Positions 1 to 64,000 of a stretch of DNA of 64,000 bases are shown here, in pieces. The position numbers were made by a program, and so were the translations under genes. This stretch comes from Hyphomonadaceae bacterium (GTDB lineage: Bacteria > Pseudomonadota > Alphaproteobacteria > Caulobacterales > Hyphomonadaceae). Location of the stretch: NCBI GenBank assembly GCA_027485145.1, contig JAIXRO010000113.1, forward strand, positions 1 through 64,000, given 5' to 3'. How positions within the stretch are numbered: position 1 is the stretch's first letter; every line of letters begins with the position of its first letter. The notes under the pieces were generated by a model, which was not told the DNA's origin, did not search any database, and worked only from the letters and a program-made list of their open reading frames with translations.

Positions 1-33
1 ACCAGTCCTCAGTGATAATCCGGAGAGGTATTC

Positions 34-267
34 ATGTCCGACGTTCTTGAGCGCGTGAAAAAAATTGTCGTCGAGAATCTCGACGTGGAAGCTGACAAAG
101 TCATCGAGAGCGCGAGCTTCATCGACGACCTCGGTGCGGACTCCCTGGACCTCGTCGAGCTGGTCATGGCTTTCGAGGAAGAGTTCAACATCGAAATCCC
201 CGATGACGTGCAGGAGTCGATCCGCTCGGTCGGCGACGCCGTGACCCACATCAAGGCGCACATTTAA
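34..267 (+). CDS. acpP: Acyl carrier protein AcpP
   Basis: Acyl carrier protein of 77 residues, the normal family length. It carries growing acyl chains between the soluble fatty acid synthase enzymes and feeds lipid A and phospholipid synthesis. The 4'-phosphopantetheine attachment site is Ser37 in GADSLDLVE (residues 34-42), fully intact, and the protein is acidic and predicted all-helical as expected. A strong ribosome binding site, GGAGAGG at 22-28, sits five bases before the ATG and fixes the start. fabF follows after 15 bases, the common acpP-fabF order. The promoter must lie left of the window. Confidence 0.98.
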
Positions 268-282
268 GGCGATCAGTCCTAG

Positions 283-1569
283 ATGTCCGAACGCCGCGTC
301 GTCATCACAGGCATTGGTATCGTGTCCCCGCTTGCGATGGGCCGCGAAGCCACATGGGAGCGCCTGATCGCCGGCAAGTCCGGCGCAGGCCCCATCGACA
401 AGTTCGATGCCTCCGATCTGCCCTGCAAGATCGCGTTCCAGGTGCCCTACGCATCCGGGCGCGGCGGCGGCGCAGGCGATCCGCATGCCTTTGACCCTGA
501 CAAGTTCGTCACGGCCAAGGAACAGCGGCGTACGGACGAGTTCATCGTCTATGCGATCGCGGCCGCCGACGAGGCGCTCGAAGATGCAAACTGGAAACCT
601 GAAACGGATGAAGACCAGGAGCGCACCGGCGTCCTGATCGGCTCCGGCATCGGCGGTCTCGAGACGATCTACGAGACGTCGATCATCCTGCACGAGCAGG
701 GCCCCCGCAAGGTCAGCCCGTTCTTCATCCCGGCCTCGCTGATCAACCTCGCCTCTGGCCAGGTCTCGATTCGCCACGGCCTCAAGGGCCCGAACCACTC
801 GGTCGTCACCGCCTGCGCCACCGGCGCGCATGCCATTGGCGACTCGGCGCGGCTGATCAAATACGGCGATGCAGACATTATGGTCGCCGGCGGCGCCGAA
901 GCCGTCATTGGCCGTCTCGGCATTGCAGGCTTCTGCGCGGCCAAGGCCATGTCCACCGGCTTCAATGACACCCCGGAAAAAGCGTCGCGTCCCTATGACA
1001 AGGACCGCGACGGGTTCGTCATGGGCGAAGGCGCAGCCATCCTCATTCTCGAAGAATACGAACACGCCAAGAAACGCGGCGCGAAGATGTATGCCGAAGT
1101 GATCGGCTACGGCCTGCCGGGCGATGCCTATCACATCACCGCCCCGGCCGAAGGCTCCGAAGGCGGCTTCCGCGCCATGAAGATGGCGCTGAAGAATGCC
1201 GGCATCGACCCGACCGAGATCGACTATGTGAACGCCCACGGCACCTCGACGCCGAAAGGTGACGAAGGCGAAGCCGGCGCCGTCGAGCGCACCTTCGGCG
1301 ACCATGCGAAAAACCTCTCGATGTCGTCCACCAAATCCGCCGTCGGCCACCTGCTCGGCGCGGCCGGCGCCATCGAAGCCGCCTTCTGCGCGCTGGCGAT
1401 CCGCGATCAGGTCATGCCGCCGACCCTGAACCTCGACAATCCGAGCTTCGAGACGGTCATCGACCTGATCCCCCACAAGGCCAAGAAAGGCCGCGTGCGC
1501 GCCGCGATGTCGAACAGCTTCGGCTTTGGCGGCACCAACGCGTCGCTGATTATCCGGGAAGTCACCTGA
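283..1569 (+). CDS. fabF: 3-oxoacyl-ACP synthase II (FabF)
   Basis: Beta-ketoacyl-ACP synthase II of 428 residues, which condenses malonyl-ACP with acyl-ACP during chain elongation. The thiolase-fold Cys-His-His triad is visible: Cys178 in TACATGAH, His319 in NAHGTSTPKGD and His356 in KSAVGHLLGAAG. The C-terminal NSFGFGGTNAS is the usual family ending. A short Gly-rich stretch near residues 59-66 (GRGGGAGD) is a local insertion relative to many FabF proteins. It lies directly after acpP and is probably cotranscribed, delivering enzyme and carrier together. Confidence 0.97.
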   Translation: MSERRVVITGIGIVSPLAMGREATWERLIAGKSGAGPIDKFDASDLPCKIAFQVPYASGRGGGAGDPHAFDPDKFVTAKEQRRTDEFIVYAIAAADEALEDANWKPETDEDQERTGVLIGSGIGGLETIYETSIILHEQGPRKVSPFFIPASLINLASGQVSIRHGLKGPNHSVVTACATGAHAIGDSARLIKYGDADIMVAGGAEAVIGRLGIAGFCAAKAMSTGFNDTPEKASRPYDKDRDGFVMGEGAAILILEEYEHAKKRGAKMYAEVIGYGLPGDAYHITAPAEGSEGGFRAMKMALKNAGIDPTEIDYVNAHGTSTPKGDEGEAGAVERTFGDHAKNLSMSSTKSAVGHLLGAAGAIEAAFCALAIRDQVMPPTLNLDNPSFETVIDLIPHKAKKGRVRAAMSNSFGFGGTNASLIIREVT

Positions 1570-1678
1570 CATCACGGCGGCCCGGCCTACATTGGGCGAA
1601 CAAGAATGCGCAGGGCGCATTTCCGGGCCGGGCGGGGCACGGTAAAAGGGCACTCAGTGTCCGGCAGAGGAGGCCCTC

Positions 1679-2719
1679 ATGCGATTCCTGAAAGCGCTGT
1701 TCGTCTGGACGTTCATGCTGGCATGTCTCGCGGCCGCCGCCGCCGCTGCCGGCTGGTTCTGGTATAACGCGGAAATCGCGCGCCCGGGTCCGCTCGCCCG
1801 TGAAGCCGTGATTCAGGTCGAGCCGGGAGAAACCTTGTCGGGCGTCGCCGCGCGTCTCGAACGGGAAGGCATCATCCGCGACGCGCGCCTGATGCAGCTG
1901 AAATCGCGCATCGACGGCACCGAGCTCGCGATCAAATCCGGGGAATACATCGTCGAGCCGCAGGCCAGCCTCAACCAAGTGCTCAGCATACTGATCGAAG
2001 GCCGTTCAATCCTCTACAGCATCCTGCTCAAGGAAGGGCTGACAACCCAGCAGATGCTGCGCGAAATCGAAGCTCACGAACACCTCACCGGCCCGATGCC
2101 GGAGCCGCCGCCCGCAGAAGGCTCGATGCTTCCGGACACCTACATGTTCCACAAGGGCATGACGCGCGTCGAGCTGGTGGAGAAGATCATGGCCGCACAG
2201 ACGCAGGTCATGGAGGAGCTCTGGCCGACGCGTCAGGAAAACCTTCCCTTTGATACGCCGGAGGAAGCCATTATCCTCGCTTCTGTGGTCGAAAAGGAAT
2301 CCGGCAAACCCGAAGACCGCGACCTTGTGGCCGGCCTCTTCGTCGGACGTCTTCGCAACGGCATGCGCCTGCAAAGTGATCCTACCATCGTCTATGGAAT
2401 CTCAAAAGGCGAACCGCTCTATAACAGCAAGGGCGAACGCCGTACCTTGCTGCGCTCTGAGATCGACCGCCATACCGAATGGAACACCTATCAGGTCGAT
2501 GGTCTGCCCAAGACCGCCATCGCCAATCCGGGCCGCGACTCCATCGCAGCCGTGCTGAACCCTCCGGACACGGACTATGTCTTCTTCGTCGCCGAGTGCA
2601 AGGACGGGGTGATCACGGGCGAACACGTCTTCAGCAAGACCAACGCCGAGCATGAACGCGCGGTCGCCGCCTACCGCGAGTGCGAGCGCAAGGAAATCGA
2701 GCGGGAGCGCGCGAACTGA
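1679..2719 (+). CDS. mltG: Endolytic murein transglycosylase MltG (YceG)
   Basis: Membrane-anchored lytic transglycosylase of 346 residues that cuts nascent peptidoglycan strands and so sets glycan length. One N-terminal membrane segment (about residues 6-29, Ala-rich) is followed by a LysM-like region (45-110) and the YceG catalytic domain. Glu205 in ASVVEKES matches the catalytic Glu of the family, and LQSDPTIVYG further on is also conserved. The ribosome binding site GAGGAGG at 1667-1673 precedes the ATG. The stop overlaps the next start (TGATG), so yicC is likely translationally coupled; mltG next to yicC and gmk is frequent in alphaproteobacteria. Confidence 0.95.
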   Translation: MRFLKALFVWTFMLACLAAAAAAAGWFWYNAEIARPGPLAREAVIQVEPGETLSGVAARLEREGIIRDARLMQLKSRIDGTELAIKSGEYIVEPQASLNQVLSILIEGRSILYSILLKEGLTTQQMLREIEAHEHLTGPMPEPPPAEGSMLPDTYMFHKGMTRVELVEKIMAAQTQVMEELWPTRQENLPFDTPEEAIILASVVEKESGKPEDRDLVAGLFVGRLRNGMRLQSDPTIVYGISKGEPLYNSKGERRTLLRSEIDRHTEWNTYQVDGLPKTAIANPGRDSIAAVLNPPDTDYVFFVAECKDGVITGEHVFSKTNAEHERAVAAYRECERKEIERERAN

Positions 2720-3606
2720 TGGGCGTCCTGTCCGGCATGACCGGCTTTGCCCGCGTGACCGGGGAAGAAAGCTGGGGCGCCTGGGCCTGGGAAGCCAAGA
2801 GCGTCAATGGCCGCTCGCTGGATGTCCGCGTCAGTGTCCCGCCGGGTTTTGAAGCGCTGGAACGCGACATCAAGGCACAAGCCAGCGAGCGGTTCAATCG
2901 CGGCTCCCTGCAGGTCAGCCTGCGGGTCGATCTCGCCTCCGGCAGCGGCGGTGTGGTGATCGATCACGCGCTGCTCGGCGCCTTGGTGGACGCCGCCCGG
3001 GAGGCAGCCGGAACCCAGCCGACACCGGAAGCCGTCGCCACGCTGATGACGATCAAGGGCGTCGTCGAAACCACCGGCGCCTCACTGCGCGACTTTGCGT
3101 CGAACGAGGCCGCGATGACGGTGCTCACGGCGGGTGCCCGGGAGGCGATCCGTCAGCTGGCGGAGGGCCGTCTTGCGGAAGGCGCAGACCTGAAATCCCT
3201 CCTATCTGCACATCTGGACGAGATCGCCGCCCGGTCTGCCGAAGCCGCCGAGCTCGCCGCCAGCCAGCCGGGTCTCATCAAGGCGAAACTGCACAAGCAG
3301 CTCGACGAACTCGACCGTGAAGGCCGAGTCGATGCTGAGCGTTTCGCTGCCGAAGCCGCCCTCTCCGCCGCCCGGGCCGATGTGCGCGAGGAGCTCGACC
3401 GTCTCGCCGCCCATGTGCGCACCGGCCGGGACCTGCTCGCCGCCGGCTCGCCCGCAGGTCGCAAGCTCGATTTCCTCGCCCAGGAACTCAACCGCGAAGC
3501 CAACACGCTCTGCTCGAAATCCGTCAGCGCCGATTTGACGAATGTGGGACTCAGCCTCAAAGGGTTGATTGACCAGTTCAAGGAGCAATCGGCCAATGTC
3601 GAATAG
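2719..3606 (+). CDS. yicC: YicC family endoribonuclease
   Basis: YicC/YloC family protein, 295 residues from the ATG overlapping the mltG stop. The opening MTGFARV is the family signature, and the C-terminal half contains the conserved block around RKLDFLAQELNREANTLCSK. E. coli YicC is reported to act as an endoribonuclease and to affect stationary-phase survival; that role is transferred by homology only. The Ala/Glu-rich centre (residues about 150-240) looks like the long helical hairpin of the family. It overlaps gmk by 11 bases, the classical yicC-gmk pairing. An internal ATG at 2737 (starting exactly MTGFARV) is an alternative start. Confidence 0.93.
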   Translation: MGVLSGMTGFARVTGEESWGAWAWEAKSVNGRSLDVRVSVPPGFEALERDIKAQASERFNRGSLQVSLRVDLASGSGGVVIDHALLGALVDAAREAAGTQPTPEAVATLMTIKGVVETTGASLRDFASNEAAMTVLTAGAREAIRQLAEGRLAEGADLKSLLSAHLDEIAARSAEAAELAASQPGLIKAKLHKQLDELDREGRVDAERFAAEAALSAARADVREELDRLAAHVRTGRDLLAAGSPAGRKLDFLAQELNREANTLCSKSVSADLTNVGLSLKGLIDQFKEQSANVE

Positions 3607-4249
3607 CGGACATCCCAAGGACCACGGACGCCGCCGCGGCCTGATGCTCGTGCTGTCCAGCCCGTCGGGCGCGGGCAAGACGACCATGGCCAAGATGCTG
3701 CTCGACGAATTTCCGGATGTGAAACTTTCCATCTCGGCGACGACGCGCGAACGCCGCCCGAACGAAGTCGACGGCAAGGATTACTGGTTCAAGACCGAAG
3801 CCGAATTCCAGGCGATGATCCGTCGTAGCGAGTTCCTCGAATGGGCCCACGTCTTCGACAAATACTACGGTACTCCCAAGGCCGATACCGTCGCCCGACT
3901 CGATGCCGGAGAGGACGTCCTCTTCGATGTGGACTGGCAAGGCGCCGATGCGCTGCACGATCAGATGCCGAACGATGTCGTCTCGGTGTTCATCTTGCCG
4001 CCCAGCATTGTTGCGCTGGAAGAACGCCTTGCCAATCGCCCAGGCTCCAACCCGGAGATGGTCGCGCGGCGCATGATCGATGCCAAGCGCGAGATCATGC
4101 ACTGGCGGCGCTACGACTATGTGATCGTCAACGAAGACCTGGCGGTCGCTTACCAGCGCTTAAAGCGTATCCTGCTGACCGAACGCCTCAAGCGCCTTCG
4201 CCAGCTGGATCTCGAAGATCACGTGCGAAGGCTGTTGGGCGAGGCTTAG
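3596..4249 (+). CDS. gmk: Guanylate kinase
   Basis: Guanylate kinase, 217 residues, converting GMP to GDP with ATP in the cytoplasm. The P-loop SSPSGAGKTT is at residues 21-30, followed by the GMP-binding region with SISATTRERRPNEVDGKDY. The ATG at 3596 was chosen because it overlaps the end of yicC and gives a normal length with a short polar N-terminus; an in-frame extension to 3569 would lie inside yicC without added similarity. The last bases overlap the convergent rsmA by 4, so there is no room for a separate terminator between them. Confidence 0.96.
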   Translation: MSNSGHPKDHGRRRGLMLVLSSPSGAGKTTMAKMLLDEFPDVKLSISATTRERRPNEVDGKDYWFKTEAEFQAMIRRSEFLEWAHVFDKYYGTPKADTVARLDAGEDVLFDVDWQGADALHDQMPNDVVSVFILPPSIVALEERLANRPGSNPEMVARRMIDAKREIMHWRRYDYVIVNEDLAVAYQRLKRILLTERLKRLRQLDLEDHVRRLLGEA

Positions 4250-5079
4250 GCGAGGCTCTCCGCCAGCTTCCGGAACTGCGCCTGTGTCAGCGTCTCGGCC
4301 CGCGCGGTCGGATCGATGCCGCAATCCTGCAGCCACAGCTCCGCCTTGAGGCCGCGCTTCTTGGCGAACGGCTTCAGCGCTGCGCGCAGCATCTTCCGGC
4401 GCTGGCCGAACGCCGCGCCGGCGACCTGCTCAAGCAGTTCGATGTGTTCGAAGCGCTTGTCCGGCGGCAGCGGCTCGAACACGGCCACCGCGCTGTCCAC
4501 CTTCGGCGGCGGCGTGAACGCGCCCGGCGGCAGGGTGAAGGAAATATAAGGCCGCGTCACCGCCTGCGCGAGGACCGCCAATCGTCCGTAGGCGTCCGTG
4601 TCAGGCTTGGCGCAGATCCGCTCGGCCACTTCCTTCTGGAACATCAGGGCCATCTCGCCGCGCCAGTCGCCCGCCTTCAGCCAATCGACCAGCAGGGGCG
4701 TTCCGACATTGTACGGAAGGTTCGCGATGATCATCGCCGGCCCGCCGCTCACGCCCGCCTCGTCCAGCGCCTTCTCCCAGCGCACTTTTCGTGCATCTTT
4801 CGCCAGCACCGTCAGTTGCCCGCTCGCCGCTTCCGGCCAGCTCAACAGCGCCTCCGAAAACCGCGCATCTGTCTCGACCGCGATCAGCTTTGCCGGCCCC
4901 TCGTTGAGGATCGCCCGCGTCAGCCCGCCAGGGCCCGGGCCGACCTCGATCACCGTGCGTCCCTTCGGCGAGCCTGCCGCATTGGCGGCGCGCTTCAGGA
5001 TCGAGGGGTCGAACAGGAAATGCTGGCCGAGTGATTTGCGGGCGGGCGCATCGGTCAGGGCAGGGTGCGGTTCGGTCAC
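4246..5079 (-). CDS. rsmA: 16S rRNA (adenine1518-N6/adenine1519-N6)-dimethyltransferase RsmA (KsgA)
   Basis: RsmA/KsgA of 277 residues, which dimethylates two adjacent adenines in helix 45 of 16S rRNA late in 30S assembly, using S-adenosylmethionine. The opening KSLGQHFL (residues 15-22), the SAM-binding EVGPGPGG (45-52) and the catalytic NLPY (120-123) are all intact. It is the last gene of the minus-strand run lptD-surA-pdxA-rsmA. Its start overlaps the pdxA stop by 4 bases (ATGA), indicating coupling. Confidence 0.97.
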   Translation of the reverse strand: MTEPHPALTDAPARKSLGQHFLFDPSILKRAANAAGSPKGRTVIEVGPGPGGLTRAILNEGPAKLIAVETDARFSEALLSWPEAASGQLTVLAKDARKVRWEKALDEAGVSGGPAMIIANLPYNVGTPLLVDWLKAGDWRGEMALMFQKEVAERICAKPDTDAYGRLAVLAQAVTRPYISFTLPPGAFTPPPKVDSAVAVFEPLPPDKRFEHIELLEQVAGAAFGQRRKMLRAALKPFAKKRGLKAELWLQDCGIDPTARAETLTQAQFRKLAESLA

Positions 5080-6080
5080 GCGAAGGCCTTCCGGCGGTTG
5101 AGAGCGAATACTGCGGCAAGGCGGATCGCGGCGATCAGGCTGTCAGCGCGGCAGTTGCCGTTCGCGGCCGCATCATACGCCGTCCCATGATCGGGACTGG
5201 TACGCACGATCGGCAGGCCAAGCGTCGAGTTCACCCCGCCCCACAGGTCCAGCGTCTTGACCGGGATAAGGCCCTGATCATGCGTCATCGCGATCACCGC
5301 GTCATGGGCGCCGGACAGCGCTTCGGCAAAAACCGTATCGCCGGGCCGCGCATCCGAGATGGCGATACCTTCCGTGCGCAGACGGTCCGCTGCCGGATTG
5401 ATGATGTCGATTTCCTCGCGGCCAATCGCGCCGCCTTCGCCTGCATGCGGGTTGAGCCCCGAGAAGGCGAGGCGCGGCGCCGCAATGCCGAAATCCCGGG
5501 CCAGCGCTGCATGGACCACGCGCGCCGTCCGCTCCAGACGCCCATCTCCCAGCACGCCGGAAACCTGCGCAAGCGGCATATGGATCGTCGCCAGCGCCAC
5601 CCGAAGCCCGCCGCCGGTGAGCATCATCACCGGGTTCGCGGCATGTCCCGCCGCCTCGCACAGGTGCGCCACAAACTCCGTATGCCCCGGAAACCTGAAA
5701 CCGCGGTCATACAGCAGCGCCTTGTTGATGGGATTGGTTACGATCCCCGAGGCGCGCCCCGCAAGCGCGTCCGCCACAGCCATTTCGATTGCCCGGATGA
5801 TCGCCGGCGCCGCGTCCGCATGCGGCCGCCCCGGGACCATCTTGGGCACGCCGTCCAGCGCCATCACCGGCAGCGCATGGGTGAAAACCTCCAGCGCCTC
5901 GCCGGGCGACCGGATCACCTCGACCGGCACACCCGAAATCAGCTCCGGGGCGCCAATGAAATAGAATGCAAGTTCCGGCTCGCCGCGCAGCGCGGTCCAT
6001 GCCGCCGCCGTGATTGCGGGGCCGCAACCGGCCGGATCGCCCATTGTCAGGGCCAGGGGAAGGTGAGGGGCTTGGGTCAC
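5076..6080 (-). CDS. pdxA: 4-hydroxythreonine-4-phosphate dehydrogenase PdxA
   Basis: PdxA of 334 residues, the NAD-dependent dehydrogenase of DXP-dependent pyridoxal phosphate synthesis. TMGDPAG (residues 12-18) opens the protein. The metal-binding histidines are visible in the GHTEF, GLNPHAGEGG and MTHDQGLIPVK blocks. The first block reads GDPAGCGP where most relatives have GDPAGIGP, a mild change. It sits between surA (64 bases upstream) and rsmA (4-base overlap), the order seen across Proteobacteria. Confidence 0.96.
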   Translation of the reverse strand: MTQAPHLPLALTMGDPAGCGPAITAAAWTALRGEPELAFYFIGAPELISGVPVEVIRSPGEALEVFTHALPVMALDGVPKMVPGRPHADAAPAIIRAIEMAVADALAGRASGIVTNPINKALLYDRGFRFPGHTEFVAHLCEAAGHAANPVMMLTGGGLRVALATIHMPLAQVSGVLGDGRLERTARVVHAALARDFGIAAPRLAFSGLNPHAGEGGAIGREEIDIINPAADRLRTEGIAISDARPGDTVFAEALSGAHDAVIAMTHDQGLIPVKTLDLWGGVNSTLGLPIVRTSPDHGTAYDAAANGNCRADSLIAAIRLAAVFALNRRKAFA

Positions 6081-6144
6081 CCCGGCGATGTCGCGCCAAT
6101 CCGCCCTTCAGGCAAGCGCAATTCGCGCCAGACGGTATCAGCCA

Positions 6145-7383
6145 CTAGCGGTAGATGATCGTCGCATCCCGGCGGGAATTGCGCAGTTCGCGCTCCGAGA
6201 TCATGTTCAGCTCGCGCGCCTTGATGGAGTTCTTGAGGTCCTCTTTCGAGGGCAGCGCCTCGGCGCCGTCTTCGCGCCGGCACACATACATCACCGCAAG
6301 CCCGCCGCCGACGGCGAAAACTTCCGTCGGCTTGCCCACTTCTGTGGCGAGCACGAGATCTCGCCCTTCCGGGCCAAGCTCGACGATATCGATATCGGTC
6401 AGGTCCTGCGCGCGCAGGGCGCTGCGGGAGTTGGCAACCGAATTGACGTCCGCACACGTCTTGATGCGCGACATGGCTTCGGTCAGCGTTTCTTCCTTCG
6501 CATCCGTGCTCACGAGGCGTTTCAGGTCCACTTTCGTGGTTGGCTGGCTTGGCTCCCGCTTGCCGCTGACCTGCAGGATATAGACACCGCTTTCCACTTC
6601 GACCGGGGTCAGCAAGGCGGGCACGGTCGGCGAAGCCAGCACGGCCGCTGCCAGGGCATCGGACATGTCGTCCGCGGTCACCCAGCCCATGTCACCTCCT
6701 GTAGCGGCGGTCGGCGCCGAGGAGATCCGCTGTGCGGCGACGCGGAAGTCGGCGCCCTGATTCAGCTGCGCAATGATGGAATTGGCGGCTTTCAGCGCTT
6801 CCAGCCGGGTCTCGGCGTCTGGCGCGTAGAGAAAGATTTCGCTGACGCGGAACTGGGTTTTCTTCGATGCGGTGCGCAGACGGTTCAGCTGGTCGTCGAC
6901 CTGGCTTTCCGAAACCCGGATGCGCGAGCCATAGAGACCGCTCATCAGACGGTTCCAGGCGATGTCTGCGCGGATCTGTTCCTCAAGGCTGACCGGGTTC
7001 ACGCCCGCGGCCTGCAGCTGTTCGCGAAGGCCCTCGGCGCCAACGCCGCTTTCGGTTGCCATATCGCTCATCTGCGCATTGATTTCGGCCGGCTCGACCT
7101 CGACTTCGAACTCGGCCACCCGGTCCAGCTGCAGCCGCTCGTCGATCAGCTGTTCGAGCGCCTGTCCGGTAATCTGCTGAACCTGCTCCTGCGAGGGTGC
7201 CTGGCGCCCTAGCGTCAGGAGCAGTAGGCGCGCGCGCTGACGCACATCGGAATAGGAAATCGGCTTGTCATTGACGATGGCGGCGATGCCTTCGAGCTGC
7301 AGACGGTTTTCTTCCGCCGCCTGGGCCAGCGCGACCGGCGCGCTAAGAGCCACGAGGGCTGCCATCATCACTGCACGTAACAT
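6145..7383 (-). CDS. surA: SurA-type periplasmic chaperone / peptidyl-prolyl isomerase
   Basis: Periplasmic chaperone of 412 residues with a clear signal peptide (residues 1-20, ending ALAQA). An N-terminal SurA chaperone region (about 25-160, with AAIVNDKPISYSDV) is followed by a parvulin rotamase domain (about 165-265, with FRVSEIFL and GGDMGWV). E. coli SurA has two rotamase domains; only one clear copy is seen here, as in many alphaproteobacteria, and the rest is helical. SurA delivers unfolded barrel proteins to the Bam machinery. It lies directly downstream of lptD, whose product is a SurA client. Confidence 0.9.
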   Translation of the reverse strand: MLRAVMMAALVALSAPVALAQAAEENRLQLEGIAAIVNDKPISYSDVRQRARLLLLTLGRQAPSQEQVQQITGQALEQLIDERLQLDRVAEFEVEVEPAEINAQMSDMATESGVGAEGLREQLQAAGVNPVSLEEQIRADIAWNRLMSGLYGSRIRVSESQVDDQLNRLRTASKKTQFRVSEIFLYAPDAETRLEALKAANSIIAQLNQGADFRVAAQRISSAPTAATGGDMGWVTADDMSDALAAAVLASPTVPALLTPVEVESGVYILQVSGKREPSQPTTKVDLKRLVSTDAKEETLTEAMSRIKTCADVNSVANSRSALRAQDLTDIDIVELGPEGRDLVLATEVGKPTEVFAVGGGLAVMYVCRREDGAEALPSKEDLKNSIKARELNMISERELRNSRRDATIIYR

Positions 7384-7521
7384 TCACGTCCTCCGTGGAA
7401 TTTTCGCGTCGCGGGAGCCGTTTAGCCGCTTCGCGCAGACCTTACAAATCCCGGCTAGCGGCGCAACGCACCAGCACAGTAACCCGCTTGGGTATTGCAG
7501 GTTCGCCCTCGGCGATCCAAA

Positions 7522-9825
7522 TCAATCGAACTCGTCGGAACCAAAATTACCAAGTGATTTCAAGGTAAAGCGGAACTGGAAGTTTTCAGAAGGCCCAAGT
7601 GTCCGGTCGAACTGCTCGTTTCGGCTGTAAACCAGTTCGAATCGCGAACACGGGTCCGAGAACGCCAACCCGATTTCCTGCTGTGCGTTCAGGTTACCCG
7701 CAATGTCGCGCAGCTGGCTGAAGATGATGGAGTAATTCTTCGTCACCTGCACTTCACCCTGCAGGAACACGCCCTCATCCGGCACGCGGAGCGGGCTGAT
7801 CCGCTGGTTGATATTGTAATATTGCGCCACGCCCCGGAAGCGTTTCAGGGAGGTGGACAAGCGCAGGTCGACGCGGTTGAGAGCGAACTCCTCATCGTCC
7901 ACCCGCAGCCGGCTGGACAGCTTCAGCGCAGGGCCGAAATCCAGCGAAGTCGTTGCGACCCAGTCAGATGCAGTGCCATCGAGGTTCGAGGCGACGTTAA
8001 AGGCTTCATCGGCCCTCGAGCGCCAGCGCCGGCCCACCTGCGTGCTGAGTTCCGTGCCGTTCTTCCAGAGCGCGCGTGCGGTAATCCCGGCGCTGACCTT
8101 GCCGTCGCCTTCATAGAGATCAAAGTTTCCGAAGCCGTTGGCGTCAAACAGGGACGACTCGTCGGACTCGTAAAGCTGGCTGTCCTCGATCGGAATCGCC
8201 GGATCGTTCGCATTCGAGAAACCCCAGGCGCCCATCACGGCAGGCTCCAGCGTGAAGTCCACCGTCTTGCCGGGGCGGATCATCGGATAGGCGATCTTGG
8301 CGCCGGCATTTCCGACTGCGCGCGACACGCTGCTCTTGCCGCTGATCTCTTTGTCCAGCCCGTAGAAATCGCCGCGCAGCTCCGCAAACGGCTCGAATGT
8401 GAAACCGCCCGGCAGCAGGTTGAAGTCACGCCATTCGGCCCCTGCGCTCACCCGCTGGCTGTCAGCGCCCACATCGCGCCGAAGCACGGCGGACGACAGG
8501 TTCACATTGGCAAACCCGTAACTGCCGAGATCCCAGTTCTTTTCCGCATAGAGCAGCGGCGCCACGAAGGGCAGGCGGTCGGCATCATCCTGGCCGCGCA
8601 GGCCCTGCGATTTGAGGATCGCCACGTCGGCATAGTAGTCATCGCCCTGACCCACCGCGAACAGCTGCGACAGCAGGCGGCGCGGCTGGTTCTCGTACAG
8701 GCCGCGCTTGTCGGTCTGCCCGTCGATGTCATAGCGCTTGTCGTACAGGTCGTCCGTCTGGCTCTCGACGGCAAAGCCCCACAGCCATTCCGGCGTGATC
8801 GCAAACGCACCGTTTGCATAGACATGCCCGCGGAATTGCTCCTCGCCGAACAATTCGCCATCACCGTCAAATTCGGCTTCGTTCGTCGCGCTGGCATCAA
8901 TGCGGATCGCGCCGGAATAGAACCGCTTCTTGAAGTCGACGTTCAGGACCGGCGCGACATTCTCTGACAGCCGCGGCGCAATCGTGACTTCCGAACTGTC
9001 GGAGATCGCCCAATAATAGGGCTGCTTGTAGAAGCCGCCGACCTTCGAGGACACGCCGACATCCGGGATGAGCAGGCCCGAGCGCCGCTCCGAATTCGGA
9101 TCCGGGTGCGCAAGATAAGGCAGGTAGAACACCGGAATGCCCGCCACCTCGACCACCGCATCGCGGTAGGAGATCATCTGGCTGTCCTGGTCCAGCACGG
9201 CGCGCCGCGCACGGATGCTCCAGGTGGGCGTCTTGTCGGTCTCGCAAACCTCGCAGGACGTATAGACCATCTGTTCGAGTGCGTTGATCCCGTCCGTCCG
9301 GCGTACTGCGGAGTTGGCGGCTACCGTCGCGCCTTCTGCCAGCCGCGCCGAAAAGCCGATCGCATAGCCGTCCGACAGTGTCGTGCCGACTTCCATTTCG
9401 TCCGCAAACTGCTGGGCGCCGTCCGGATCGGTCACGATGACATTGCCGCTGGCGCGGACTTTCTCTGTCGTCCGGTTGTACACCAGTTTGTCCGCCCGCA
9501 ACGTACGGCCCTGGTACAAGGCTTCGACATTACCTTCCGCGACGATGCTGTTCTCGCCGGAAATCTCGTAAACCCGGTCCGCCTCGAGGATCACGCTTTC
9601 GCTGGGAGGCTGGGGCGGGCTCCCGGTCGATGCAGCGGGCGTAATCTCCGTCACTGTGCCCGGCAGCCGCTTTGCAGCGTCCGCTTCGGCCGCCGCAGCT
9701 GGCGACGCCAAGCTGTCGGCCGCCGTTGCCTCTTGCACCTGCGCATGCGCGGCGAGCGGCAGCACGGCCGAAAATCCGGCGAGCAGCGCATACTGGGACC
9801 AGAAAGCCAAAGGTTCGACCCTCAC
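7522..9825 (-). CDS. lptD: LPS-assembly protein LptD
   Basis: Outer membrane LPS inserter, 767 residues from the chosen GTG. A signal peptide (ending LAAHAQ) is followed by an OstA/LptA-like beta-jellyroll with repeated units such as SIVAEGNVEALYQGRTLRAD. Then comes the large C-terminal barrel, starting near the Cys pair CEVCETDKTPTW and FYLPYLAHPDP, a hallmark of LptD. The reading frame stays open up to 10095, but that stretch overlaps dprA and reads as low-complexity Arg/Pro/Ser sequence. A GTG at 9825 or a TTG at 9810 (preceded by GTGAGGG) therefore fits better. The protein ends with Asp after a beta-rich segment. The gene heads the lptD-surA-pdxA-rsmA run. Confidence 0.92.
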   Translation of the reverse strand: MRVEPLAFWSQYALLAGFSAVLPLAAHAQVQEATAADSLASPAAAAEADAAKRLPGTVTEITPAASTGSPPQPPSESVILEADRVYEISGENSIVAEGNVEALYQGRTLRADKLVYNRTTEKVRASGNVIVTDPDGAQQFADEMEVGTTLSDGYAIGFSARLAEGATVAANSAVRRTDGINALEQMVYTSCEVCETDKTPTWSIRARRAVLDQDSQMISYRDAVVEVAGIPVFYLPYLAHPDPNSERRSGLLIPDVGVSSKVGGFYKQPYYWAISDSSEVTIAPRLSENVAPVLNVDFKKRFYSGAIRIDASATNEAEFDGDGELFGEEQFRGHVYANGAFAITPEWLWGFAVESQTDDLYDKRYDIDGQTDKRGLYENQPRRLLSQLFAVGQGDDYYADVAILKSQGLRGQDDADRLPFVAPLLYAEKNWDLGSYGFANVNLSSAVLRRDVGADSQRVSAGAEWRDFNLLPGGFTFEPFAELRGDFYGLDKEISGKSSVSRAVGNAGAKIAYPMIRPGKTVDFTLEPAVMGAWGFSNANDPAIPIEDSQLYESDESSLFDANGFGNFDLYEGDGKVSAGITARALWKNGTELSTQVGRRWRSRADEAFNVASNLDGTASDWVATTSLDFGPALKLSSRLRVDDEEFALNRVDLRLSTSLKRFRGVAQYYNINQRISPLRVPDEGVFLQGEVQVTKNYSIIFSQLRDIAGNLNAQQEIGLAFSDPCSRFELVYSRNEQFDRTLGPSENFQFRFTLKSLGNFGSDEFD

Positions 9826-9973
9826 TCTGCCGTCGTTGAGCGCGGACTGCCTTCCCCTGCAGGACCCGTGCGGCGTTTCAAAAGGCTTAGAGTCGATCCA
9901 GCGGGCCGTCCAGCCATCCGGCGGCCCGGCCCTGCTTTTGGCCGATTGGCCGGTGCAACCGGGCCACAGAGCA

Positions 9974-11083
9974 TCAGACCGCCCGTGCCACCAGACCGCC
10001 GGGGTAGGCGGTCGCCTCACCGGCGATTTCCAGCTCCAGCAGCACGGCGTTACACCGCGCAGCCGCAAGGCCTGCCGCCCGTGCAATCTCGTCAACCGGC
10101 ATCGGATTGGGGCTCAATGCCTGCCGCACCCGGGCCAGCTGGTCGTCTCCCAGCGGCCCATCGGCCGATTCGGGTACGAATGCCGGCGAGGGCGGGGCCG
10201 CCACGTACAGCGGCGGCAGACCGGTCAGCACTTCCAGCACATCCCCCGCATGGCGCACCAGCGCGGCGCCCTGCCGGATCAGCCCGTTGGTTCCCGCCGC
10301 GCGCGGATCCAGCGGCGAGCCGGGCACCGCCATTACCTCGCGTCCCTGTTCCCCCGCCATACGCGCCGAAATCAGCGAGCCAGACCGCTCCGCCGCCTCG
10401 ACCACCACCACACCCCGGGCGAGCCCGGTGATGATGCGGTTGCGGCGGGGAAAATCCTGGGCGCGCGCCTTGTGCCCGGTCGGGCTCTCCGAGACGATCA
10501 GGCCCGCTTCCGCAATCTCCCGGTATAGCCGCTCATGCTGCGGCGGATAGATATGGTCGATCCCGCCGCCGAGCACCGCGATCGTGCCTGTCTTCAGGCT
10601 CGCCGCATGCGCCTCACCATCGATCCCCAGCGCAAGGCCGGAGACGACCGCCAGCCCCGCCCGCCCAAGGTCCGCGGCCATGTCGCGCGCAATCTTCCGC
10701 CCCGCCGCCGAAGCGTTGCGCGCGCCAACAATCGCCGCAGCGTCCGCCCGTGCCAGCGCCAGGTTCCCCAGCACCGTCAACAAGGGCGGCGGCGGATCGA
10801 GCGAGACCAGCAGCTTCGGAAACTCCGGTTCGCAACTCGCAATGATCCGCGCGCCAATGCGCTCTGTTCCTGCAATCTCGTCCTCGATGGCAGCAAGTGA
10901 GGGCAGCTCGATCCGCCGTCCCTTCGCCACGCGGCTTGCAATCTCCGGCAGGGCTGCCAGCGCATCCGTGGCATTGCCGAACCGCTCGATCAGCCGCGCG
11001 AATGTCTGAGGGCCGATATTCGGTGTACGGACGAGGCGAACCCAGTCGCGGCGTTCCGCGTCGCTGAGCCGTCTCAGGTTCAT
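9974..11083 (-). CDS. dprA: DNA-processing protein DprA
   Basis: DprA/Smf of 369 residues, which binds incoming single-stranded DNA and loads RecA during transformation. A short helix-hairpin-helix-like region (about 1-70) precedes the Rossmann-like domain, with IVGARNASAAG, SGLALGIDGEAH, LGGGIDHIYPP and ENR-like RRNRIITGL motifs. A small winged helix domain (DML1-like) ends the protein (about 300-369). The start overlaps plsY by 4 bases. The pyrB-pyrC-plsY-dprA order is common in this class; topA, its usual neighbour, is not here and lptD follows instead. Confidence 0.95.
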   Translation of the reverse strand: MNLRRLSDAERRDWVRLVRTPNIGPQTFARLIERFGNATDALAALPEIASRVAKGRRIELPSLAAIEDEIAGTERIGARIIASCEPEFPKLLVSLDPPPPLLTVLGNLALARADAAAIVGARNASAAGRKIARDMAADLGRAGLAVVSGLALGIDGEAHAASLKTGTIAVLGGGIDHIYPPQHERLYREIAEAGLIVSESPTGHKARAQDFPRRNRIITGLARGVVVVEAAERSGSLISARMAGEQGREVMAVPGSPLDPRAAGTNGLIRQGAALVRHAGDVLEVLTGLPPLYVAAPPSPAFVPESADGPLGDDQLARVRQALSPNPMPVDEIARAAGLAAARCNAVLLELEIAGEATAYPGGLVARAV

Positions 11084-11700
11084 TCGTCGGCTTTGACTTT
11101 CGGCGTCCCGAAGCGCGGCTCCGTGCCCTTGATCAGGCGGTCAATATTCGCCCGGTGCGTCCAGAATACCAGCACGGAAAGCGCCGCGAGTCCGCCCAGC
11201 ACGACCGGATTGCGTTCACCCAGAAGGTAAGCGCCCGGCGGGACCGCCACAGCGGCGCACAATGCCGAGAGGGAAGAAATCCGCGTCAGTGCAAACATGC
11301 CCAGCCAGATCGGCGCGCCGATCAGCAGGCCCTTCAGCGGCGTGACGAACACCAAGAGGCCGGCGTAGGTGGCCACGCCCTTGCCGCCCTTGAAGCCCAG
11401 CCATACCGGATAGCAATGGCCCATGAACGCGCTGGCGCCCGCCACCATGCCCGCCTCCGGACCTGCCGCCATCGAGAACCCGAGCGCCACGAGCCCCGCC
11501 TTCAGGCTGTCGAGCACCAGCGTCGCCAGCGCGAGGTCCTTGCGCCCGGTGCGCAGCACATTGGTCGCGCCGATGCTGTGCGACCCGATCTCGCGGATAT
11601 CGCCCAGCCCGGCCGCTTTGGTAATCACGAGACCGAACGGAATCGACCCGGCCAGATAGCCGATGACCGACGCCAATGCGTAGAACGCCCATTCTAGCAT
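11080..11700 (-). CDS. plsY: Glycerol-3-phosphate acyltransferase PlsY
   Basis: Integral membrane acyltransferase, 206 residues from the ATG at 11700, transferring acyl groups from acyl-phosphate to glycerol 3-phosphate. It opens phospholipid synthesis and so links to acpP and fabF. Conserved PlsY blocks are present: GSIPFGL, IGSHSIGATNVLRTG and FKGGKGVAT. About five membrane segments are visible. The start was preferred over an upstream in-frame ATG at 11736 because the extra 12 residues are polar and would precede the first membrane helix. Its stop overlaps dprA by 4 bases. Confidence 0.94.
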   Translation of the reverse strand: MLEWAFYALASVIGYLAGSIPFGLVITKAAGLGDIREIGSHSIGATNVLRTGRKDLALATLVLDSLKAGLVALGFSMAAGPEAGMVAGASAFMGHCYPVWLGFKGGKGVATYAGLLVFVTPLKGLLIGAPIWLGMFALTRISSLSALCAAVAVPPGAYLLGERNPVVLGGLAALSVLVFWTHRANIDRLIKGTEPRFGTPKVKADE

Positions 11701-11789
11701 GTGCGGTGTGATCCCCGTCCGTCCCTGTTGCGGCAAGGTTTAGGGGGGCAGGCAAGTTGCGGCAAGAGGGGGCTTGCTGCGCTCCAGCC

Positions 11790-13070
11790 CTACCGCTCGA
11801 ACACCGTCTTCCCGCCGACAAACGTCCGCATCACGCGCCCCTGCAGCCGCCGCCCGTCAAACGGCGAGTTCTTGGAGCGCGACAGGAGGTGGTCGCGGTC
11901 GCACAGCCACGGCTTTCCGGGATCGAACAGGATCAGGTCCGCCGGCGCGCCTTCGGCAATCCGCCCTTGCGGCAGGCCAAGGATCGAGGCCGGGCCGATG
12001 GTCACCGGCGCCAGCGCCTCCAACAGGCTGAAACAGCCCTCCGCCGCCAGCGTCATCAGGCAGGGGAGCACCGTCTCCAGCCCCGCCGCGCCGAACGCCG
12101 CTTCGCCGAAGGGCAGGCGCTTTTCCTCCGGGGGCTGAGGATCATGCGCCGACACCACGGCGTCGATGGCGCCCTCCTGCAGTGCACGGATCAATGTCTT
12201 GCGCGCCTGTTCGGACCGGAAAGGCGGGTTCACCTTGCAATAGGTGAGGTAGTCGCCGACATCCAGCTCGTTGAAGAACAGCGAATGCGCCGCCACCGTC
12301 ATGAACACCTTCGCGCCGCGCCCACGCGCTGCATCCACGATGTCCAGCGTACGCTGCGAGGTCACCTGGTCGAGGATCAGCGTGCAGCCGGTCTGCTCCG
12401 CCAGCACCACGTCCCGCGCCGCGCCCAGCCATTCCGCCTCGATGGGTATGCCCGAAAGCCCGTGCCGCGCGGCAAACTCGCCCGAATTCATCACGCCATT
12501 GCCCGCCAGCGTATGGTCATCCGGCCTCGACATCACAATCGCGCCGCGGCTCGCCGCATAGGTCATCGCGCGTTTCATCACCTGCGCGCTCGCCACTGGC
12601 CAGTCGCCATTCGTGAACAGCACCGCGCCCGCTTCCGCCATCAGTCCGATCTCGGACATCGCCTCGCCGGAAAGGCCCACCGTCAACCCGCCCGCGGGAT
12701 ACACCCGCGCAAACGCCGTCTCCCGGCCCCGCTCGGCAATGAACTGCACCAGCGCCACATCGTCGATCACCGGCCGCGTATCCGGCATCACCACGAGGCT
12801 CGTGATCCCGCCGCTCAGCGCCGCGCGGGAGGCCGTGGCCAGCGTCTCCTTGTGTTCCTCGCCCGGCTCGCCCGTCTTGGCGCGCAGGTCGATCAGTCCC
12901 GGCGCCAGGCACAGCCCGCCCGCATCGATCGTCTCGGCCGCATCCTTGAACGACACGCCCGTCCCGGTACGGAACTCCTTGATCACGCCCTTTTCGACGA
13001 GCACGCCGCCAGGCGCGTCCGTCCCCGTCGCGGGATCCAGCAGGCGCGCATTGACAATCTGAAGGCTCAT
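11790..13070 (-). CDS. pyrC: Dihydroorotase-like protein lacking the metal site (PyrC'-type)
   Basis: Amidohydrolase-fold protein of 426 residues, clearly a class I dihydroorotase relative ([28 protein letters not shown]). The ligands are missing: the usual DxHxHxREPG reads D61-L-R-A-K-T-G-E-P-G, so both histidines are Arg63 and Lys65. The catalytic DHAPH block reads A308-H-D-P-Q, without the Asp. The regions that normally give the other His ligands read VMSRPDDH and LILDQV. Only the TPHH-like block keeps one His (VAAHSLFF). By analogy with Pseudomonas PyrC' it is probably a non-catalytic subunit holding PyrB in shape. The gene overlaps pyrB by 4 bases. A true dihydroorotase should be encoded elsewhere. 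Confidence 0.88.
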
Positions 13071-14014
13071 GCCCGGCCTCCTGCCAGCAGGTGCAGCACC
13101 GCCTCGCGCACCGCCACGCCCATCTCCACCTGCTGCGTGATCACGGAGCGTTCCCCATCGGCTATCGAACTCTCGATCTCGACGCCCCGGTTCATCGGCC
13201 CGGGGTGCATCACGATCGCATCCGCCTTCGCGAGCGCCAGCCGGTCCGCCGTCAGGCCGAAATAGCGGAAATACTCCCGCTGGCTCGGCAGAAAGCTGCC
13301 ATTCATGCGCTCCAGCTGCAGGCGCAGCATCATCACCACATCCGCGCCCGGCAGCACGCGGTCAAAGTCCGTCCCCGCACTTTCCGCGCCCCAGGTGTCC
13401 ATACCCGGAGGGATCAGCGTGCGTGGCCCGCACAGGTGCACGCGCGCGCCCATCAGGTGCAGCGCCATCGTCGTCGAGCGCGCCACACGGCTGTGCGCAA
13501 TGTCGCCGCAGATCACCACCTTCAGGCCCTCGATGCGCCCCTTGGTGCGCCGGATGGTCAGAAGGTCCAGCAACGCCTGCGTCGGGTGCTCATGTGTGCC
13601 ATCGCCCGCGTTCAGCACGGCGCAGTCCACTTTCCGCGACAACAGCTTCGCCCCGCCCGACGCCGAATGCCGGATCACCAGCGCGTCCGGCTTCATCGCG
13701 TTCAGCGTCATCGCCGTATCGATCAGCGTCTCGCCCTTCTTCACGCTCGAATTGCCGACCGGCATAGAGATCACATCCGCCCCCAGCCGCCGCGCCGCAA
13801 TTTCAAAGCTCGACAGCGTCCGCGTGGAGTTTTCGAAGAACAGGTTCACCACCGTCTTGCCGGTCAGGATCGGCTCCGGCCTGCGGTTCGCGCGGGTGGC
13901 CTCGGCATAGGTGTCCGCCAGGTCCAATATGTGAGCAATATCAAGGGGGTGAAGGCCTTCAATTCCGAGCAGATGGTCGTGCCGGAAGGTGTAGTCTGCG
14001 TGCGCCGCTGCCAT
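13067..14014 (-). CDS. pyrB: Aspartate carbamoyltransferase catalytic subunit PyrB
   Basis: Aspartate carbamoyltransferase of 315 residues, joining carbamoyl phosphate and aspartate in pyrimidine synthesis. The carbamoyl phosphate loop FENSTRT (residues 60-66) and the AspCT block [12 protein letters not shown] are intact, and GHL-type variation is not seen. The ATG at 14014 follows GAAGGGGCC and gives the normal length; the in-frame extension to 14065 adds a Pro-rich tail without similarity. The gene overlaps the metal-less pyrC by 4 bases, which fits a PyrB/PyrC' complex. No pyrI regulatory subunit is nearby. Confidence 0.96.
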
Positions 14015-14069
14015 GAAGGCCCCTTCGATTTGCGGCGGTTTAGGCGCGATTCCGGTGGGGGGCAAGCCT

Positions 14070-14996
14070 TCAGGCCGCCCCCAGCGACAGGATCACCAAC
14101 CACACCGCTGGCAGGGTCAGCGCCGCCAGCAGCGTCTGCGCCGCGATGAAATTTGCCGCCAGCGTCGTGTCCCCGCCCAGTTCCCGGGCCAGCACATAGG
14201 AGTTCGGCGCCGTCGGCGTCGCCGCGCAGATCAGCGCAATCGCCAGCGGCAAACCGCTGAGGCCAATTGCAAGGCCCACCGCCAGTGTCAAAGCCGGCAG
14301 CCCGAGCAGCCGCACGAGAGACCAGGTGAACGTCTTCAGCCCGGCCAGCTTCAGCGCGCCCAGATCCACGCCCGCGCCCGCGCTCAAAAGGCCCAGCGCA
14401 ATCGCCGCATTCGCCAGCATCTTTAGCGTCTCGTCCGCGATCAGCGGCAGGCGCACATGGAAACTCGCAAGGCCGATCCCGATCAGGCAAGCATAGATCA
14501 GCGGATTGCGCGTCAACGCCAGCAGCGGACGCGGCTTTTCCCCGGGCGGGCGCTCGGCATGGCTCACCAGTGCGTACACGGAGATCACGTTCGCGAGCGG
14601 AATCATCGCCGCCGCCGCAAGACTGACCAGCGCCAGCCCGTCATCGCCAAACAGCAACCCGCCCAGCGACAGCCCGATGATCGTGTTCCAGCGCACGTTG
14701 GACTGGATGATCGTGCCCACCGCCGGCCGGCTCATCCCCGGCCAGAAGCTCGCCGTCAGCCCGAACGCCCCCAGCAGTCCCTGCGCCGCCATCAGCGCGC
14801 CCAGCATCAGCCACGGCGCGCCATCGAATTCCGCATTCGCCAGCGCCCGGACGATCAGGGCAGGCAGCAGTATGAGGAACGACAACCGGTCCAGCGCCCG
14901 GAACGCCTCGGCCGGCAACAGCCCCCGCCGCGCCAGGAACTGCCCCAGCCCCACAATCAGGATCACCGGCAACAGCGCCGTCAGGAACGCGCTCAA
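14070..14996 (-). CDS. AEC-family (auxin efflux carrier type) transporter
   Basis: Membrane protein of 308 residues with about ten hydrophobic segments in two halves, matching the AEC/YfdV family of secondary carriers. Family-typical features are the opening [18 protein letters not shown], a polar [14 protein letters not shown]-like segment before the last two helices, and a short charged mid-loop ([12 protein letters not shown]). Substrates in bacteria are mostly malate or other organic anions; none can be named here. The start overlaps ruvX by 4 bases, so the two are probably cotranscribed. Confidence 0.85.
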
Positions 14997-15460
14997 CGCC
15001 CGGCCTCCAGACGCTCCAGGGCAGACCTCAGGATCATCGCCGCCGCCATCGCATCAATCCGGTCGGACCGCCTCTGCTCGGTGAACGACATTTCGCGCAT
15101 CATCTCGTCAGCGGCCACGGTTGAATACCGCTCATCCTGAAACGCCACGGGAATGTCGCGCGCCTTCAGCAGGTTCGACACCAGCGTGCGCACGGACTGC
15201 ACGCGCGGCCCCTGGCCGCCGTCCACGTTCAGCGGCAGCCCCACGACGAGCCCGGCGCCCTTGCGCTCGTCATACACGTCGAAAAACCGCGCCAGCGCCG
15301 GCGCCAGCTTCAGCTTGGGGATCGTCTCCACCGGGCTGCACAGGATGCGGCTGAGGTCGGTCGCCGCCACGCCAAGCGTCTTCGTGCCCGGATCGAGGCC
15401 GATCAGCACGCCCTTCGCAGGCAGGTCAAACAGGTCAACAACAGGCATCCGGGGGCACAT
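14993..15460 (-). CDS. ruvX: Putative pre-16S rRNA nuclease / Holliday junction resolvase-like RuvX (YqgF)
   Basis: RNase H-fold YqgF family protein of 155 residues. The family blocks are clear: [15 protein letters not shown] (with the metal-binding Asp), [13 protein letters not shown] and [13 protein letters not shown]. YqgF processes the 5' end of 16S rRNA in E. coli, and a junction-resolvase role is also described for family members. The ATG at 15460 follows CAAGG at short spacing; a second ATG at 15448 is possible. It is divergent from gatC and heads the two-gene unit with the AEC carrier. Confidence 0.93.
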
Positions 15461-15519
15461 ACGACCTTGAAGCCGCTTTGCCTATGGCGTAATCCGGCCC
15501 CTCAACCGGAGCCCCGACC

Positions 15520-15807
15520 ATGACCGTCACCCGCGACGACGTCCGCAAAGTTGCCCGCCTGTCCCGCATCGCGGTGCCGGAAGAGCGCCTCGACGAACTC
15601 GCCGGCGAACTGAACGGAATCCTCGGCTGGATCGACCAGCTGAACGAAGTCGATGTCGAGGGCGTCGAGCCTCTCACCTCTGTGGTCGAGACAAAGCTGC
15701 CGATGCGCGAGGACGTCGTTACCGACGGCAACATTCAGGACCAGGTCCTCGCCAACGCCCCGCGCACCGAGCATGGCTTCTTCGTCGTGCCCAAGGCCGT
15801 CGAATAG
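15520..15807 (+). CDS. gatC: Asp-tRNA(Asn)/Glu-tRNA(Gln) amidotransferase subunit GatC
   Basis: Small GatC subunit, 95 residues, which wraps around GatA and stabilises the GatCAB complex that amidates mischarged tRNA. Conserved features are VRKVARLSRIAVPEE near the start, the LNGILGWIDQLNEVDVEGVEP block, and a C-terminal ending near FFVVPKAVE. gatC usually adjoins gatA; here gatA (52569) and gatB (54607) lie about 37 kb away on the same strand, separated by accessory genes. Confidence 0.96.
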   Translation: MTVTRDDVRKVARLSRIAVPEERLDELAGELNGILGWIDQLNEVDVEGVEPLTSVVETKLPMREDVVTDGNIQDQVLANAPRTEHGFFVVPKAVE

Positions 15808-15888
15808 CGCGCCTTACAATCTGCCGCGAACCACCCTACCTCTGAGGCAAGGGCCTATTCCGGCCCCGGTCTCTGAAAGAGCGCAGTC

Positions 15889-16017
15889 ATGGCCAAGGGT
15901 CAGAAGAAGTCCAACAAGGAAGTCCGCAAACCGAAGGCCGACAAGGTCAAACCAAAACTCGGCGCCCCCGTCGCCAAACCCGGCGACCTCAAAGGCATGG
16001 AACACCTGAAGCGCTAG
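15889..16017 (+). CDS. Conserved small basic protein (42 residues)
   Basis: A 42-residue, lysine-rich ORF (MAKGQKKSNKEVRKPKAD at the start) with a GAAAGAG-type ribosome binding site 8-14 bases before the ATG. Small proteins opening MAKGQ..SN.E.RKPK recur in many Proteobacteria, so this is judged a real gene despite its size. Its function is unknown; the strong positive charge suggests nucleic acid or ribosome contact, which is inference. It lies 81 bases after gatC on the same strand. Confidence 0.7.
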   Translation: MAKGQKKSNKEVRKPKADKVKPKLGAPVAKPGDLKGMEHLKR

Positions 16018-16061
16018 ATCGCAGACGCACCATCAAGCGCCATGCGATCGAGGCAAGTTGG

Positions 16062-16877
16062 TCAAATGATGCCGGCCGTAACCCTCAGGAATGTTGCCGG
16101 AATTGATGTCACTCCCGGATCCGCCGCAACATTCTGATCCCTGAAAAGGGTCTCCAGCTCGGCAAGCAGGTCCCCCGCGCGGCCACTACTCTCTGCTGCC
16201 GCGAACGCATTCATTGTCGGCCCGTAATAGTTCTGGAACGCCCCCAGCAACCGGGATGGCGGGGCGTCCATGTTGAACGTGTAGGTCTCCCTGGAAAAAG
16301 AGATATTCCGGCGCGGGATGCCTGCGCTTTCAAAGCGCGCGATGACGTTTTCCTCGACGCCCCAGGTCATTGGGCTCACGAAGCCGTCCGGAGGAGGCGG
16401 TGAGTAAGCGGAGCTGATTTTCAGTATCTGCGCAACGAGCGTCGGATCACCCGGGATCCAGTTGCCCATCACGACCCGCCCGCCCGGTTTCGTCACCCGG
16501 ACCATCTCTTTGGCCACATCAAGCGGTCTGGGCGCGAACATGGCGCCGAAGATGCTGACGACAAGATCGAATGTATCGTTGCCAAGATCTTCGAGGTTCG
16601 AGGCGTCGCCTTGCTGGAACCTGCAATTGGTCAGCGAGTATTGTGCGGCGCGCTGGTTGCCTGCGGATACGAGGTTGGCGGCAATATCAACGCCCAGAAC
16701 ATCGGCTCTAAGTCTTGCAGCAGGGATCGCCGTCGTTCCGTCGCCGCATCCCAGGTCCAGAACCTTCAACCCCGGCGTGATGCCCAGGGTCTCGACAAGC
16801 GACTGCCCGCTTTCCCGCATGCATTCTGCAATTCGCGTGAAATCGCCTTTTTCCCAAAGTGCCTTGTTGGCGTTCAT
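16062..16877 (-). CDS. Class I SAM-dependent methyltransferase
   Basis: Methyltransferase of 271 residues with the SAM-binding motif I VLDLGCGDGTTAIPAA (about residues 34-49), then an acidic strand end (LGVDIA) and motif IV DLVVSIFGAMFAP. The overall layout resembles UbiE/small-molecule methyltransferases; no substrate can be inferred. The ATG at 16877 follows AAAGGGACAG; an in-frame start at 16898 is possible. It is divergent from the winged-helix/TPR regulator at 17098 across a 220-base gap, which suggests but does not prove control by it. Confidence 0.85.
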   Translation of the reverse strand: MNANKALWEKGDFTRIAECMRESGQSLVETLGITPGLKVLDLGCGDGTTAIPAARLRADVLGVDIAANLVSAGNQRAAQYSLTNCRFQQGDASNLEDLGNDTFDLVVSIFGAMFAPRPLDVAKEMVRVTKPGGRVVMGNWIPGDPTLVAQILKISSAYSPPPPDGFVSPMTWGVEENVIARFESAGIPRRNISFSRETYTFNMDAPPSRLLGAFQNYYGPTMNAFAAAESSGRAGDLLAELETLFRDQNVAADPGVTSIPATFLRVTAGII

Positions 16878-17097
16878 CGACTGTCCCTTTCCGAACATTT
16901 TGCTGAGCACGTCCGAACGTGGGCGGCGGCCTGACGGACGCACGCGTCGTGGACATCAATTGGTTTCCTGCTTCCCGGTTGCTTCCCGGGGCGGCTGGGA
17001 ACGAGGTGACAGACCTAGCGCACACGAAACCAGACAGCTTGTAGATGGTCTGGAGATTGTGTGGAGATTGCCGGGTTTTCGGCTAAGGCTGCCTCTG

Positions 17098-18645
17098 ATG
17101 ATCTATCGCTTTGCCGAATTCGAGCTCGACACGGGCCGCTTTGAGCTGCGCTCGAACGGTGTGGTGCGGGCGGTAGAACCTCAGGTATTTGCGCTCTTGT
17201 CGGTGCTGATCGAAAACCGCAGCCGCGTGGTGACCAGGGACGAACTCATCGAGAAGGTCTGGAATGGCCGGATCGTATCGGACTCGGCGATCTCGAGCCG
17301 GGTGAAGTCGGCCCGTCAATCGATTGGCGACGATGGCCGCGCGCAGGGCCTGATCCGAACCGTCCATGGGATAGGTTTCTCTTTCGTGGGCGAAGTCGCC
17401 GCTTTCCCGGCGGCCTCATTCGCAGGCGCCGGATCGTCGGCCGCAGAAGAGCCAGTCCGTACCTCGCGGCCGAGTATCGCGGTTATTCCATTCGACCTTG
17501 TTGGAGCGACCGAGCCAGGTTTCCCGATCGCCGATGCCTTGCCGCATGATCTCATCACCGACCTTTCCCGTCTTCACTGGCTGTCGGTGATCGCACGGGG
17601 CTCGTCGTTCCGTTTCAGAGGCGCAGACGTGAACCTGGACGAGGTGCGCAACAAGCTGGGCGTTGAGTATTGTCTGACCGGCACGGTCGAAATCTCCGGC
17701 AAGGTGATGTCGGTTTCGGTAGAGCTCAGCGAAACGCGCAGTCAGCGCGTCGTTTGGGGCGATCGGTATCGCGGCAACATCGACAGCGTTCATGAGATAC
17801 GCGACCAGATTGTGAAGGCCGTAACGAGCGCCGTCGAAGTCAGGATTCCATCAAACGAGGCACAGCGGGCCCTTCTGGGTTCACCGGAAAATCTGGATGC
17901 CTGGGGAATTTATCACCTTGGCATCCATCACATGTATCGCTTCAACAAGTCCGATAACGAAGTCGCCACCGGTTTTTTCAAACGCGCGATCGCGATGGAG
18001 CCGGGCTTTGCCCGCGCCTATGCCGGCCTTTCCTTCACGCACTTTCAGAGCAGTTTCCTGCGCTACGAGGACCAAACCGACGCGCAAAGCCTGGCTCAGC
18101 ACTATGCATCCCAATGCATCGAGCGCGATCCACTTGATCCATTCGGACATTTTACAATGGGGCGAGCGTACTGGTTGCGCGGCGATCTCGAGGCGAGTGT
18201 CCCCTGGCTGGAGCGCGCCACGGCCCTCAATCCGAATTATGCACAGGCGAAGTATTCAACAGGCTGGGCGCAGGCGCTGCTCGGCAGCGCCGAAACCAGC
18301 CAGGCCAATATCTCGGCCGCACTTGTCTTGAGCCCCTTGGATCCGTTGGTCTATGGCATGCTGGGAGTAAGAGCCCTGTCCTACATAGTGCTTGAGGACA
18401 CGGCGCAGGCCGCTGCCTGGGCCGAGCGGGCGGCAAACTCACCGGGCGCTCACGCACTCATCGAAATGATTGCGGCTGCAGCGCATGCTCTGAATGGTGA
18501 CGAGGTCCGGGCACACGCCTGGGCATCGTCCGTGCACGCCCGGGCGTCACACCTGGACAAGACAGACTTTATTCGAGCCTTTCCATTTCGCGATGAGCCC
18601 ACGAAGCAGCGTATCTTGAGCGTGCTCGAAAAGCTTGGGATGTAG
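17098..18645 (+). CDS. Winged-helix (OmpR/CadC-type) regulator with C-terminal TPR repeats
   Basis: A 515-residue one-component regulator. Residues 1-100 form a CadC/OmpR-type winged helix (VEPQVFALLSVLIENRSRVV, then DELIEKVWNGRIVSDSAISS and GIGFSFVG). After a low-complexity linker comes the block SIAVIPFDLVG...GDALPHDLITDLSRL-like (about 125-240) found in TPR-type adenylate-cyclase-like regulators, then tetratricopeptide repeats to the end (for example FKRAIAMEPGFARAYAGLS and LERATALNPNYAQAKY). No membrane segment is seen between the two halves, so unlike CadC it is probably cytoplasmic. The reading frame is open from 16462, but the ATG at 17098 begins exactly at the winged helix. Confidence 0.87.
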   Translation: MIYRFAEFELDTGRFELRSNGVVRAVEPQVFALLSVLIENRSRVVTRDELIEKVWNGRIVSDSAISSRVKSARQSIGDDGRAQGLIRTVHGIGFSFVGEVAAFPAASFAGAGSSAAEEPVRTSRPSIAVIPFDLVGATEPGFPIADALPHDLITDLSRLHWLSVIARGSSFRFRGADVNLDEVRNKLGVEYCLTGTVEISGKVMSVSVELSETRSQRVVWGDRYRGNIDSVHEIRDQIVKAVTSAVEVRIPSNEAQRALLGSPENLDAWGIYHLGIHHMYRFNKSDNEVATGFFKRAIAMEPGFARAYAGLSFTHFQSSFLRYEDQTDAQSLAQHYASQCIERDPLDPFGHFTMGRAYWLRGDLEASVPWLERATALNPNYAQAKYSTGWAQALLGSAETSQANISAALVLSPLDPLVYGMLGVRALSYIVLEDTAQAAAWAERAANSPGAHALIEMIAAAAHALNGDEVRAHAWASSVHARASHLDKTDFIRAFPFRDEPTKQRILSVLEKLGM

Positions 18646-18739
18646 CAGCGGCCGGCGAAAAGGCAGTGTCGAATGGGCCAATCTCTGGCGTCACCGGTCG
18701 GCCCCTCGGCCACCGGCCCAAGTCCATCCGCCCACGGTG

Positions 18740-20470
18740 CTACTCCGCCGGCAGCAGGCCTGCCGCCATCATCCGTTCCATGATGATCGGCAACAGGTTC
18801 TCCGGAATCTCGCCCGGCGCCGGCTGGCACGTGAAGGCGCGCGATTCCGACAGCACATGGTCGCCCTGGCGGATGATGAAGCCCTCATAGCCCTTCGCCG
18901 TCACCTGCTTGCAGATCTCGGTATAGGTGTTCAGCCCGCCCGCATATGGCATGAACATGCGCGGCTTGCCCGGCACGTTGGCGCCCATGTACCAGCTGTT
19001 GGCCTGCGGCAGCATCGTCGGCGTCACCGCCTCGGTCGCATGCCGGCACCAGGCCGCCTCGGCTTCCGGCGAAGCCTCGATGCTCGTCTGCTGGCGCTGT
19101 TTCAGCGCCACGAGGCAATCGGCGATCCATTCGACATGCTGCTCGATGGAATTGATCATGTTGGTCAGCACCGACGGGCTGCCGGGCCCGGTGATCGTGA
19201 AGAGGTTCGGAAAGCCTGCCACCATCAGCCCGAGATAGGTGCGCGGCCCTTCGGCCCAGTGATCCTTGATGCGCCGTCCGCCGACGCCCCGCAGATCGAT
19301 CCGGTCGATGGCGCCCGTCATCGCGTCAAAGCCGGTGGCCAGCACCACAGCATCGAACGCATACGTCTTCGCCGACGTTTCGATGCCGTGCGCATTGAAG
19401 CCCACGAGTGGCTCGGCGCGCAGGTTGACCAGCTCGACATTCGGCCGGTTGAACGTCGCGTAGTATCCTGTGTCGACGCAGGGCCGCTTGGTGCCGAAGG
19501 GGTGATCCTTCGGCGTCAGCAGGTCCGCCACCGCGGGGTCGGCGACCTGCTCGCGGATCTTCTCGGCAATGAACGCCTGCACGATGCGGTTGGCTTCGGG
19601 GTCGACGGCCGTGTCGGCAAACGCGCCGAGGATGCGGAACCCGCCCCAGGCCCAGCGCCGCTCCAGCTCGGCGCGGATGTCCTCCGGCGCGGTTGCGGTC
19701 GCCATCGCTTCGGAGGCCTCGTTCTGGAAGCCGCCAACCGTATCGCGCGAGGCCGCGCGGTAGGCGCGCGGGTCCTTCGCCCAGGCCTCGAAGTCTTCCT
19801 TCGGGATCGGCCCGTTATGCGCCGGCATCGAATAGTTCGGCGTGCGCTGGAACACGGTGAGATGCTCCGCCTGCTGCGCAATGATGGGGATCGACTGGAT
19901 CGCGGACGATCCCGTGCCGATGATGCCCACGCGCTTGCCCGAGAAGTCCACGCCCTCATGCGGCCAGCGCGAGGTGCGGTAGACATCACCCGTGTACGTG
20001 TCGAGGCCGGGGAAGGTCACGTCTGTCGGAATGGACAGACACCCCGTCGCGAGGATCAGGTGACGGCAGACCGTCGCTCCGCCCACATCCGTCTCGACCT
20101 TCCAGACCTGCGCCGCCTCATCCCAGTGCGCTGCCGTCACGCGCGTGTTGAACCGGATGTCGCGCTTCAGGTCGTACCGCTCGGCCACATGCTCGGCATA
20201 GTTCAGCAGCTCCGGTTGCGGCGCGTACCGCTCGGACCAGCGCCATTCCTTCTCCAGCTCCTCATCGAAGCCGAAACTGTATTCCAGGCTCTGGATGTCC
20301 ACGCGCGCGCCCGGATACCTGTTCCAGTACCAGGTGCCGCCCACGCCGCTGCCCGCTTCCACCACGCTCGCGTGAAAGCCCAGCCCGCGCAGCTTGTGCA
20401 GCATGTACATGCCGGCGAAGCCCGCCCCCACGATCAGGGCATCGATGGGTTGTTCAGTCGAAACGGCCAT
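18740..20470 (-). CDS. FAD-dependent monooxygenase, Baeyer-Villiger type
   Basis: Flavoprotein of 576 residues related to cyclohexanone and phenylacetone monooxygenases, which insert oxygen next to a ketone using NADPH. The FAD site GAGFAGMY (residues 14-21) is followed by GGTWYWNRYPGARVD. The NADPH site is GTGSSAIQ, and the ATG-like block VLATGFDAMTG lies near the end. The fingerprint FxGxxxHxxxW(P/D) reads YTGDVYRTSRWP here, so Phe becomes Tyr and the important His becomes Arg. The start follows GAGGA. It is divergent from the MFS carrier at 20684 across 213 bases. The oxygenation substrate is unknown. Confidence 0.87.
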   Translation of the reverse strand: MAVSTEQPIDALIVGAGFAGMYMLHKLRGLGFHASVVEAGSGVGGTWYWNRYPGARVDIQSLEYSFGFDEELEKEWRWSERYAPQPELLNYAEHVAERYDLKRDIRFNTRVTAAHWDEAAQVWKVETDVGGATVCRHLILATGCLSIPTDVTFPGLDTYTGDVYRTSRWPHEGVDFSGKRVGIIGTGSSAIQSIPIIAQQAEHLTVFQRTPNYSMPAHNGPIPKEDFEAWAKDPRAYRAASRDTVGGFQNEASEAMATATAPEDIRAELERRWAWGGFRILGAFADTAVDPEANRIVQAFIAEKIREQVADPAVADLLTPKDHPFGTKRPCVDTGYYATFNRPNVELVNLRAEPLVGFNAHGIETSAKTYAFDAVVLATGFDAMTGAIDRIDLRGVGGRRIKDHWAEGPRTYLGLMVAGFPNLFTITGPGSPSVLTNMINSIEQHVEWIADCLVALKQRQQTSIEASPEAEAAWCRHATEAVTPTMLPQANSWYMGANVPGKPRMFMPYAGGLNTYTEICKQVTAKGYEGFIIRQGDHVLSESRAFTCQPAPGEIPENLLPIIMERMMAAGLLPAE

Positions 20471-20683
20471 GGCGGTGTCCTCATCGCTGCTGGGGCTTCA
20501 GCGCAATACAGCGCAAATCTTCGCTGCGATAAAGCCTGCCGCAAGGACCACCGGTGCGGATTGATCGGTTCCTCTGTCTGCGTCGCCCTGACGGTCTGCC
20601 AAATCGCTTGACGGGCGGCTCGCGATGGCGACGGATGGGAGGCGCGACGGCGACCCATAAAAAACGCCGCGGGAGGACACACC

Positions 20684-21976
20684 ATGGCGGCTCACACGGG
20701 CGGCGGGCTGGCGGATGACGCGCCGGCAAAGACGGGCGCATGGGGCCTGCTCATCCTGCTGACGGTCATCAACGTGTTGAACTTCGTTGATCGCCAATTG
20801 CTGCCGAGTTTCGCCAACTTCATCAAACCCGACCTCGGCCTCACCGACACGCAGTTCGGCCTGCTCACCGGCCTTTTCTTCATAATCTTCTACGCGGTCG
20901 CCGGCCTGTTCATGGGCGTGCTCGCCGACACCACCCACCGGGGCCGCCTGATTGCCGTCGCCATTGCCGTCTGGAGCCTGCTCACCGCCGCTTCGGGCCT
21001 CGCCAGGAACTTCGTCTCGATGGCGATCCCGCGCGGCCTGATCGGCGTCGGAGAATCAGCCCTTACGCCGACCGCGATGAGCCTGCTCGCCGACCGGTTC
21101 AAGCCGAGCCAGCTGGGCCTCGCGGCCGGCATCTATTACCTCGGCGTGCCGGTGGGCGCAGGCGCGAGCCTGTTGATCGCAGGCTATCTCGGCCCGGCGA
21201 TCGGCTGGCGAAACTGCTTCTTCCTGCTGGGTTTCGGCGGCCTCGTGCTCGCCGGGTTGATGCTGTTTGTGCGCGATCCGCGGCCGGTCCGGCAAAAGCA
21301 TGAAAAGGGTCCGAGCTTCGCCTCTCAGCTCGCCGCGCTCGGCGGCGCGCTGGCGCGCACACCCTCGCTGGTCGCCATCATGGTCGGCGGCGTCTCGCTG
21401 CATTTTGCCGTCGGCGCCGCTGCCTTCGACCAGCTCTGGTTCGTCTCCGAACGCGGCTTCGAGCGCGCCGAGATCGCCCAGATCACGGGCTTCATCACCG
21501 TGGTGGGCGGCATCGCCGGCAACCTGTTCGGCGGCTTCGTCGGCGACTGGTGGCAGAAGCGGTTCAGCTCCGGCCGCCCCATGCTGCTCTTCTGGATGAT
21601 GCTGGTGCTGACCCCGCTGCTGATTGCCTACCGGATCGTCCCGCCGGACTCCCCGTTCTTCCTTTTGGGCGTCGGAGTCGGCATCTTCTCGCTGGCGGCC
21701 TTCTACGGTCCCACCTTCGCCTGCGTTCAGGAACTCGCGCCCGGCAAGGCGCGCGCCACCGTGACGGCATTCTACATCCTCTGCCTCAATGTCGTCGGCG
21801 TTGGCGTGTGCATCACCGGCATGGGCATTGTCGCCGACATCCTGCGCGCGCAAGGGGCCGCGCAGCCTTACTCCCTCGGCCTGCTGATCTTCACGATCCT
21901 CTCCACCATCGCCCTGCCAGCCTTCTTCCTCGCCGGCCGCTGGTTCAAACGCGACCGCGACCGGCTGCCGGCGTGA
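20684..21976 (+). CDS. MFS transporter, spinster-like
   Basis: Major facilitator superfamily carrier of 430 residues with about 12 membrane segments and a central cytoplasmic loop near residues 200-220 (RDPRPVRQKHEKGPS). The opening NFVDRQLLPSFANFIKPDLG and TDTQFGLLTGLFF match the spinster-like branch often annotated beside catabolic genes. The start is fixed by GGGAGGACACACC-ATG. It faces away from the monooxygenase at 18740-20470, so the pair may serve uptake and oxidation of the same compound (inference). Confidence 0.88.
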   Translation: MAAHTGGGLADDAPAKTGAWGLLILLTVINVLNFVDRQLLPSFANFIKPDLGLTDTQFGLLTGLFFIIFYAVAGLFMGVLADTTHRGRLIAVAIAVWSLLTAASGLARNFVSMAIPRGLIGVGESALTPTAMSLLADRFKPSQLGLAAGIYYLGVPVGAGASLLIAGYLGPAIGWRNCFFLLGFGGLVLAGLMLFVRDPRPVRQKHEKGPSFASQLAALGGALARTPSLVAIMVGGVSLHFAVGAAAFDQLWFVSERGFERAEIAQITGFITVVGGIAGNLFGGFVGDWWQKRFSSGRPMLLFWMMLVLTPLLIAYRIVPPDSPFFLLGVGVGIFSLAAFYGPTFACVQELAPGKARATVTAFYILCLNVVGVGVCITGMGIVADILRAQGAAQPYSLGLLIFTILSTIALPAFFLAGRWFKRDRDRLPA

Positions 21977-22276
21977 GGTTTTCGGAAGTGCGTGCCGTCA
22001 TCGGTTTATGAATCAAGTTGTCAGATGCATGGAATGGCGGGAAATCGCTCAAAACGGTCACAGGCCGCATGTGGTGCAACGGCCGAATGCTGCAGAAAGC
22101 CCGGCTTAGATGCGGGACCGATCGGGGCTCCTGTCACTCGTCGCTGCGCTGGAAATGTGCGGCACGAGCGACGGGCGCGGAACCGGTCTATTCTGGAAAG
22201 GCTTCGCCGTTCAGATGAGTCGTATGGTGGCGCTTCAATGCCGCCTTTCGACGCCTTGACGAGTTGGGCCGGAAGA
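21977..22276. other. Gene-free convergent gap with a dispersed repeat
   Basis: About 300 bases between two convergent genes. No credible gene is seen: the short open frames here have no ribosome binding site and odd composition. The only recognisable content is one copy of the dispersed repeat at 22085-22133. Confidence 0.6.
22085..22133 (+). repeat. Dispersed intergenic repeat, copy 1
   Basis: Contains CCGGCTTAGA then TGCGGGACCGATCGGGGCTC (22101-22130). 27 of these 30 bases match 31141-31170, and the core is shared with 47107-47133. All three copies lie in gaps between convergent genes and in the same orientation. This copy diverges after GGGGCTC. Confidence 0.6.
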
Positions 22277-23239
22277 TCAGCTGGGCAAGCGGATCGCGAG
22301 CACGACGCCAGGTTCGCTGAGGCCTTCGCTCAACCCCCCGGTACCGAGAATGATCAAGGTCCGTTCGTCGCCTTCGCCCCGGAGGGCGACAGACGTGTTG
22401 CCCTTGAGCCGTGCGTCGTCCGTCAGCGTCTCAATCGTGCCGTCCCCCGCGATTTTGACGACACGGTCCGAGTGTGTGCTGGCGATGTAGCCGCCTTCCG
22501 GCAGGACCAGGAAATCGTCCGTGCCCGGCAAGTCTGCGATCACAGGGGTCAGCGGACCCACGGCCGCGCCGTCGTCGCCGATTCCCAGACGGTAAATGGT
22601 GCGGGTTGCGGAGCTCGAGACGAGCAGGGCGCCGTCTTCGAGCTTCAGGCCGTTTGCGCCCGGCGAGAAGGAAGGCTCTGTCTGCGGCGCGAGCAGTGGA
22701 TCAGCGTACCACGTGCCAACGGTGCCAGCGGCCGGATCGTAGGCGAGGATCTGTGCCTGCGCGCTGTCGGCGATCAGAATCTTGTCTCCGGCCGGATTGG
22801 CGACCATGCCGTTGAGAAAGCCGGCCTCGGGAACGGCCAATGAGCTCAGGACCTCTCCAGTTGCGGAGAGGGTCAGCAATTGGCCCGACCCGATGAACGA
22901 GGGGCCCGCCGTGAACGCAATGGCGTGCGCGGAGACGAGAAAGGTCTCACCCTGCCGGATGAGGCTTACCGGGTGAACGTCCAGATTGGCCAGAACCGAG
23001 ACCGCACCATCTGGTGCGATCCGATGCAGGCTCTTGCCTGTATAGTTCGTAAAGATGATCGATCCATCGTCCTCCACGATGAGGTTCTCAAGGAAGGCGG
23101 GTGCATCGAAGCTTGCGAGCACGGCAGGCACGGCGGCTGCCACTTCCGGAGGGGGCGTTTCGACTGGTGCGGCAGGCGCGGACGCGGGCGTACAGGCGAC
23201 TAGGAAGCCGGCGGAGAGCAGGACAAAAGGAATGCGCAT
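22277..23239 (-). CDS. Beta-propeller (SMP-30/NHL-like) lipoprotein
   Basis: Lipoprotein of 320 residues: signal peptide with lipobox LVAC and Cys16 as the lipidation site, then an Ala/Pro-rich spacer, then a six-bladed-propeller-like chain (FDAPAFLENLIVEDDGSIIF, NYTGKSLHRIAPDG, FLNGMVANPAGDKILIADS, SPGANGLKLEDGALLVSS). The spacing of these blocks resembles SMP-30/gluconolactonase and strictosidine-synthase-like proteins. It probably sits in the periplasm and could be a lactonase or a binding propeller. It is the last gene of a five-gene operon, 18 bases after the ferritin/CDGSH gene. Confidence 0.78.
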   Translation of the reverse strand: MRIPFVLLSAGFLVACTPASAPAAPVETPPPEVAAAVPAVLASFDAPAFLENLIVEDDGSIIFTNYTGKSLHRIAPDGAVSVLANLDVHPVSLIRQGETFLVSAHAIAFTAGPSFIGSGQLLTLSATGEVLSSLAVPEAGFLNGMVANPAGDKILIADSAQAQILAYDPAAGTVGTWYADPLLAPQTEPSFSPGANGLKLEDGALLVSSSATRTIYRLGIGDDGAAVGPLTPVIADLPGTDDFLVLPEGGYIASTHSDRVVKIAGDGTIETLTDDARLKGNTSVALRGEGDERTLIILGTGGLSEGLSEPGVVLAIRLPS

Positions 23240-23257
23240 CGTAACTCCTTGTACGGT

Positions 23258-25216
23258 CTATTCGGCTTGGAAGCCGTTGGTGATGTGGGAATTGTCGCAG
23301 TAAGGCTTGGTGCTGGATCCGCCGCACCGGCAAAGGCGGACGCCGGTGACCCGGTCAATTGTGCGGCCTGTGCCTGCACACATTTCGAGCGGGCCTCGAA
23401 CCTGCAGGGGGCCATTCGGCAGCGGGGTAATCGACAGGGGGCCGCCGCGTAGGGATAGTGGATCGGAAGCCTGGGTCGCGGGCTCTCCGGTCGCTGCGAA
23501 GCCGTCGTCGTTATGGCTGCCATCGCAGAACGGCTTGTTCTTCGATGCGCCGCAGCGGCAAAGCGTGACGCGGGTCATGGCGCCGCGTCCCGCTAGGTCA
23601 ATGTCGGCATGCACCGCATACGGACCGTTTTCACGCACGCGCATCAGGTTGACGGCCGGCGGGCTTTCGTCCGGAACGCCGTCCTTGCGCTGGTAGCGAA
23701 TGGCGCCGGACGGGCAGGCGTGAGCGACCTCGACGAGGGCTTCGACGGCCATTGCGTCCGGGTCAATCCACGGCCCCTCGACATTGGCCTTGAAGACCTG
23801 CGGCAGGCCGGTCACGCAAAAGCGCGCATGGATGCAGCGTTTGCCTTCAAACAAGAGGGTGAGCTTTTCGCCTTCGATCATCTCGACGCCGTCACGCAAG
23901 ACCGGGGTCGGCGGCGGACGTGCAGAAGGCGGCTGGGCGGCGGGCCGTTCAGGCGCGGTGGGCTGGGCGAGCCACGCCGCCGTCTGGGCCGAAAATGAAG
24001 CCGACAGGCCCTCAAGCTTTTGCGATGCCGTCGCGAGGCGGGGGTCCCATGACGCCAACAGCCGGGCCGATGCGGCCAGATCAGCCAGCCTTTCCGTCAG
24101 CATGCGCCACTCGGCCGGGCCCTGGGGCAACGGCGCGAGAGATCGAAGGGTTGCGAAGCTGAGACCGGCATTGCAGCTCGGGTCCGCGTCCCGTGCAGGC
24201 AGGCGGGTTGCGAACTCGGCGACGGGCGTCATCGCCTGCATCAGTTGAATGGCCGCATCGAACAGAAGGGCGCGTTCGGCCTCGGCACCGCTCCGGCCGA
24301 AGGCCTGGATCAGCAGCCGCAGCATGTGCGCATACAAGGCGTTGCCGAGATCGACGACGGTGGCCGCCTTGTCGGCCTCGATCCAGACTTTGCCTTCGGG
24401 CGTCGGCGGACGGCGCATGACGGGATTGTTGGCCGCCGGCCAGGCCGGCACGAAACCGGGGTCTTCAGCCAGCAGGGCGTCATACTCTGCGCGCATGCCG
24501 CGAAACCGGGCATAATGGCTCGTGGCGTCATCGGTTCGCGCCCCTTCGCCCTGTTCGACGATCGAGTGGACGGCCTGATGCGCAGTCTTCAGGCACACAA
24601 CCTTGACGGCGCCGGGCAAGCCGGCGAGTCCGGCATCAATCTGGCCTGCCGCGCCGCCGATGAACAGGTTGTCTTCGCCGAGTTCGCTGGCAAGGGAGTC
24701 GAGATCGGCATCAATCTGGCTGTAAAGGACCCCGACGGTCGGATAGTCGACGGCATGCGGCATCAGCCGTTTGAGGTCATTCGCGGCCCCGCGCTGATAC
24801 TGCTGCAGCGGCCGGAACCCGTTACCCATCGGTTCCTCGACCCCGTCGGGACGTTCCAGCCAGACAAAGTGTTGCAGCGTATCCCGATTGAACGGTGACA
24901 ACCGGACCTGCATGTCGGCGGGAAGGCTGCCGGGCGGAATCGGAAAGTTCATGCGGCCGAAATGCGCAGCGCCGCCAACCGCCATCAACAGGTTCGAAAC
25001 GAGCAGGAGATGCAGCATTTCTTCGCGCGCAACGGTGAATATTTCACCTTGCCACCGGCGGATCGCGGCGGCCTGGACGGGCGTGAGCGTGGGGTCGTCT
25101 GCGTCTTTCAGGCTGAACGCCGCATACAGATAGACACACATCAGATTGTGTTCGACTTCCGCCGCTTCACTCAGCCGGGAGATCAACTCTTCTCGCGTGG
25201 CAGCCGGACGCGTCAT
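23258..25216 (-). CDS. Fusion protein: ferritin-like domain, Fer4_19 domain and two CDGSH iron-sulfur domains
   Basis: A 652-residue cytoplasmic protein with several iron sites. Residues 1 to about 340 are a ferritin-like domain of the VioB/iminophenylpyruvate-synthase-related kind, with ExxH pairs EVEHNL and EEMLH and the typical HSIVEQGEG block. After a Pro-rich linker (about 415-440) comes a Fer4_19-type domain with CIHARFC and CPSGAIRY. Two CDGSH motifs follow: CRCGASKNKPFCDGSH, and near the C-terminus CRCGGSSTKPYCDNSH (Gly to Asn). The start overlaps the SDR gene by 4 bases. An oxygen-dependent oxidase or an iron/electron store are both possible; the substrate is unknown. Confidence in the domains is high and in the function low. 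Confidence 0.85.
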   Translation of the reverse strand: MTRPAATREELISRLSEAAEVEHNLMCVYLYAAFSLKDADDPTLTPVQAAAIRRWQGEIFTVAREEMLHLLLVSNLLMAVGGAAHFGRMNFPIPPGSLPADMQVRLSPFNRDTLQHFVWLERPDGVEEPMGNGFRPLQQYQRGAANDLKRLMPHAVDYPTVGVLYSQIDADLDSLASELGEDNLFIGGAAGQIDAGLAGLPGAVKVVCLKTAHQAVHSIVEQGEGARTDDATSHYARFRGMRAEYDALLAEDPGFVPAWPAANNPVMRRPPTPEGKVWIEADKAATVVDLGNALYAHMLRLLIQAFGRSGAEAERALLFDAAIQLMQAMTPVAEFATRLPARDADPSCNAGLSFATLRSLAPLPQGPAEWRMLTERLADLAASARLLASWDPRLATASQKLEGLSASFSAQTAAWLAQPTAPERPAAQPPSARPPPTPVLRDGVEMIEGEKLTLLFEGKRCIHARFCVTGLPQVFKANVEGPWIDPDAMAVEALVEVAHACPSGAIRYQRKDGVPDESPPAVNLMRVRENGPYAVHADIDLAGRGAMTRVTLCRCGASKNKPFCDGSHNDDGFAATGEPATQASDPLSLRGGPLSITPLPNGPLQVRGPLEMCAGTGRTIDRVTGVRLCRCGGSSTKPYCDNSHITNGFQAE

Positions 25217-25896
25217 GACTTGGTTCCTTGATTTCCGCTGAAGATGATTTCCGGCTGGCGGGCATCCGGCGCCTGAGTATGCAAGGACCAGTATTCGTCG
25301 GCAATGCGATCAGGATCGAACGCGGTTCCCGGCGCGACGACGCCGGCGATTGTAACCTGGCCGGCGTGAATGTTGTCCGGCTTCAGGGCTTCGAAAAGCG
25401 CCAGTCCCAATCCCCGCAGGGCTGACTTGCCAGCAACGAGCGACAATACTCGCGTTCCATATGCGGGCTGCAATGCCAGACCGCCGCCCGTGAACAGGAT
25501 CGATCCACCGCCGCGTTTCTTCATCGCCGGGTACACAGCGCGGACACAGGCGTAGGCCCCGGTTACGCAGAGCGCGAGGTCATTGTGAAACGATGTGGCC
25601 GGCATGGAGAGCGGGGCACCGTCGTTCCAGGCGGCGCCATTGTAGACGAGCACATCTGCGTCGCCCTCGGTTTGCGTGATCGTTTCGAACGTCGCCTCGA
25701 TGCGCGCATCGTCCGAAAGATCGCACGCATAAGCCACCGCGGAGCGTCCCATGGACTCGATGTCGCGAACGAGTGGATCCAACGCCTCCGCCCGGCGGCT
25801 GATGAGCGCCAGATCAAACCCTTCCCGCGCAAACCGGCGGGCAATTGCCGCCCCCATTCCCGGACCGGCCGCAGCCACAATACAAAGTTTGGTCAT
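25213..25896 (-). CDS. Short-chain dehydrogenase/reductase (SDR)
   Basis: SDR-fold protein of 227 residues with an N-terminal dinucleotide site AAAGPGMGAAIARRF, the strand-ending DL (YACDLSDD) and a mid-protein block VYNGAAWNDG. The classical catalytic YxxxK is not clear: the expected position reads YGTRVLSLVAGKSALRGL, where Tyr and Lys are further apart than four residues, so activity is uncertain. The ATG at 25896 follows GAGGGGCC. It lies between the porin gene (8 bases) and the ferritin/CDGSH gene (4-base overlap). Confidence 0.85.
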   Translation of the reverse strand: MTKLCIVAAAGPGMGAAIARRFAREGFDLALISRRAEALDPLVRDIESMGRSAVAYACDLSDDARIEATFETITQTEGDADVLVYNGAAWNDGAPLSMPATSFHNDLALCVTGAYACVRAVYPAMKKRGGGSILFTGGGLALQPAYGTRVLSLVAGKSALRGLGLALFEALKPDNIHAGQVTIAGVVAPGTAFDPDRIADEYWSLHTQAPDARQPEIIFSGNQGTKS

Positions 25897-25904
25897 GTGG
25901 CCCC

Positions 25905-27254
25905 TCAATACCGAAGCGTTGTCTGAAAGGAACCGAACGTCTGGGCCTGTCCACCCGCATCACTGAGCGCCGGACCGGGCTCGATCTGCACCGCGCTCAC
26001 TGACAGCTCCCAATGCTGGGACGGACGCCACTGCGCCCGTACATACATCTGCGTTGCCGCATAGGCGCCGCCGCTAGTGACGGCAGGCGTCAACGGGAGA
26101 GCGGGGGGAGCATAAACGGCGTCGCCTTGCCGGAATCTCCACACGAATTCAGCCCCTCCCGTCAACGTGACATCCTTATGCGGAGTGATCGTGACAAACG
26201 GATGCACGTCGATGACGTTCCGGGGGGCAATGGCGGCGGCGTCTGACAGGTAAGACAAGTTCGGAAAGCCGAGGTCGAACGTGCCCAGAGTCGTGTCGGC
26301 CGCATTGCCGTCGCCGCTTGCTGCATCAAGCCGGATCGCAGCACGAGGCTTCCCGGGCAAGTCGAACGCCCGGCTGAATTCGGACGCAATGCCAAAGGCT
26401 TCGATATCCAGCGTCCGGACCGGTGTTTCGAGCGATCCGAATTGGACGCCAGTCTGCACGTCCCATCGCCAGGATGCGGCCGATCCGGCGTTCCGGATGG
26501 CCAATGTGTGGCGCTCTTCATGTCCGGTGCCCGACGTGAAGCGCGCGTTCTCGTCTTCGCGCCCGAAGTAAACCAGAGACCAGCCGTCCCGCGTGGCGGA
26601 GATGCCCCAGGCAAAGTCGTCCGGATTCGGATCGTCGTCGAAACTGTCATCGAAGTTGCGGGTCGGCGCAGCTGCAAAGGCGAGGATCGCAGTGTCCGAC
26701 AATTTGCCATCAACCCGGATACCATCCAGCGTCCGGCGCAGATTGGTACCGTCTCGGAGGCTCACAAACCGGCCGAAGGGAAGCTCCTGCCGGCCCAGGC
26801 GGACCCGCAAGTTGTCTGAACCAAGATCGACGAAGGCCTGCGTCAGATCGAGACCACTTTCATCGACGGATCGGGCGGCGGGTTTCCGTCCGTCCTCTGC
26901 AAATGCTCCCAACTGCACGAAAATGCGGGCATCGCTTCCGAGGTGGACGTCGGCGTGCCCAAGCAGCCTCAGATTGTTCGATACAAAATCCTCGGCGCCG
27001 AACTTTCCGAACAAGGGATTTTCGTACGCCTCGACGCGGTAGCGCGCCTCACTTCCGAAACTGACATAGTTCTCGCCCGAGCCAAGGCCGACATACTTGA
27101 ACTTCGGAGCCGTCTGCGACAGCGCCGGATCCTTGAGAAAAGAATAATCTTCGTCCCACCTCAGCGGCTTGATCTGGTAAAGGCTTGCCGTCTGGGCTGC
27201 AGCCGGCGCTTGCGCGAAGAATAGGACGGCAGCCAGGCTCGCGGCAAAGCGCAT
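25905..27254 (-). CDS. Alginate-export-type outer membrane beta-barrel protein
   Basis: Outer membrane protein of 449 residues with a signal peptide (to about residue 21, AAAQ) and family-typical beta strands: SFGSEARYRVEAYENPLFG, RLLGHADVHLGSDARIFVQL and RLGRQELPFGRF, then RDGTNLRRTLDGIR. This matches the alginate_exp domain family, used widely for diffusion of acidic or aromatic compounds and not only alginate; no alginate genes are nearby. It ends TLRY, an aromatic C-terminus as barrel proteins need. The start was set at the signal peptide; the frame remains open for 109 more codons upstream but runs through the next gene. Confidence 0.85.
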   Translation of the reverse strand: MRFAASLAAVLFFAQAPAAAQTASLYQIKPLRWDEDYSFLKDPALSQTAPKFKYVGLGSGENYVSFGSEARYRVEAYENPLFGKFGAEDFVSNNLRLLGHADVHLGSDARIFVQLGAFAEDGRKPAARSVDESGLDLTQAFVDLGSDNLRVRLGRQELPFGRFVSLRDGTNLRRTLDGIRVDGKLSDTAILAFAAAPTRNFDDSFDDDPNPDDFAWGISATRDGWSLVYFGREDENARFTSGTGHEERHTLAIRNAGSAASWRWDVQTGVQFGSLETPVRTLDIEAFGIASEFSRAFDLPGKPRAAIRLDAASGDGNAADTTLGTFDLGFPNLSYLSDAAAIAPRNVIDVHPFVTITPHKDVTLTGGAEFVWRFRQGDAVYAPPALPLTPAVTSGGAYAATQMYVRAQWRPSQHWELSVSAVQIEPGPALSDAGGQAQTFGSFQTTLRY

Positions 27255-27255
27255 G

Positions 27256-27843
27256 TCACTTCTCTGCCACGCGTGAGAAACGCTGCTCGACGAAGAGATA
27301 CTCCTGCTTTCCCGGATAGCGGACGAATATCCGTTCGACGTTGAAATTTGCGTCCCGGATCTCGAACTCGAAGCGAAGATCGCGTTTGCGGCCGGTCGGC
27401 TCTGGTTGCATGCCGGCTTCGGTGCTTTCGCCATAGAGGGAGAAGCGTTCTGCGGTTTCATCGCCGCGTCCAAAGTATACCATTTGCCCCGGCTCGAAGC
27501 TGTCGGCGGTGACGAGTTCGAACCGCTGATCCAGCGCATTGTAGCCGAGTGTGCCTTCGCGCACCGGCACGCCGTCAGCACCCCGGAGCTCTTCGCGCAG
27601 ATAACGCCCGCCCAGGGTCAACGTCCGCGTGGCGGACAGGCCGTCCGTGGACCACGCAAGTTGGGCCGGTCCAGCATAGACGTCCATCGCCACAGCCCAT
27701 TCGCCGAGCAACGGATCCAGCAATGCATGTTTCTCGCCGCGCATGGCCAGTCTTTCGCTGGCGGGCAAGTCTTCGGCGTGAGCGCACGCGACTGCAATCG
27801 CTGAGATCAGGCTTGCAGCAAGGATGTTCAAAAACCGCATCAT
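27256..27843 (-). CDS. Secreted DUF1579-like protein
   Basis: Secreted protein of 195 residues, with a signal peptide at residues 1-24 (ending AHAED). The mature part begins ALLDPLLGEWAVAMDVY and continues with a lipocalin-like run of beta strands (TRTLTLGGRYLREELRG, GTLGYNALDQRFELVTAD), as in the DUF1579 family of unknown role. GAGGAACC precedes twin ATG codons at 27843 and 27840. It is the first intact gene of the operon that continues with the barrel one base later. A promoter is expected in the 280 bases upstream, which also hold an SDR gene remnant. Confidence 0.8.
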   Translation of the reverse strand: MMRFLNILAASLISAIAVACAHAEDLPASERLAMRGEKHALLDPLLGEWAVAMDVYAGPAQLAWSTDGLSATRTLTLGGRYLREELRGADGVPVREGTLGYNALDQRFELVTADSFEPGQMVYFGRGDETAERFSLYGESTEAGMQPEPTGRKRDLRFEFEIRDANFNVERIFVRYPGKQEYLFVEQRFSRVAEK

Positions 27844-28123
27844 TGGTTCCTCATTGTTGTGTTGAATGATCGTGTTGCGGAAAACACAGCCCAGCCAAGG
27901 CCGGCCGCTCGCCCTTGACATGCTCGGCGCGTCTGGCAATTCGCACCTGCGTGAATGAAGTTTTCCGCAAGAACTCTACGTGATTTTCAGCTGACCGAAG
28001 CTCTGCCGTGATGCTTTCAGCGACATCCTTCAATAATCCGTGATCGGAATGATCAAAAGAGCAATCGCTGGTCGCTCCCCCACTTCGCCCATTCTTTCGG
28101 CCATCGGTTCGTGGCGTTGCGCA

Positions 28124-28213
28124 TCGCCGGAAGCTCTCGCAGGAAAAGCGGCGTGCGACCGCATGGCCAATGTCCGGTCCGGCGCCGGCGACGAAGAGCA
28201 GAGAAGAAGGCAC
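28124..28213 (-). pseudogene. N-terminal remnant of an SDR gene
   Basis: A GTG at 28213, preceded by AGGATC, opens a frame that reads like an SDR nucleotide-binding end: SLLFVAGAGPDIGHAVARRF at residues 4-23. This resembles the intact SDR at 25213-25896. After about residue 30 the likeness stops: the frame continues to 27851 with composition unlike any SDR, and the other two frames show no resumed SDR sequence. It is read as a gene cut by a deletion, leaving about 30 codons. It lies 33 bases after the AraC gene on the same strand. Confidence 0.5.
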
Positions 28214-28245
28214 GAGCTGATCCTGTGTGTATTGGGCGCGTCTGA

Positions 28246-29091
28246 TTACTCAGGGACTGACGATGACGGGTTGCCGATGCTTTTCAGACGTATGGTGCCG
28301 GGCGCTTCGCCTTTCAGGCGGCTGACCATCCGGCTCATGTGCGCTTGATGGGCAAAGCCGCAGCGCATTGCGATGTCAGAAAGGCTTAGATCTGTCGTAC
28401 AGAGCAACTCTACTGCACGGTCAACCCGCATACGGAGCACATACTGATGGAAGGGAAGACCGGTCGCTTCCTTGAACGTTGCGCTGAAAGTCCGCCGCGA
28501 AATGCCGAGGTTATCCGCAAAGGCGTCGGCGGAAACGGGATGTTCGAGCTGCTGCGCGACCGACTTTATGACCCGGTCAATTGCGCCTCGTGAGACAACG
28601 CCGCGTTGATCGGCGGCGCTTGCTGTCCGGACCAGCCGCAGGCACTCGGCGAGAATGATGACCACGAAAGACTGACGCAGACTGGGCAAACCCGCCGAAA
28701 GCGATTCGAGGCGGTCAAACAATATCGCGATCAACGGGCTGCGCACCGGGCGGCGTGACAGCAAGGCGAGTTCGTCCAGATTTCCGCCTCCGGCTTCCCG
28801 CAGCCATCCAGCAGCAACAAGCGGATCGATGGCCAGGATTGAGACTTCACGATTGTCAACAATGCTAAATCGGGTAGCGCGATCCGGGAGCGACAGCATC
28901 ATGTCTCCCGGCCGCGTGAACACGTGTCGCCCCCCGGCGCCGAGATCAATATTGGCTTGCGAGGAGCCTCTTCTGACAACGCGTAGTTCTAGCCGGCCTG
29001 ATGGCGGGTGAGCATAGTCTCCCTTCATGAATCGATGGCGTGTGATCGAAAAGCCCATCTCATTTGGAAACGCATCAGCTGTCGGAATCAT
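28246..29091 (-). CDS. AraC-family transcriptional regulator
   Basis: Regulator of 281 residues. The C-terminal third (about 165-270) carries the double helix-turn-helix of the AraC family, with HPVSADAFADNLGISRRTFS and RVDRAVELLCTTDLSLSDIA, then MRCGFAHQAHMSRMV. The N-terminal part is a cupin-like sensing domain (about 20-110, LELRVVRRGSSQANIDLGAG). It lies upstream of the SDR remnant and the five-gene operon on the same strand and is the likely local regulator. The inducer is unknown. Confidence 0.86.
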   Translation of the reverse strand: MIPTADAFPNEMGFSITRHRFMKGDYAHPPSGRLELRVVRRGSSQANIDLGAGGRHVFTRPGDMMLSLPDRATRFSIVDNREVSILAIDPLVAAGWLREAGGGNLDELALLSRRPVRSPLIAILFDRLESLSAGLPSLRQSFVVIILAECLRLVRTASAADQRGVVSRGAIDRVIKSVAQQLEHPVSADAFADNLGISRRTFSATFKEATGLPFHQYVLRMRVDRAVELLCTTDLSLSDIAMRCGFAHQAHMSRMVSRLKGEAPGTIRLKSIGNPSSSVPE

Positions 29092-29336
29092 GTCTCGAAT
29101 GTAGTCGAAAAAACCGGAAAGTCAGTGCCGCCAGATTGGACACTGCCAGAATGTGCAATTGCGCCAGAGCGGGGTCGCGAGGTGGAAAGCCTCCAACATT
29201 GAGGATTTCGCGGCCGGCTGATGCACTTCACTTCTTTCATCCCAATGGTGGGTGAAGGGCGCGGCTGGAGTTCGCCGATAACGGACTCGGACTATCAATC
29301 GACGATCGTCCATCGATGGCTTTCAAGTCAGCGGCC

Positions 29337-29783
29337 TCAAGGGTCGCATCGCCGGTCTTGTGGCCACAACGTCAGCACTTCCTGAGCGGATTTGACCATG
29401 GCCACGGTTGCTTGTGCGAAGCGCATGACTTGCACCATATCGCCCGTCACCTTGAGACGCCGCGTAGCCAGAGCCGTCGTCGGATGCATTGAGCCCTCGC
29501 AAAGTTTCCGCCACATGGCGGTCCGTGCACTAAACACGAACGGGGCCTCACGACTGTTGGCATCCTCCGTTTCGGTCCACGCTGCCACGCCACGGCACTT
29601 TCCTTCATGGATGTCGAGCCAGACGAATCGTTCGGTGTCTGTGTCGTGGAACAGGATGGCACCTTGCCAATTCGCAGCCAGCCGCGCGTAGTCTTCGTTG
29701 ACGTTGATGCGGTCCATCAGGGCGCCGCCCCATGCGAGGGTCGCAAAGACCTTCCCCGGTACCGGTGTGTTGCTTTCGGTCAT
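29337..29783 (-). CDS. SCP2 sterol-transfer-like domain protein
   Basis: A 148-residue protein whose C-terminal half (SARTAMWRKLCEGSMHPTTA, then KVTGDMVQVMRFAQATVAMV) resembles the SCP2 domain, a lipid-binding pocket fold common in fatty acid and polyketide catabolic clusters. The N-terminal half (FATLAWGGALMDRINVNEDY) is less typical. The start overlaps the SnoaL-like gene by 4 bases, so both are translated as a pair. Confidence 0.65.
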   Translation of the reverse strand: MTESNTPVPGKVFATLAWGGALMDRINVNEDYARLAANWQGAILFHDTDTERFVWLDIHEGKCRGVAAWTETEDANSREAPFVFSARTAMWRKLCEGSMHPTTALATRRLKVTGDMVQVMRFAQATVAMVKSAQEVLTLWPQDRRCDP

Positions 29784-30235
29784 GCGTAGGAAGCATCAAG
29801 GTTCAGATCCGCGCCATACGCTTCGATCCAGTCGAGCGTGTCGGCAGCGTCTGCCAGACCAAGATCATACAGATCTGTCATCAGAAAAATCTGCGGCCCA
29901 TTGAAAAACCACTGGGCATCGACCCCGAAGCGCAGAGGCGGTCGCCCGTCCTTTTCATAAGTCCCAGTTACAACCGCCGACAGGCAGTTCGGCTCATGTA
30001 GTCGTATCTTTCCGGCGCGCCATTCGCGGCGATCAAACTTCTGGTCGAAACCGGCGAGGGAGCGTTTGAACCCTTCGATCACCGCGTCACGGCCTTTCAC
30101 CGCGCCGGCGTATGGCCCGCCCGCAACGACGTAGACACAGTCCTCGCTCAGGTGTTTTGCCGCTTCGGACCAATCGCCCGATTGAGCGGCTGATTCAAAT
30201 GCAGTGATCCACGCTTTCCAGCTTTCATACAGCAT
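29780..30235 (-). CDS. SnoaL-like (NTF2-fold) protein
   Basis: A 151-residue NTF2/SnoaL-type protein, with an opening helix pair (WKAWITAFESAAQSGDWSEA), then HLSEDCVYVVAGGPYAGAVK-like strands and KGRDAVIEGFKRSL. Such proteins include polyketide cyclases and small dehydratases, but many have no known role. GGAGGGAATTT before the ATG at 30235 decides the start over the longer frame to 30265. It is divergent from the XRE/MmyB regulator across 79 bases and is likely its target. Confidence 0.75.
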   Translation of the reverse strand: MLYESWKAWITAFESAAQSGDWSEAAKHLSEDCVYVVAGGPYAGAVKGRDAVIEGFKRSLAGFDQKFDRREWRAGKIRLHEPNCLSAVVTGTYEKDGRPPLRFGVDAQWFFNGPQIFLMTDLYDLGLADAADTLDWIEAYGADLNLDASYA

Positions 30236-30314
30236 AAATTCCCTCCTTGCCTTTAAGCCGCTCATGCATCACGGTCGCATAATCAATTCAATTACTAGAA
30301 GGTTATAATCCGAC

Positions 30315-31112
30315 ATGGAGTTCCGGACGCGTCTCGCCTCGCTTCGCCGTCGAGCACGCATGTCCCAGTTGGATCTGGCGAACGCGTCAACGGTCTCACA
30401 GCGGCACATCAGCTTTCTGGAAAGCGGGCGCGCGCTTCCCGGACCGGAGGTTGTCGCGAAGTTGAGCAAGGCTCTAGATCTAACCTTCTCAGACGCAAAC
30501 CTTCTCCATGAAGCCTTGGGGTTTAAAGCTCCGCGTCCAGCTTTTGATTGGCATGACGCTGGGTTTTCGGCTTCTCGCGCTGCAATCGAAGCAATGTTGG
30601 CGAACCACGCCCCATTTCCTGCGATCGCGACCCTCCGATGCGGCACGATCCTTGTGGCCAATCAGGCCTACCAAACGCTGATAGTCTGGGCCTTCAATCA
30701 CGCGACGTCGTTGCGTCCCCCGGAGAATGTCTTCAACAATCTCTTCGACCTCACGCTGCATCCGAAAGGGCTCGTGCAGTTCATGGACAATCCTGAGGAG
30801 ATTATTCCGCATACGTTTCGACGTCTTCGGTCGGCGGCGGCTGCAAACCCTGCGGCAGCGGCGGTTTTGGGGAAAGTTGAACGGCGCAAGGCGCTTCAAT
30901 CCTTCGCAGAACTTCAAGAAAGAGGCGAAAGCCTTCAAGCCAGCGTGCTCATAGAGCGCTATAAAGTAGGTATAGACGTGATCTCACTGGTTTCATTGGT
31001 GGCGAGTTTCGGCAGTCCGGAGGACGTGACAACGCAGGAAATTCAAATTGAACTGTTCCTTCCGGCGAGCGAAGAGACGAGGGCTTTCTTCGAAAAGGCA
31101 CACTCTGCTTGA
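30315..31112 (+). CDS. XRE-family regulator with MmyB-like ligand-binding domain
   Basis: Regulator of 265 residues. An HTH_3-type DNA-binding domain fills residues 4-60 (LRRRARMSQLDLANASTVSQ, then HISFLESGRALPGP). The rest matches the MmyB-like sensor fold, with NQAYQTLIVWAFN, NVFNNLFDLTLHPKGLVQFM and a C-terminal beta segment. Proteins of this layout are thought to sense fatty-acid-like ligands and to sit beside small catabolic genes. It is divergent from the SnoaL-SCP2 pair; the AT-rich 79-base gap should hold both promoters. Confidence 0.85.
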   Translation: MEFRTRLASLRRRARMSQLDLANASTVSQRHISFLESGRALPGPEVVAKLSKALDLTFSDANLLHEALGFKAPRPAFDWHDAGFSASRAAIEAMLANHAPFPAIATLRCGTILVANQAYQTLIVWAFNHATSLRPPENVFNNLFDLTLHPKGLVQFMDNPEEIIPHTFRRLRSAAAANPAAAAVLGKVERRKALQSFAELQERGESLQASVLIERYKVGIDVISLVSLVASFGSPEDVTTQEIQIELFLPASEETRAFFEKAHSA

Positions 31113-31124
31113 GGCCGAACGACG

Positions 31125-31177
31125 GAATGCCGCCACATTCCCGGCTCAAATGCGGGACCGATCGGGACTCAGGTCAG
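31125..31177 (+). repeat. Dispersed intergenic repeat, copy 2
   Basis: Lies in the 179-base gap between convergent genes. TGCGGGACCGATCGGGACTC followed by AGGTCAG (31151-31177) matches copy 3 (47107-47133) at 25 of 27 bases. The left part (31141-31170) matches copy 1 at 27 of 30 bases. Confidence 0.65.
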
Positions 31178-31291
31178 CGTGGATCTTGTGCGCCTGATTT
31201 CAGCGGACACTATAGGACCTTGTTGGACCAAAAGGCGGTGCGCAGGCATCGGAGCTAGTCGCGAGCGTTCACGCTTCAGGGGCAGCAGCTG

Positions 31292-33472
31292 TTAGAACTC
31301 TGCTACAAATCCAAAAGACAAAAGGCGTGGATTGCCGGCGAACAGGCCGTCCACTCGGCTGGAGATGTAGGCTTCGTCCGTGAGGTTCTCTACGGTCGCG
31401 AAGACGCGTAAATCGCTGCCCGGCAATCGAACATTGAGCGAAGCTCGCCAAAGTGTTCGGGCGGGGATCAGACCTGACAGCCCATCGGCGGATGGAATGC
31501 GCGTGTTGATCGCATTGGCAAACTGCTCGCCCAGATAATTCACGCCAATCTCGAGATCCGCGCCTTGAAGAATTCCCAACCGCAGAGCAACGTCGGCCAT
31601 ATGTTCCGGCGCATACGGAACGCGGTTGCCGCGCACACCGCTCGCACCGAGGTCAACGTCCGACTCCAAGCGCGCGGTCGCCAGATAGCTGTAGGCGCCC
31701 AGAAGCTTGACCGGGCCGAGCGTCCAGTCGCTGGACAATTCCAGACCCTGATGGAGCGCCTCGCCCGCGTTGACGAAACTGCCGCTGCGCCCGCCGACGA
31801 GAGCGCCCTCGACGATGATGTCTTCGAGCCGCATATCGAACAGCGTTGCTTCAAGGCGGCTGTCATTGGACGGCCTTAGACGAACACCGATTTCCGTTTC
31901 GGTACTCGTTTCGGATTTTACCCGCTTGAAAGGCGCGTTCGGGTCGAAGTCCCGGTCGGGCCGCGGCGGAGCGAACCCACGATGCACACCCGCGAAAACG
32001 GAGAGCTGATCGCTCGGTGCCCAGACGAGCCCGGCGCCCGGGAGCCAGATTGTTTCCTCAAGTTTCGCCGTGAGTCCGGTCGTGACGAAGTTGGCGGCCA
32101 GGGACGTGTTTGTCGTTTCGACCTGCTCAACGCGGATGCCCGGCGTCAATGTCAGGTCACCTCGTGTCCAAGCGGCAGTCAAGAAGCCCGAATAGGCGTT
32201 CGTCCGGATCTGGTTGTGATCGCGCAGCAAGGTGCCCGGCGTATCCTCGCGCGCGTCCGGCGTGAGGCCATTGTAGCGTTTGCGGTCTGTATCCTCGAAA
32301 TGGGCCCTGGCCCCCGCATCGAGCACTATGTCGCCGCCCAGTGCTTCGGTTTGCCATTGAAGGCGGGAATCAACGCCTTTGATCTCGAATGTTCGAGGGC
32401 GCATCTTGTTGCCGCAAAGCGGTGCGAACACTTCGTAGTTGGTGCGCGCAGCGCCCGTGCACCCTGTCGCAGGATTGGCGATCATGGGATCGATTGACGT
32501 GTCTGCCTGCCTGTAAGACGCGCGAAACAGGTCGGTTGTGTAAACCTGTGTTGCAAGGTTGAAGTCTGTATCTGGCGCCCAGGTGTACGCGAGCTGGGCA
32601 GACTTTCGGTCAAGATCGAAATGGTCATCTTTGAATGGATTATAATAAGGCGAGGTATCAAAGCGCGCCTGGTTGAGACCGCCTTCGGTAAGGCCCGTCG
32701 ACTCAACATAACTCCCAAGCTTCAGGTCCAGGGAGTGAGTTCCACCGAGATCGACTCGTGCACGTAGTACCGCGTCCGTTACGTCCGTATCGTGACCGTC
32801 GCGAATGCCGTCGACAGATTTCCGGGTCAGGAACATCCCCGCGCCATAGTTGTCATCGCCGCGGCCTAGCGCAAGATGGCTGGATGAGAAGCCGCGTTCG
32901 CCCGCTTCAAGGCGAAGCCGGGTAAGCGGACCGGCCGGCGCGGGTTGGGTCACGAAATTGATCATCCCGCCGACAGACTGCGGACCATAGGGAATTTGCC
33001 CCGACCCGCGCCGGAACTCGATGCGCTCAACGCGGTCGAGCGGTGGGTAGTAGTGCGCCGACGGATCGGCATAGGGCGCCGGCTGAATCGGAACCCCGTC
33101 CTCCATCAGAAGCGTGCGGCTGGACCGCCGCGGGTTGAGGCCGCGTACGGAAACATTCAGCTTGAGGCCAAGCGCGTCCTCCTCGACCACGGAGACGCCG
33201 GGCACCAACCGTAGCACTTCCTTCGCCGATTGAGGGTTCATCGCCTCAAGCCGGTCCTGGTCAACAATCGTCGCCGAACCCGGAAGCCGGCCGAGATCAT
33301 CCGGCAAGATGCCCGTCACGACGATGACTGAGGACGAAGCACTGACCGCGCCGGTTGGGACGACGGTCGCAGGAGACGTCGGCAAAACTGCGTCGGCCGA
33401 AGCCGGCAAACCGAGGGAAGTGGCCAGTCCCAGACTGACGCCGAGTCGCAGGCCTGGCCACTTCATCATCAT
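31292..33472 (-). CDS. TonB-dependent outer membrane receptor (FecA-like)
   Basis: Receptor of 726 residues with a signal peptide (to about 27). The TonB box region SSVIVVTGI precedes a plug domain (about 50-160: AKEVLRLVPGVSVVEEDALG, VRGLNPRRSSRTLLMEDGVP, IPYGPQSVGGMINFVTQP) and a 22-strand-type barrel ending GFVAEF with terminal Phe. Two Cys residues in an extracellular-loop region (TGCTGAA and PLCGNKM) could form a disulfide. The nearest style is FecA-like ferric-chelate receptors, but its start overlaps the phosphoesterase stop (TGATG), which points to a phosphorylated ligand or to metal recruitment for phosphatases. Confidence 0.9.
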   Translation of the reverse strand: MMMKWPGLRLGVSLGLATSLGLPASADAVLPTSPATVVPTGAVSASSSVIVVTGILPDDLGRLPGSATIVDQDRLEAMNPQSAKEVLRLVPGVSVVEEDALGLKLNVSVRGLNPRRSSRTLLMEDGVPIQPAPYADPSAHYYPPLDRVERIEFRRGSGQIPYGPQSVGGMINFVTQPAPAGPLTRLRLEAGERGFSSSHLALGRGDDNYGAGMFLTRKSVDGIRDGHDTDVTDAVLRARVDLGGTHSLDLKLGSYVESTGLTEGGLNQARFDTSPYYNPFKDDHFDLDRKSAQLAYTWAPDTDFNLATQVYTTDLFRASYRQADTSIDPMIANPATGCTGAARTNYEVFAPLCGNKMRPRTFEIKGVDSRLQWQTEALGGDIVLDAGARAHFEDTDRKRYNGLTPDAREDTPGTLLRDHNQIRTNAYSGFLTAAWTRGDLTLTPGIRVEQVETTNTSLAANFVTTGLTAKLEETIWLPGAGLVWAPSDQLSVFAGVHRGFAPPRPDRDFDPNAPFKRVKSETSTETEIGVRLRPSNDSRLEATLFDMRLEDIIVEGALVGGRSGSFVNAGEALHQGLELSSDWTLGPVKLLGAYSYLATARLESDVDLGASGVRGNRVPYAPEHMADVALRLGILQGADLEIGVNYLGEQFANAINTRIPSADGLSGLIPARTLWRASLNVRLPGSDLRVFATVENLTDEAYISSRVDGLFAGNPRLLSFGFVAEF

Positions 33473-36069
33473 CAGTCCTCGGATTTGCGGCCAACCGAGA
33501 GTACGCGTTCTGCGTCTTCTTCCTCGTCTTCGTCCTCATCCACAAAGAACGGGCTGAAGACGGCCGAAACCGGCTCGGGGTAGGCCGTGTCCCAACCTTT
33601 TATCTCGTGCCAGGTGATGCGATTGAGCAATGCGGACGGCACCGCATCGGGCACATCCCAGCGCATGGAAGCGGAGGCGATGGCGCCTTCCTTGCGTGGG
33701 CCGCTGAGAGCTTCCAGTTGCGGATTGAGTTCGAGCAGGTCCTGTTTCGGCGTGATGGCCGAATAAGGTGTCAGGTCCGGTGTATCGGTAAAGCTTGCCC
33801 GCATGTCGTTGGCGATGAGGTCGAACAGCGACAGGGTCGGCAGGCCGAGTTGCAGCTCGATCGTCTTCAGGATGCTGGGGTTTGAATAGAAGGTCGAGTC
33901 GACCGCGCCGCGCTTGGCATAAGGGCTGATGACAAGGCCGACCGTTCGGTGACCGTCCACGTGATCCACGCCGTTCTGAGCGTCATCTTCGATCACGTAG
34001 ATTGCCATCTTCGGCCAGAATTTCGACTTGCTCAGCGCCTCTACAACCATGCCGACGGCGAGGTCGTTATCTGCCACCATCGCCTTGGGCGATGTCATGC
34101 CGGGTGTGGTGCCGCTGGTATGGTCGGAGGGAAGCTGGAGGAGCGTGAGGTTCGGCATCTGACCTTTCGCCTCATATCCCTTTAGTTCATCAATGAAGCG
34201 CTGCGCGCGGACGACATCGGGTACGGCCATTGTGTAAGCCGGAAAGTCACGAACCAAGACGCTGTTGAGCGGTGGGATCGGCGAACGCGTGTCCCACAGG
34301 CCCTCGATCTTTTCGCCGGCCTTCCAGCGCTCCAGAAGCTCTACCCTTCCAGCCTGGTCCCAACCAAGGCGGGGGGCATACTCGCCAAAGACGGCTACGG
34401 ATTTGTCTTGTGCGAGGGCTGCGTCCCAGATGAAACCGCGGGCCGAATAGGCGAGGGGATCCGTGCCGTCGAAGGGATAGGATCTGCCCTGGTAGCCGGG
34501 CCATAGCGTGTAGCTCGGCTCATTCGCCTGGGTCAGCCATTGGTGACCATTCGCACTGTTGCCGCCGGTGGCGTACATGTTGTCGAGCAAGACGTAGTCC
34601 ATCGCCAGCTTGCGCTGGTTCGGGGCCACGTCTTCGCCGAACAGGACGAATTCCGGCTTTCCATTGCCGCGAGGCAGATCGCCGAACAGTTGGTCGTAGG
34701 TGCGGTTTTCCTTGATGATGTAGACCACGTGCTCGATGAGCGATGCTTCGCCGGCCCGTGACGGCACTGCGCGAGCTGGTGCGCGGCGATCAGCCGACAC
34801 CGACGGGGCTCCGCTGAAGGACATGCGATTGTTTTCCGCAACTGCGGCTGTGTAGCTGGCCAGTTGAGCTTCGCCGGGCAGGTCGATCACGTGAACGGTG
34901 CCGCGGTTGGCATGAACATAGCGATGGTCCGGGCCGTCTACGGAGGATCCTGAGCCAACGCCAAGCATCGTGCCGACCAGCAATTTGCCGCGCGCTGCGT
35001 CGAGCGCGAGGGTGTTCGGATACCATCCGGAAGGGATGAGACCGAGCACCCGGCCGCGTTTGGCTTCCAGCACGGCGACTGCGTTCACACCGCCAAGCGC
35101 TACGTAGAGGCGCTGCGTCGCCGGATCGAAGACCAGCGCCGTCGGTGCGACGCCGTCGATTTTGGTCGCGAACGGGCGCAGCTCGAACGTGCGAACCACC
35201 TTGCCGCGTTTGAGATCGATCACCGACACGGAGTCGTCATTCGTGTTGGCGACGAACAGCCGCTGACCGCCGGGATCAAGCGCAAGCGCCGTGGGATGGC
35301 GGCCGACCTGGATTGTGGCCGTGACTTTACCGCTTGCGAGATCCACGACAGAAATCGTGCCTTGCTTTGCAACGCCCATCGCGTCGATCCGAACTTTGTC
35401 TGCGGTGGGTTCAAGACCGGTCGGTGCGCTGGCTTCGGTGCCAGCAGCCAATTGGCCACCCCAATTCGCGACGTAGGCGGTTGTCTTGTCGACCGCGACC
35501 GCGACGGGTGCGATTCCGACCGGGATCTTTTGAACCTCGCCCGTCGCAGTGCTCACGACCGCAAGCTGGTTGTTGAACAGGAGCGGCACCAGCACGTTGT
35601 CTCCAAACCATGCCGGTGTACCCACGGCATGTGAACCAAGCGCGTTGCCAACAGTCTTGATTCCGCTGGCATCGGCGATCTCCAGACGAACCTCGGAGGG
35701 TTGGCCGGCGATCTGAACGGCGTGGGTGACGGCCACCCGCGCACCGCTGGCGTCCATGGCGAGGCCCCGCACACCGCGGTCGCCCGGCAGGTCATGGTCG
35801 GCGATCACTCTGTTGTCGCTGGGGTCAAGAAGCATGAGACGTTTGCGGTTCAGCGCCCACACGTCGCCATCGTTTGAAAAGCCCACAGAATAGACGGAAC
35901 TGTCGAACACGGTCTGCGCACCGGCAGGCGTGATGGCCTGGCGCGTGGTGACCACACCGGCGTCAGACACATTGCGTGTCGGCGCTGCGGTGGCTGCGGT
36001 CTGCGCGAACGAAGTCGGGATGAAGAGGCTAAAGGCCGCCGCGGCGACCAATACTGATCGGAGTTTCAT
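33472..36069 (-). CDS. YVTN beta-propeller fused to alkaline-phosphatase-superfamily phosphoesterase
   Basis: Secreted protein of 865 residues: signal peptide (to about 22), an N-terminal beta-propeller of YVTN-type repeats (for example VDLASGKVTATIQVGRHPTA then DDSVSVIDLKRGKVV) to about residue 440, and a phosphoesterase-family domain (VVYIIKENRTYDQLFG, NQRKLAMDYVLLDNMYATGG, EDDAQNGVDHVDGHRT). The latter belongs to the acid phosphatase/phospholipase C superfamily. The tail is strongly acidic, with eleven Asp or Glu residues in twelve (DEDEDEEEDAE) near the end. The ATG at 36069 follows AAGGAACC. It is coupled to the TonB receptor and follows phoD after 251 bases. It probably frees phosphate from organic esters in the periplasm. 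Confidence 0.88.
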   Translation of the reverse strand: MKLRSVLVAAAAFSLFIPTSFAQTAATAAPTRNVSDAGVVTTRQAITPAGAQTVFDSSVYSVGFSNDGDVWALNRKRLMLLDPSDNRVIADHDLPGDRGVRGLAMDASGARVAVTHAVQIAGQPSEVRLEIADASGIKTVGNALGSHAVGTPAWFGDNVLVPLLFNNQLAVVSTATGEVQKIPVGIAPVAVAVDKTTAYVANWGGQLAAGTEASAPTGLEPTADKVRIDAMGVAKQGTISVVDLASGKVTATIQVGRHPTALALDPGGQRLFVANTNDDSVSVIDLKRGKVVRTFELRPFATKIDGVAPTALVFDPATQRLYVALGGVNAVAVLEAKRGRVLGLIPSGWYPNTLALDAARGKLLVGTMLGVGSGSSVDGPDHRYVHANRGTVHVIDLPGEAQLASYTAAVAENNRMSFSGAPSVSADRRAPARAVPSRAGEASLIEHVVYIIKENRTYDQLFGDLPRGNGKPEFVLFGEDVAPNQRKLAMDYVLLDNMYATGGNSANGHQWLTQANEPSYTLWPGYQGRSYPFDGTDPLAYSARGFIWDAALAQDKSVAVFGEYAPRLGWDQAGRVELLERWKAGEKIEGLWDTRSPIPPLNSVLVRDFPAYTMAVPDVVRAQRFIDELKGYEAKGQMPNLTLLQLPSDHTSGTTPGMTSPKAMVADNDLAVGMVVEALSKSKFWPKMAIYVIEDDAQNGVDHVDGHRTVGLVISPYAKRGAVDSTFYSNPSILKTIELQLGLPTLSLFDLIANDMRASFTDTPDLTPYSAITPKQDLLELNPQLEALSGPRKEGAIASASMRWDVPDAVPSALLNRITWHEIKGWDTAYPEPVSAVFSPFFVDEDEDEEEDAERVLSVGRKSED

Positions 36070-36320
36070 GCTCTGGTTCCTTGATGGTGGGAGTGCGCCC
36101 GCGCGGCACGTGGCGGGCCGGAGACCCCCGGTTGAAGACATCGGTTGAAAAAGCGGTCAGTCGCCAAAGCGTTGTTGCCGTTAGTCCTCTTGGGAAACTT
36201 CGGGGCGCGCTCCTTTGTTTCTGGGCACGGGATCGCAAACCTCGAAGCCACGGCGCAGGTTGAGACCGCAAGCGGCTTCATGGAGAGCTTCCTTGTGACA
36301 ACTTTGTTGAAAGGAGAGAA

Positions 36321-37871
36321 TCAAAGGTCTTTGGTCCGCAGCGAGACGTCCGTGCGAACCGGCGAATCCTGGCGGCCGACGTCGTCGACAATCCGAAAAT
36401 CTGCGCTGCAGATTTCGGATGTGAACGTGGTGCGCAGATAGCCGCGCTGCTGGCCGTTCAAATGTCGGACGTGAGGGTTTGCAGCACGCATCTGTTCCAT
36501 GTCTCGGGCCCATGGACACCCGGAGGATATCGAGCTGCCGACCAATTCGTGGCCAATACGTTTGGAGCGGGTGTCGAATGGGTCCTGATGCAGCGTTGAC
36601 GCCATGGCCGTGTGCCAATCACCCGTTAGAAACACAGGATTCGAAACGTCAGAGGCGAGCATGTCGAGCATATCCTGCCGAGCGCCGGGATAGCCGTCCC
36701 AGCTGTCAAGATTGACAATCGGCGCCTCCGCCGGAGCGTTGTAGCGATATGGCGTCATCCAAACTTGAGTCGCCATGACGTTGAACGGCGCTGCAGAGCC
36801 ACGCAAAGTCTTCTTCAGCCAATTTTCCTGCTCCTTACCGAGCATCGTGCGGTCGGCCGCGAACGCCTCATCGCAGTAAGGCTTGCGGCCATCGCCGCAC
36901 GGCTGATCACTCCGGAACTGTCGCGTATCCAACATGTGAACTTGCGCCGGTCCAAACCGGTAGGCGCCAAAAAGTTGAAGTCGCGCTTTCAATCCGTCGA
37001 TGACGGGCGGTTTCTCGATTGGCATGTGTTCGTAATACGCCTGCAGCGCGGCGAGTTTGCGAACCATGAATTCGGCCTGGGTTTGTTTCTCGGGATCCTG
37101 GGGAACATTTGCGGCCCAGTTGTTGTCCACTTCGTGGTCGTCGAGACCGACGATCCAGGGCGCTGCGGCATGGGCGGCTTGGAGGTCAGGATCGGTGCGG
37201 TAGAGTGCGTGCCGATTTCGGTAGTCCCAAAGCGTTGTAATTTCGGCGCTATTGTGCAGGCGAACGGTTTCAAAGAGACGCCGCTCCCCACCCCCGACAG
37301 CTCGCATCTGAGCGCCTAGGGTGCCTGTGCCGCCCTCGTAGATGTAATCGCCCGTATGGATGACGCAGTCCGGCATCCATTCGGCAAGATCGCGATAAGC
37401 TGCATAGAAGCCTGCTTCATAGTGCTGGCAATAGGCGAGTGCGATCTTTGCTTCCGAAGCGTTTGGATCACTGGTCCGTGTACGCCCGATCGGGCTTTCA
37501 TCACCTGAATACGCAAACCGGTACCAATACTCGCGTCCGGGTTCCAGGCCGCGTGCCACAAAGTGAACGGAATGGGCTTCGGCGGGCCGCGCCAGAACTA
37601 TGTCATCGATGATGATGTTCGACATGTTCGCATCAAGTGCGACCCTTACTCGAACTTCGGCGGGCTCGTTTGCCATTCCGCCCCCGTTCAAAGGATCCGG
37701 TGCGAGGCGTGTCCACAAAACGACCTGGTTAGGGCGAGGTGAGCCGGATGCGACACCCAACGAAAAATAGCCGCCATTGGCTGCAGCCAGAGCCTTCTCT
37801 TCAAGAACGGACAGGCTCAGCAGTGCGCCTGAGGCTAAGATGAACGCGCGACGAGACAAGGTATGTTGCAT
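36321..37871 (-). CDS. phoD: Tat-exported PhoD-type alkaline phosphatase/phosphodiesterase
   Basis: PhoD-family enzyme of 516 residues. Arg7-Arg8 in LSRRAFILASGALL form a Tat signal, so it is exported folded with its metals. The metallophosphoesterase blocks are intact: HTGDYIYEGG, GLDDHEVDNNW and LTGDWHTAMAS. An N-terminal beta domain (about 35-140, VASGSPRPNQVVLWTRL) is usual for PhoD. Family members hydrolyse phosphodiesters and monoesters and use Fe/Ca centres. The start was placed at the Tat signal, after AAGGGG; the frame extends to 38021 without similarity. It lies downstream of the second TonB receptor but is separated by a terminator. Confidence 0.92.
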   Translation of the reverse strand: MQHTLSRRAFILASGALLSLSVLEEKALAAANGGYFSLGVASGSPRPNQVVLWTRLAPDPLNGGGMANEPAEVRVRVALDANMSNIIIDDIVLARPAEAHSVHFVARGLEPGREYWYRFAYSGDESPIGRTRTSDPNASEAKIALAYCQHYEAGFYAAYRDLAEWMPDCVIHTGDYIYEGGTGTLGAQMRAVGGGERRLFETVRLHNSAEITTLWDYRNRHALYRTDPDLQAAHAAAPWIVGLDDHEVDNNWAANVPQDPEKQTQAEFMVRKLAALQAYYEHMPIEKPPVIDGLKARLQLFGAYRFGPAQVHMLDTRQFRSDQPCGDGRKPYCDEAFAADRTMLGKEQENWLKKTLRGSAAPFNVMATQVWMTPYRYNAPAEAPIVNLDSWDGYPGARQDMLDMLASDVSNPVFLTGDWHTAMASTLHQDPFDTRSKRIGHELVGSSISSGCPWARDMEQMRAANPHVRHLNGQQRGYLRTTFTSEICSADFRIVDDVGRQDSPVRTDVSLRTKDL

Positions 37872-37914
37872 CGGGACGAAACCCCTTCGGCTTGGCTTTT
37901 GGTTCGCTTGGATC

Positions 37915-37951
37915 TGAAAAATCCGGGCGGCGAGGAAGGATCGCCGCCCGG
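37915..37951 (-). terminator. Rho-independent terminator after the TonB receptor gene
   Basis: A perfect 11-base stem, CCGGGCGGCGA (37923-37933) with TCGCCGCCCGG (37941-37951), loop of 7. Read on the minus strand it is followed by ATTTTT. It starts 18 bases after the stop of the receptor gene (37970), so phoD probably has its own promoter or depends on read-through. Confidence 0.85.
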
Positions 37952-37969
37952 TATAGAGTTGCCGTGCGC

Positions 37970-40624
37970 TTAGAACGAATACTCGTACTGGATCCAGAAG
38001 GACTGGGGTTTTCCGTTCCATCCGTACGTCGTGTAGTTGGATGCGTTGTTCACACCCGTCTCGTTGCGTACGACCGAACGATTGAGCGACTGGAACGCGC
38101 CAGCAGCGCCGCGTTCGAAATACTCCTCGTTCAGCAGGTTCACGCCGCGTACCAGGATGCGGTGCTGCTTGTCCTCTCCGAGGAAATATTGAACCGAGCC
38201 GTTAAGGACGAAGTATTCGCCGAAGTTCTGATCGGGTATCGAGCGGTTGCCGTTCGCATCGACCAGTCGCGCGGCAGTGCCACCCGCGTAGGCATATTCC
38301 GGTCCCTGGAGGCGCGGGTTGAGCGCAAGGACCAAACGGTCCGTCGGCTCGTAGGTGACAAGGGCCGACAACGACCATTCCGGGCGTTCGCCGGACTGCC
38401 GAAGAGGTTCGCTGCCAGCGATACCCGGTACGACTGTTCCTGCGAGGGCAAGTCCCGTTCCTTCGCGGATCTGCGACAGGCCAAAAGTCGGGTTGGGCTC
38501 AAGCGAGTCCATCGCCGTGAAGGTCAAGTCGGCAGCCCATTTGTCGAGGTCGACCGAGAGGTCGATGGTCCAGCCTTCGATCGCTTGAACAGCGTTCAGG
38601 TTCACAGCCACCTGGTCGCCGCTCGCGAGATTTTGCGAGGCTGCGTTGGCGCAGAAAGCATCTGGCGGCACGATGCTGCGACGGTTCGCGTTGATCGTGT
38701 CGAGGGTTTGTGCGCCGGACGACGGAGCGTTAGGTCCGCCCACGGCATATTGGGTGCAAACGGCGCCAAGAGCCCGGCTTCCAAATTGATTGAGGATGTC
38801 GGTCTGGAAGTACCCGAGTTCAAGGTTGTAGGTACCACCCATGATGTCGCCGTCGATACCGATACCGGCATTGAGGGCCTCGACGGACTGGGCTTCGAGG
38901 CCCGGGTTGATCTGCGCATTCGCGCCATAGACACCGATCTCGTCGATCTTCGGTGCCGAGTAAGACGTGCCGCCTGCGGCGCGGGCATAAATGCCGCCAC
39001 CGAAGTCTTGCCGCGCACTGGCTTTCCAGATCATCTCGTCTTCGAACGGATCGTTGAAGTCCTGCCGCGCCGCGAGCGAGCCGGAAAGACCGTCGAGAAG
39101 TTCGAAATTGTATCGAAGGTCACCGTAGAGGCCGATCGATGTCAGCGTTGCGTCCTGGACGCCAAAGGCCGAGTCTGAAGCATCCTCGTACCCAGTGTAC
39201 TGGACGCCGCCGACAACTTCAAAATTGTCGTTGATCTCATAGGTGGCCCGGGCATTTACGCCGTAGTCATTATAGCCCGAGGCGCGGTTGTCGCGTGAGC
39301 CGAAACCTTTGACCGGATTGCCGTTGCCGAAGCTGGTGACCGTTTCACTTGCATATCCAATCGGTGCGCCGATCGGGAAGGGGTTCTCGGGAGTGCCGTA
39401 GCGCTGGCCAAAGAATGGGCTTCCGGGAACCTGGTTGACCTGCCAGCCCTGACGCGCGAGCGAGGCGGATTGGTTGATCGTACCCGGATTGGTGACGCAT
39501 CCAGTCGGGAAGTTGATCGATCTTGCAAAGGCTTCAAACTGAGCGGCAGTGGTGAAGTTCGTGATGCCGCGACCGCGAGCCGTGGCTTCGACCGCTGCCG
39601 GAAGATCCGTGACCCGAGGAATGGTGCAGATCTGCGGAACGAGTTCGATGTTGCGCAGGCGGGGAAGCTGATAGTGTCCCTCGACTTCGAACTTCAGGGT
39701 GTCGCTGATCTGGTTTTCGTAGCTTGCCGTGTAGATCGGGAACTCGGTGAAGTTCGGGGTATAGACCGTGCTTGTCGGGAAGCTGTCGTGGAAGTCGACC
39801 GTGGAGTAACCCGCGCCCAGGCGAAACTCTTGGGCGGCATCGATTTGCCAGAGATACTTAATCCCGAGACTATTGAAGTCGTACGGGTAGGCTTGGTAAC
39901 CGCCGAGAGCCTGCACGTTCTCGCCATACGCTTCCGGATCAAACAATTCATGGGCGTCGGATTTGTAGGAGCGGCCATAGACCATGACGCTGTGCTTTCC
40001 GGCTTCGTCGAGCGGGAAGGACATGTTGCCGTACAGTTCGCGTGTCTTGAACGAGCCGCCATAAAAGCCGAACTGGCCCTTGGTCGTGCCATCCGGCTCC
40101 TTCAGCCTGACGTTCACAACGCCGAGGCCGCCGTTTGATCCGAAGTAGAGCGACTGTCCGCCGCGGAAAACCTCAACCGACTCGATCATGCGCGGGTCGA
40201 TGGCTGTTGCTGGCCACAGATCTTCGCTGGGCGAAGACCGGTCGAAATAGGGAACGCCATCAACGAGCAGAAGCGTGTCGCGGTCGGTGCCGCCATCAAT
40301 GCGGATCGTGAATTCGCCTTCATCGGGCGAGTAGCCGACGTTGGCGCCGCGGATCAGGCCAGCGGCGAGTTCGCCGAAGTTCGTGAAACCACCGGTCAAG
40401 ATTTCATCATCGCTGATGATCTGGACCTGCGTGCCGGACTTCGCGAGCTCAGCGGCGAGCGGGCTGGCTTCTGCGTCGACCTGTTGGCCTTCAACGCGAA
40501 TGGTTTCGACGCGGCGAAGTGCTGCGTCTTCGGTTTCGGTTTGAGCGACAGCCGACGGAATCGCCGTTGACGCGAGCAGCGCGCCAATGCCGGCGCGGAT
40601 GGTGAAATTGGAAAATGTTTTCAT
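37970..40624 (-). CDS. TonB-dependent outer membrane receptor
   Basis: Receptor of 884 residues with a signal peptide (residues 1-28, ending SAVAQ), a TonB-box-like VETIRVEG (about 37-44), a plug (EFTIRIDGGTDRDTLLLVDG, IESVEVFRGGQSLYFGSNGG) and a barrel ending QYEYSF with terminal Phe. Several Cys pairs sit in likely surface loops (QICTIPR, TGCVTNP, GAVCTQY, AFCANAA). It differs strongly from the FecA-like receptor at 31292, so the two should take different ligands. It is the first gene leftward from the divergent control region shared with the HAD gene. Confidence 0.9.
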   Translation of the reverse strand: MKTFSNFTIRAGIGALLASTAIPSAVAQTETEDAALRRVETIRVEGQQVDAEASPLAAELAKSGTQVQIISDDEILTGGFTNFGELAAGLIRGANVGYSPDEGEFTIRIDGGTDRDTLLLVDGVPYFDRSSPSEDLWPATAIDPRMIESVEVFRGGQSLYFGSNGGLGVVNVRLKEPDGTTKGQFGFYGGSFKTRELYGNMSFPLDEAGKHSVMVYGRSYKSDAHELFDPEAYGENVQALGGYQAYPYDFNSLGIKYLWQIDAAQEFRLGAGYSTVDFHDSFPTSTVYTPNFTEFPIYTASYENQISDTLKFEVEGHYQLPRLRNIELVPQICTIPRVTDLPAAVEATARGRGITNFTTAAQFEAFARSINFPTGCVTNPGTINQSASLARQGWQVNQVPGSPFFGQRYGTPENPFPIGAPIGYASETVTSFGNGNPVKGFGSRDNRASGYNDYGVNARATYEINDNFEVVGGVQYTGYEDASDSAFGVQDATLTSIGLYGDLRYNFELLDGLSGSLAARQDFNDPFEDEMIWKASARQDFGGGIYARAAGGTSYSAPKIDEIGVYGANAQINPGLEAQSVEALNAGIGIDGDIMGGTYNLELGYFQTDILNQFGSRALGAVCTQYAVGGPNAPSSGAQTLDTINANRRSIVPPDAFCANAASQNLASGDQVAVNLNAVQAIEGWTIDLSVDLDKWAADLTFTAMDSLEPNPTFGLSQIREGTGLALAGTVVPGIAGSEPLRQSGERPEWSLSALVTYEPTDRLVLALNPRLQGPEYAYAGGTAARLVDANGNRSIPDQNFGEYFVLNGSVQYFLGEDKQHRILVRGVNLLNEEYFERGAAGAFQSLNRSVVRNETGVNNASNYTTYGWNGKPQSFWIQYEYSF

Positions 40625-40781
40625 GACCTGGACCTTGATCAACCCCTCAAAGACCGCCGGACATCGACGACCCGCAGAAGACCTCCCGCGCGCCGGGCGA
40701 GGGAGCTCATCACTGAACGATTAGTTAACGGCGGCGACAGTTGCGTGAACACTTAGTAAAACAATTATGAACCCTATTTAC

Positions 40782-40803
40782 TTTCATGAGAAAATACATT
40801 GAA
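40782..40803. promoter_or_regulatory. Candidate operator in the receptor/HAD divergent region
   Basis: TTTCATGAGAAA (40782-40793) runs directly into ATACATTGAA (40794-40803). Both elements recur in the rpiR/phnD divergent region as TTTCATTTGAAA and ATACATTGAA. The region between 40733 and 40830 is AT-rich against the local background. TGAA/TTCA dyads fit sites of RpiR-family regulators, one of which is encoded 0.8 kb away. Inference only. Confidence 0.45.
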
Positions 40804-40846
40804 CCAAACTCAATATGGACGTTTCGATGAGGTTGAGTTGAAAACG

Positions 40847-41620
40847 ATGATCTCCCGGCTGAGCCCGAGCCATGAGCTGCTTGACCCGGTCGCCGAGGCG
40901 CGCGGCTTCCTGATCGACTGGGACGGTTGCTGCGCGCTCGAAAACAGGCTGCTTCCCTCGGCGGTCCGGTTCCTGAAGGCAAACGCTCCGCGTACGGTCA
41001 TCGTGTCGAACAACTCCTCGAACACGGCGGAGGATTTTCAGCGCATCCTCGCAAAGTCGGGGGTTGAGATGCGCCTTGACCAGATCATTCTTGCCGGGGT
41101 CGAAGCGCTCGCGCGCGCGGCCCAATCCGGTTCGTCGCGCACTTTGGTGCTTTCTGATCCGCGCATGCGATTTCTTGCGCGCCGCATGGGTGTCGCAATG
41201 ACATCTGAGCGGCCTGAACTCATCGTGCTATTGCGTGACACGCGTTTTACCTACCCGCGTCTCGAGGCCGTCGTGAACGCGATGGCCGGTCAAGCCCGGT
41301 TGATCGTGTCAAATCCGGACGTGACCCATCCCGGCAGGGCGGGGCATCTCCAGCCGGAAACCGGCGCGCTGCTCGCCGCCATCAAGGCATGTGTCGCCAT
41401 ACCCGAGGATCGGCTCGAGATCATCGGAAAGCCCAATCCGTCGCTCTTTCTGAAGGGGTGCTCGGTTCTGGGGCTCGAGCCGTCATCGGTCGTTATGATT
41501 GGGGACAATCCAGCCACAGATATCGCCGGTGCCGAAGCCGTCGGGATGCATGGATTGCTGGTAACGCCAGGTCCTGAACAGTTCTTCCGTACGCTCGTGC
41601 AGACGCTCAAAATCGTTTGA
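40847..41620 (+). CDS. HAD-superfamily class IIA (NagD-like) phosphatase
   Basis: Cytoplasmic phosphatase of 257 residues from the ATG at 40847. HAD motif I is LIDWDGCC (nucleophile Asp24 and acid/base Asp26), motif II IVSNNSSN, motif III KPNPSLF and motif IV MIGDNPATDIAGAEA. The cap between motifs II and III is the IIA type of NagD and AraL, which act on sugar phosphates and nucleotides. The DxDG is followed by Cys-Cys where relatives usually have Thr or Val. A TTG start at 40799 would add 16 residues but overlaps the candidate operator. It is convergent with the RpiR gene (14-base overlap). Confidence 0.87.
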   Translation: MISRLSPSHELLDPVAEARGFLIDWDGCCALENRLLPSAVRFLKANAPRTVIVSNNSSNTAEDFQRILAKSGVEMRLDQIILAGVEALARAAQSGSSRTLVLSDPRMRFLARRMGVAMTSERPELIVLLRDTRFTYPRLEAVVNAMAGQARLIVSNPDVTHPGRAGHLQPETGALLAAIKACVAIPEDRLEIIGKPNPSLFLKGCSVLGLEPSSVVMIGDNPATDIAGAEAVGMHGLLVTPGPEQFFRTLVQTLKIV

Positions 41621-42509
41621 GCGAAAGGACATTGAAGGTCTTCTGCAGCACCTCGACGGAGTGCTCGTAATCGTCGAGTGCAATGGCGGCGACGAGCGTA
41701 TCGAGCACGCAGAGCTGCGCGATCCGGCTGGTCATGGCTTCGGTCCTGAATTTCGTTTCGCGCGCCATCGTGAACAGTTTGATGTCGGCAAATGCCTGCA
41801 GCGGCGAGCTGGCAAAGTTCGTGACCACGATCGTCTTGGCGCCTGCCTCTTTTGCGAGCCGTGTTGCAGCAAGCGTTTCGTGGGTTGCGCCCGAATGCGA
41901 GATAGTAAGGACGGCAACATTGGGGCCGGTGCGCGATGCACTGATCGCCTGGATATGGCTGTCGGTCACAACTTTCACATTGAGCCCGATACGGAGCATT
42001 CGGTATTGCGCATCTTCTGCGATCGGTGCGGATGATCCGATACCGTATATCTCAATGCGCTCGGCCGCCCTGATGATCTTCACGGCCGCTGCAATCGCAT
42101 CCGGATCGAGGACCGAAAGTGTATCGCGCAAGGCCTGAACACCGGCATGGAACATCTTGCGGCAAACGGCCGACGCATCATCCGTCGGTTGGAGGTCCTC
42201 ATGAATGAACTGTACGGGTTTGACGGTTTCTTGCGCCAGACTGAGTTTTAGCTGCTGGAAGCCTGAAAGCCCAAGCTGGCGGCAAAAGTTGATGACGCTG
42301 CCATCACTTGCGCCGGTTGCCTCTGCCAGTTCGGTAACCGACATCCCCACGACCTGGCTGGGATTGTCGAGCACGAAGCTTGCGATCGAACTGGTGCTCG
42401 GTCCCAGGCTCGCCTGGCGAACGCGAATGCGCGAGATAACGTTGTCTATCGGCGACGTGTCCGGCCGCCGGTTGACTGGAAGGGTTGTTCGCGGCTTTCG
42501 ACCTGCCAT
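41607..42509 (-). CDS. RpiR/MurR-family regulator with SIS domain
   Basis: Regulator of 300 residues: an N-terminal HTH_6 domain (about 25-100, SIASFVLDNPSQVVGMSVTE then LAEATGASDGSVINFCRQLG) and a SIS sugar-phosphate-binding domain (about 130-265, AERIEIYGIGSSAPIAEDAQ then TISHSGATHETLAATRLAKE). Family members bind phosphosugars and control their catabolism or uptake. Upstream of its start are TGAAAGTCTTTCA (42509-42521), TGAATAAATTTCA (42549-42561) and TTTCATTTGAAA (42557-42568), good candidate self-operators. It is divergent from the PhnDCE-type transporter. Confidence 0.9.
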   Translation of the reverse strand: MAGRKPRTTLPVNRRPDTSPIDNVISRIRVRQASLGPSTSSIASFVLDNPSQVVGMSVTELAEATGASDGSVINFCRQLGLSGFQQLKLSLAQETVKPVQFIHEDLQPTDDASAVCRKMFHAGVQALRDTLSVLDPDAIAAAVKIIRAAERIEIYGIGSSAPIAEDAQYRMLRIGLNVKVVTDSHIQAISASRTGPNVAVLTISHSGATHETLAATRLAKEAGAKTIVVTNFASSPLQAFADIKLFTMARETKFRTEAMTSRIAQLCVLDTLVAAIALDDYEHSVEVLQKTFNVLSLKRF

Positions 42510-42568
42510 GAAAGTCTTTCAGTTCGCTAGAGCAATCCTAGGATACATTGAATAAATTTCATTTGAAA
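42509..42568. promoter_or_regulatory. Cluster of candidate RpiR operators in the rpiR/phnD divergent region
   Basis: Three dyads are seen: TGAAAG-T-CTTTCA (42509-42521, perfect, touching the rpiR start codon), TGAA-N5-TTCA (42549-42561) and TTTCA-TT-TGAAA (42557-42568, overlapping the previous one). ATACATTGAA (42543-42552) is identical to 40794-40803. The arrangement suggests repression of rpiR itself and control of the transporter genes. Confidence 0.5.
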
Positions 42569-42712
42569 GCCGATTATCTGAATTATTGTCATCGCGCCGT
42601 CATGCGCTGCTGTTAACGAATGAGCGAAGCCCTGCCATCGTTTCGCAGGGGTGCGGGCGCGGTCCGGAGCGAAAGCCCGGGGCTGCATCGCCGCCGGTGC
42701 CGGGAGGATTTG

Positions 42713-43660
42713 ATGGCCAACCGTGTGACGCTCTGGCTGCTTGGATGCTGCATGGCGGTATTGGCCGCTTGCGGTTCGCCGCCCGCCTCAAACTCTGACT
42801 CTGGAAACACGCCAGTCCAGCCGTTGCGGGTCTTGCTGATCCCCGCGGATGGGGGGACCGAGGACGGCACGAAAGCGGACTTCAAGCCATTGTTCGACGC
42901 ACTCTCGCACGCCACGGGGTTGGCTTTTGATGTGCGGGTCGGACAGAGTTACGCGGCGGTGATCGAGGGTATGTGCGCCGGCCACGCCGACATCGCTTGG
43001 TTTGGTCCGGTGTCATATGTTGAGGCGCGCGATCGGGGGTGCGCAGAGCTGCTCGCCATCGAAGAAACCTCAGGCTCCACAACTTACTATGCCGGACTGT
43101 TCGTGCGCGCGTCCTCAGATATCGAGACGGTCGCACAACTTTCCGGGCACACACTGGCGCTGGGATCGAGCCATTCTGCGAGCAGCTTTGCCTTTCCGCT
43201 CGCACTTCTGAAGGCTGCGAACGTTGATCCGCTCACTGACTTAAAAGCTTTGAGACTCACTGAAAGTCACACGCAAAGCCTGATGGCGCTTCAAAGCGGA
43301 GACGTTGACGCGGCTGGTGCGTCTTTGACATCGTTCGAACGTGCCTTGAATCAGGGCGGACTGGACGCATCAAACTTTCGCATCCTTGCCCGGTCTGACC
43401 GCATACCAAATCCTCCGCTTGCTGTGAGCAGGCGGTTGCCCGACGATGTCAAGGCGACTTTGCGAGCCGCGCTCGGCAAACTCCATGAAACGGCTGGCAT
43501 CGATCCGAACGCAATTCGAGGATATGGGGGCAAGCGCGTTGATCGGTATGTTACCCAATTCGACGAAGCAGAGATTGATAAGGCGTTCGAAGGGATCGCG
43601 TTTGTCGACGAGGAATTGAAGGCGGCGCTGCTGCGCAAGGCCGGCGGGGTTCAGCAGTAG
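42713..43660 (+). CDS. phnD: PhnD-type ABC transporter substrate-binding lipoprotein
   Basis: Periplasmic binding lipoprotein of 315 residues. Lipobox LAAC gives Cys20 as the lipid site. The PhnD/phosphate-phosphite-phosphonate binding fold follows: PLRVLLIPADGG, then GHADIAWFGPVSYVEARDRG, HTLALGSSHSASSFAFPLAL and LMALQSGDVDAAGASLTS. GSSHSASS takes the place of the usual xSxSG phosphonate loop. GGGAGGATTTG-ATG fixes the start. The ligand could be phosphate ester, phosphonate or phosphite; no C-P lyase or phosphonatase genes lie in the window. It is the first gene of a four-gene operon. Confidence 0.85.
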   Translation: MANRVTLWLLGCCMAVLAACGSPPASNSDSGNTPVQPLRVLLIPADGGTEDGTKADFKPLFDALSHATGLAFDVRVGQSYAAVIEGMCAGHADIAWFGPVSYVEARDRGCAELLAIEETSGSTTYYAGLFVRASSDIETVAQLSGHTLALGSSHSASSFAFPLALLKAANVDPLTDLKALRLTESHTQSLMALQSGDVDAAGASLTSFERALNQGGLDASNFRILARSDRIPNPPLAVSRRLPDDVKATLRAALGKLHETAGIDPNAIRGYGGKRVDRYVTQFDEAEIDKAFEGIAFVDEELKAALLRKAGGVQQ

Positions 43661-44518
43661 ATGGCGCGGCGTTGGGTTGGAACGGGCGCGCCCGGGGGCA
43701 CCGGGTCTTCCGGCCGGGAAGGCTCGGCTTTGGATGCCGGCAGAGCAGCGAAACTTTTGTCCTGCCGTGAGCTTGTGAAAGCTTACGGTGAAGGTTCGCC
43801 TGCACTCGCCGGGGTTTCTTTCCAGATTGATACACCGGGGTTCACGGTTCTTCTCGGGTCGTCTGGTTCGGGCAAGACGACGCTGCTGCGCGCCATTGCC
43901 GGGCTGGTTCCGCTTGATTCTGGAGAGATTCAGGTCGACGGACTGGCAATGACGGGTGCAAATCTTGCCAGCGTGCGCCGCCGCCTCGGCATGGTACATC
44001 AGGAGTTCGCTCTGGTCGAGCGTTTGACATCGCTGCAAAATGTTCTGTCCGGCGCAGCGGCACAGTTGTCGTGGCCTCGCCTTGTCTGTCAGGCCTATCC
44101 GGATGACCTCCGCCGCCGCGCTTGCCAGTTGCTGGCCGATGTCGGGCTGACGGAAGCTCAGGCGAACCGCAAGGCGCGCGAACTGTCGGGCGGCCAGCGT
44201 CAGCGGGTCGGTATCGCGCGCGCCCTGATCGGGCAGCCGCGACTTTTCCTTGCAGATGAGCCGGTCGCCAATCTCGACCCGGAGACCGCTTCTGGACTTC
44301 TGACGCTTCTGCGCGAGGCCGTCACAAGCCGCGGGATCGGCGTGCTGTGCAGCCTTCATCAGACCGACCTTGCCCTTCGCTACGCGGACCGGATCATTGG
44401 ACTGAAGGCAGGGCGGATTGTTTTTGACGGCCCTCCGGAAGCATTCACACCGGCTGTGGCATCGACCCTTTTCGCGCGCGATGGGGCGCCGCATGCCCTG
44501 ACCGTGGCCGCGGCCTGA
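43661..44518 (+). CDS. phnC: PhnC-type ABC transporter ATP-binding protein
   Basis: ATPase of 285 residues. Walker A is GSSGSGKT (residues 66-73), the Q-loop VHQEFALVERLT, the signature LSGGQRQRVGIARAL, Walker B LFLADEPVANLDP, and the switch His lies in CSLHQTDLALRYADR. The VHQEFxLVERLTxLxNVLxG pattern is typical of the PhnC branch. The first 30 residues are Gly/Ser-rich and unlike relatives; the ATG directly follows the phnD stop and translation is probably coupled, but a later start near residue 31 is possible. Confidence 0.88.
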   Translation: MARRWVGTGAPGGTGSSGREGSALDAGRAAKLLSCRELVKAYGEGSPALAGVSFQIDTPGFTVLLGSSGSGKTTLLRAIAGLVPLDSGEIQVDGLAMTGANLASVRRRLGMVHQEFALVERLTSLQNVLSGAAAQLSWPRLVCQAYPDDLRRRACQLLADVGLTEAQANRKARELSGGQRQRVGIARALIGQPRLFLADEPVANLDPETASGLLTLLREAVTSRGIGVLCSLHQTDLALRYADRIIGLKAGRIVFDGPPEAFTPAVASTLFARDGAPHALTVAAA

Positions 44519-44519
44519 C

Positions 44520-45554
44520 ATGTCCGTTCAAGCCCTTGACGATCGAACCAGCTCAAACGACCGCCCCCCTGAAGCCTGGCGGCTGAAGCCGGTGTTCGAT
44601 GTGCGCGCCGTTGTGCTGGCGGGGCTTGCGACGATCCTGCTCGCCTATTCCGCGCAGCGCCTTGATCTTGGCCGTCTGTTTGGCGACGTGGGGGCGTTCA
44701 TTCTTGCTTCTGCCGGATTGCAAGAGCGTTCTGACATTGGAGACGGGCTGTCTGGCCTTTCCGCAGGCATGTTCCCGATCGTCATTGACGAGCGCACGCC
44801 TGTCGAATTTGTGGGCGACCTTGACGCGCGCCTCGCTTCGCCGCTTGCCCGTCTCGAGACAGTCGCCATCGAAGAAACGGAGCTTGATGCGAACACGCTT
44901 GAGATGGTCGAGCGCGTGGGCGCAAAGACCTACCTTGTCGAGCCTGCCGGGTATCTCTTTTTCGTGCTTCTCAAGATGCTCGAGACATTCGAAATTGCGC
45001 TCTGGGCGACGTTGTTTGCAATTGCGGTCAGTCTGCCGCTTTCCGTACTTTGTGCACGGAATTACTCACCTCATGTTTTGATTTACGGGGCGGGCCGGAC
45101 GTTCGTTGCGTTCCTGCGATCTGTACCTGAACTCATCAGTGCGCTGTTTCTTGTCCTGGCATTCGGGTTTGGACCAATCCCCGGAATTGTCGCGCTCGCC
45201 ATTCACAGCATCGGGTTTCTCGCAAAATTCTTTGCTGAAGATATCGAAGCGGCTGACCCGCGCCCGCAGGAAGCGATCGCGGTCACGGGGGCCAGCCGAT
45301 TTGCGGTGCTTCGCCTGGCCGTGATTCCAAACGTGCTCGCGAGCTTCACCGGGCTATCGCTCTACATCCTCGACCGCAACGTCCGGATGGCAACGGTCAT
45401 CGGTCTCGTCGGCGCCGGGGGCATCGGACAAGAGCTGAAGGGACGCTTCGACATGTTCCAGTATGACAGGGTCGGCACCCTGCTGCTTGTAATCTTCCTC
45501 ACGGTTCTTCTGCTTGATGGGCTTTCCGCGCGCATCCGGCGGCGCCTGATCTGA
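44520..45554 (+). CDS. phnE: PhnE-type ABC transporter permease with enlarged first periplasmic region
   Basis: Permease of 344 residues. One membrane helix (about 29-43) is followed by a long soluble stretch (about 70-145, rich in Glu and Asp), then five or more helices. These carry the permease core: FEIALWATLFAIAVSLPLSV, FVAFLRSVPELISALFLVL, the EAA-type loop EAIAVTGASRFAVLRLAVIP, and VGAGGIGQEL near the end. PhnE proteins are usually about 260-290 residues, so roughly 60 residues are extra. It starts one base after the phnC stop. Confidence 0.85.
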   Translation: MSVQALDDRTSSNDRPPEAWRLKPVFDVRAVVLAGLATILLAYSAQRLDLGRLFGDVGAFILASAGLQERSDIGDGLSGLSAGMFPIVIDERTPVEFVGDLDARLASPLARLETVAIEETELDANTLEMVERVGAKTYLVEPAGYLFFVLLKMLETFEIALWATLFAIAVSLPLSVLCARNYSPHVLIYGAGRTFVAFLRSVPELISALFLVLAFGFGPIPGIVALAIHSIGFLAKFFAEDIEAADPRPQEAIAVTGASRFAVLRLAVIPNVLASFTGLSLYILDRNVRMATVIGLVGAGGIGQELKGRFDMFQYDRVGTLLLVIFLTVLLLDGLSARIRRRLI

Positions 45555-45564
45555 CGGAGCCATC

Positions 45565-46677
45565 ATGATCAAGTTTTTGCTGACAATCGCGACTTTGAGT
45601 GTGTCTGGAATTTTCGGCTCCGCGGTCGCGGAGCCGGCGAGCCAGAAACTCCCGGAAATCTTGGGTTACACGCTGGAAGGGGAGCGGCTTTCCTTGCCGA
45701 CCGACCTGGCCGCGCCGGCGACGCTGATCGTCATCGTCGAGGAAGATCCGTTCGCTGAAGATCTTGGCAGTTGGCGGAAGCTGTCATTCCAGCTCGAAGG
45801 CGAGGTTCCAGCGCTTTTCCTGGTTACGATGGGAAGCAAGCGCGGCTTGTCACGCTCCATGGCGGCTGGCCGTCTGAGGGCCGAGGTGCAAGACCCGGCG
45901 TTTCGGGCGAACCTCGTTCCGGTGTTTCAGGACGGCGGTGAACTGCGCGGCGGTCTCGACATTGCGTCCAGCTCCCGCGTCTCGGCGGTTTTGGTGAACC
46001 AGTCAGGCGAGGTTGTCTGGCGGGCACGAGGTCCAGCCGGCGACGCGGCTATCGACGAACTTCGGTCGAGCCTTCAGGCTCCGCTCCAACAAAAGCAGGT
46101 TACAGCCGTGCCCTTCGCCACAGTTGTTGATCAGACCGCCTTGACCGTGACTGACGCAATAGCTGCACCCGCACCCGCACCCGCACCCGCACCCGCACCC
46201 GCACCCGCGCCCGAGCCCACGCCCACGCTTACCGAACCGACTGTTGACGAGCGGGCAATCACGCCGCCAAGGATGCCGGCAATCGACGGCGTGACGCTTG
46301 CCGGCCTTAGTGTTTCGATGCCGAACGACCTTGGCAAAGACGGAACGCGTTTGATTCTCGTCCCTGATCACGCGGGCCATGATGTTCTTGTCGCCACGCT
46401 GTCCGAGGCTGAGACGGCCGGGACCGATGACACCTCAGATTGGTACGTACTGCTCTTCATGGGCAAATCGCAGCGTTTTGGGAAAGCGGTTGCAGCGGGG
46501 CAACTCAGAGCGAAACTTGAGTCGCCCCTTTGGCGCGAGCACGTCATACCTGTTTACATGGAACTCTCGACGTTCGAAAAGCTTGCTGGATTGGAATTCG
46601 GAGTCGGCAAGCGCGTTGTCATGGCAACAAAGGAAGGCGCGCTGGTGGTGTCAGAGCAAGCGACCTTGAGACGGTGA
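45565..46677 (+). CDS. Secreted protein with two copies of an unnamed thioredoxin-like domain joined by an Ala-Pro linker
   Basis: A 370-residue protein with a signal peptide (to about 22). Domain A (about 28-172) and domain B (about 236-370) are homologous: MAAGRLRAEVQDPAFRANLVPV in A aligns with VAAGQLRAKLESPLWREHVIPV in B. Each copy starts with I.G.TL.G..LS.P.DL and ends with SR/KRV.......G.VV. Strand order and the ending VSAVLVNQSGEVVWRARG recall redox-inactive thioredoxin folds, but there is no Cys pair. The linker (about 200-225) is Ala-Pro repeats. Lying 10 bases after phnE, it is probably a periplasmic part of the transporter operon. Family not recognised. Confidence 0.72.
   Translation: MIKFLLTIATLSVSGIFGSAVAEPASQKLPEILGYTLEGERLSLPTDLAAPATLIVIVEEDPFAEDLGSWRKLSFQLEGEVPALFLVTMGSKRGLSRSMAAGRLRAEVQDPAFRANLVPVFQDGGELRGGLDIASSSRVSAVLVNQSGEVVWRARGPAGDAAIDELRSSLQAPLQQKQVTAVPFATVVDQTALTVTDAIAAPAPAPAPAPAPAPAPEPTPTLTEPTVDERAITPPRMPAIDGVTLAGLSVSMPNDLGKDGTRLILVPDHAGHDVLVATLSEAETAGTDDTSDWYVLLFMGKSQRFGKAVAAGQLRAKLESPLWREHVIPVYMELSTFEKLAGLEFGVGKRVVMATKEGALVVSEQATLRR
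46165..46206 (+). repeat. Tandem hexanucleotide repeat GCACCC x7
   Basis: Seven perfect copies of GCACCC followed by one GCGCCC, in frame, encoding alternating Ala-Pro in the linker of the two-domain secreted protein. Gain or loss of units would change linker length without a frameshift. Confidence 0.9.
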
Positions 46678-47208
46678 TCCCAACGGCGTAGCCTTCAGAA
46701 ATTGTACAAAAGCCATTTTGACAGTTTAGGACGCCGCCTGGGATCATCCAATCTGGCCTGATGATACGTTCGATTTCCGCTATTAGTGCGAAATGTCAAA
46801 GTCCTTTTGCTTGAGCGCGATTTCGACACCCGCACCATAAGGTCCGCATCCGGCTCAATCCTTTCGCAGGACACTCTGCAAGTAAGATCTGTAAGCGGAA
46901 TTGTTAGGTTGCTTCATCTCTGATCCCGACTCATGACTTGATAACTCTGACCTCAAGAGTTGGGTATCGGCGTAGGCGTCAACGGTTCGTTTCACAGCAT
47001 AAGAACAGGCGTTCGTAACCACTGGAACGGGCGGCCGAAACTCGCCGAAAACAGACATGAGCGGTTCGACGGCGAGCGACGGATTGGGAGCAACTCTCGA
47101 CGTCAATGCGGGACCAATCAGGACTCAGGTCAGTTACGCCGAACACCTTTTTGCTTCGGCAGTGTCATAGACACTGTCACGCCATGTCCGTTGCGCGGCC
47201 CCCATCGA
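46678..47208. other. Gene-free convergent gap with a dispersed repeat
   Basis: 531 bases between convergent genes with no credible gene. One minus-strand open frame (46855-47106) lacks a good ribosome binding site and runs into the dispersed repeat, so it is not called. Local composition is noticeably richer in A and T than the flanking genes. The repeat copy is at 47107-47133. Confidence 0.55.
47107..47133 (+). repeat. Dispersed intergenic repeat, copy 3
   Basis: TGCGGGACCAATCAGGACTC followed by AGGTCAG; 25 of 27 bases equal copy 2 (31151-31177). Some likeness extends left (CGACGGATTGGGAGC here against CGACGGAATGCCGCC in copy 2). Confidence 0.6.
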
Positions 47209-49893
47209 CTACTTCGCCCCTGAAGCGGCTCTCGACGGAGCGAGCAGGATGACGTTTGCAAGAAGCAGGTCCAAGCCGCCGAGATATCCCCGCAATGTCG
47301 GACTCTGGGTGAAGGCTATCACGAGCCCGTCGTCATGAGGCTCAACCATGAGGTACGGTTTATAGGCCAGCTGCTCGACATTCTCCGACCACATGTATCC
47401 GCTTGCGACCAATTGGTCGGCCGGCGCGAACATAAGGACGTTTACGCCTTTGGCGGCATTCAGCGGCGTATAGATTTCACTTCCTGAAACCAACGCAATG
47501 GCGCGGTCATATCCCGAAGATAGCCAGTGTTCCTGATCAGTGTCGACCCGCACGAGCGCGCCAGGCGCTTCGTCCGGAGAAGCTTCCGGATCGGCGATCA
47601 GCTTATCATATTGAACCCTATCGGCGATTTTGGTTCCCAGCTTCGGGTCCTTTGGAGTGGCCGCCTCAGCCTCTTCAACCCAAGCGTTTTCGAGGGTGGT
47701 GGACAGCAGCGCAACGTCTTCGGCGGCGAGCGCGCCGGTTGCTGTCCCCAGCGCGACGAGGACACCGCCTCGTGCCACAAACGACTGCAACGCCTCGATC
47801 CCCGATGTGCCGAGCTCGCTTGCGAAGGCGTTGGTCGTCTCTGGCAAGACCAAAACGTCATAGGCGTCGAGATCTGCGGAGCCCAGCGTGCGCACCCTGA
47901 TGGGCGTTGCTGCGACACCAAACTTCTGTTCGATGACCCACCGGGATGCCCCTGCTGATGTCGGGGCGGTGCCCTCGTCCCAGGCGATCGCAATTGAGGG
48001 CAGCTTAAGGCGTGCAAACGAGGCGCTGCCGAAGTTGGGGCCCGCTTCCACCCAGCTTGTGTCAAGGGTTACGACCTCCCCACCATTGACCGCCGCGAGT
48101 TGGGAAAGTCTCTCTGCCAAGTCTGCCGGATTGCCAGCGGCCGGGAAGATCGCCGTACCCTTTCCAAATGTGCGGCCCCTTGTTGTGAAGGCCTTGTCAG
48201 TTGATGAGGCAACAAGCCCTTCTCTAAGCGCAGCGAAGACAAGTTTCGCCTGGATCGCATCGGTCCAGGGCACAGCATAGCCAAATCCGGACCCGAGATC
48301 CGCGCGGGAAGGTGGCGGGGTGTCCTTTCCGACTTGCTGCGCGCCGGCAAGGTCTGCGGTTCGGCAGCGGGAAAGTTCGATATCTTCCATCAACGGGAGA
48401 GCCCAGGCCGTGACATCGTAGAGTTCGTGATCGAGGCCGGCCTTGCGCCTCTGTTCCTGCTTCTCGATAAAGTCAGCCGGCAGCGGCGTATTCGGCTCCA
48501 AAAGCGCTGTCGCAAGCCTGCCTGCAGGTTGGGCCCTATCGATCACAAGCGCGCCTCGAGGATATGTCCGCTCACACGCCCGAGCGCCTGCGGGAAGCCG
48601 CGCAACGCGAATGCCCTGCTCGGCAAGCTGGCCAGCGAGACGTGCGGCTTGCCCGGGCCGGATGGCTTCATCGATGACGTAGTAGCGTTCGCGGGCGCGT
48701 TCGCCCTCCTCAACGGCGCTGCGGCGAAACGCGGCAAAGTCCAACAGAAGTTTGGAACGCTCACCCTGAACGGTATCGAGGGTTGCCAGCGCAGCGATGA
48801 AATTGTTGAAGACACCTTCCCGGAAGGTCAGCCGGTCGCCATTGCGGCGAAGATAGACAAGTCCGCGCGGCGACCCCTGTTCGAACGTCTTCGCAATCGC
48901 TCCGTTGAGAGTTGGCCACATGTCTCCGTAGCCGGGATAGAAAGCGTCGAAGACTTCACGCGTAAAGTAAGCAATCCCGTACCGGTCGAACCACGCACCG
49001 CGATTGCGGCCGAACAGATCATGCGCCTGGCGCTGGGCCTGAGTAATCAACGGATTGTAGGGATCAGCCGCCGGGGGGAAGAAATATGTCTCGTCACCGC
49101 TCATTTCATGGGAATCTACGAAGACAACGGGATGCCATTCCTGCAGGGCGGCAATCCGGCCGCGTGTTTCTGGCTGGGTCAGCGCAAACCAGTCACGGTT
49201 CATGTCCATCAGGTAGTGATTGAACCGGCCACCCGGCCAGGGTTGGTCGTGTTCGGCAGCGTACCGATCCGCTTGTGGTTCGAGACCGAGAGCTTCGTTG
49301 AAACTGCTCAAGAAGCGCGCGCGACCGTCCGGGTTTTGGACAGGGTCAATGATAACGATCGTTTCGGTCAGAATGGCATCCACCAGCGCGTCGTCCTGCG
49401 CGGCGAGCAGATGATAGGCGAGCGCCAAACCGCTGTCTGAAGGCGTGATTTCGTCACCATGCACGCCGAATCCGAGCCAGGTCACGGCAGGCGTGCGCGC
49501 GACCAGCGCGTCGCGCTCGGCGGCCGGCATGACTGCGCCGCTTGCGAGGCGCGCAAGGTCGGCCTTTACGGCGTCAAGCCGGCGGATCGTTTCGGGCCTT
49601 GCGATGACCGCATAGACAAGAGGCCGACCCTGCCAAGAGCGTGCATACTCAACAACCCGGACACGGGTCGGGTCGGCGGCTTCCAGGGCTTTCAGATAGT
49701 CCACGATCTGAATCGGCGATGAAATTTTCTCGCCTGGCTTGTGACCAGCTACGGCCTCCAGAGTCGGGATTGACGGATCGTACGTTCCCGCAAGCATCCC
49801 CTGGGCCGATACGCTGCCCCACGAAAAGGTCGCGATCGCAAGGCTGAACCCCAAGGCAAGTTTACCCAAAACCCTGAATGCTGCGTCGATCAT
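47209..49893 (-). CDS. Secreted M14-family zinc carboxypeptidase with C-terminal GATase1-like domain
   Basis: Metallopeptidase of 894 residues with an N-terminal signal segment ending VSAQ. Zinc ligands fit His145 and Glu148 in GVHGDEITPS and His262 in VDSHEMSGDE; the substrate Arg block is QNPDGRARF and MDMNRDWF also matches. The C-terminal half has a class-I-amidotransferase-like region (DAYDVLVLPETTNAFASELG, then SFVARGGVLVALG), a combination seen in other large M14 proteins. The frame opens at 49962; the ATG at 49893 (or 49914) gives the best signal peptide. It is likely periplasmic and attacks peptides or amide-linked substrates. It stands alone on the minus strand. Confidence 0.85.
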   Translation of the reverse strand: MIDAAFRVLGKLALGFSLAIATFSWGSVSAQGMLAGTYDPSIPTLEAVAGHKPGEKISSPIQIVDYLKALEAADPTRVRVVEYARSWQGRPLVYAVIARPETIRRLDAVKADLARLASGAVMPAAERDALVARTPAVTWLGFGVHGDEITPSDSGLALAYHLLAAQDDALVDAILTETIVIIDPVQNPDGRARFLSSFNEALGLEPQADRYAAEHDQPWPGGRFNHYLMDMNRDWFALTQPETRGRIAALQEWHPVVFVDSHEMSGDETYFFPPAADPYNPLITQAQRQAHDLFGRNRGAWFDRYGIAYFTREVFDAFYPGYGDMWPTLNGAIAKTFEQGSPRGLVYLRRNGDRLTFREGVFNNFIAALATLDTVQGERSKLLLDFAAFRRSAVEEGERARERYYVIDEAIRPGQAARLAGQLAEQGIRVARLPAGARACERTYPRGALVIDRAQPAGRLATALLEPNTPLPADFIEKQEQRRKAGLDHELYDVTAWALPLMEDIELSRCRTADLAGAQQVGKDTPPPSRADLGSGFGYAVPWTDAIQAKLVFAALREGLVASSTDKAFTTRGRTFGKGTAIFPAAGNPADLAERLSQLAAVNGGEVVTLDTSWVEAGPNFGSASFARLKLPSIAIAWDEGTAPTSAGASRWVIEQKFGVAATPIRVRTLGSADLDAYDVLVLPETTNAFASELGTSGIEALQSFVARGGVLVALGTATGALAAEDVALLSTTLENAWVEEAEAATPKDPKLGTKIADRVQYDKLIADPEASPDEAPGALVRVDTDQEHWLSSGYDRAIALVSGSEIYTPLNAAKGVNVLMFAPADQLVASGYMWSENVEQLAYKPYLMVEPHDDGLVIAFTQSPTLRGYLGGLDLLLANVILLAPSRAASGAK

Positions 49894-50276
49894 CACAAAA
49901 CCCAAACAATTCATCACAATGTTTGCCGACTTCAGCCTGTCCACGTCTGTACCGCAACCCATTTCTGGTATGACGCGACCGGGTGAGGTGGTCCTGACTT
50001 TGGGTTAGTCTTCAGGCGGATGTCCTGAACGACCTTTCGTCCGCCCCGGAAACAATCGACATGAGAACGCGAATCCTGCGGCCGGCTTGCGGGCTGCAAC
50101 CACTCCGGTTTCCTCAAATCCTGCTCACTCCGAAACAACAACGACCGGCCGTTTAGGGCCAAATCGCGTCATTCCGCTGAGCCATCCGAAACCGGCTCGG
50201 CCCAGCAGATTTGCCAAGCCCGTCACTGGGCCGGCCGCTTGTGTTCGGACGGCCCGGCGCTCGCTCGCCCCGAGGG
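49894..50276. other. Intergenic region upstream of the M14 gene
   Basis: About 380 bases between the M14 start and the stop of the reductase gene at 50277. It should hold the M14 promoter and the end of the reductase transcript. No gene, clear hairpin terminator or operator was recognised. Confidence 0.4.
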
Positions 50277-51416
50277 CTACCTGTTCGGATTGATCAGGTA
50301 CTTCGTCCCCGTCGCCTTGGCGTTGTAAGCGTGCAGCGTCGTCAGATCGAGCGCTTCGGCCAGCGAGATTTCCGCCGTGTAGTGGCTCGCAAACGTTGTT
50401 GTCAGCTCGTCCACCACGCGTTGGCGCATCCGCGCGCGCACCTCTGGCCCCACCTTCTGCAGGAACGGCGTCAGCAGGTAGCCGCCGAGGTTCCACGCAA
50501 AGCCAACGCCCGGCGGCACCAGCGTCGGTGACATGTCGAGCCGGCCGTAGATGTAGACCTGCGTCTCCTGGCCCGAGCCATACCGGCTGAATTCCTTCAT
50601 GTTGCGGCTCGCCGCCGCTTCCATCGCCACCAGCAGCTGTCCCGCCAGCGGCCCGCCGCCGATCGCGTCAAAGCCCAGCGTCGTTTTCGTCTCGGCCAGC
50701 GCCGTGATCAGCCCTTCCATGAAGTTGGGGGAGGAGGAGTCGACGATATGCTTCGCGCCAATCGCTTTGAGGATCGCGGCCTGTTCCGGCTTGCGAACGA
50801 TATTGACCAGCGGCACGCCGTCCTTCTGGCAGATCTTCACGAGCATCTGCCCAAGGTTGGACGCCGCCGCCGTGTGCACGATCCCCGTGCGTCCCTGCAT
50901 CTTCATCGTCTCGACGAAGGAGATCGCCGTCAGCGGGTTCACAAAGCAGGAGGCGCCATCCTTGGCCGAGGTGCCATCCGGCAGCGGCAGGCACTGCGCG
51001 ACGTTCAGCATCCGGTACTGCGCATACATCTCGCCGCCGAGGCCCGCGACCATCTTGCCGAGCAGCGCCTGCGCCGCCGGGGACGAGCCCGCCTTCACCA
51101 CCACGCCCGCGCCTTCGTTGCCAACCGGCATGGACAGGTCCATCCGCGCCGCCATCGCCCGCATCGCGGGGGCAGGGACTTTCGCCGTGATCACCGGACG
51201 GTCCTTGGTGCCGGTCTGCACCGCCGAGCCCATGTCCGCCCCGCCGACCAGCAGGCCGAGGTCAGACGGGTTGATCGGCGTCGCCTCAACCCGGATCACA
51301 ACGTCATCCGGCCCCGGTTCGGGTACGGCGACTTCGGCGAGCGAAAGTTCAAGCTCGCCGGATGCCTTGAGATGGCTGCGCAGTTGCAGCGCGGTTTTTG
51401 GAACCGTGTCGGTCAT
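50277..51416 (-). CDS. Medium-chain dehydrogenase/reductase, zinc-free quinone-oxidoreductase type
   Basis: MDR-family protein of 379 residues. An N-terminal GroES-like domain (EVAVPEPGPDDVVIRVEATP, then INPSDLGLL and GNEGAGVVVKAG) precedes a Rossmann domain (HTAAASNLGQMLVKICQKDG). The structural-zinc Cys cluster of alcohol dehydrogenases is missing, and the INPSD motif is that of enoyl or quinone reductases. It uses NAD(P)H; the substrate is unknown. A 31-base gap separates its start from the stop of the SET gene upstream (51447), so they may be cotranscribed. Confidence 0.82.
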   Translation of the reverse strand: MTDTVPKTALQLRSHLKASGELELSLAEVAVPEPGPDDVVIRVEATPINPSDLGLLVGGADMGSAVQTGTKDRPVITAKVPAPAMRAMAARMDLSMPVGNEGAGVVVKAGSSPAAQALLGKMVAGLGGEMYAQYRMLNVAQCLPLPDGTSAKDGASCFVNPLTAISFVETMKMQGRTGIVHTAAASNLGQMLVKICQKDGVPLVNIVRKPEQAAILKAIGAKHIVDSSSPNFMEGLITALAETKTTLGFDAIGGGPLAGQLLVAMEAAASRNMKEFSRYGSGQETQVYIYGRLDMSPTLVPPGVGFAWNLGGYLLTPFLQKVGPEVRARMRQRVVDELTTTFASHYTAEISLAEALDLTTLHAYNAKATGTKYLINPNR

Positions 51417-51446
51417 TCGTGTTTCCTCCCGGAAAAATGGACGGCG

Positions 51447-51830
51447 CTAGAGCGCTTCTTCGGCAAAGTCTTCGTAATCAATCAGGATTTCAGTATCCGG
51501 CGCAATGTCGGAGAGCGCCGTCAGGGTCACGGTCTGCGCGTCCGCGTCAACCTCAAATCCGGCATTCGCATCCGGGCTGTGATTGCACATCGAGATTTCG
51601 CCGAACGCCACCGCGCAGCGCACCGCGCCGCCCGGCGTCTCATCGACATAGAACACGTAGTGATAAAGCCGCGTCGCCTTCAGCCGCTCGGTATCGTCCA
51701 CGCCGAGAATGAGCAGGGGATAGACGCCGATCTCGGCGCCCTCCGGAATGGCTCTCGCCGCAAACAATCCGCGTCCATGCAGGGGCGAGGTGCGAACCTC
51801 GGCGCGGCCCCCTTCATCTCGAGCCAGCAT
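51447..51830 (-). CDS. Small SET-domain protein
   Basis: A 127-residue protein made of a bare SET domain: SPLHGRGLFAARAIPEGAEI (residues 15-34), NHSPDAN (83-89) and EILIDYEDF (114-122). These are the SAM-binding and active-site blocks of lysine methyltransferases. Pre-SET and post-SET Cys clusters are absent, as in other bacterial stand-alone SET proteins. The target is unknown. It lies upstream of the reductase gene on the same strand. Confidence 0.85.
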   Translation of the reverse strand: MLARDEGGRAEVRTSPLHGRGLFAARAIPEGAEIGVYPLLILGVDDTERLKATRLYHYVFYVDETPGGAVRCAVAFGEISMCNHSPDANAGFEVDADAQTVTLTALSDIAPDTEILIDYEDFAEEAL

Positions 51831-51920
51831 CCGGCGTGTCTAGCACGCACCGAAGCCCGCGCCAGCCGGGATTTGAGGAACAGTCCCATCCCAGGGCCAA
51901 CGTTCCGAACTTCAGTGTCC

Positions 51921-51948
51921 TGTCATCCCGGCTTTCGCCGGGATGACA
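51921..51948. repeat. REP-like palindrome
   Basis: Perfect 12-base inverted repeat, TGTCATCCCGGC and GCCGGGATGACA, with a TTTC loop. The same arms occur at 54453-54563 and 60802-60885. It lies between the SET and lipoprotein genes and could also act as a transcript-end hairpin. Confidence 0.85.
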
Positions 51949-51997
51949 CCAAATGGGTGTTGCACGACCTGCGGTGGACTATTCGCCGTCCCGCCCC

Positions 51998-52432
51998 TCA
52001 GGCCGGCGTTTCCACCTTCGCCTCGCCCTCGACCTTCTCGGCCTTCGGATCCCACTTCCGGATCTCGCGGATCAGGCAGCGCTGCGGGCCGATCCCGCCG
52101 CCGCCCATCGTGCTGGCCACGATGATCGCGTCACCGGGCGTCAGGCAAGCGGTCGGGCTGTCGAGCGCGATCGTCTCCGCATGGTCGAGATCGAAGCACG
52201 AGCCCACCACCTCCACCATGTAATCGTCGCGCCCCTCGCTCAGCACGACCGTCGAGCGCTCGTTCAGGCTGAACCCGTCGATGTTGGACGCAAAGCAGAT
52301 GCGCTTCGTCTCCTCGCCCAGGCGCGGGTCATCGGCATATTGCGCCAGCCCCTTGGCCCGGGGTTCGGCCGCCTCGGTCGCGCAGCCGCCGAGGGCCAGG
52401 GCCGCCGCGGCGGCCAGAATGATGCGTTTCAT
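51998..52432 (-). CDS. DUF6491-like lipoprotein
   Basis: Lipoprotein of 144 residues with lipobox LGGC (Cys17). The mature part has a beta-rich domain (KRICFASNIDGFSLNERSTV, GSCFDLDHAETIAL, CLTPGDAIIV) with several Cys residues and an acidic/Lys tail. This resembles the DUF6491 family of unknown function; the assignment is tentative. The ATG at 52432 begins the signal peptide. It is divergent from gatA across 136 bases. Confidence 0.72.
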   Translation of the reverse strand: MKRIILAAAAALALGGCATEAAEPRAKGLAQYADDPRLGEETKRICFASNIDGFSLNERSTVVLSEGRDDYMVEVVGSCFDLDHAETIALDSPTACLTPGDAIIVASTMGGGGIGPQRCLIREIRKWDPKAEKVEGEAKVETPA

Positions 52433-52568
52433 GCGGCAAATCCTCTGCTCATGGTCCACCCTCGGCCTACACTGCGCGCCGCCCGCCGCCGCCGCAATGG
52501 GCTCACGAAGACTTGAACTTTTGGCCGCACGGCCCTAGCAGGCGGGGTTCACGACAAGAGGCACCCCG

Positions 52569-54047
52569 ATGACCGATCTCACCGCCCTGACCCTCGCTTC
52601 CGCGCTGGACGGGCTGAAATCGAAGCAGTTCTCCTCGGTGGAGCTGACGCAGGCTTTCGTCAGCGCCATCGAGAAGGCGCGCGTGCTCAACGCCTTCGTC
52701 GTCGAGACCCCCGAAAAGGCGCTCGAGATGGCGAAAGCCTCCGATGCCCGCCGCGCCAAGGCGAAGGGCAAGGTCGGCAAGCTCGACGGCGCCCCGCTCG
52801 GCATCAAGGACCTCTATTGCACCAAGGGCGTGCGCACGACCGCCTGTTCCGGCATCCTCGGCGAGTTCACGCCCACCTACGAATCCACCGTCACGCAAAA
52901 CCTGTGGGACCAGGGCGCCGTCATGCTCGGCAAGCTCAACATGGACGAGTTCGCGATGGGCTCCTCCAACGAGACCTCGCATTTCGGCAATGTCATCAAC
53001 CCCTGGCGCCGCAAGGGCGACAATCAGGGCCTCACCCCCGGCGGCTCGTCGGGTGGCTCGGCCGCCTCCGTCGCCGCCAACCTCTGCCTCGCCGCCACCG
53101 CCTCCGACACCGGCGGCTCCATCCGCCAGCCTGCCGCCTTCACCGGCACGGTCGGCATCAAGCCCACCTATGGCCGCGCCAGCCGCTATGGCATGGTCGC
53201 CTTCGCCTCCTCGCTCGATCAGGCCGGCCCGATCGCCAAGACGGTCGAAGACTCGGCCATCCTCCTCGAAGTCATGTGCAGCCATGACCCCAAGGATTCC
53301 ACCTCGCTGAACATCAAGACGCCGAACTGGCAGAAGGATGTCCGCAAGGGCGTCAAAGGCATGAAGATCGGCATCCCGAAGGAATACCGCATCGAGGGCC
53401 TGTCCGAGGAAATCGACGCCCTCTGGCAGCAGGGCATCAAGTGGCTGAAGGACGCCGGCGCCACCATCGTCGACATTTCCCTGCCGCACACGAAATACGC
53501 GCTGCCCGCCTATTACATCGTCGCCCCCGCCGAGGCCTCGTCCAACCTCGCCCGCTATGACGGCATGCGCTACGGCGCCCGCGTCGAAGGCGGCAGCCTG
53601 ACCCAGACCTATGAAGGCACCCGCGCCTCCGGCTTCGGCAAGGAAGTCCAGCGCCGCCTGATGATCGGCACCTACGTGCTCTCGTCGGGCTATTACGACG
53701 CCTATTACCTGCGCGCCCAGAAAGTCCGTACCAAGATCTTCCAGGACTTCGTGGACGCCTTCGAAACCTGCGACGCGATCCTGACGCCCGCCTGTCCGTC
53801 GCCCGCTTTCGCCTTCGGCGAAAAGTCCGGCGACCCGGTCGAGATGTACCTCAACGACGTCTTCACCGTGACGGCCAACCTCGCCGGCCTTCCCGGCATC
53901 GCGGTGCCCGCCGGTCTCTCCGCCAGCGGCCTGCCGCTCGGCCTGCAGGTCATCGGCAAGGCGCTCGACGAGGCCGCCTGCTTCCGTGTCGGCGGCGCCC
54001 TGGAAGACGCAGCCGGCTTTGTGGCCCGGCCGGAGAAGTGGTGGTAA
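52569..54047 (+). CDS. gatA: Asp-tRNA(Asn)/Glu-tRNA(Gln) amidotransferase subunit GatA
   Basis: Amidase subunit of GatCAB, 492 residues, which releases ammonia from glutamine. The Ser-cis-Ser-Lys triad is present: Lys80 in [10 protein letters not shown], Ser160 in [12 protein letters not shown] and Ser184 in [11 protein letters not shown]. Codon use is that of a highly expressed core gene. Its partner gatC is 37 kb to the left, while gatB is 560 bases to the right, after a small membrane protein gene. Confidence 0.97.
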
Positions 54048-54056
54048 GCTCTGCCG

Positions 54057-54431
54057 ATGAGACGCTTCCTCATCCTCTTCGCGCTGGCGCTGATCCCGAT
54101 CCAGGTCGTCCTCTACCTCGCCTGGCAGTATTACAGCATCCCGCTGACCCTCTCGGCCGCCATCTGGCGCATGCTCGGCGGCGCCGTCGCGGCGGGCTAC
54201 ATCGCCTGGCGCATCGACCGCCAGATGGGCGGCAAGAAGCCCAAATCCCGGCCGGCCGAGCCCGAGAAAACGCTCTACCAGCGCCCCACCTTCGACCAGA
54301 TGGCAGCCTTGAGCGGCAAGGCGCCCGAACCAGCCCCGCCGCAGGACGCCGCCCCCGAAACGCAGCCCGATTCCGGCGCCCCGATGACCCTCGCCGAGCG
54401 CCTGCGCCAGCAGCAGACCAAGCGCGACTGA
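54057..54431 (+). CDS. Small membrane protein of unknown function
   Basis: A 124-residue protein with two N-terminal hydrophobic segments (about 4-24 and 33-52) and a cytosolic, Pro/Glu-rich tail ending TLAERLRQQQTKRD. No family was recognised. It starts 10 bases after gatA and is probably cotranscribed with it. Confidence 0.65.
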   Translation: MRRFLILFALALIPIQVVLYLAWQYYSIPLTLSAAIWRMLGGAVAAGYIAWRIDRQMGGKKPKSRPAEPEKTLYQRPTFDQMAALSGKAPEPAPPQDAAPETQPDSGAPMTLAERLRQQQTKRD

Positions 54432-54452
54432 CATGACCCAGGCCCCCAGTCC

Positions 54453-54563
54453 TGTCATCCCGGCGAAAGCCGGGACCCAGACCTTCCGTCCACCTCTGCA
54501 GGCGCCATATCAGCAGGGCTGACCTGCGTTCGAAACTGGGTCCCGGCTTTCGCCGGGATGACA
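54453..54563. repeat. REP-like element, two-armed
   Basis: Starts TGTCATCCCGGCGAAAGCCG and ends CGGCTTTCGCCGGGATGACA. Each arm is itself a short hairpin, and the two arms are inverted copies flanking about 55 unrelated bases. It lies between the small membrane protein gene and gatB. Confidence 0.85.
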
Positions 54564-54606
54564 CATCACTTAAGTAATCCTTCGCCACCACCTCGCGAGA
54601 CCCAAG

Positions 54607-56115
54607 ATGACCGACCGCACACCCTTCCGCATCAAAGGCGAAACCGGCGACTGGGAAGTCGTCATGGGCCTCGAGATCCACGCCCAGGTCGCCTCGAACG
54701 CAAAGCTCTTCTCCGGCGCCTCCACCGCCTTCGGTTCGGACCCCAACGCCAACGTCTCCCTCGTCGACGCCGCCATGCCGGGCATGCTCCCGGTCATCAA
54801 CAGGTTCTGCGTCGAGCAGGCGATCCGCACCGGCCTCGGCCTCAAGGCCCAGATCAACACCTACAGCCGCTTCGACCGGAAGAACTATTTCTACCCGGAC
54901 CTGCCGCAGGGCTACCAGATCAGCCAGTTCGCCCACCCGATCGTCGGTGAAGGCGAGATCGAGGTCGATGTCGAGGTCCCCGGCAAGCCCGGCTATGCCT
55001 TCACGTGCCGCATCGAGCGCCTGCACCTCGAGCAGGACGCCGGCAAATCCATCCACGACATGGACCCCCACGCGACCTACGTGGACCTCAACCGCTCCGG
55101 CGTCGCCCTGATGGAAATCGTCTCGAAGCCCGACGTGCGCTCGCCCGCCGAGGCCGCCGCCTATGTGAAGAAGCTCCGCGCCATCGTCATCGCGCTCGGC
55201 ACCTGCGACGGCGACCTCGAAAAGGGCAACCTGCGCGCCGACGTCAACGTCTCCGTCTGCCGTCCCGGCCAGTACGAAAAGTTCCGCGAAACCGGCGACT
55301 TCAAACACCTCGGCACGCGCTGCGAACTCAAGAACATGAACTCCTACCGCTTCATCCAGCAGGCCATCGAATACGAAGCGCGCCGCCAGATCGAGATCAT
55401 CGAAGGCGGCGGCAAGGTCGATCAGGAAACGCGCCTGTACGATCCGGTGAAGGGCGAAACCCGCTCCATGCGCTCGAAGGAAGACGCGCACGATTATCGC
55501 TACTTCCCGGACCCGGACCTTCTGCCCCTCGAGATCGAGCAGGCCTGGATCGAGGACATCCGCAAGTCGCTCCCGGAGCTGCCGGACCAGAAGCGCGCCC
55601 GCTTCGAGAAGGACTATGGCCTGTCGCGCTACGACGCGGGCGTGCTCACGTCCGACGCCGACAAGGCCCTCTTCTTCGAGGAAGTCGCCCGTGGCCGCGA
55701 TGCCAAGCTCGCCGCCAACTGGGTCACGCAGGAACTCTTCGGCTACCTCAACAAGGAAGGCCTCGAACTCGCCCAGAGCCCGGTTTCGGCGTCCGCCCTC
55801 GGGGGCCTGATCTCGCTCATCTCCGACAACACGATCAGCGGCAAGATCGCCAAGGACGTCTTCGTACGGATGATCGCGGGCGAGGGCGAAGCCGCCGCGA
55901 TCGTCGAGACGCACGGCCTGAAACAGGTCACCGACACCGGCGCCATCGAAAAGGTCGTGGACGACATCATCGCCGCCAACCCGGACCAGGTCGCCAAGGT
56001 GAAGGACAAGCCGCAGACCCTCGGCTGGTTCGTCGGCCAGGTCATGAAAGCCTCGGGCGGCAAGGCCAACCCCCAGGCCGTCAACGACATCCTGAAAGCG
56101 AAGCTGGGCCTCTAA
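54607..56115 (+). CDS. gatB: Asp-tRNA(Asn)/Glu-tRNA(Gln) amidotransferase subunit GatB
   Basis: GatB of 502 residues, which activates the side chain of the misacylated tRNA with ATP and receives ammonia from GatA. The family opening [20 protein letters not shown], then [18 protein letters not shown], the [11 protein letters not shown] block and a C-terminal YqeY-like helical domain (about 350-502) are present. With gatC and gatA in the window the whole complex is encoded, which is expected where free-standing asparaginyl- or glutaminyl-tRNA synthetase is missing. Confidence 0.97.
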
Positions 56116-56214
56116 ACCCCTCTCGCCAAGAGAGGGTGGGGAGCCACCACTTACCCCTCTCCCGTGTACGGGAGAGGGAGGGACCCGCGCCCAAAGGGCG
56201 TGGGAGGGTGAGGG
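56116..56214. repeat. Cluster of GC hairpins after gatB
   Basis: Three successive inverted repeats: CCCTCTC...GAGAGGG (56118-56136), CCCTCTCCCG TGTA CGGGAGAGGG (56155-56178) and a GCGCCC AAA GGGCG stem near 56187-56202. It looks like a repetitive extragenic element and may also end the gatB transcript, although no clear T-run follows. Confidence 0.6.
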
Positions 56215-56319
56215 CTCTATACCTCAATTCAAGAATCAAAACTCCAACAAAAACAACCATCTAACTAAAAATCACCCAAACTTACGCACCCCCCTCCGGA
56301 CCGGGTGTATATTGCGCTC

Positions 56320-56988
56320 ATGACCCCGGCCGTCCCCCTTGATCCGTTTGCGGAGCTTCTGCGCCAGTCGCCGCGCGGCAGCGCGGTCCTGCTCGCCACC
56401 GGGGCCCAGGCGCGCCTGCGCGAAGCCCCCACGCTGACGCTCGCTTTCCTCAAGACCCTCCTGCTCACGATGATCATCCCCGCCGAAGCGCTCGCCCGGC
56501 GGATCATCCTGGCGCTCGCGGCAGGTCTCCGGATGCGCGCCTCACCGGAAAAGACGACGCCGGCGACGGCGCAATCTCGGCCCGCGCCAGCACCGCCGAA
56601 CGCGCCATCCGTCCAAGGCGTCCCCCGCGCCGCGCCTTTCCGCATGCAGGAAAAACTCCCGCCCGTCCAAAAGCCGGTAACGCTCCGTACAGAAACGATC
56701 CTCACGCCGGCAGGACCCGGCGCGCAACCCGCACTCTCTCCCGAAGAAAAGCTGCTCAACACGATCTGGAGCCGCCTCGGCGCCGTCCTGCGCGCGCTCC
56801 ACGATCCGGACGCCGAAGCGCTTCGCTTCCTGCGCCGCCACCGGGCCCGAAAGGGCAGGGTCCGTCCCCCGCTCGCCTTTGGCGCGCCCCCCGGCCTCAA
56901 ATCCGCCGACCCCCAGCTCGCCGCCTGCCTGCGAGGCAGCGACCGCGACGCCGAGGCCGCCTGGACCCGCCTCTGCGATACGAGTTGA
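56320..56988 (+). CDS. Hypothetical protein
   Basis: A 222-residue ORF with Ala/Pro/Arg-rich composition. Residues 1-75 hold a hydrophobic stretch (LTLAFLKTLLLTMIIPAEAL), the middle (75-145) is low complexity, and the C-terminal part (LSPEEKLLNTIWSRLGAVLR, then PDAEALRFLRRHRARK) is helical. No family was recognised. No good ribosome binding site precedes the ATG; a GTG at 56305 is an alternative. Codon pattern supports coding, but expression is uncertain. Confidence 0.5.
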   Translation: MTPAVPLDPFAELLRQSPRGSAVLLATGAQARLREAPTLTLAFLKTLLLTMIIPAEALARRIILALAAGLRMRASPEKTTPATAQSRPAPAPPNAPSVQGVPRAAPFRMQEKLPPVQKPVTLRTETILTPAGPGAQPALSPEEKLLNTIWSRLGAVLRALHDPDAEALRFLRRHRARKGRVRPPLAFGAPPGLKSADPQLAACLRGSDRDAEAAWTRLCDTS

Positions 56989-57330
56989 CCGCAGCCTGAC
57001 CTGCCCATGCGTTGCCGGACGGCCCCCGCCGTGCCGGTTACAGGTGCTGCCGGATATCCTGGCACCTCTGCCTGACGTCGGATCAGGCCGGTTGGAAATC
57101 GGTGTCGCGCTGACAAGCGCGCGATTTTTGTCCGTACGGGCACGGTCTGCCTTAGAGCTGCCGTTTTGCGAGATCATTTGTGAACGTCACGAATCGTGCC
57201 TCCGCTGGCTGGTCCGCCCTTTCCGAAAGCGTGAGCGGGCGCGGAAGAGTGGCGCGACCAGAAGTTGAAGTGTTTTGCGCGTTGCAACTGCGTATCGAAA
57301 TTCCCAGTCACTCAGTCGAGCGAAATCTGA
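56989..57330. other. Intergenic gap before the YkgJ-type gene
   Basis: About 340 bases without a credible gene on either strand. GCGCTGACAAGCGC followed by GCGATTTTT (near 57106-57128) is a weak terminator-like hairpin for the gene to the left. No operator was recognised. Confidence 0.35.
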
Positions 57331-57825
57331 ATGTCGAATCCCTGCCTGAAATGTACCGTGGATCAGAACTGCTGCCGTGACCTTCATGGCCTGACGTTGA
57401 ATGAAGACGAATACAAGAAACTGTTCGAGGGACAGAGCGGGGCGCTGACGATCACCCGGAAGGGCAAGCTTTATCAGGTCTTCTCTTACGGAAAGGGCGC
57501 CTGTCCACATTGGGATCAGCAGTGCACGATCTACGGGGACCGTCCGATGGATTGCGATCTCTACCCCTACACAATGGGCAACGTGTTCGAGGGGGACGGC
57601 GAAGTCTACGCGACCTATCACAGCCGGACCGAATGCCCCCTGAGCGAGCAGCTCCTTGGCCCCCGCGAGAAGGCCGAGGACCTCATCCGGTCATTCCTGA
57701 AAAAAACCTATGGTGAGGATTACCGGATCACGGTTCGCTATGATGAGGGCGCAGCGCGGGCTTACCATCTGGCGCGCCGGGCGGCCTCCAAGGCCAAACG
57801 GATTCTCATCGACGGCAAGCCCTGA
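57331..57825 (+). CDS. YkgJ-family cysteine cluster protein
   Basis: A 164-residue protein with the Cys pattern of the YkgJ/CxxCxxCC family: CLKC and NCC near residues 5-15, then CPHWDQQC, RPMDCDLYPY and TECPL. The domain is proposed to chelate zinc or an iron-sulfur cluster; its role is unknown. It stands alone between convergent-type neighbours and has no signal peptide. Confidence 0.8.
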   Translation: MSNPCLKCTVDQNCCRDLHGLTLNEDEYKKLFEGQSGALTITRKGKLYQVFSYGKGACPHWDQQCTIYGDRPMDCDLYPYTMGNVFEGDGEVYATYHSRTECPLSEQLLGPREKAEDLIRSFLKKTYGEDYRITVRYDEGAARAYHLARRAASKAKRILIDGKP

Positions 57826-57918
57826 AGCGATGTCCGCTCAAGCGGAAACCGGTTGAGCGGAAGCAAAGCGAACGCACCGCCAGCGAGCCCGCCCGGTCCG
57901 GACCGTGCCTCGGGGGGA

Positions 57919-58353
57919 TTAAAGCCCCGCGCGAATCCGCGCCGCCAGCGGTTCCAGCTCCGCCGCGCTCTTCATGCCGCCGCCGGCATGCGCGCCGGGC
58001 TTCACGCCGTCCCACATCGGCAGGATATGGAAATGCAGGTGGAACACCGTCTGTCCCGCCGCCGACCCATTGAACTGGAACACGCGCAGCCCGTCCGGCT
58101 TCAGGCCCGCCTCAACTGCCCGCGCCACCTTCTGCACACGGAGCATATAGCCGCCGACTTCCGCCTCCGGCAGGTCGAGGAAGTTGCGCGCCCCCAGGAA
58201 TTTCGGGATCACCAGCGTATGGCCTTCGCCTTGCGGGAATACATCCATGAAGGCGAGGGCCACCTCGTCCTCGAACACCTTCACGCTCGGCATCTCGCCG
58301 CGCAGGATCTTGCCGAAGATATTGGCGGGGTCGTAGGGGGCGTGAAGGGTCAT
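57919..58353 (-). CDS. HIT-family nucleotide hydrolase/transferase
   Basis: HIT protein of 144 residues. The histidine triad is His105-x-His107-x-His109 in FHLHFHILPMW, and the N-terminal IFGKILRGEMPSVKVFEDE is the usual start of Hint-type proteins. These split adenosine phosphoramidates or related nucleotide conjugates. The ATG at 58353 overlaps the FemAB-like gene stop by 4 bases; the frame is open further upstream but reads as shadow sequence. It is the last gene of the ridA-gdpD-femAB-HIT run. Confidence 0.92.
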   Translation of the reverse strand: MTLHAPYDPANIFGKILRGEMPSVKVFEDEVALAFMDVFPQGEGHTLVIPKFLGARNFLDLPEAEVGGYMLRVQKVARAVEAGLKPDGLRVFQFNGSAAGQTVFHLHFHILPMWDGVKPGAHAGGGMKSAAELEPLAARIRAGL

Positions 58354-59513
58354 GGCTCTTTCCTGAATGGGGTCCGCTCTTTGAGATACACGAAATCGGC
58401 GTCCACGGCGGCCCGCTCGCGCACGAGATAGTCGGCCACCGCGTCCCGGAATCCCGCATGCGCGATCCAGTGCGCCGAGCGCGTCAGCACCGGGCCATAC
58501 CCGCGCGCCAGCTTGTGCCCGCCCTGCGCGCCCGCCTCGACGGTCTTCAGCCCGCGCGCGATCGCAAAGTCGATCGCCTGATAGTAGCAGGTCTCGAAAT
58601 GCAGCATCGGGCGCGGGTCGATACAACCCCAGTACCGGCCATACAGCGTCTCCGAGCCGATCATGTTCATCGCCCCGGCAATCGCCGTCTCGCCCTCATA
58701 GGCAAACACGAACAGGATATCGTCTGCCATCCGTTCCCGGAGCAGGCTGAAGCTCTTGCGGGTGAGGTAGGGCGATCCCCATTTCCGGTTGCCCGTGTCC
58801 ATGTAGAACTCGAAGAAGATATCGAGATGGTCCTCGGTAATCGCGCTGCCCGTGATGTGCCGGAATTCCAGCCCTTCCTGCGCCTTCAACCGTTCCTTGC
58901 GCAGGTTCTTGCGCTTGTCGGAGGCCAGCGTCGCGAGAAAATCGTCAAACGATCCGTACCCGGCATTCTGCCAGTGAAACTGCTGGTCCGTCCGGATCAG
59001 CAGCCCGGCGGACTCCAGCGGTCCCGCCTCGCCCTCCTCGATGAAATTGATATGCAGCGACGACACATCCGCTGCATCCGCCACCTGTAGCGCGCCCTGC
59101 AGCAACGCCGCCTTGTAACGCTCCGTATCCGGACCAGGCGCTGCCAATCGCCGCCGCCCCGTCACCGGCGTGAAGGGCACGGCCGATAGCAGCTTCGGAT
59201 AGTACGACCCGCCCGCCCGCTGCCAGGCATCTGCCCAGCTCTGGTCGAACACGAACTCGCCGCGCGAATGCGTCTTGAAGTAAAGCGGCATCGCCGCCCG
59301 CAGCCGTCCGCCGGCATCGTGCACCAGCACGTGGCTCGCCTTCCAGCCCGTCCGCTGCGTCGCCGCGCCGGAGCGCTCCATCGCCTCGAGGAATTCCCAG
59401 GTCAGGAACGGATCATAGGGCAGGCCCGGCGGGTTCGCGACCGCGTTCCAAGCCGCCGGATCAACCCCCGCGAGGGAAGCCACGGTGCTGATGCGGGGAA
59501 GCGCGCTGTCCAT
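58350..59513 (-). CDS. FemAB/GNAT-like acyltransferase (DUF482/PF04339 type)
   Basis: A 387-residue protein matching the FemAB-like family once called DUF482: PGLPYDPFLTWEFLEAMERS near the start, LYFKTHSRGEFVFDQSWADA, LASDKRKNLRKERLKAQEGL and the C-terminal FETCYYQAIDFAIARGLK, then EAGAQGGHKLARGYGP. It has a double GNAT fold by homology, so acyl or aminoacyl transfer is likely, but the substrate is unknown. It is translationally coupled to the HIT gene. Confidence 0.87.
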   Translation of the reverse strand: MDSALPRISTVASLAGVDPAAWNAVANPPGLPYDPFLTWEFLEAMERSGAATQRTGWKASHVLVHDAGGRLRAAMPLYFKTHSRGEFVFDQSWADAWQRAGGSYYPKLLSAVPFTPVTGRRRLAAPGPDTERYKAALLQGALQVADAADVSSLHINFIEEGEAGPLESAGLLIRTDQQFHWQNAGYGSFDDFLATLASDKRKNLRKERLKAQEGLEFRHITGSAITEDHLDIFFEFYMDTGNRKWGSPYLTRKSFSLLRERMADDILFVFAYEGETAIAGAMNMIGSETLYGRYWGCIDPRPMLHFETCYYQAIDFAIARGLKTVEAGAQGGHKLARGYGPVLTRSAHWIAHAGFRDAVADYLVRERAAVDADFVYLKERTPFRKEP

Positions 59514-59522
59514 CCCCGCAAT

Positions 59523-60245
59523 CTAGGGCGCGGCCAGCGCCGGGTCGATATGCTCAAAGATTATGGCTGGATTGTAAGGCCGCACAGCCGCGAGATCCGC
59601 CTCACTGCGCACCGTCCAGACGACGACGGGCATGCCCCTGCCGTCAGTCATCATCGCAACCTTTTCCGCATCCGTGTGGTGCACGGCAAGATAGTCGAGG
59701 CCGTCGCTCATCGCCCGCTCCGCCACGCGCTCAAACCGCGCATCGCCGGTCTGGCTGCAGGGTAGGATCAGCTGCCCCCGCATGAAATGCTTCGGCAGCA
59801 CGCGCACTGCGCCTTCCGAAAAACTCATCATCGCCGCGGGGCCTGACCAGTGCGCCACAAACGCGCCCACCTCCCACGCGAACTCTTCCGGGTGGGTCGT
59901 CCCGTCGACTTTCACTTCGCACAGGAGCGGCAAGTTTTTCGGCCAATGCGAGAGGAGCTCCGCGAAGGGCAGGATATGCTCCTGGGTCTCGCCAAGCCGC
60001 AACTGGGCCAGTTCCGGAGTGGTCATTTGCTCAAACACGCCTGAGGCGGATGTCATCCGGTCAAGCAGGGGGTCGTGAAAGACCATCACATTGCCATCGG
60101 CCGTGGGGCGCAGGTCCAGTTCGGCGCCGAGGCCCGCCTCTGCGGCGGCCAGGAAGGCCGCCAGCGAATTCTCCGGCGCACCGTCCTTTTGCCAGAGGCC
60201 GCGGTGCGCATAGGCAAACGCGCGAAGATCAAAGCGCTCCGCCAT
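59523..60245 (-). CDS. Glycerophosphodiester phosphodiesterase
   Basis: GDPD of 240 residues without a signal peptide, so cytoplasmic. Catalytic residues are in place: His14-Arg15-Gly (AYAHRG), Glu42 and Asp44 (AELDLRPTADG) and His57 (VFHDPLLDR). ENSLAAF is also typical. It cleaves glycerophosphodiesters from phospholipid turnover to glycerol 3-phosphate and an alcohol. It begins 3 bases before the ridA stop and ends 9 bases before the FemAB-like start. Confidence 0.92.
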   Translation of the reverse strand: MAERFDLRAFAYAHRGLWQKDGAPENSLAAFLAAAEAGLGAELDLRPTADGNVMVFHDPLLDRMTSASGVFEQMTTPELAQLRLGETQEHILPFAELLSHWPKNLPLLCEVKVDGTTHPEEFAWEVGAFVAHWSGPAAMMSFSEGAVRVLPKHFMRGQLILPCSQTGDARFERVAERAMSDGLDYLAVHHTDAEKVAMMTDGRGMPVVVWTVRSEADLAAVRPYNPAIIFEHIDPALAAP

Positions 60246-60248
60246 GTC

Positions 60249-60707
60249 TCAGCCGATCTCGAACACGCCGTCCACTTCCACCGCCACACCCAGCGGCAGC
60301 GTCGGGCAGGCGACCGCCGAGCGCGCATGCTTGCCCGCCTCGCCGAACACTTCGACCATCAGGTCCGAGCAGCCATTGATCACTTGCGGAATATCCACGA
60401 AATGCGGCGCCGCATTCACGAAACCGCCCAGCTTCACCACCCGCTTGATCCGCGACAGCTCGCCCACTGCCGACTTGCACTGCGCGATTAGGTTGATGCC
60501 GCAGATGCGCGCGGCATGCTGGCCCGCCGACAGTTCCATGTCATCGCCGAGCCGCCCGAGGATACGGCCCTCCGCCGTCGCACTGACCTGTCCGGACACA
60601 TAGAGCAGGTGCCCCGTGATCACGAACGGCACATAGGTCGCCACCGGCTTCATCGGCGGCGGCAGCACGATCCCGAGCGTGTCAAGTTTCTCTTCCGGCG
60701 TGGACAT
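60249..60707 (-). CDS. RidA-family protein (YjgF/UK114)
   Basis: A 152-residue RidA-like protein of the longer subfamily, with LLYVSGQVSATAEGRILGRL, ARICGINLIAQCKSAVGELS, INGCSDLMVEVFGEAGKHAR and a final LPLGVAVEVDGVFEIG. The Arg in KHARSA matches the residue that binds the carboxylate of imine intermediates in RidA. It deaminates reactive enamines or imines. GGGAGCC before the ATG at 60707 sets the start. It heads the four-gene minus-strand run. Confidence 0.87.
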   Translation of the reverse strand: MSTPEEKLDTLGIVLPPPMKPVATYVPFVITGHLLYVSGQVSATAEGRILGRLGDDMELSAGQHAARICGINLIAQCKSAVGELSRIKRVVKLGGFVNAAPHFVDIPQVINGCSDLMVEVFGEAGKHARSAVACPTLPLGVAVEVDGVFEIG

Positions 60708-60801
60708 GGGCAGGCTCCCTGAATGACTGGTGCATCGTCTAGCCCATAGCGCGGCGTCTTCAAACTGAAACGGCGGTCCAGACATCCATACTTCACCACC
60801 C

Positions 60802-60885
60802 TGTCATCCCTGCGAAAGCAGGGACCCAGACCTTGAAGCGGCAGCAACGCACCCATGCTGGTTCCCGGCTTTCGCCGGGATGACA
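60802..60885. repeat. REP-like element, two-armed
   Basis: Left arm TGTCATCCCTGCGAAAGCAG and right arm CCGGCTTTCGCCGGGATGAC with about 30 bases between. The left arm carries compensating changes (CCTGC with GCAGG), so pairing is kept while sequence differs from the copy at 54453, a sign of selection for structure. It lies between dinB and ridA. Confidence 0.82.
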
Positions 60886-60923
60886 AGAGAATTGAAGCTG
60901 GAGAAGAGCCGCCGCCGCCCCCC

Positions 60924-62195
60924 TCACTCCTCCTTCTTCGCCATCCGCGCCGCCCGCCCCGTCATCACCGCGCCGGAGCCAAACCGCGCCCGCGCCTTGT
61001 CGGAGGCGCGCTCGGCGGCGGCGCGCTTCGCCACTTTCGGATCGATCAGGTCGGTCCCGTCCGAGTGATAGGGCGACAGGCCCGACAGCCCGACCCCGAT
61101 CAGCCGGTAGCGCATCCGCCCGTTTGCCTCCTTCGCCAGCAGGGGCCGCGCCGTGCGGAACACTTCCTGCGCCAGCTGCGTCGGCGCATGCAGCGAAATG
61201 CGCCGGGTGACCGGCTTGAACTCTGAAGTCTTGAGTTTCAGCGTCACCACCACACCTACCACGCCCTCCGCCTTCGCCCGGTCCGCGGTCTTCACGCTGA
61301 GCCGCCAGAGATGATCCTCCAGCACGGAGAGGTCGCCCGTGTCCTCGAAGAAGGTCGTCTCGCTCGACACCGACTTGCGATCCTCGTTCGGGCTCACCGG
61401 CCGGTTGTCGCGCCCGTGCGCGCAGCGTTTCAGCCACTCGCCGGTCTCGCCATAGCGCCGGATGAGGTCCTTGAGCTCCGCACGCTGAAGATCGCCCACG
61501 GTATGGAATCCGTCCTTCGCCAGCGATTCGGCAAATTTCGGCCCGACCCCGTGCAGGAACCCGGCGGGCCGCTCCGCCAGGAAGGCCTCGGCCTCCTCGG
61601 GCGCCAGCACCGCAAAGCCGCGCGGCTTGTCGAGTTCGCTGGCCGTCTTGGCAAGGAACTTGTTCGCCGACAGGCCCACCGACACGGTCACGCCAACCTG
61701 TTGCTCGACCTCCAGCGCCAGCCGCGCAAGGCTCGCCGCCGGCGGCACGCCGTGCAATCGCTCCGTACCCGACAGGTCCAGATACGCCTCGTCGATCGAC
61801 ACTGGCTGCACCAGCGGCGACAGCGCGTCCATCCGCGCACGGATCGCCCGGCCGGCCTCGTGATACTTGTGGAAGTCCGGCCGCACGACCACGGCTTCCG
61901 GGCAGAGCTTCAGCGCCTTGAACATCGGCATCGCCGAGCGCACGCCATAGAGCCGGGCGATGTAGCAGCAGGTCGTCACCACCCCGCGCGTGCCCCCGCC
62001 CACGATTAACGGTTTGTCACGCAGGTCCGGCCTGTCGCGCTTCTCCACGGCGGCGTAGAAGGCATCACAGTCCACATGCGCAATCGCCAGGGTCGATAGC
62101 GCCGGATGGCTGACGACCCGGAGGTGGCCGCATGCCGGGCAGCGGTCAAAATCCTCTGCTTTTACAGTGAGGCAGTCCCGGCAAAGGCTGGTCAT
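60924..62195 (-). CDS. dinB: DNA polymerase IV (DinB) with N-terminal zinc ribbon
   Basis: Y-family polymerase of 423 residues for translesion synthesis. A short zinc ribbon, Cys5-x-x-Cys8 and Cys19-x-x-Cys22, precedes the catalytic core. Metal-binding acids are Asp42 (VDCDAFYAAVE) and Asp135-Glu136 (SIDEAYLD), and the little-finger domain spans about 280-390. The C-terminus is basic and ends AARMAKKEE; no clear clamp-binding QxxLF is visible. The start at 62195 includes the ribbon; the frame extends to 62252. It is divergent from divK across 136 bases. Confidence 0.94.
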   Translation of the reverse strand: MTSLCRDCLTVKAEDFDRCPACGHLRVVSHPALSTLAIAHVDCDAFYAAVEKRDRPDLRDKPLIVGGGTRGVVTTCCYIARLYGVRSAMPMFKALKLCPEAVVVRPDFHKYHEAGRAIRARMDALSPLVQPVSIDEAYLDLSGTERLHGVPPAASLARLALEVEQQVGVTVSVGLSANKFLAKTASELDKPRGFAVLAPEEAEAFLAERPAGFLHGVGPKFAESLAKDGFHTVGDLQRAELKDLIRRYGETGEWLKRCAHGRDNRPVSPNEDRKSVSSETTFFEDTGDLSVLEDHLWRLSVKTADRAKAEGVVGVVVTLKLKTSEFKPVTRRISLHAPTQLAQEVFRTARPLLAKEANGRMRYRLIGVGLSGLSPYHSDGTDLIDPKVAKRAAAERASDKARARFGSGAVMTGRAARMAKKEE

Positions 62196-62331
62196 CCGGT
62201 CTTTGCCCTTCCTTGCGCGCCCAATGCCCTGAACCTGCTCTAAGCCCGCCATAAACGGGCGTTAACTTTTGACAGTATAACTGAAAATCACTGGCCAGCA
62301 TCCGCGCGAATCGCCACCAATCTTGAGCACC

Positions 62332-62727
62332 ATGTCCAAAGAGAATTCCAGAACAGTCTTGGTGGTTGAGGACAATGACCTCAACATGCGCCTGTTTTGC
62401 GACCTTCTGGGCGCGTACGGCTTCAAGACCTTCCAGTGCCGGGACGGCGCGAAGGCGGTGGAAATCGCCCGCAAGGAACTCCCGGATCTGATCATCATGG
62501 ACATCCAGCTGCCCGAGGTGTCCGGCCTCGACATCACCCGCTGGCTGAAGGACGACAAGAAACTCGCCCACATTCCCGTGCTCGCCGTCACCGCCTTTGC
62601 GATGCGCACGGACGAGCAGCGCGTGCGCGAAGCCGGCTGTGAAGGCTATCTCTCCAAACCCATCCAGATCGCCTCGTTCATCCGCGCGGTCGAGAACCTG
62701 ATGCCCAAGGCCCCCGCCACGGCATGA
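62332..62727 (+). CDS. divK: Single-domain response regulator DivK
   Basis: Receiver-only regulator of 131 residues, very close in motif to Caulobacter DivK, which controls polarity and the DivJ/PleC-CckA-CtrA cell cycle pathway. The phospho-acceptor is Asp57 in LIIMDIQLPE; the acidic pair is in VVEDND, with Thr in VTAFAM and Lys in YLSKPI. The first eight residues (MSKENSRT) are a small extra tail. The stop overlaps the pleD start (ATGA), the standard Caulobacterales arrangement. Confidence 0.96.
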   Translation: MSKENSRTVLVVEDNDLNMRLFCDLLGAYGFKTFQCRDGAKAVEIARKELPDLIIMDIQLPEVSGLDITRWLKDDKKLAHIPVLAVTAFAMRTDEQRVREAGCEGYLSKPIQIASFIRAVENLMPKAPATA

Positions 62728-64000
62728 GTGCGCGCATTCTCATTGTCGATGACATCGAGACCAACCGCCGCCTCCTGCAGGCGAAACTTGAGGCGCAGTA
62801 TCACTCGGTCCTGCTCGCCAGCCACGGCCTGCAGGCGCTGGAAATGGCGCGCGCACACGATCCCGAAATCATCCTGCTCGATGTGATGATGCCGGGTATG
62901 GACGGTTACGAAGTCTGCCGCCGCCTCAAGGCCGATCCGGTGACCAGCCACATTCCTGTCGTGATGGTCACCGCGCTCAGCGATGCCGAAGACCGGGTCA
63001 AGGGACTTGATGCGGGTGCGGAGGATTTTCTCACCAAGCCCGTGGACGACTTCCTGCTGAACTCGCGCGTCAACACGCTGATGCGCTACAGCGCTGTCAC
63101 GTCCGAGCTGCGCAAGCGCGAAGCCAATGGCCTCAAGGCCGGCGCGGTGGATGCACCGTCCGCCCTCGAACTGGATCGCCCGGCGCGCATCTTTCTGATC
63201 GATGACAATCCGCGCGCCTCGACACGCATTGCCACCCTGCTGCGCGACAATGGCCACAAGGTCATCACGCTGCTCGAATCCGGCAGCATGGGTGACATGG
63301 CGCAGGAGCGCACCGATGTGCTGCTCGTCTCGCTGCTGTCGCGCTCATTTGATCCTCTGAAACTCTGCGCCCACTTCAAGACCAATGACCTGACGCGCGC
63401 GGTCTCCATCCTGCTGATCTGCGATCCGCTTGACCGCGCCAAGGCCGTGAAGGGTCTCGAGATCGGCGCGAGTGACATGATCATGACGCCGATCGATCCG
63501 CAGGAGCTGCTCGCCCGCGTGCGCACCCAGACACGCCGTACACGGTATGTCGAAATCCTGCGCGACCGGGTGGACCGCGGCCTTGAACTCTCCGTCATCG
63601 ACCAGCTGACCGGCCTCTATAACCGCCGCTACATGACGCACCAGCTGCAGCAATACATGCACCGCGCCGTGATGGGCGGAAAGCCGCTCTCGGTCATGAT
63701 GCTAGACATCGATCACTTCAAGCGGATCAACGATTCCCACGGCCACCAGGCAGGCGATGAAGTGCTGCAGGAAATTGCCGACCGGCTGCGCCAGAACATC
63801 CGTCCCATGGACGTCGCCTGCCGGCCGGGCGGCGAAGAGTTCCTCGTCATCCTGCCGGAAACGCCGGGTGACATGGCCTTCGCCGCGGCCGAGCGCGTTC
63901 GCCGCGCCGTGGCCGCCGGTGACTTCAGCGTGCTGGACAATTCGCGCCAGGTTGCCGTCACCATCAGCGCCGGGGTCTCCAGCCTCCTCGGGCCGAACGA
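62724..64000 (+). CDS. pleD: Diguanylate cyclase response regulator PleD (cut by the window end)
   Basis: The frame stays open to the window edge (425 codons seen; Caulobacter PleD has about 454). Two receiver domains (about 1-125 and 153-272) are followed by a GGDEF domain. The first receiver keeps Asp9-Asp10 and phospho-Asp53; the second has Ser in the acceptor region (VLLVSLLSRSF) and is the expected dimerisation adaptor. The active site is GGEEF (369-373) and the c-di-GMP inhibitory site RxxD (Arg360-Asp363) is intact. The residue before GGEEF is Pro, where a Tyr is usual. PleD makes c-di-GMP at the stalked pole. Confidence 0.96.
   Translation, partial: MSARILIVDDIETNRRLLQAKLEAQYHSVLLASHGLQALEMARAHDPEIILLDVMMPGMDGYEVCRRLKADPVTSHIPVVMVTALSDAEDRVKGLDAGAEDFLTKPVDDFLLNSRVNTLMRYSAVTSELRKREANGLKAGAVDAPSALELDRPARIFLIDDNPRASTRIATLLRDNGHKVITLLESGSMGDMAQERTDVLLVSLLSRSFDPLKLCAHFKTNDLTRAVSILLICDPLDRAKAVKGLEIGASDMIMTPIDPQELLARVRTQTRRTRYVEILRDRVDRGLELSVIDQLTGLYNRRYMTHQLQQYMHRAVMGGKPLSVMMLDIDHFKRINDSHGHQAGDEVLQEIADRLRQNIRPMDVACRPGGEEFLVILPETPGDMAFAAAERVRRAVAAGDFSVLDNSRQVAVTISAGVSSLLGPN

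Follow-up and report, generated by a model that had tools for sequence, protein, structure and literature searches.

Positions 31292-46677 of the window, by which we mean the whole 64,000-nucleotide stretch of a Hyphomonas genome analysed here, hold genes for receptors, phosphatases, a regulator and an ABC transporter (Table 1). A first-pass annotation had listed two TonB-dependent receptors, a PhoD, a propeller enzyme, a HAD phosphatase, an RpiR regulator, a PhnDCE set and a two-domain secreted protein; all of these genes were located in their places, and each matched the family named for it.

Table 1. Genes and candidate sequence elements of the locus, in window positions.
Feature	Position	Strand	Basis and remarks
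TBDR1, FecA-like TonB-dependent receptor	31292..33472	-	PF00593 and PF07715 (barrel, Plug; FecA-like profile); rare accessory
PropPE, exported fusion of YVTN beta-propeller and PF04185 phosphoesterase	33472..36069	-	Profile matches; rare accessory
PhoD-family phosphatase/phosphodiesterase	36321..37871	-	PF09423, 334 bits; twin-arginine start SRRAF (by eye)
Terminator-like hairpin between TBDR2 and PhoD	37923..37951	-	11 pairs then ATTTTT; consensus match only
TBDR2, core TonB-dependent receptor	37970..40624	-	Plug PF07715; conserved family A1
Putative RpiR operator 1, TTGAACCAAACTCAA, TBDR2/HAD divergent promoter	40799..40813	.	TTGA-N7-TCA in 31/35 orthologous regions
HAD-IIA-like cytoplasmic phosphatase	40847..41620	+	Profile matches; DxD motif intact
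RpiR/SIS transcription regulator	41607..42509	-	PF01418, PF01380
Putative RpiR operator 2, TTGAATAAATTTCAT (one mismatch), RpiR/PhnD divergent promoter	42548..42562	.	TTGA-N7-TCA in 28/31 orthologous regions
Pho-box-like direct repeat, TTGTCATCGCGCCGTCAT	42586..42603	+	2 mismatches to CTGTCAT-N4-CTGTCAT
PhnD-family lipoprotein binding protein, distinct clade (PADGGTEDG ... RGYGG)	42713..43660	+	PF12974, TIGR01098
PhnC-like ABC ATPase	43661..44518	+	Profile matches
PhnE-like ABC permease	44520..45554	+	TIGR01097, 252 bits, over cut-off
SecX, secreted two-domain protein, 10 bases past phnE	45565..46677	+	Homologous halves; rare accessory

The PhoD protein passes PF09423 (334.1 bits, gathering score 27), does not reach the narrower equivalog NF058638 (452 against 1000) and has alkaline phosphatase D (2yeq) as its closest solved structure. 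The HAD phosphatase passes the Pfam models Hydrolase_6 and Hydrolase_like and lies below the cut-off of TIGR01460 for HAD-IIA (77.0 against 100.15 bits); by eye, its catalytic motifs are intact and no signal peptide is seen. Within the transporter, PhnE exceeds the cut-off of TIGR01097 (252.1 against 216.7 bits), PhnC stays below the equivalog TIGR02315 (235.5 against 266.1 bits), and PhnD passes TIGR01098, the phosphate/phosphite/phosphonate binding-protein subfamily (167.2 bits, cut-off 112.05), and falls below the phosphonate equivalog TIGR03431 (165.0 against 261.1 bits). For TBDR2, Plug is the sole domain over cut-off in the profile search, and no PDB relative was found at 1e-5. Consensus matches to terminator-like hairpins, such as the one between TBDR2 and PhoD, are not enriched (14 found, 17 expected from shuffles).

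Conservation and linkage of the core genes

Sought in other genomes, the core of the gene set recurs in a fixed order, and most relatives lack TBDR1, PropPE and SecX. The PhnD clade and TBDR2 are found together in 25 of 61 genomes and are both missing from 35, with TBDR2 alone in a single genome, where it stands at a contig end; the order TBDR2-HAD-RpiR-PhnDCE is identical in 22 of 24 other genomes. A chance neighbourhood of unrelated genes could account for the three sparsely distributed genes, and for SecX it was not rejected, but for the core it was, on co-occurrence, conserved order and the linkage in 81 loci given below, and as an account of the locus it is extremely improbable. The earlier view that all the genes form one system holds for most of them, but not equally for TBDR1 and PropPE (four genomes) and SecX (two), which are rare accessories to this conserved core.

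The linkage of the core was counted in 81 loci by tblastn at more than 70 bits, since the genes predicted in these loci included false ones. Two TBDR2 peptides served as queries and gave 98 confirmed loci, the best 80 of which entered the count; the sampling was therefore not random, and some of the genomes are shared with the relatives used for the 61-genome co-occurrence and gene-order counts. A contig end lies within 3 kb of TBDR2 in 14 of the 81. Among the matches listed (best 80 of 98), TBDR2 is found in Alphaproteobacteria and Gammaproteobacteria, and in this non-random set an exported phosphoesterase lies within 6.5 kb of it in 77 of 81 loci, with PhoD near it in 33. A HAD phosphatase accompanies PhnD in 37 of 47 loci (HAD-IIA in 34, HAD-IA in 3; neither within 6.5 kb in the other 10), and a regulator in 45 (RpiR in 42, LysR in 3), while the 34 loci without PhnD hold none of the four. 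In three loci (L109, L132 and L133) HAD-IIA gives way to a HAD from a different subfamily, and RpiR to a LysR, so that a phosphatase is retained even though a different gene encodes it; both the HAD and the LysR of L132, and the HAD of L109, were assigned to families by profile, the remainder by tblastn.

These counts bear on the possibility that inorganic phosphate or phosphite is the cargo of PhnDCE, with dephosphorylation wholly periplasmic and the HAD a housekeeping enzyme. The export signal of PhoD, the TBDR2 modules that lack PhnDCE and the phosphite-binding proteins nearest in structure to PhnD are compatible with it, but the confinement of HAD and RpiR to loci with PhnDCE among the 81 (best 80 of 98), the operator core that both have in common with PhnDCE and the missing tyrosine of the phosphite binders make it very unlikely. 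Thirty-two genomes with PhnD-less loci (L062 and L064 left out) have no PhnD of the window's clade elsewhere at E 1e-10, so that TBDR2 with its phosphoesterases can occur in genomes that lack the inner-membrane part; seven of them hold only distant PhnDs, of which the sole one tested, that of L145, is a GpxB (450 bits to 9lf9). The link between RpiR and PhnDCE is not strict, since a plasmid locus outside the 81-locus set (L156) has RpiR, TBDR2, PhoD and a phospholipase C (PLC) and no PhnDCE, and L085 and L098 give weak RpiR-family matches of 40-43 bits, under the 70-bit limit of the count.

Promoter elements

A palindrome, TTGA-N7-TCAA, lies in both divergent promoters of the locus and is probably the RpiR operator. 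Its core is present in 31 of 35 TBDR2/HAD regions (dinucleotide-shuffle mean 1.45) and 28 of 31 RpiR/PhnD regions (mean 1.17), all drawn from related genomes and not independent. Across 41 genomes of the genus the strict palindrome occurs 41 times, compared with a total of nine matches to the reversed control pattern, and sorting by hand from locus coordinates places 30 in the two locus promoters. Nine of the remaining palindromes lie elsewhere and two in genomes without a mapped locus: the G095 site coincides with the TBDR2/HAD region of L061, and the G093 site agrees in position with L071. A wider regulon, with sites outside the locus, was rejected, as the nine sites elsewhere equal the number given by the reversed control. 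The window's own genome has no match to the strict pattern, and the near-operators in the window (18, with 13.9 expected) are not above chance in number.

The first-pass annotation had noticed no Pho-box-like sequence, which has to be revised: such a repeat lies about 40 bases from the palindrome of operator 2, and relatives conserve an element like it. In the window the site alone is within chance (2 matches with at most 3 mismatches, 2.8 expected). In relatives, a pattern loosened after the alignment was inspected occurs in 26 of 31 RpiR/PhnD regions (shuffle mean 0.3) and in 15 of 15 RpiR/TBDR2 regions (mean 0.1). PhoB is present in the window's genome, and the locus is probably under its control.

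The binding pocket and candidate cargoes

The genome, which is 96% complete, has one PhnD-family match and no match to PhnJ (PF06007), for which an E. coli control was positive. On this absence the C-P lyase pathway was rejected for this genome, in line with the annotation of the window, which had noticed no C-P lyase. The structure model of PhnD (pLDDT 90.7) has PtxB as its closest solved structures, a fold comparison that resolves the family only. Residue by residue, Tyr125, Ser155/Ser157 and His186 align with the phosphate-head residues named in the accessible portion of PMC12718374, a likeness in head and fold to PtxB, PhnD and HtxB, whereas on the tail side no characterised type has the same set of residues. 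The Glu177/Asp205 pair described there for 2-aminoethylphosphonate is replaced by Thr206/Pro234 in the window, with neither residue present; the PtxB tyrosine at +48 (taken as Tyr208, the aromatic cap in the same text) aligns with Pro234; and the GpxB tail pair Arg223/Thr247, again from that text and located at +24 and +48 from the phosphate His, with no gaps in 47 loci, keeps its Arg as Arg210 and has Pro234 for its Thr. Position 234 is Pro in all 47 loci read, position 210 is Arg in 31 and Lys in 16, and in 23 an acidic residue at 206 accompanies Pro234. Judged by these positions, the pocket of the clade is a full match to no characterised PhnD relative.

Phosphonate uptake, with PhnDCE importing 2-aminoethyl- or methylphosphonate and the HAD acting on a breakdown product, would agree with membership of the PhnD/PtxB family, with the PhnY/PhnZ-like phosphonate-oxidation genes that adjoin the divergent PhnDCE of L110, and with the LysR of L132, which matches an aminoethylphosphonate-associated profile below cut-off. 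It is nevertheless improbable, given the missing PhnJ, the replacement of both the acidic pair and the PtxB tyrosine, and neighbours that are mostly phosphate-ester hydrolases; further, the two HAD-IAs tested score 174 and 132 bits as phosphoglycolate phosphatases against 33 and 28 bits as phosphonatases. All six phospholipase C neighbours tested, of 28, exceed the TIGR03396 cut-off of 580 bits, with scores of 848-903. All 17 PLC loci have an acidic residue 206, as do 6 of the 30 others. When 27 of the 47 PhnDs were placed on a tree, one change sufficed to explain this label, which makes it a single event and weak evidence, and the residue was rejected as a sign of a cationic headgroup.

One special case of the phosphomonoester uptake set out below, and a rather unlikely one, would be a pathway for glycerol phosphate (G3P/G1P) that adds an outer-membrane receptor to a transporter resembling GpxBCD from marine bacteria. 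GpxB, of the PhnT family, has affinities of about 1-2.5 uM for G1P and G3P according to the accessible portion of PMC12718374, and the HAD-IIA relatives include glycerol-3-phosphate phosphatases. The Arg retained at the position of GpxB Arg223 would also fit, but it occurs in PhnD 3n5l as well and so does not discriminate, the Thr247 position is invariably Pro in the loci read, and GpxB is a distant relative (E 9e-16 by profile, 3e-6 with the window protein alone).

Proposed route, known systems and rare accessories

The reading that we prefer, at a probability of roughly 0.7, is that the locus encodes a dedicated uptake-and-dephosphorylation system for a small phosphomonoester, controlled by RpiR and probably by PhoB. 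Behind it stand direct observations of gene content, conserved linkage, co-occurrence and common sequence elements. The transport, catalytic and regulatory steps, and the cargo, we infer as follows. Exported phosphoesterases (PhoD and PropPE in the window, PHP-type enzymes or phosphocholine-type phospholipase C in relatives) would cut larger phosphodiesters and set free an alcohol or headgroup that carries phosphate; TBDR2 would import this piece, or its precursor, through the outer membrane with energy from TonB; the PhnD-clade protein would pass it to PhnC/PhnE; and the HAD phosphatase would release phosphate in the cytoplasm. The SIS domain of RpiR would sense a phosphorylated form, with both divergent promoters under RpiR and, in phosphate shortage, probably under PhoB in addition. 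The cargo is most likely lipid-headgroup or glycerol-type phosphate esters, and that of the Hyphomonas clade may differ from that of the phospholipase-linked clade.

From the gene content it had been proposed that a phosphorylated organic compound is carried from the outer membrane to the cytoplasm, and this finds support in the co-occurrence, the gene order, the tie of both the phosphatase and the regulator to the ABC transporter, and the common operator; the earlier interpretation as a whole is partly supported, and the role of the locus would be phosphorus scavenging. It is a tentative suggestion that the locus would give Proteobacteria their first complete route from TonB to the cytoplasm for phosphomonoesters kept intact: a single RpiR/PhoB module would join the receptor to a PhnD clade of new specificity and take up phospholipid headgroup phosphates with no periplasmic stripping of phosphate. 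The phospholipase-linked clade would use esters of the phosphocholine or phosphoethanolamine type, and the Hyphomonas clade a different one.

As far as the accessible portion of PMC12718374 describes it, GpxBCD resembles the window in being an ABC importer with a PhnD-type phosphate-ester binder and an Arg at position 223, and differs in that the window PhnD is a distant match from another clade with Pro for Thr247; the window further links an outer-membrane receptor, exported phosphoesterases, RpiR and the HAD. The PusCD clusters of Flavobacterium, in the part of PMC8115612 available, likewise combine TonB-dependent outer-membrane import with phosphodi- and monoesterases, some with phosphonate enzymes and inner-membrane organic-phosphorus transporters too, but these are SusC/SusD-type systems of Bacteroidetes, whereas the receptor of the window stands with RpiR and a HAD phosphatase, and a profile search of ten locus proteins gave no SusD match. 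Headgroup catabolism in Phaeobacter MED193 answers phosphorus shortage and has an RpiR gene in one cluster, but relies on PhoX and other transporters, and the accessible text of PMC10132767 describes no receptor-PhnDCE locus.

No published description of this locus was found in the literature searched, a scope outside which most subscription journals and bioRxiv fall. TonB receptors are mostly named as importers of iron, vitamins or sugars. A receptor family tied to phosphoesterases in Alpha- and Gammaproteobacteria would make many genes annotated simply as 'TonB-dependent receptor' reassignable to phosphorus, and a PhnD clade that comes with a dedicated regulator, operator and phosphatase would offer a handle on organic phosphorus uptake without prior release of phosphate.

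As for the accessories, TBDR1 and PropPE adjoin TBDR2 in four genomes: that of the window, G023 (L062/L153), that of L064, and G050 (L152). PropPE is full-length in G000, G023 and G050 of the 61 genomes, each time beside TBDR2, with one in-frame stop in the G050 copy, and G045 has a partial weak match. SecX has no family match over cut-off in profile searches, no PDB match better than E 0.2 and a poor structure model (pLDDT 46); its two halves are homologous (E 2e-12), and its one homologue among the 40 other genus genomes, in G095 (the L061 locus), likewise lies after phnE.

A conserved run of probable uptake genes

By all genomic signs, the locus is a real, conserved and jointly controlled organic-phosphate uptake locus. 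Its parts are ordinary; what is unusual is that it would lead from a TonB-dependent receptor (TBDR2) by way of a new clade of the binding protein PhnD to a predicted cytoplasmic phosphatase of HAD-IIA type (HAD), and no account of the locus was found in the literature searched. All ten genes named by the first-pass annotation are in the window and match the families it had given. The window corresponds to contig C170 of its genome, which is 3.98 Mb in size and 96% complete. Their orientations define two divergent promoter regions, TBDR2/HAD and RpiR/PhnD, RpiR being the RpiR/SIS regulator. A terminator-like hairpin lies between TBDR2 and PhoD, so transcription into PhoD may be attenuated, or PhoD may have a promoter of its own.

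Features of the locus and its surroundings, in window coordinates
Feature	Position	Strand	Remark
TBDR2	37970-40624	-	first of the run from 40624 leftwards
PhoD		-	second of the same run
PropPE (YVTN propeller and PF04185 phosphoesterase)	33472-36069	-	third of the same run
TBDR1 (FecA-like TonB receptor)	31292-33472	-	fourth of the same run
HAD	from 40847 rightwards	+	
RpiR	from 42509 leftwards	-	
PhnD	from 42713 rightwards	+	first of its run
PhnC (ATPase)		+	second of the same run
PhnE (permease)		+	third of the same run
SecX (secreted two-domain protein)	45565-46677	+	fourth of the same run
Putative operator 1	40799		TBDR2/HAD promoter; TTGAACCAAACTCAA
Putative operator 2	42548		RpiR/PhnD promoter; TTGAATAAATTTCAT
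Terminator-like hairpin	37923-37951		between TBDR2 and PhoD
Response-regulator receiver domains	62347-63548		clustered

The genes had been proposed to form a single set. Among 61 genomes (the window's own and 60 relatives) the core co-occurs in a largely fixed order. TBDR1, PropPE and SecX are rare. The PhnD search matched 38 of the 61; 25, the window's own included, carry PhnD of the window clade (46-100% identical), and 13 have only distant family members (E 6e-22 or weaker). TBDR2 occurs in 26, namely those 25 and G023, whose copy abuts the end of a contig and in which the 61-genome search gave no window-clade PhnD. Around the other PhnD orthologues, the order and strands of TBDR2-HAD-RpiR-PhnD-PhnC-PhnE are identical in 22 of 24 stretches. 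The exceptions are L054 (genome G050), with the order PhnDCE-RpiR-HAD-TBDR2, and L053 (G053), where TBDR2 lies downstream of PhnDCE and HAD and RpiR are absent from the stretch. PhoD lies beyond TBDR2 in 15 of the 24, and also in G050 once a further stretch was read.

Full-length PropPE is present in three of the 61 genomes (G000, the window's own; G023; and G050, whose copy has one in-frame stop), in each adjoining TBDR2 and accompanied by TBDR1, while a match in G045 is partial and weak. G050 has the window's order TBDR2-PhoD-PropPE-TBDR1 (48-59% identity, best segments), and the PropPE-TBDR1 pair recurs in L064. PropPE and TBDR1, found in few genomes and each time beside TBDR2, are thus genuine accessories, though rare ones. 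SecX lies directly 3' of phnE in the window; among 40 other genomes of the genus it has a single homologue (G095, locus L061), which likewise follows phnE. The two halves of SecX are homologous to each other and belong to no known family; the predicted strand and helix order suggests a thioredoxin-like fold for each, the structure model being poor (pLDDT 46).

TBDR2 and phosphoesterases as the wider unit

A scan of named genomes with a TBDR2 alignment confirmed 98 loci, of which the best 80 were kept, several from genomes of the 61-genome set; they come from Hyphomonas, Henriciella, Ponticaulis, Woodsholea, Sphingomonadales and many Gammaproteobacteria. In these loci and the window, 81 in all, the sequence up to 6.5 kb from TBDR2 was scored by tblastn. 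One or more exported phosphoesterases lie there in 77, with overlaps: PhoD in 33, phospholipase C in 28, PHP type one in 25, PHP type two in 17 and PropPE in 3; tblastn found none within that distance in L072, L074, L076 and L113. Six of six phospholipase C neighbours tested score 848-903 bits on TIGR03396 (cut-off 580), and four of four PHP proteins match CehA/McbA metallohydrolases, under the family cut-off. Five records (L061, L062, L100, L113, L122) bear titles such as Acidobacteria bacterium, Sulfopaludibacter or Klebsiella pneumoniae (MAGs) despite a proteobacterial locus, and look like mislabelled bins.

PhnD is present in 47 of the 81 loci (window plus best 80 of 98), together with HAD-IIA in 34, HAD-IA in 3, RpiR in 42 and LysR in 3. 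By tblastn, none of these four families was found in the 34 loci without PhnD, 12 of which have contig ends close by, nor in the 22 with full flanks; L085 and L098 gave weak RpiR-family matches (40-43 bits) under the limit used. Clade PhnD was not found elsewhere, at E 1e-10, in the genomes of 32 of the 34 (completeness not given; L062 and L064 were left out for their contig ends). The wider unit is therefore TBDR2 with a phosphoesterase, and PhnDCE-HAD-RpiR is an addition. Distant PhnDs occur in seven of the 32 genomes, and the one tested (L145:1222-2187) is the glycerol-phosphate binding protein GpxB (450 bits to 9lf9). That genome has TBDR2 and phospholipase C without clade PhnDCE, its GpxB lying elsewhere and perhaps providing an alternative inner-membrane route. 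Besides TBDR2, PhoD and phospholipase C, the annotated Asticcacaulis excentricus plasmid pASEM-1 (L156, NZ_AP018829.1) encodes RpiR, and a 21-kb stretch of it gave no match to PhnDCE; it is an exception to the rule that RpiR accompanies PhnDCE. On a Novosphingobium plasmid (L157), RpiR and TBDR2 are found together with PhnDCE, phospholipase C and PhoD.

In L109, L132 and L133, HAD-IA and LysR take the place of HAD-IIA and RpiR. The HAD-IA enzyme resembles phosphoglycolate phosphatases in L109 (174 bits) and in L132 (132 bits), the cut-off being 180. TIGR03339, the profile of aminoethylphosphonate-associated LysR regulators, matches the LysR of L132 at 1.5e-84, under cut-off (283.6 vs 341.1). 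The gammaproteobacterial L110 (11847-15902), whose PhnD is least similar to the window's (40%), has instead a PhyH dioxygenase similar to methylphosphonate hydroxylase (PhnY-like) and an HD protein similar to PhnZ, both under equivalog cut-offs. They accompany a diverged PhnDCE of the clade, beside TBDR2, a PHP enzyme and PhoD, and L110 may be a version of the system for the oxidative use of phosphonates. In nine further PhnD loci, all from Sphingomonadales, tblastn found no phosphate-freeing enzyme within 6.5 kb. In our reading, the loci share one transporter clade, which usually has a phosphate-freeing enzyme at its cytoplasmic end; in most loci this enzyme would hydrolyse an ester, and in L110 it would perhaps cleave a C-P bond.

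Candidate control sites

The motif TTGA-N7-TCA occurs in 31 of 35 TBDR2/HAD regions (dinucleotide-shuffle mean 1.45), in 28 of 31 RpiR/PhnD regions (1.17) and, for the RpiR/TBDR2 arrangement of Sphingomonadales, in 9 of 15 (0.61). The operator argument rests on conservation and not on a single sequence, because the window holds 18 near-matches against 13.9 expected. A stricter palindrome, unmatched in the window's own genome, has 41 sites in 41 genomes of the genus. By hand tally, 30 of them fall in the two promoters and 9 outside, the other 2 being in unmapped genomes; the control, a reversed pattern, had 9 sites.

The RpiR/PhnD region also holds a direct repeat of 11-base period, about 40 bases on from where the putative operator starts. 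The window's copy, TTGTCATCGCGCCGTCAT, has two mismatches to CTGTCAT-N4-CTGTCAT, the PhoB-site form in the relevant passages of PMC3465305 and PMC3131613. A loosened pattern was found in 26 of 31 RpiR/PhnD regions, 15 of 15 RpiR/TBDR2 regions and 6 of 35 TBDR2/HAD regions, where shuffles gave means of about 0.3, 0.1 and 0.3; since it was loosened post hoc, with the alignment already seen, and the region sequences are related, the conserved Pho-box-like repeat is support for a putative PhoB site, not proof. The unloosened consensus, scored by fewest mismatches against 60 shuffles per region, is weaker, the mean share of shuffles as good being 0.42, 0.15 and 0.63, respectively. A PhoB above cut-off was found in the genome by profile search. 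The receiver domains clustered near the window's end match the PhoB profile only partially.

The PhnD pocket and its cargo

The structure model of the window PhnD (pLDDT 90.7) is nearest to the phosphite binder PtxB. In PMC12718374 the amine pair of PhnD is named as Glu177/Asp205, the glycerol pair of GpxB as Arg223/Thr247 and the PtxB cap as Tyr208. Numbered from the phosphate histidine, position +48 is Asp in the PhnD of 3n5l, Thr in GpxB and Tyr in PtxB; 3n5l has Glu at +20, and GpxB has Arg at +24. The window PhnD has Thr206 (+20), Arg210 (+24) and Pro234 (+48). Among the 47 PhnD loci (from the window and the best 80 of 98; gap-free over the stretch), all have Pro at +48, 31 have Arg and 16 have Lys at +24, and 23 carry an acidic residue at +20. 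Each known pair is therefore incomplete in the clade, which has motifs of its own, PADGGT..GT and RGYGG. Arg at +24 is no GpxB marker, since 3n5l also has Arg there. An acidic +20 is found in 17 of 17 phospholipase C loci vs 6 of the 30 others in the same 47, and the label needs one change on a tree of 27 of these PhnDs. Our inference for the cargo is a cationic headgroup phosphate in the phospholipase-linked clade and, in the Hyphomonas clade, an ester with an uncharged tail.
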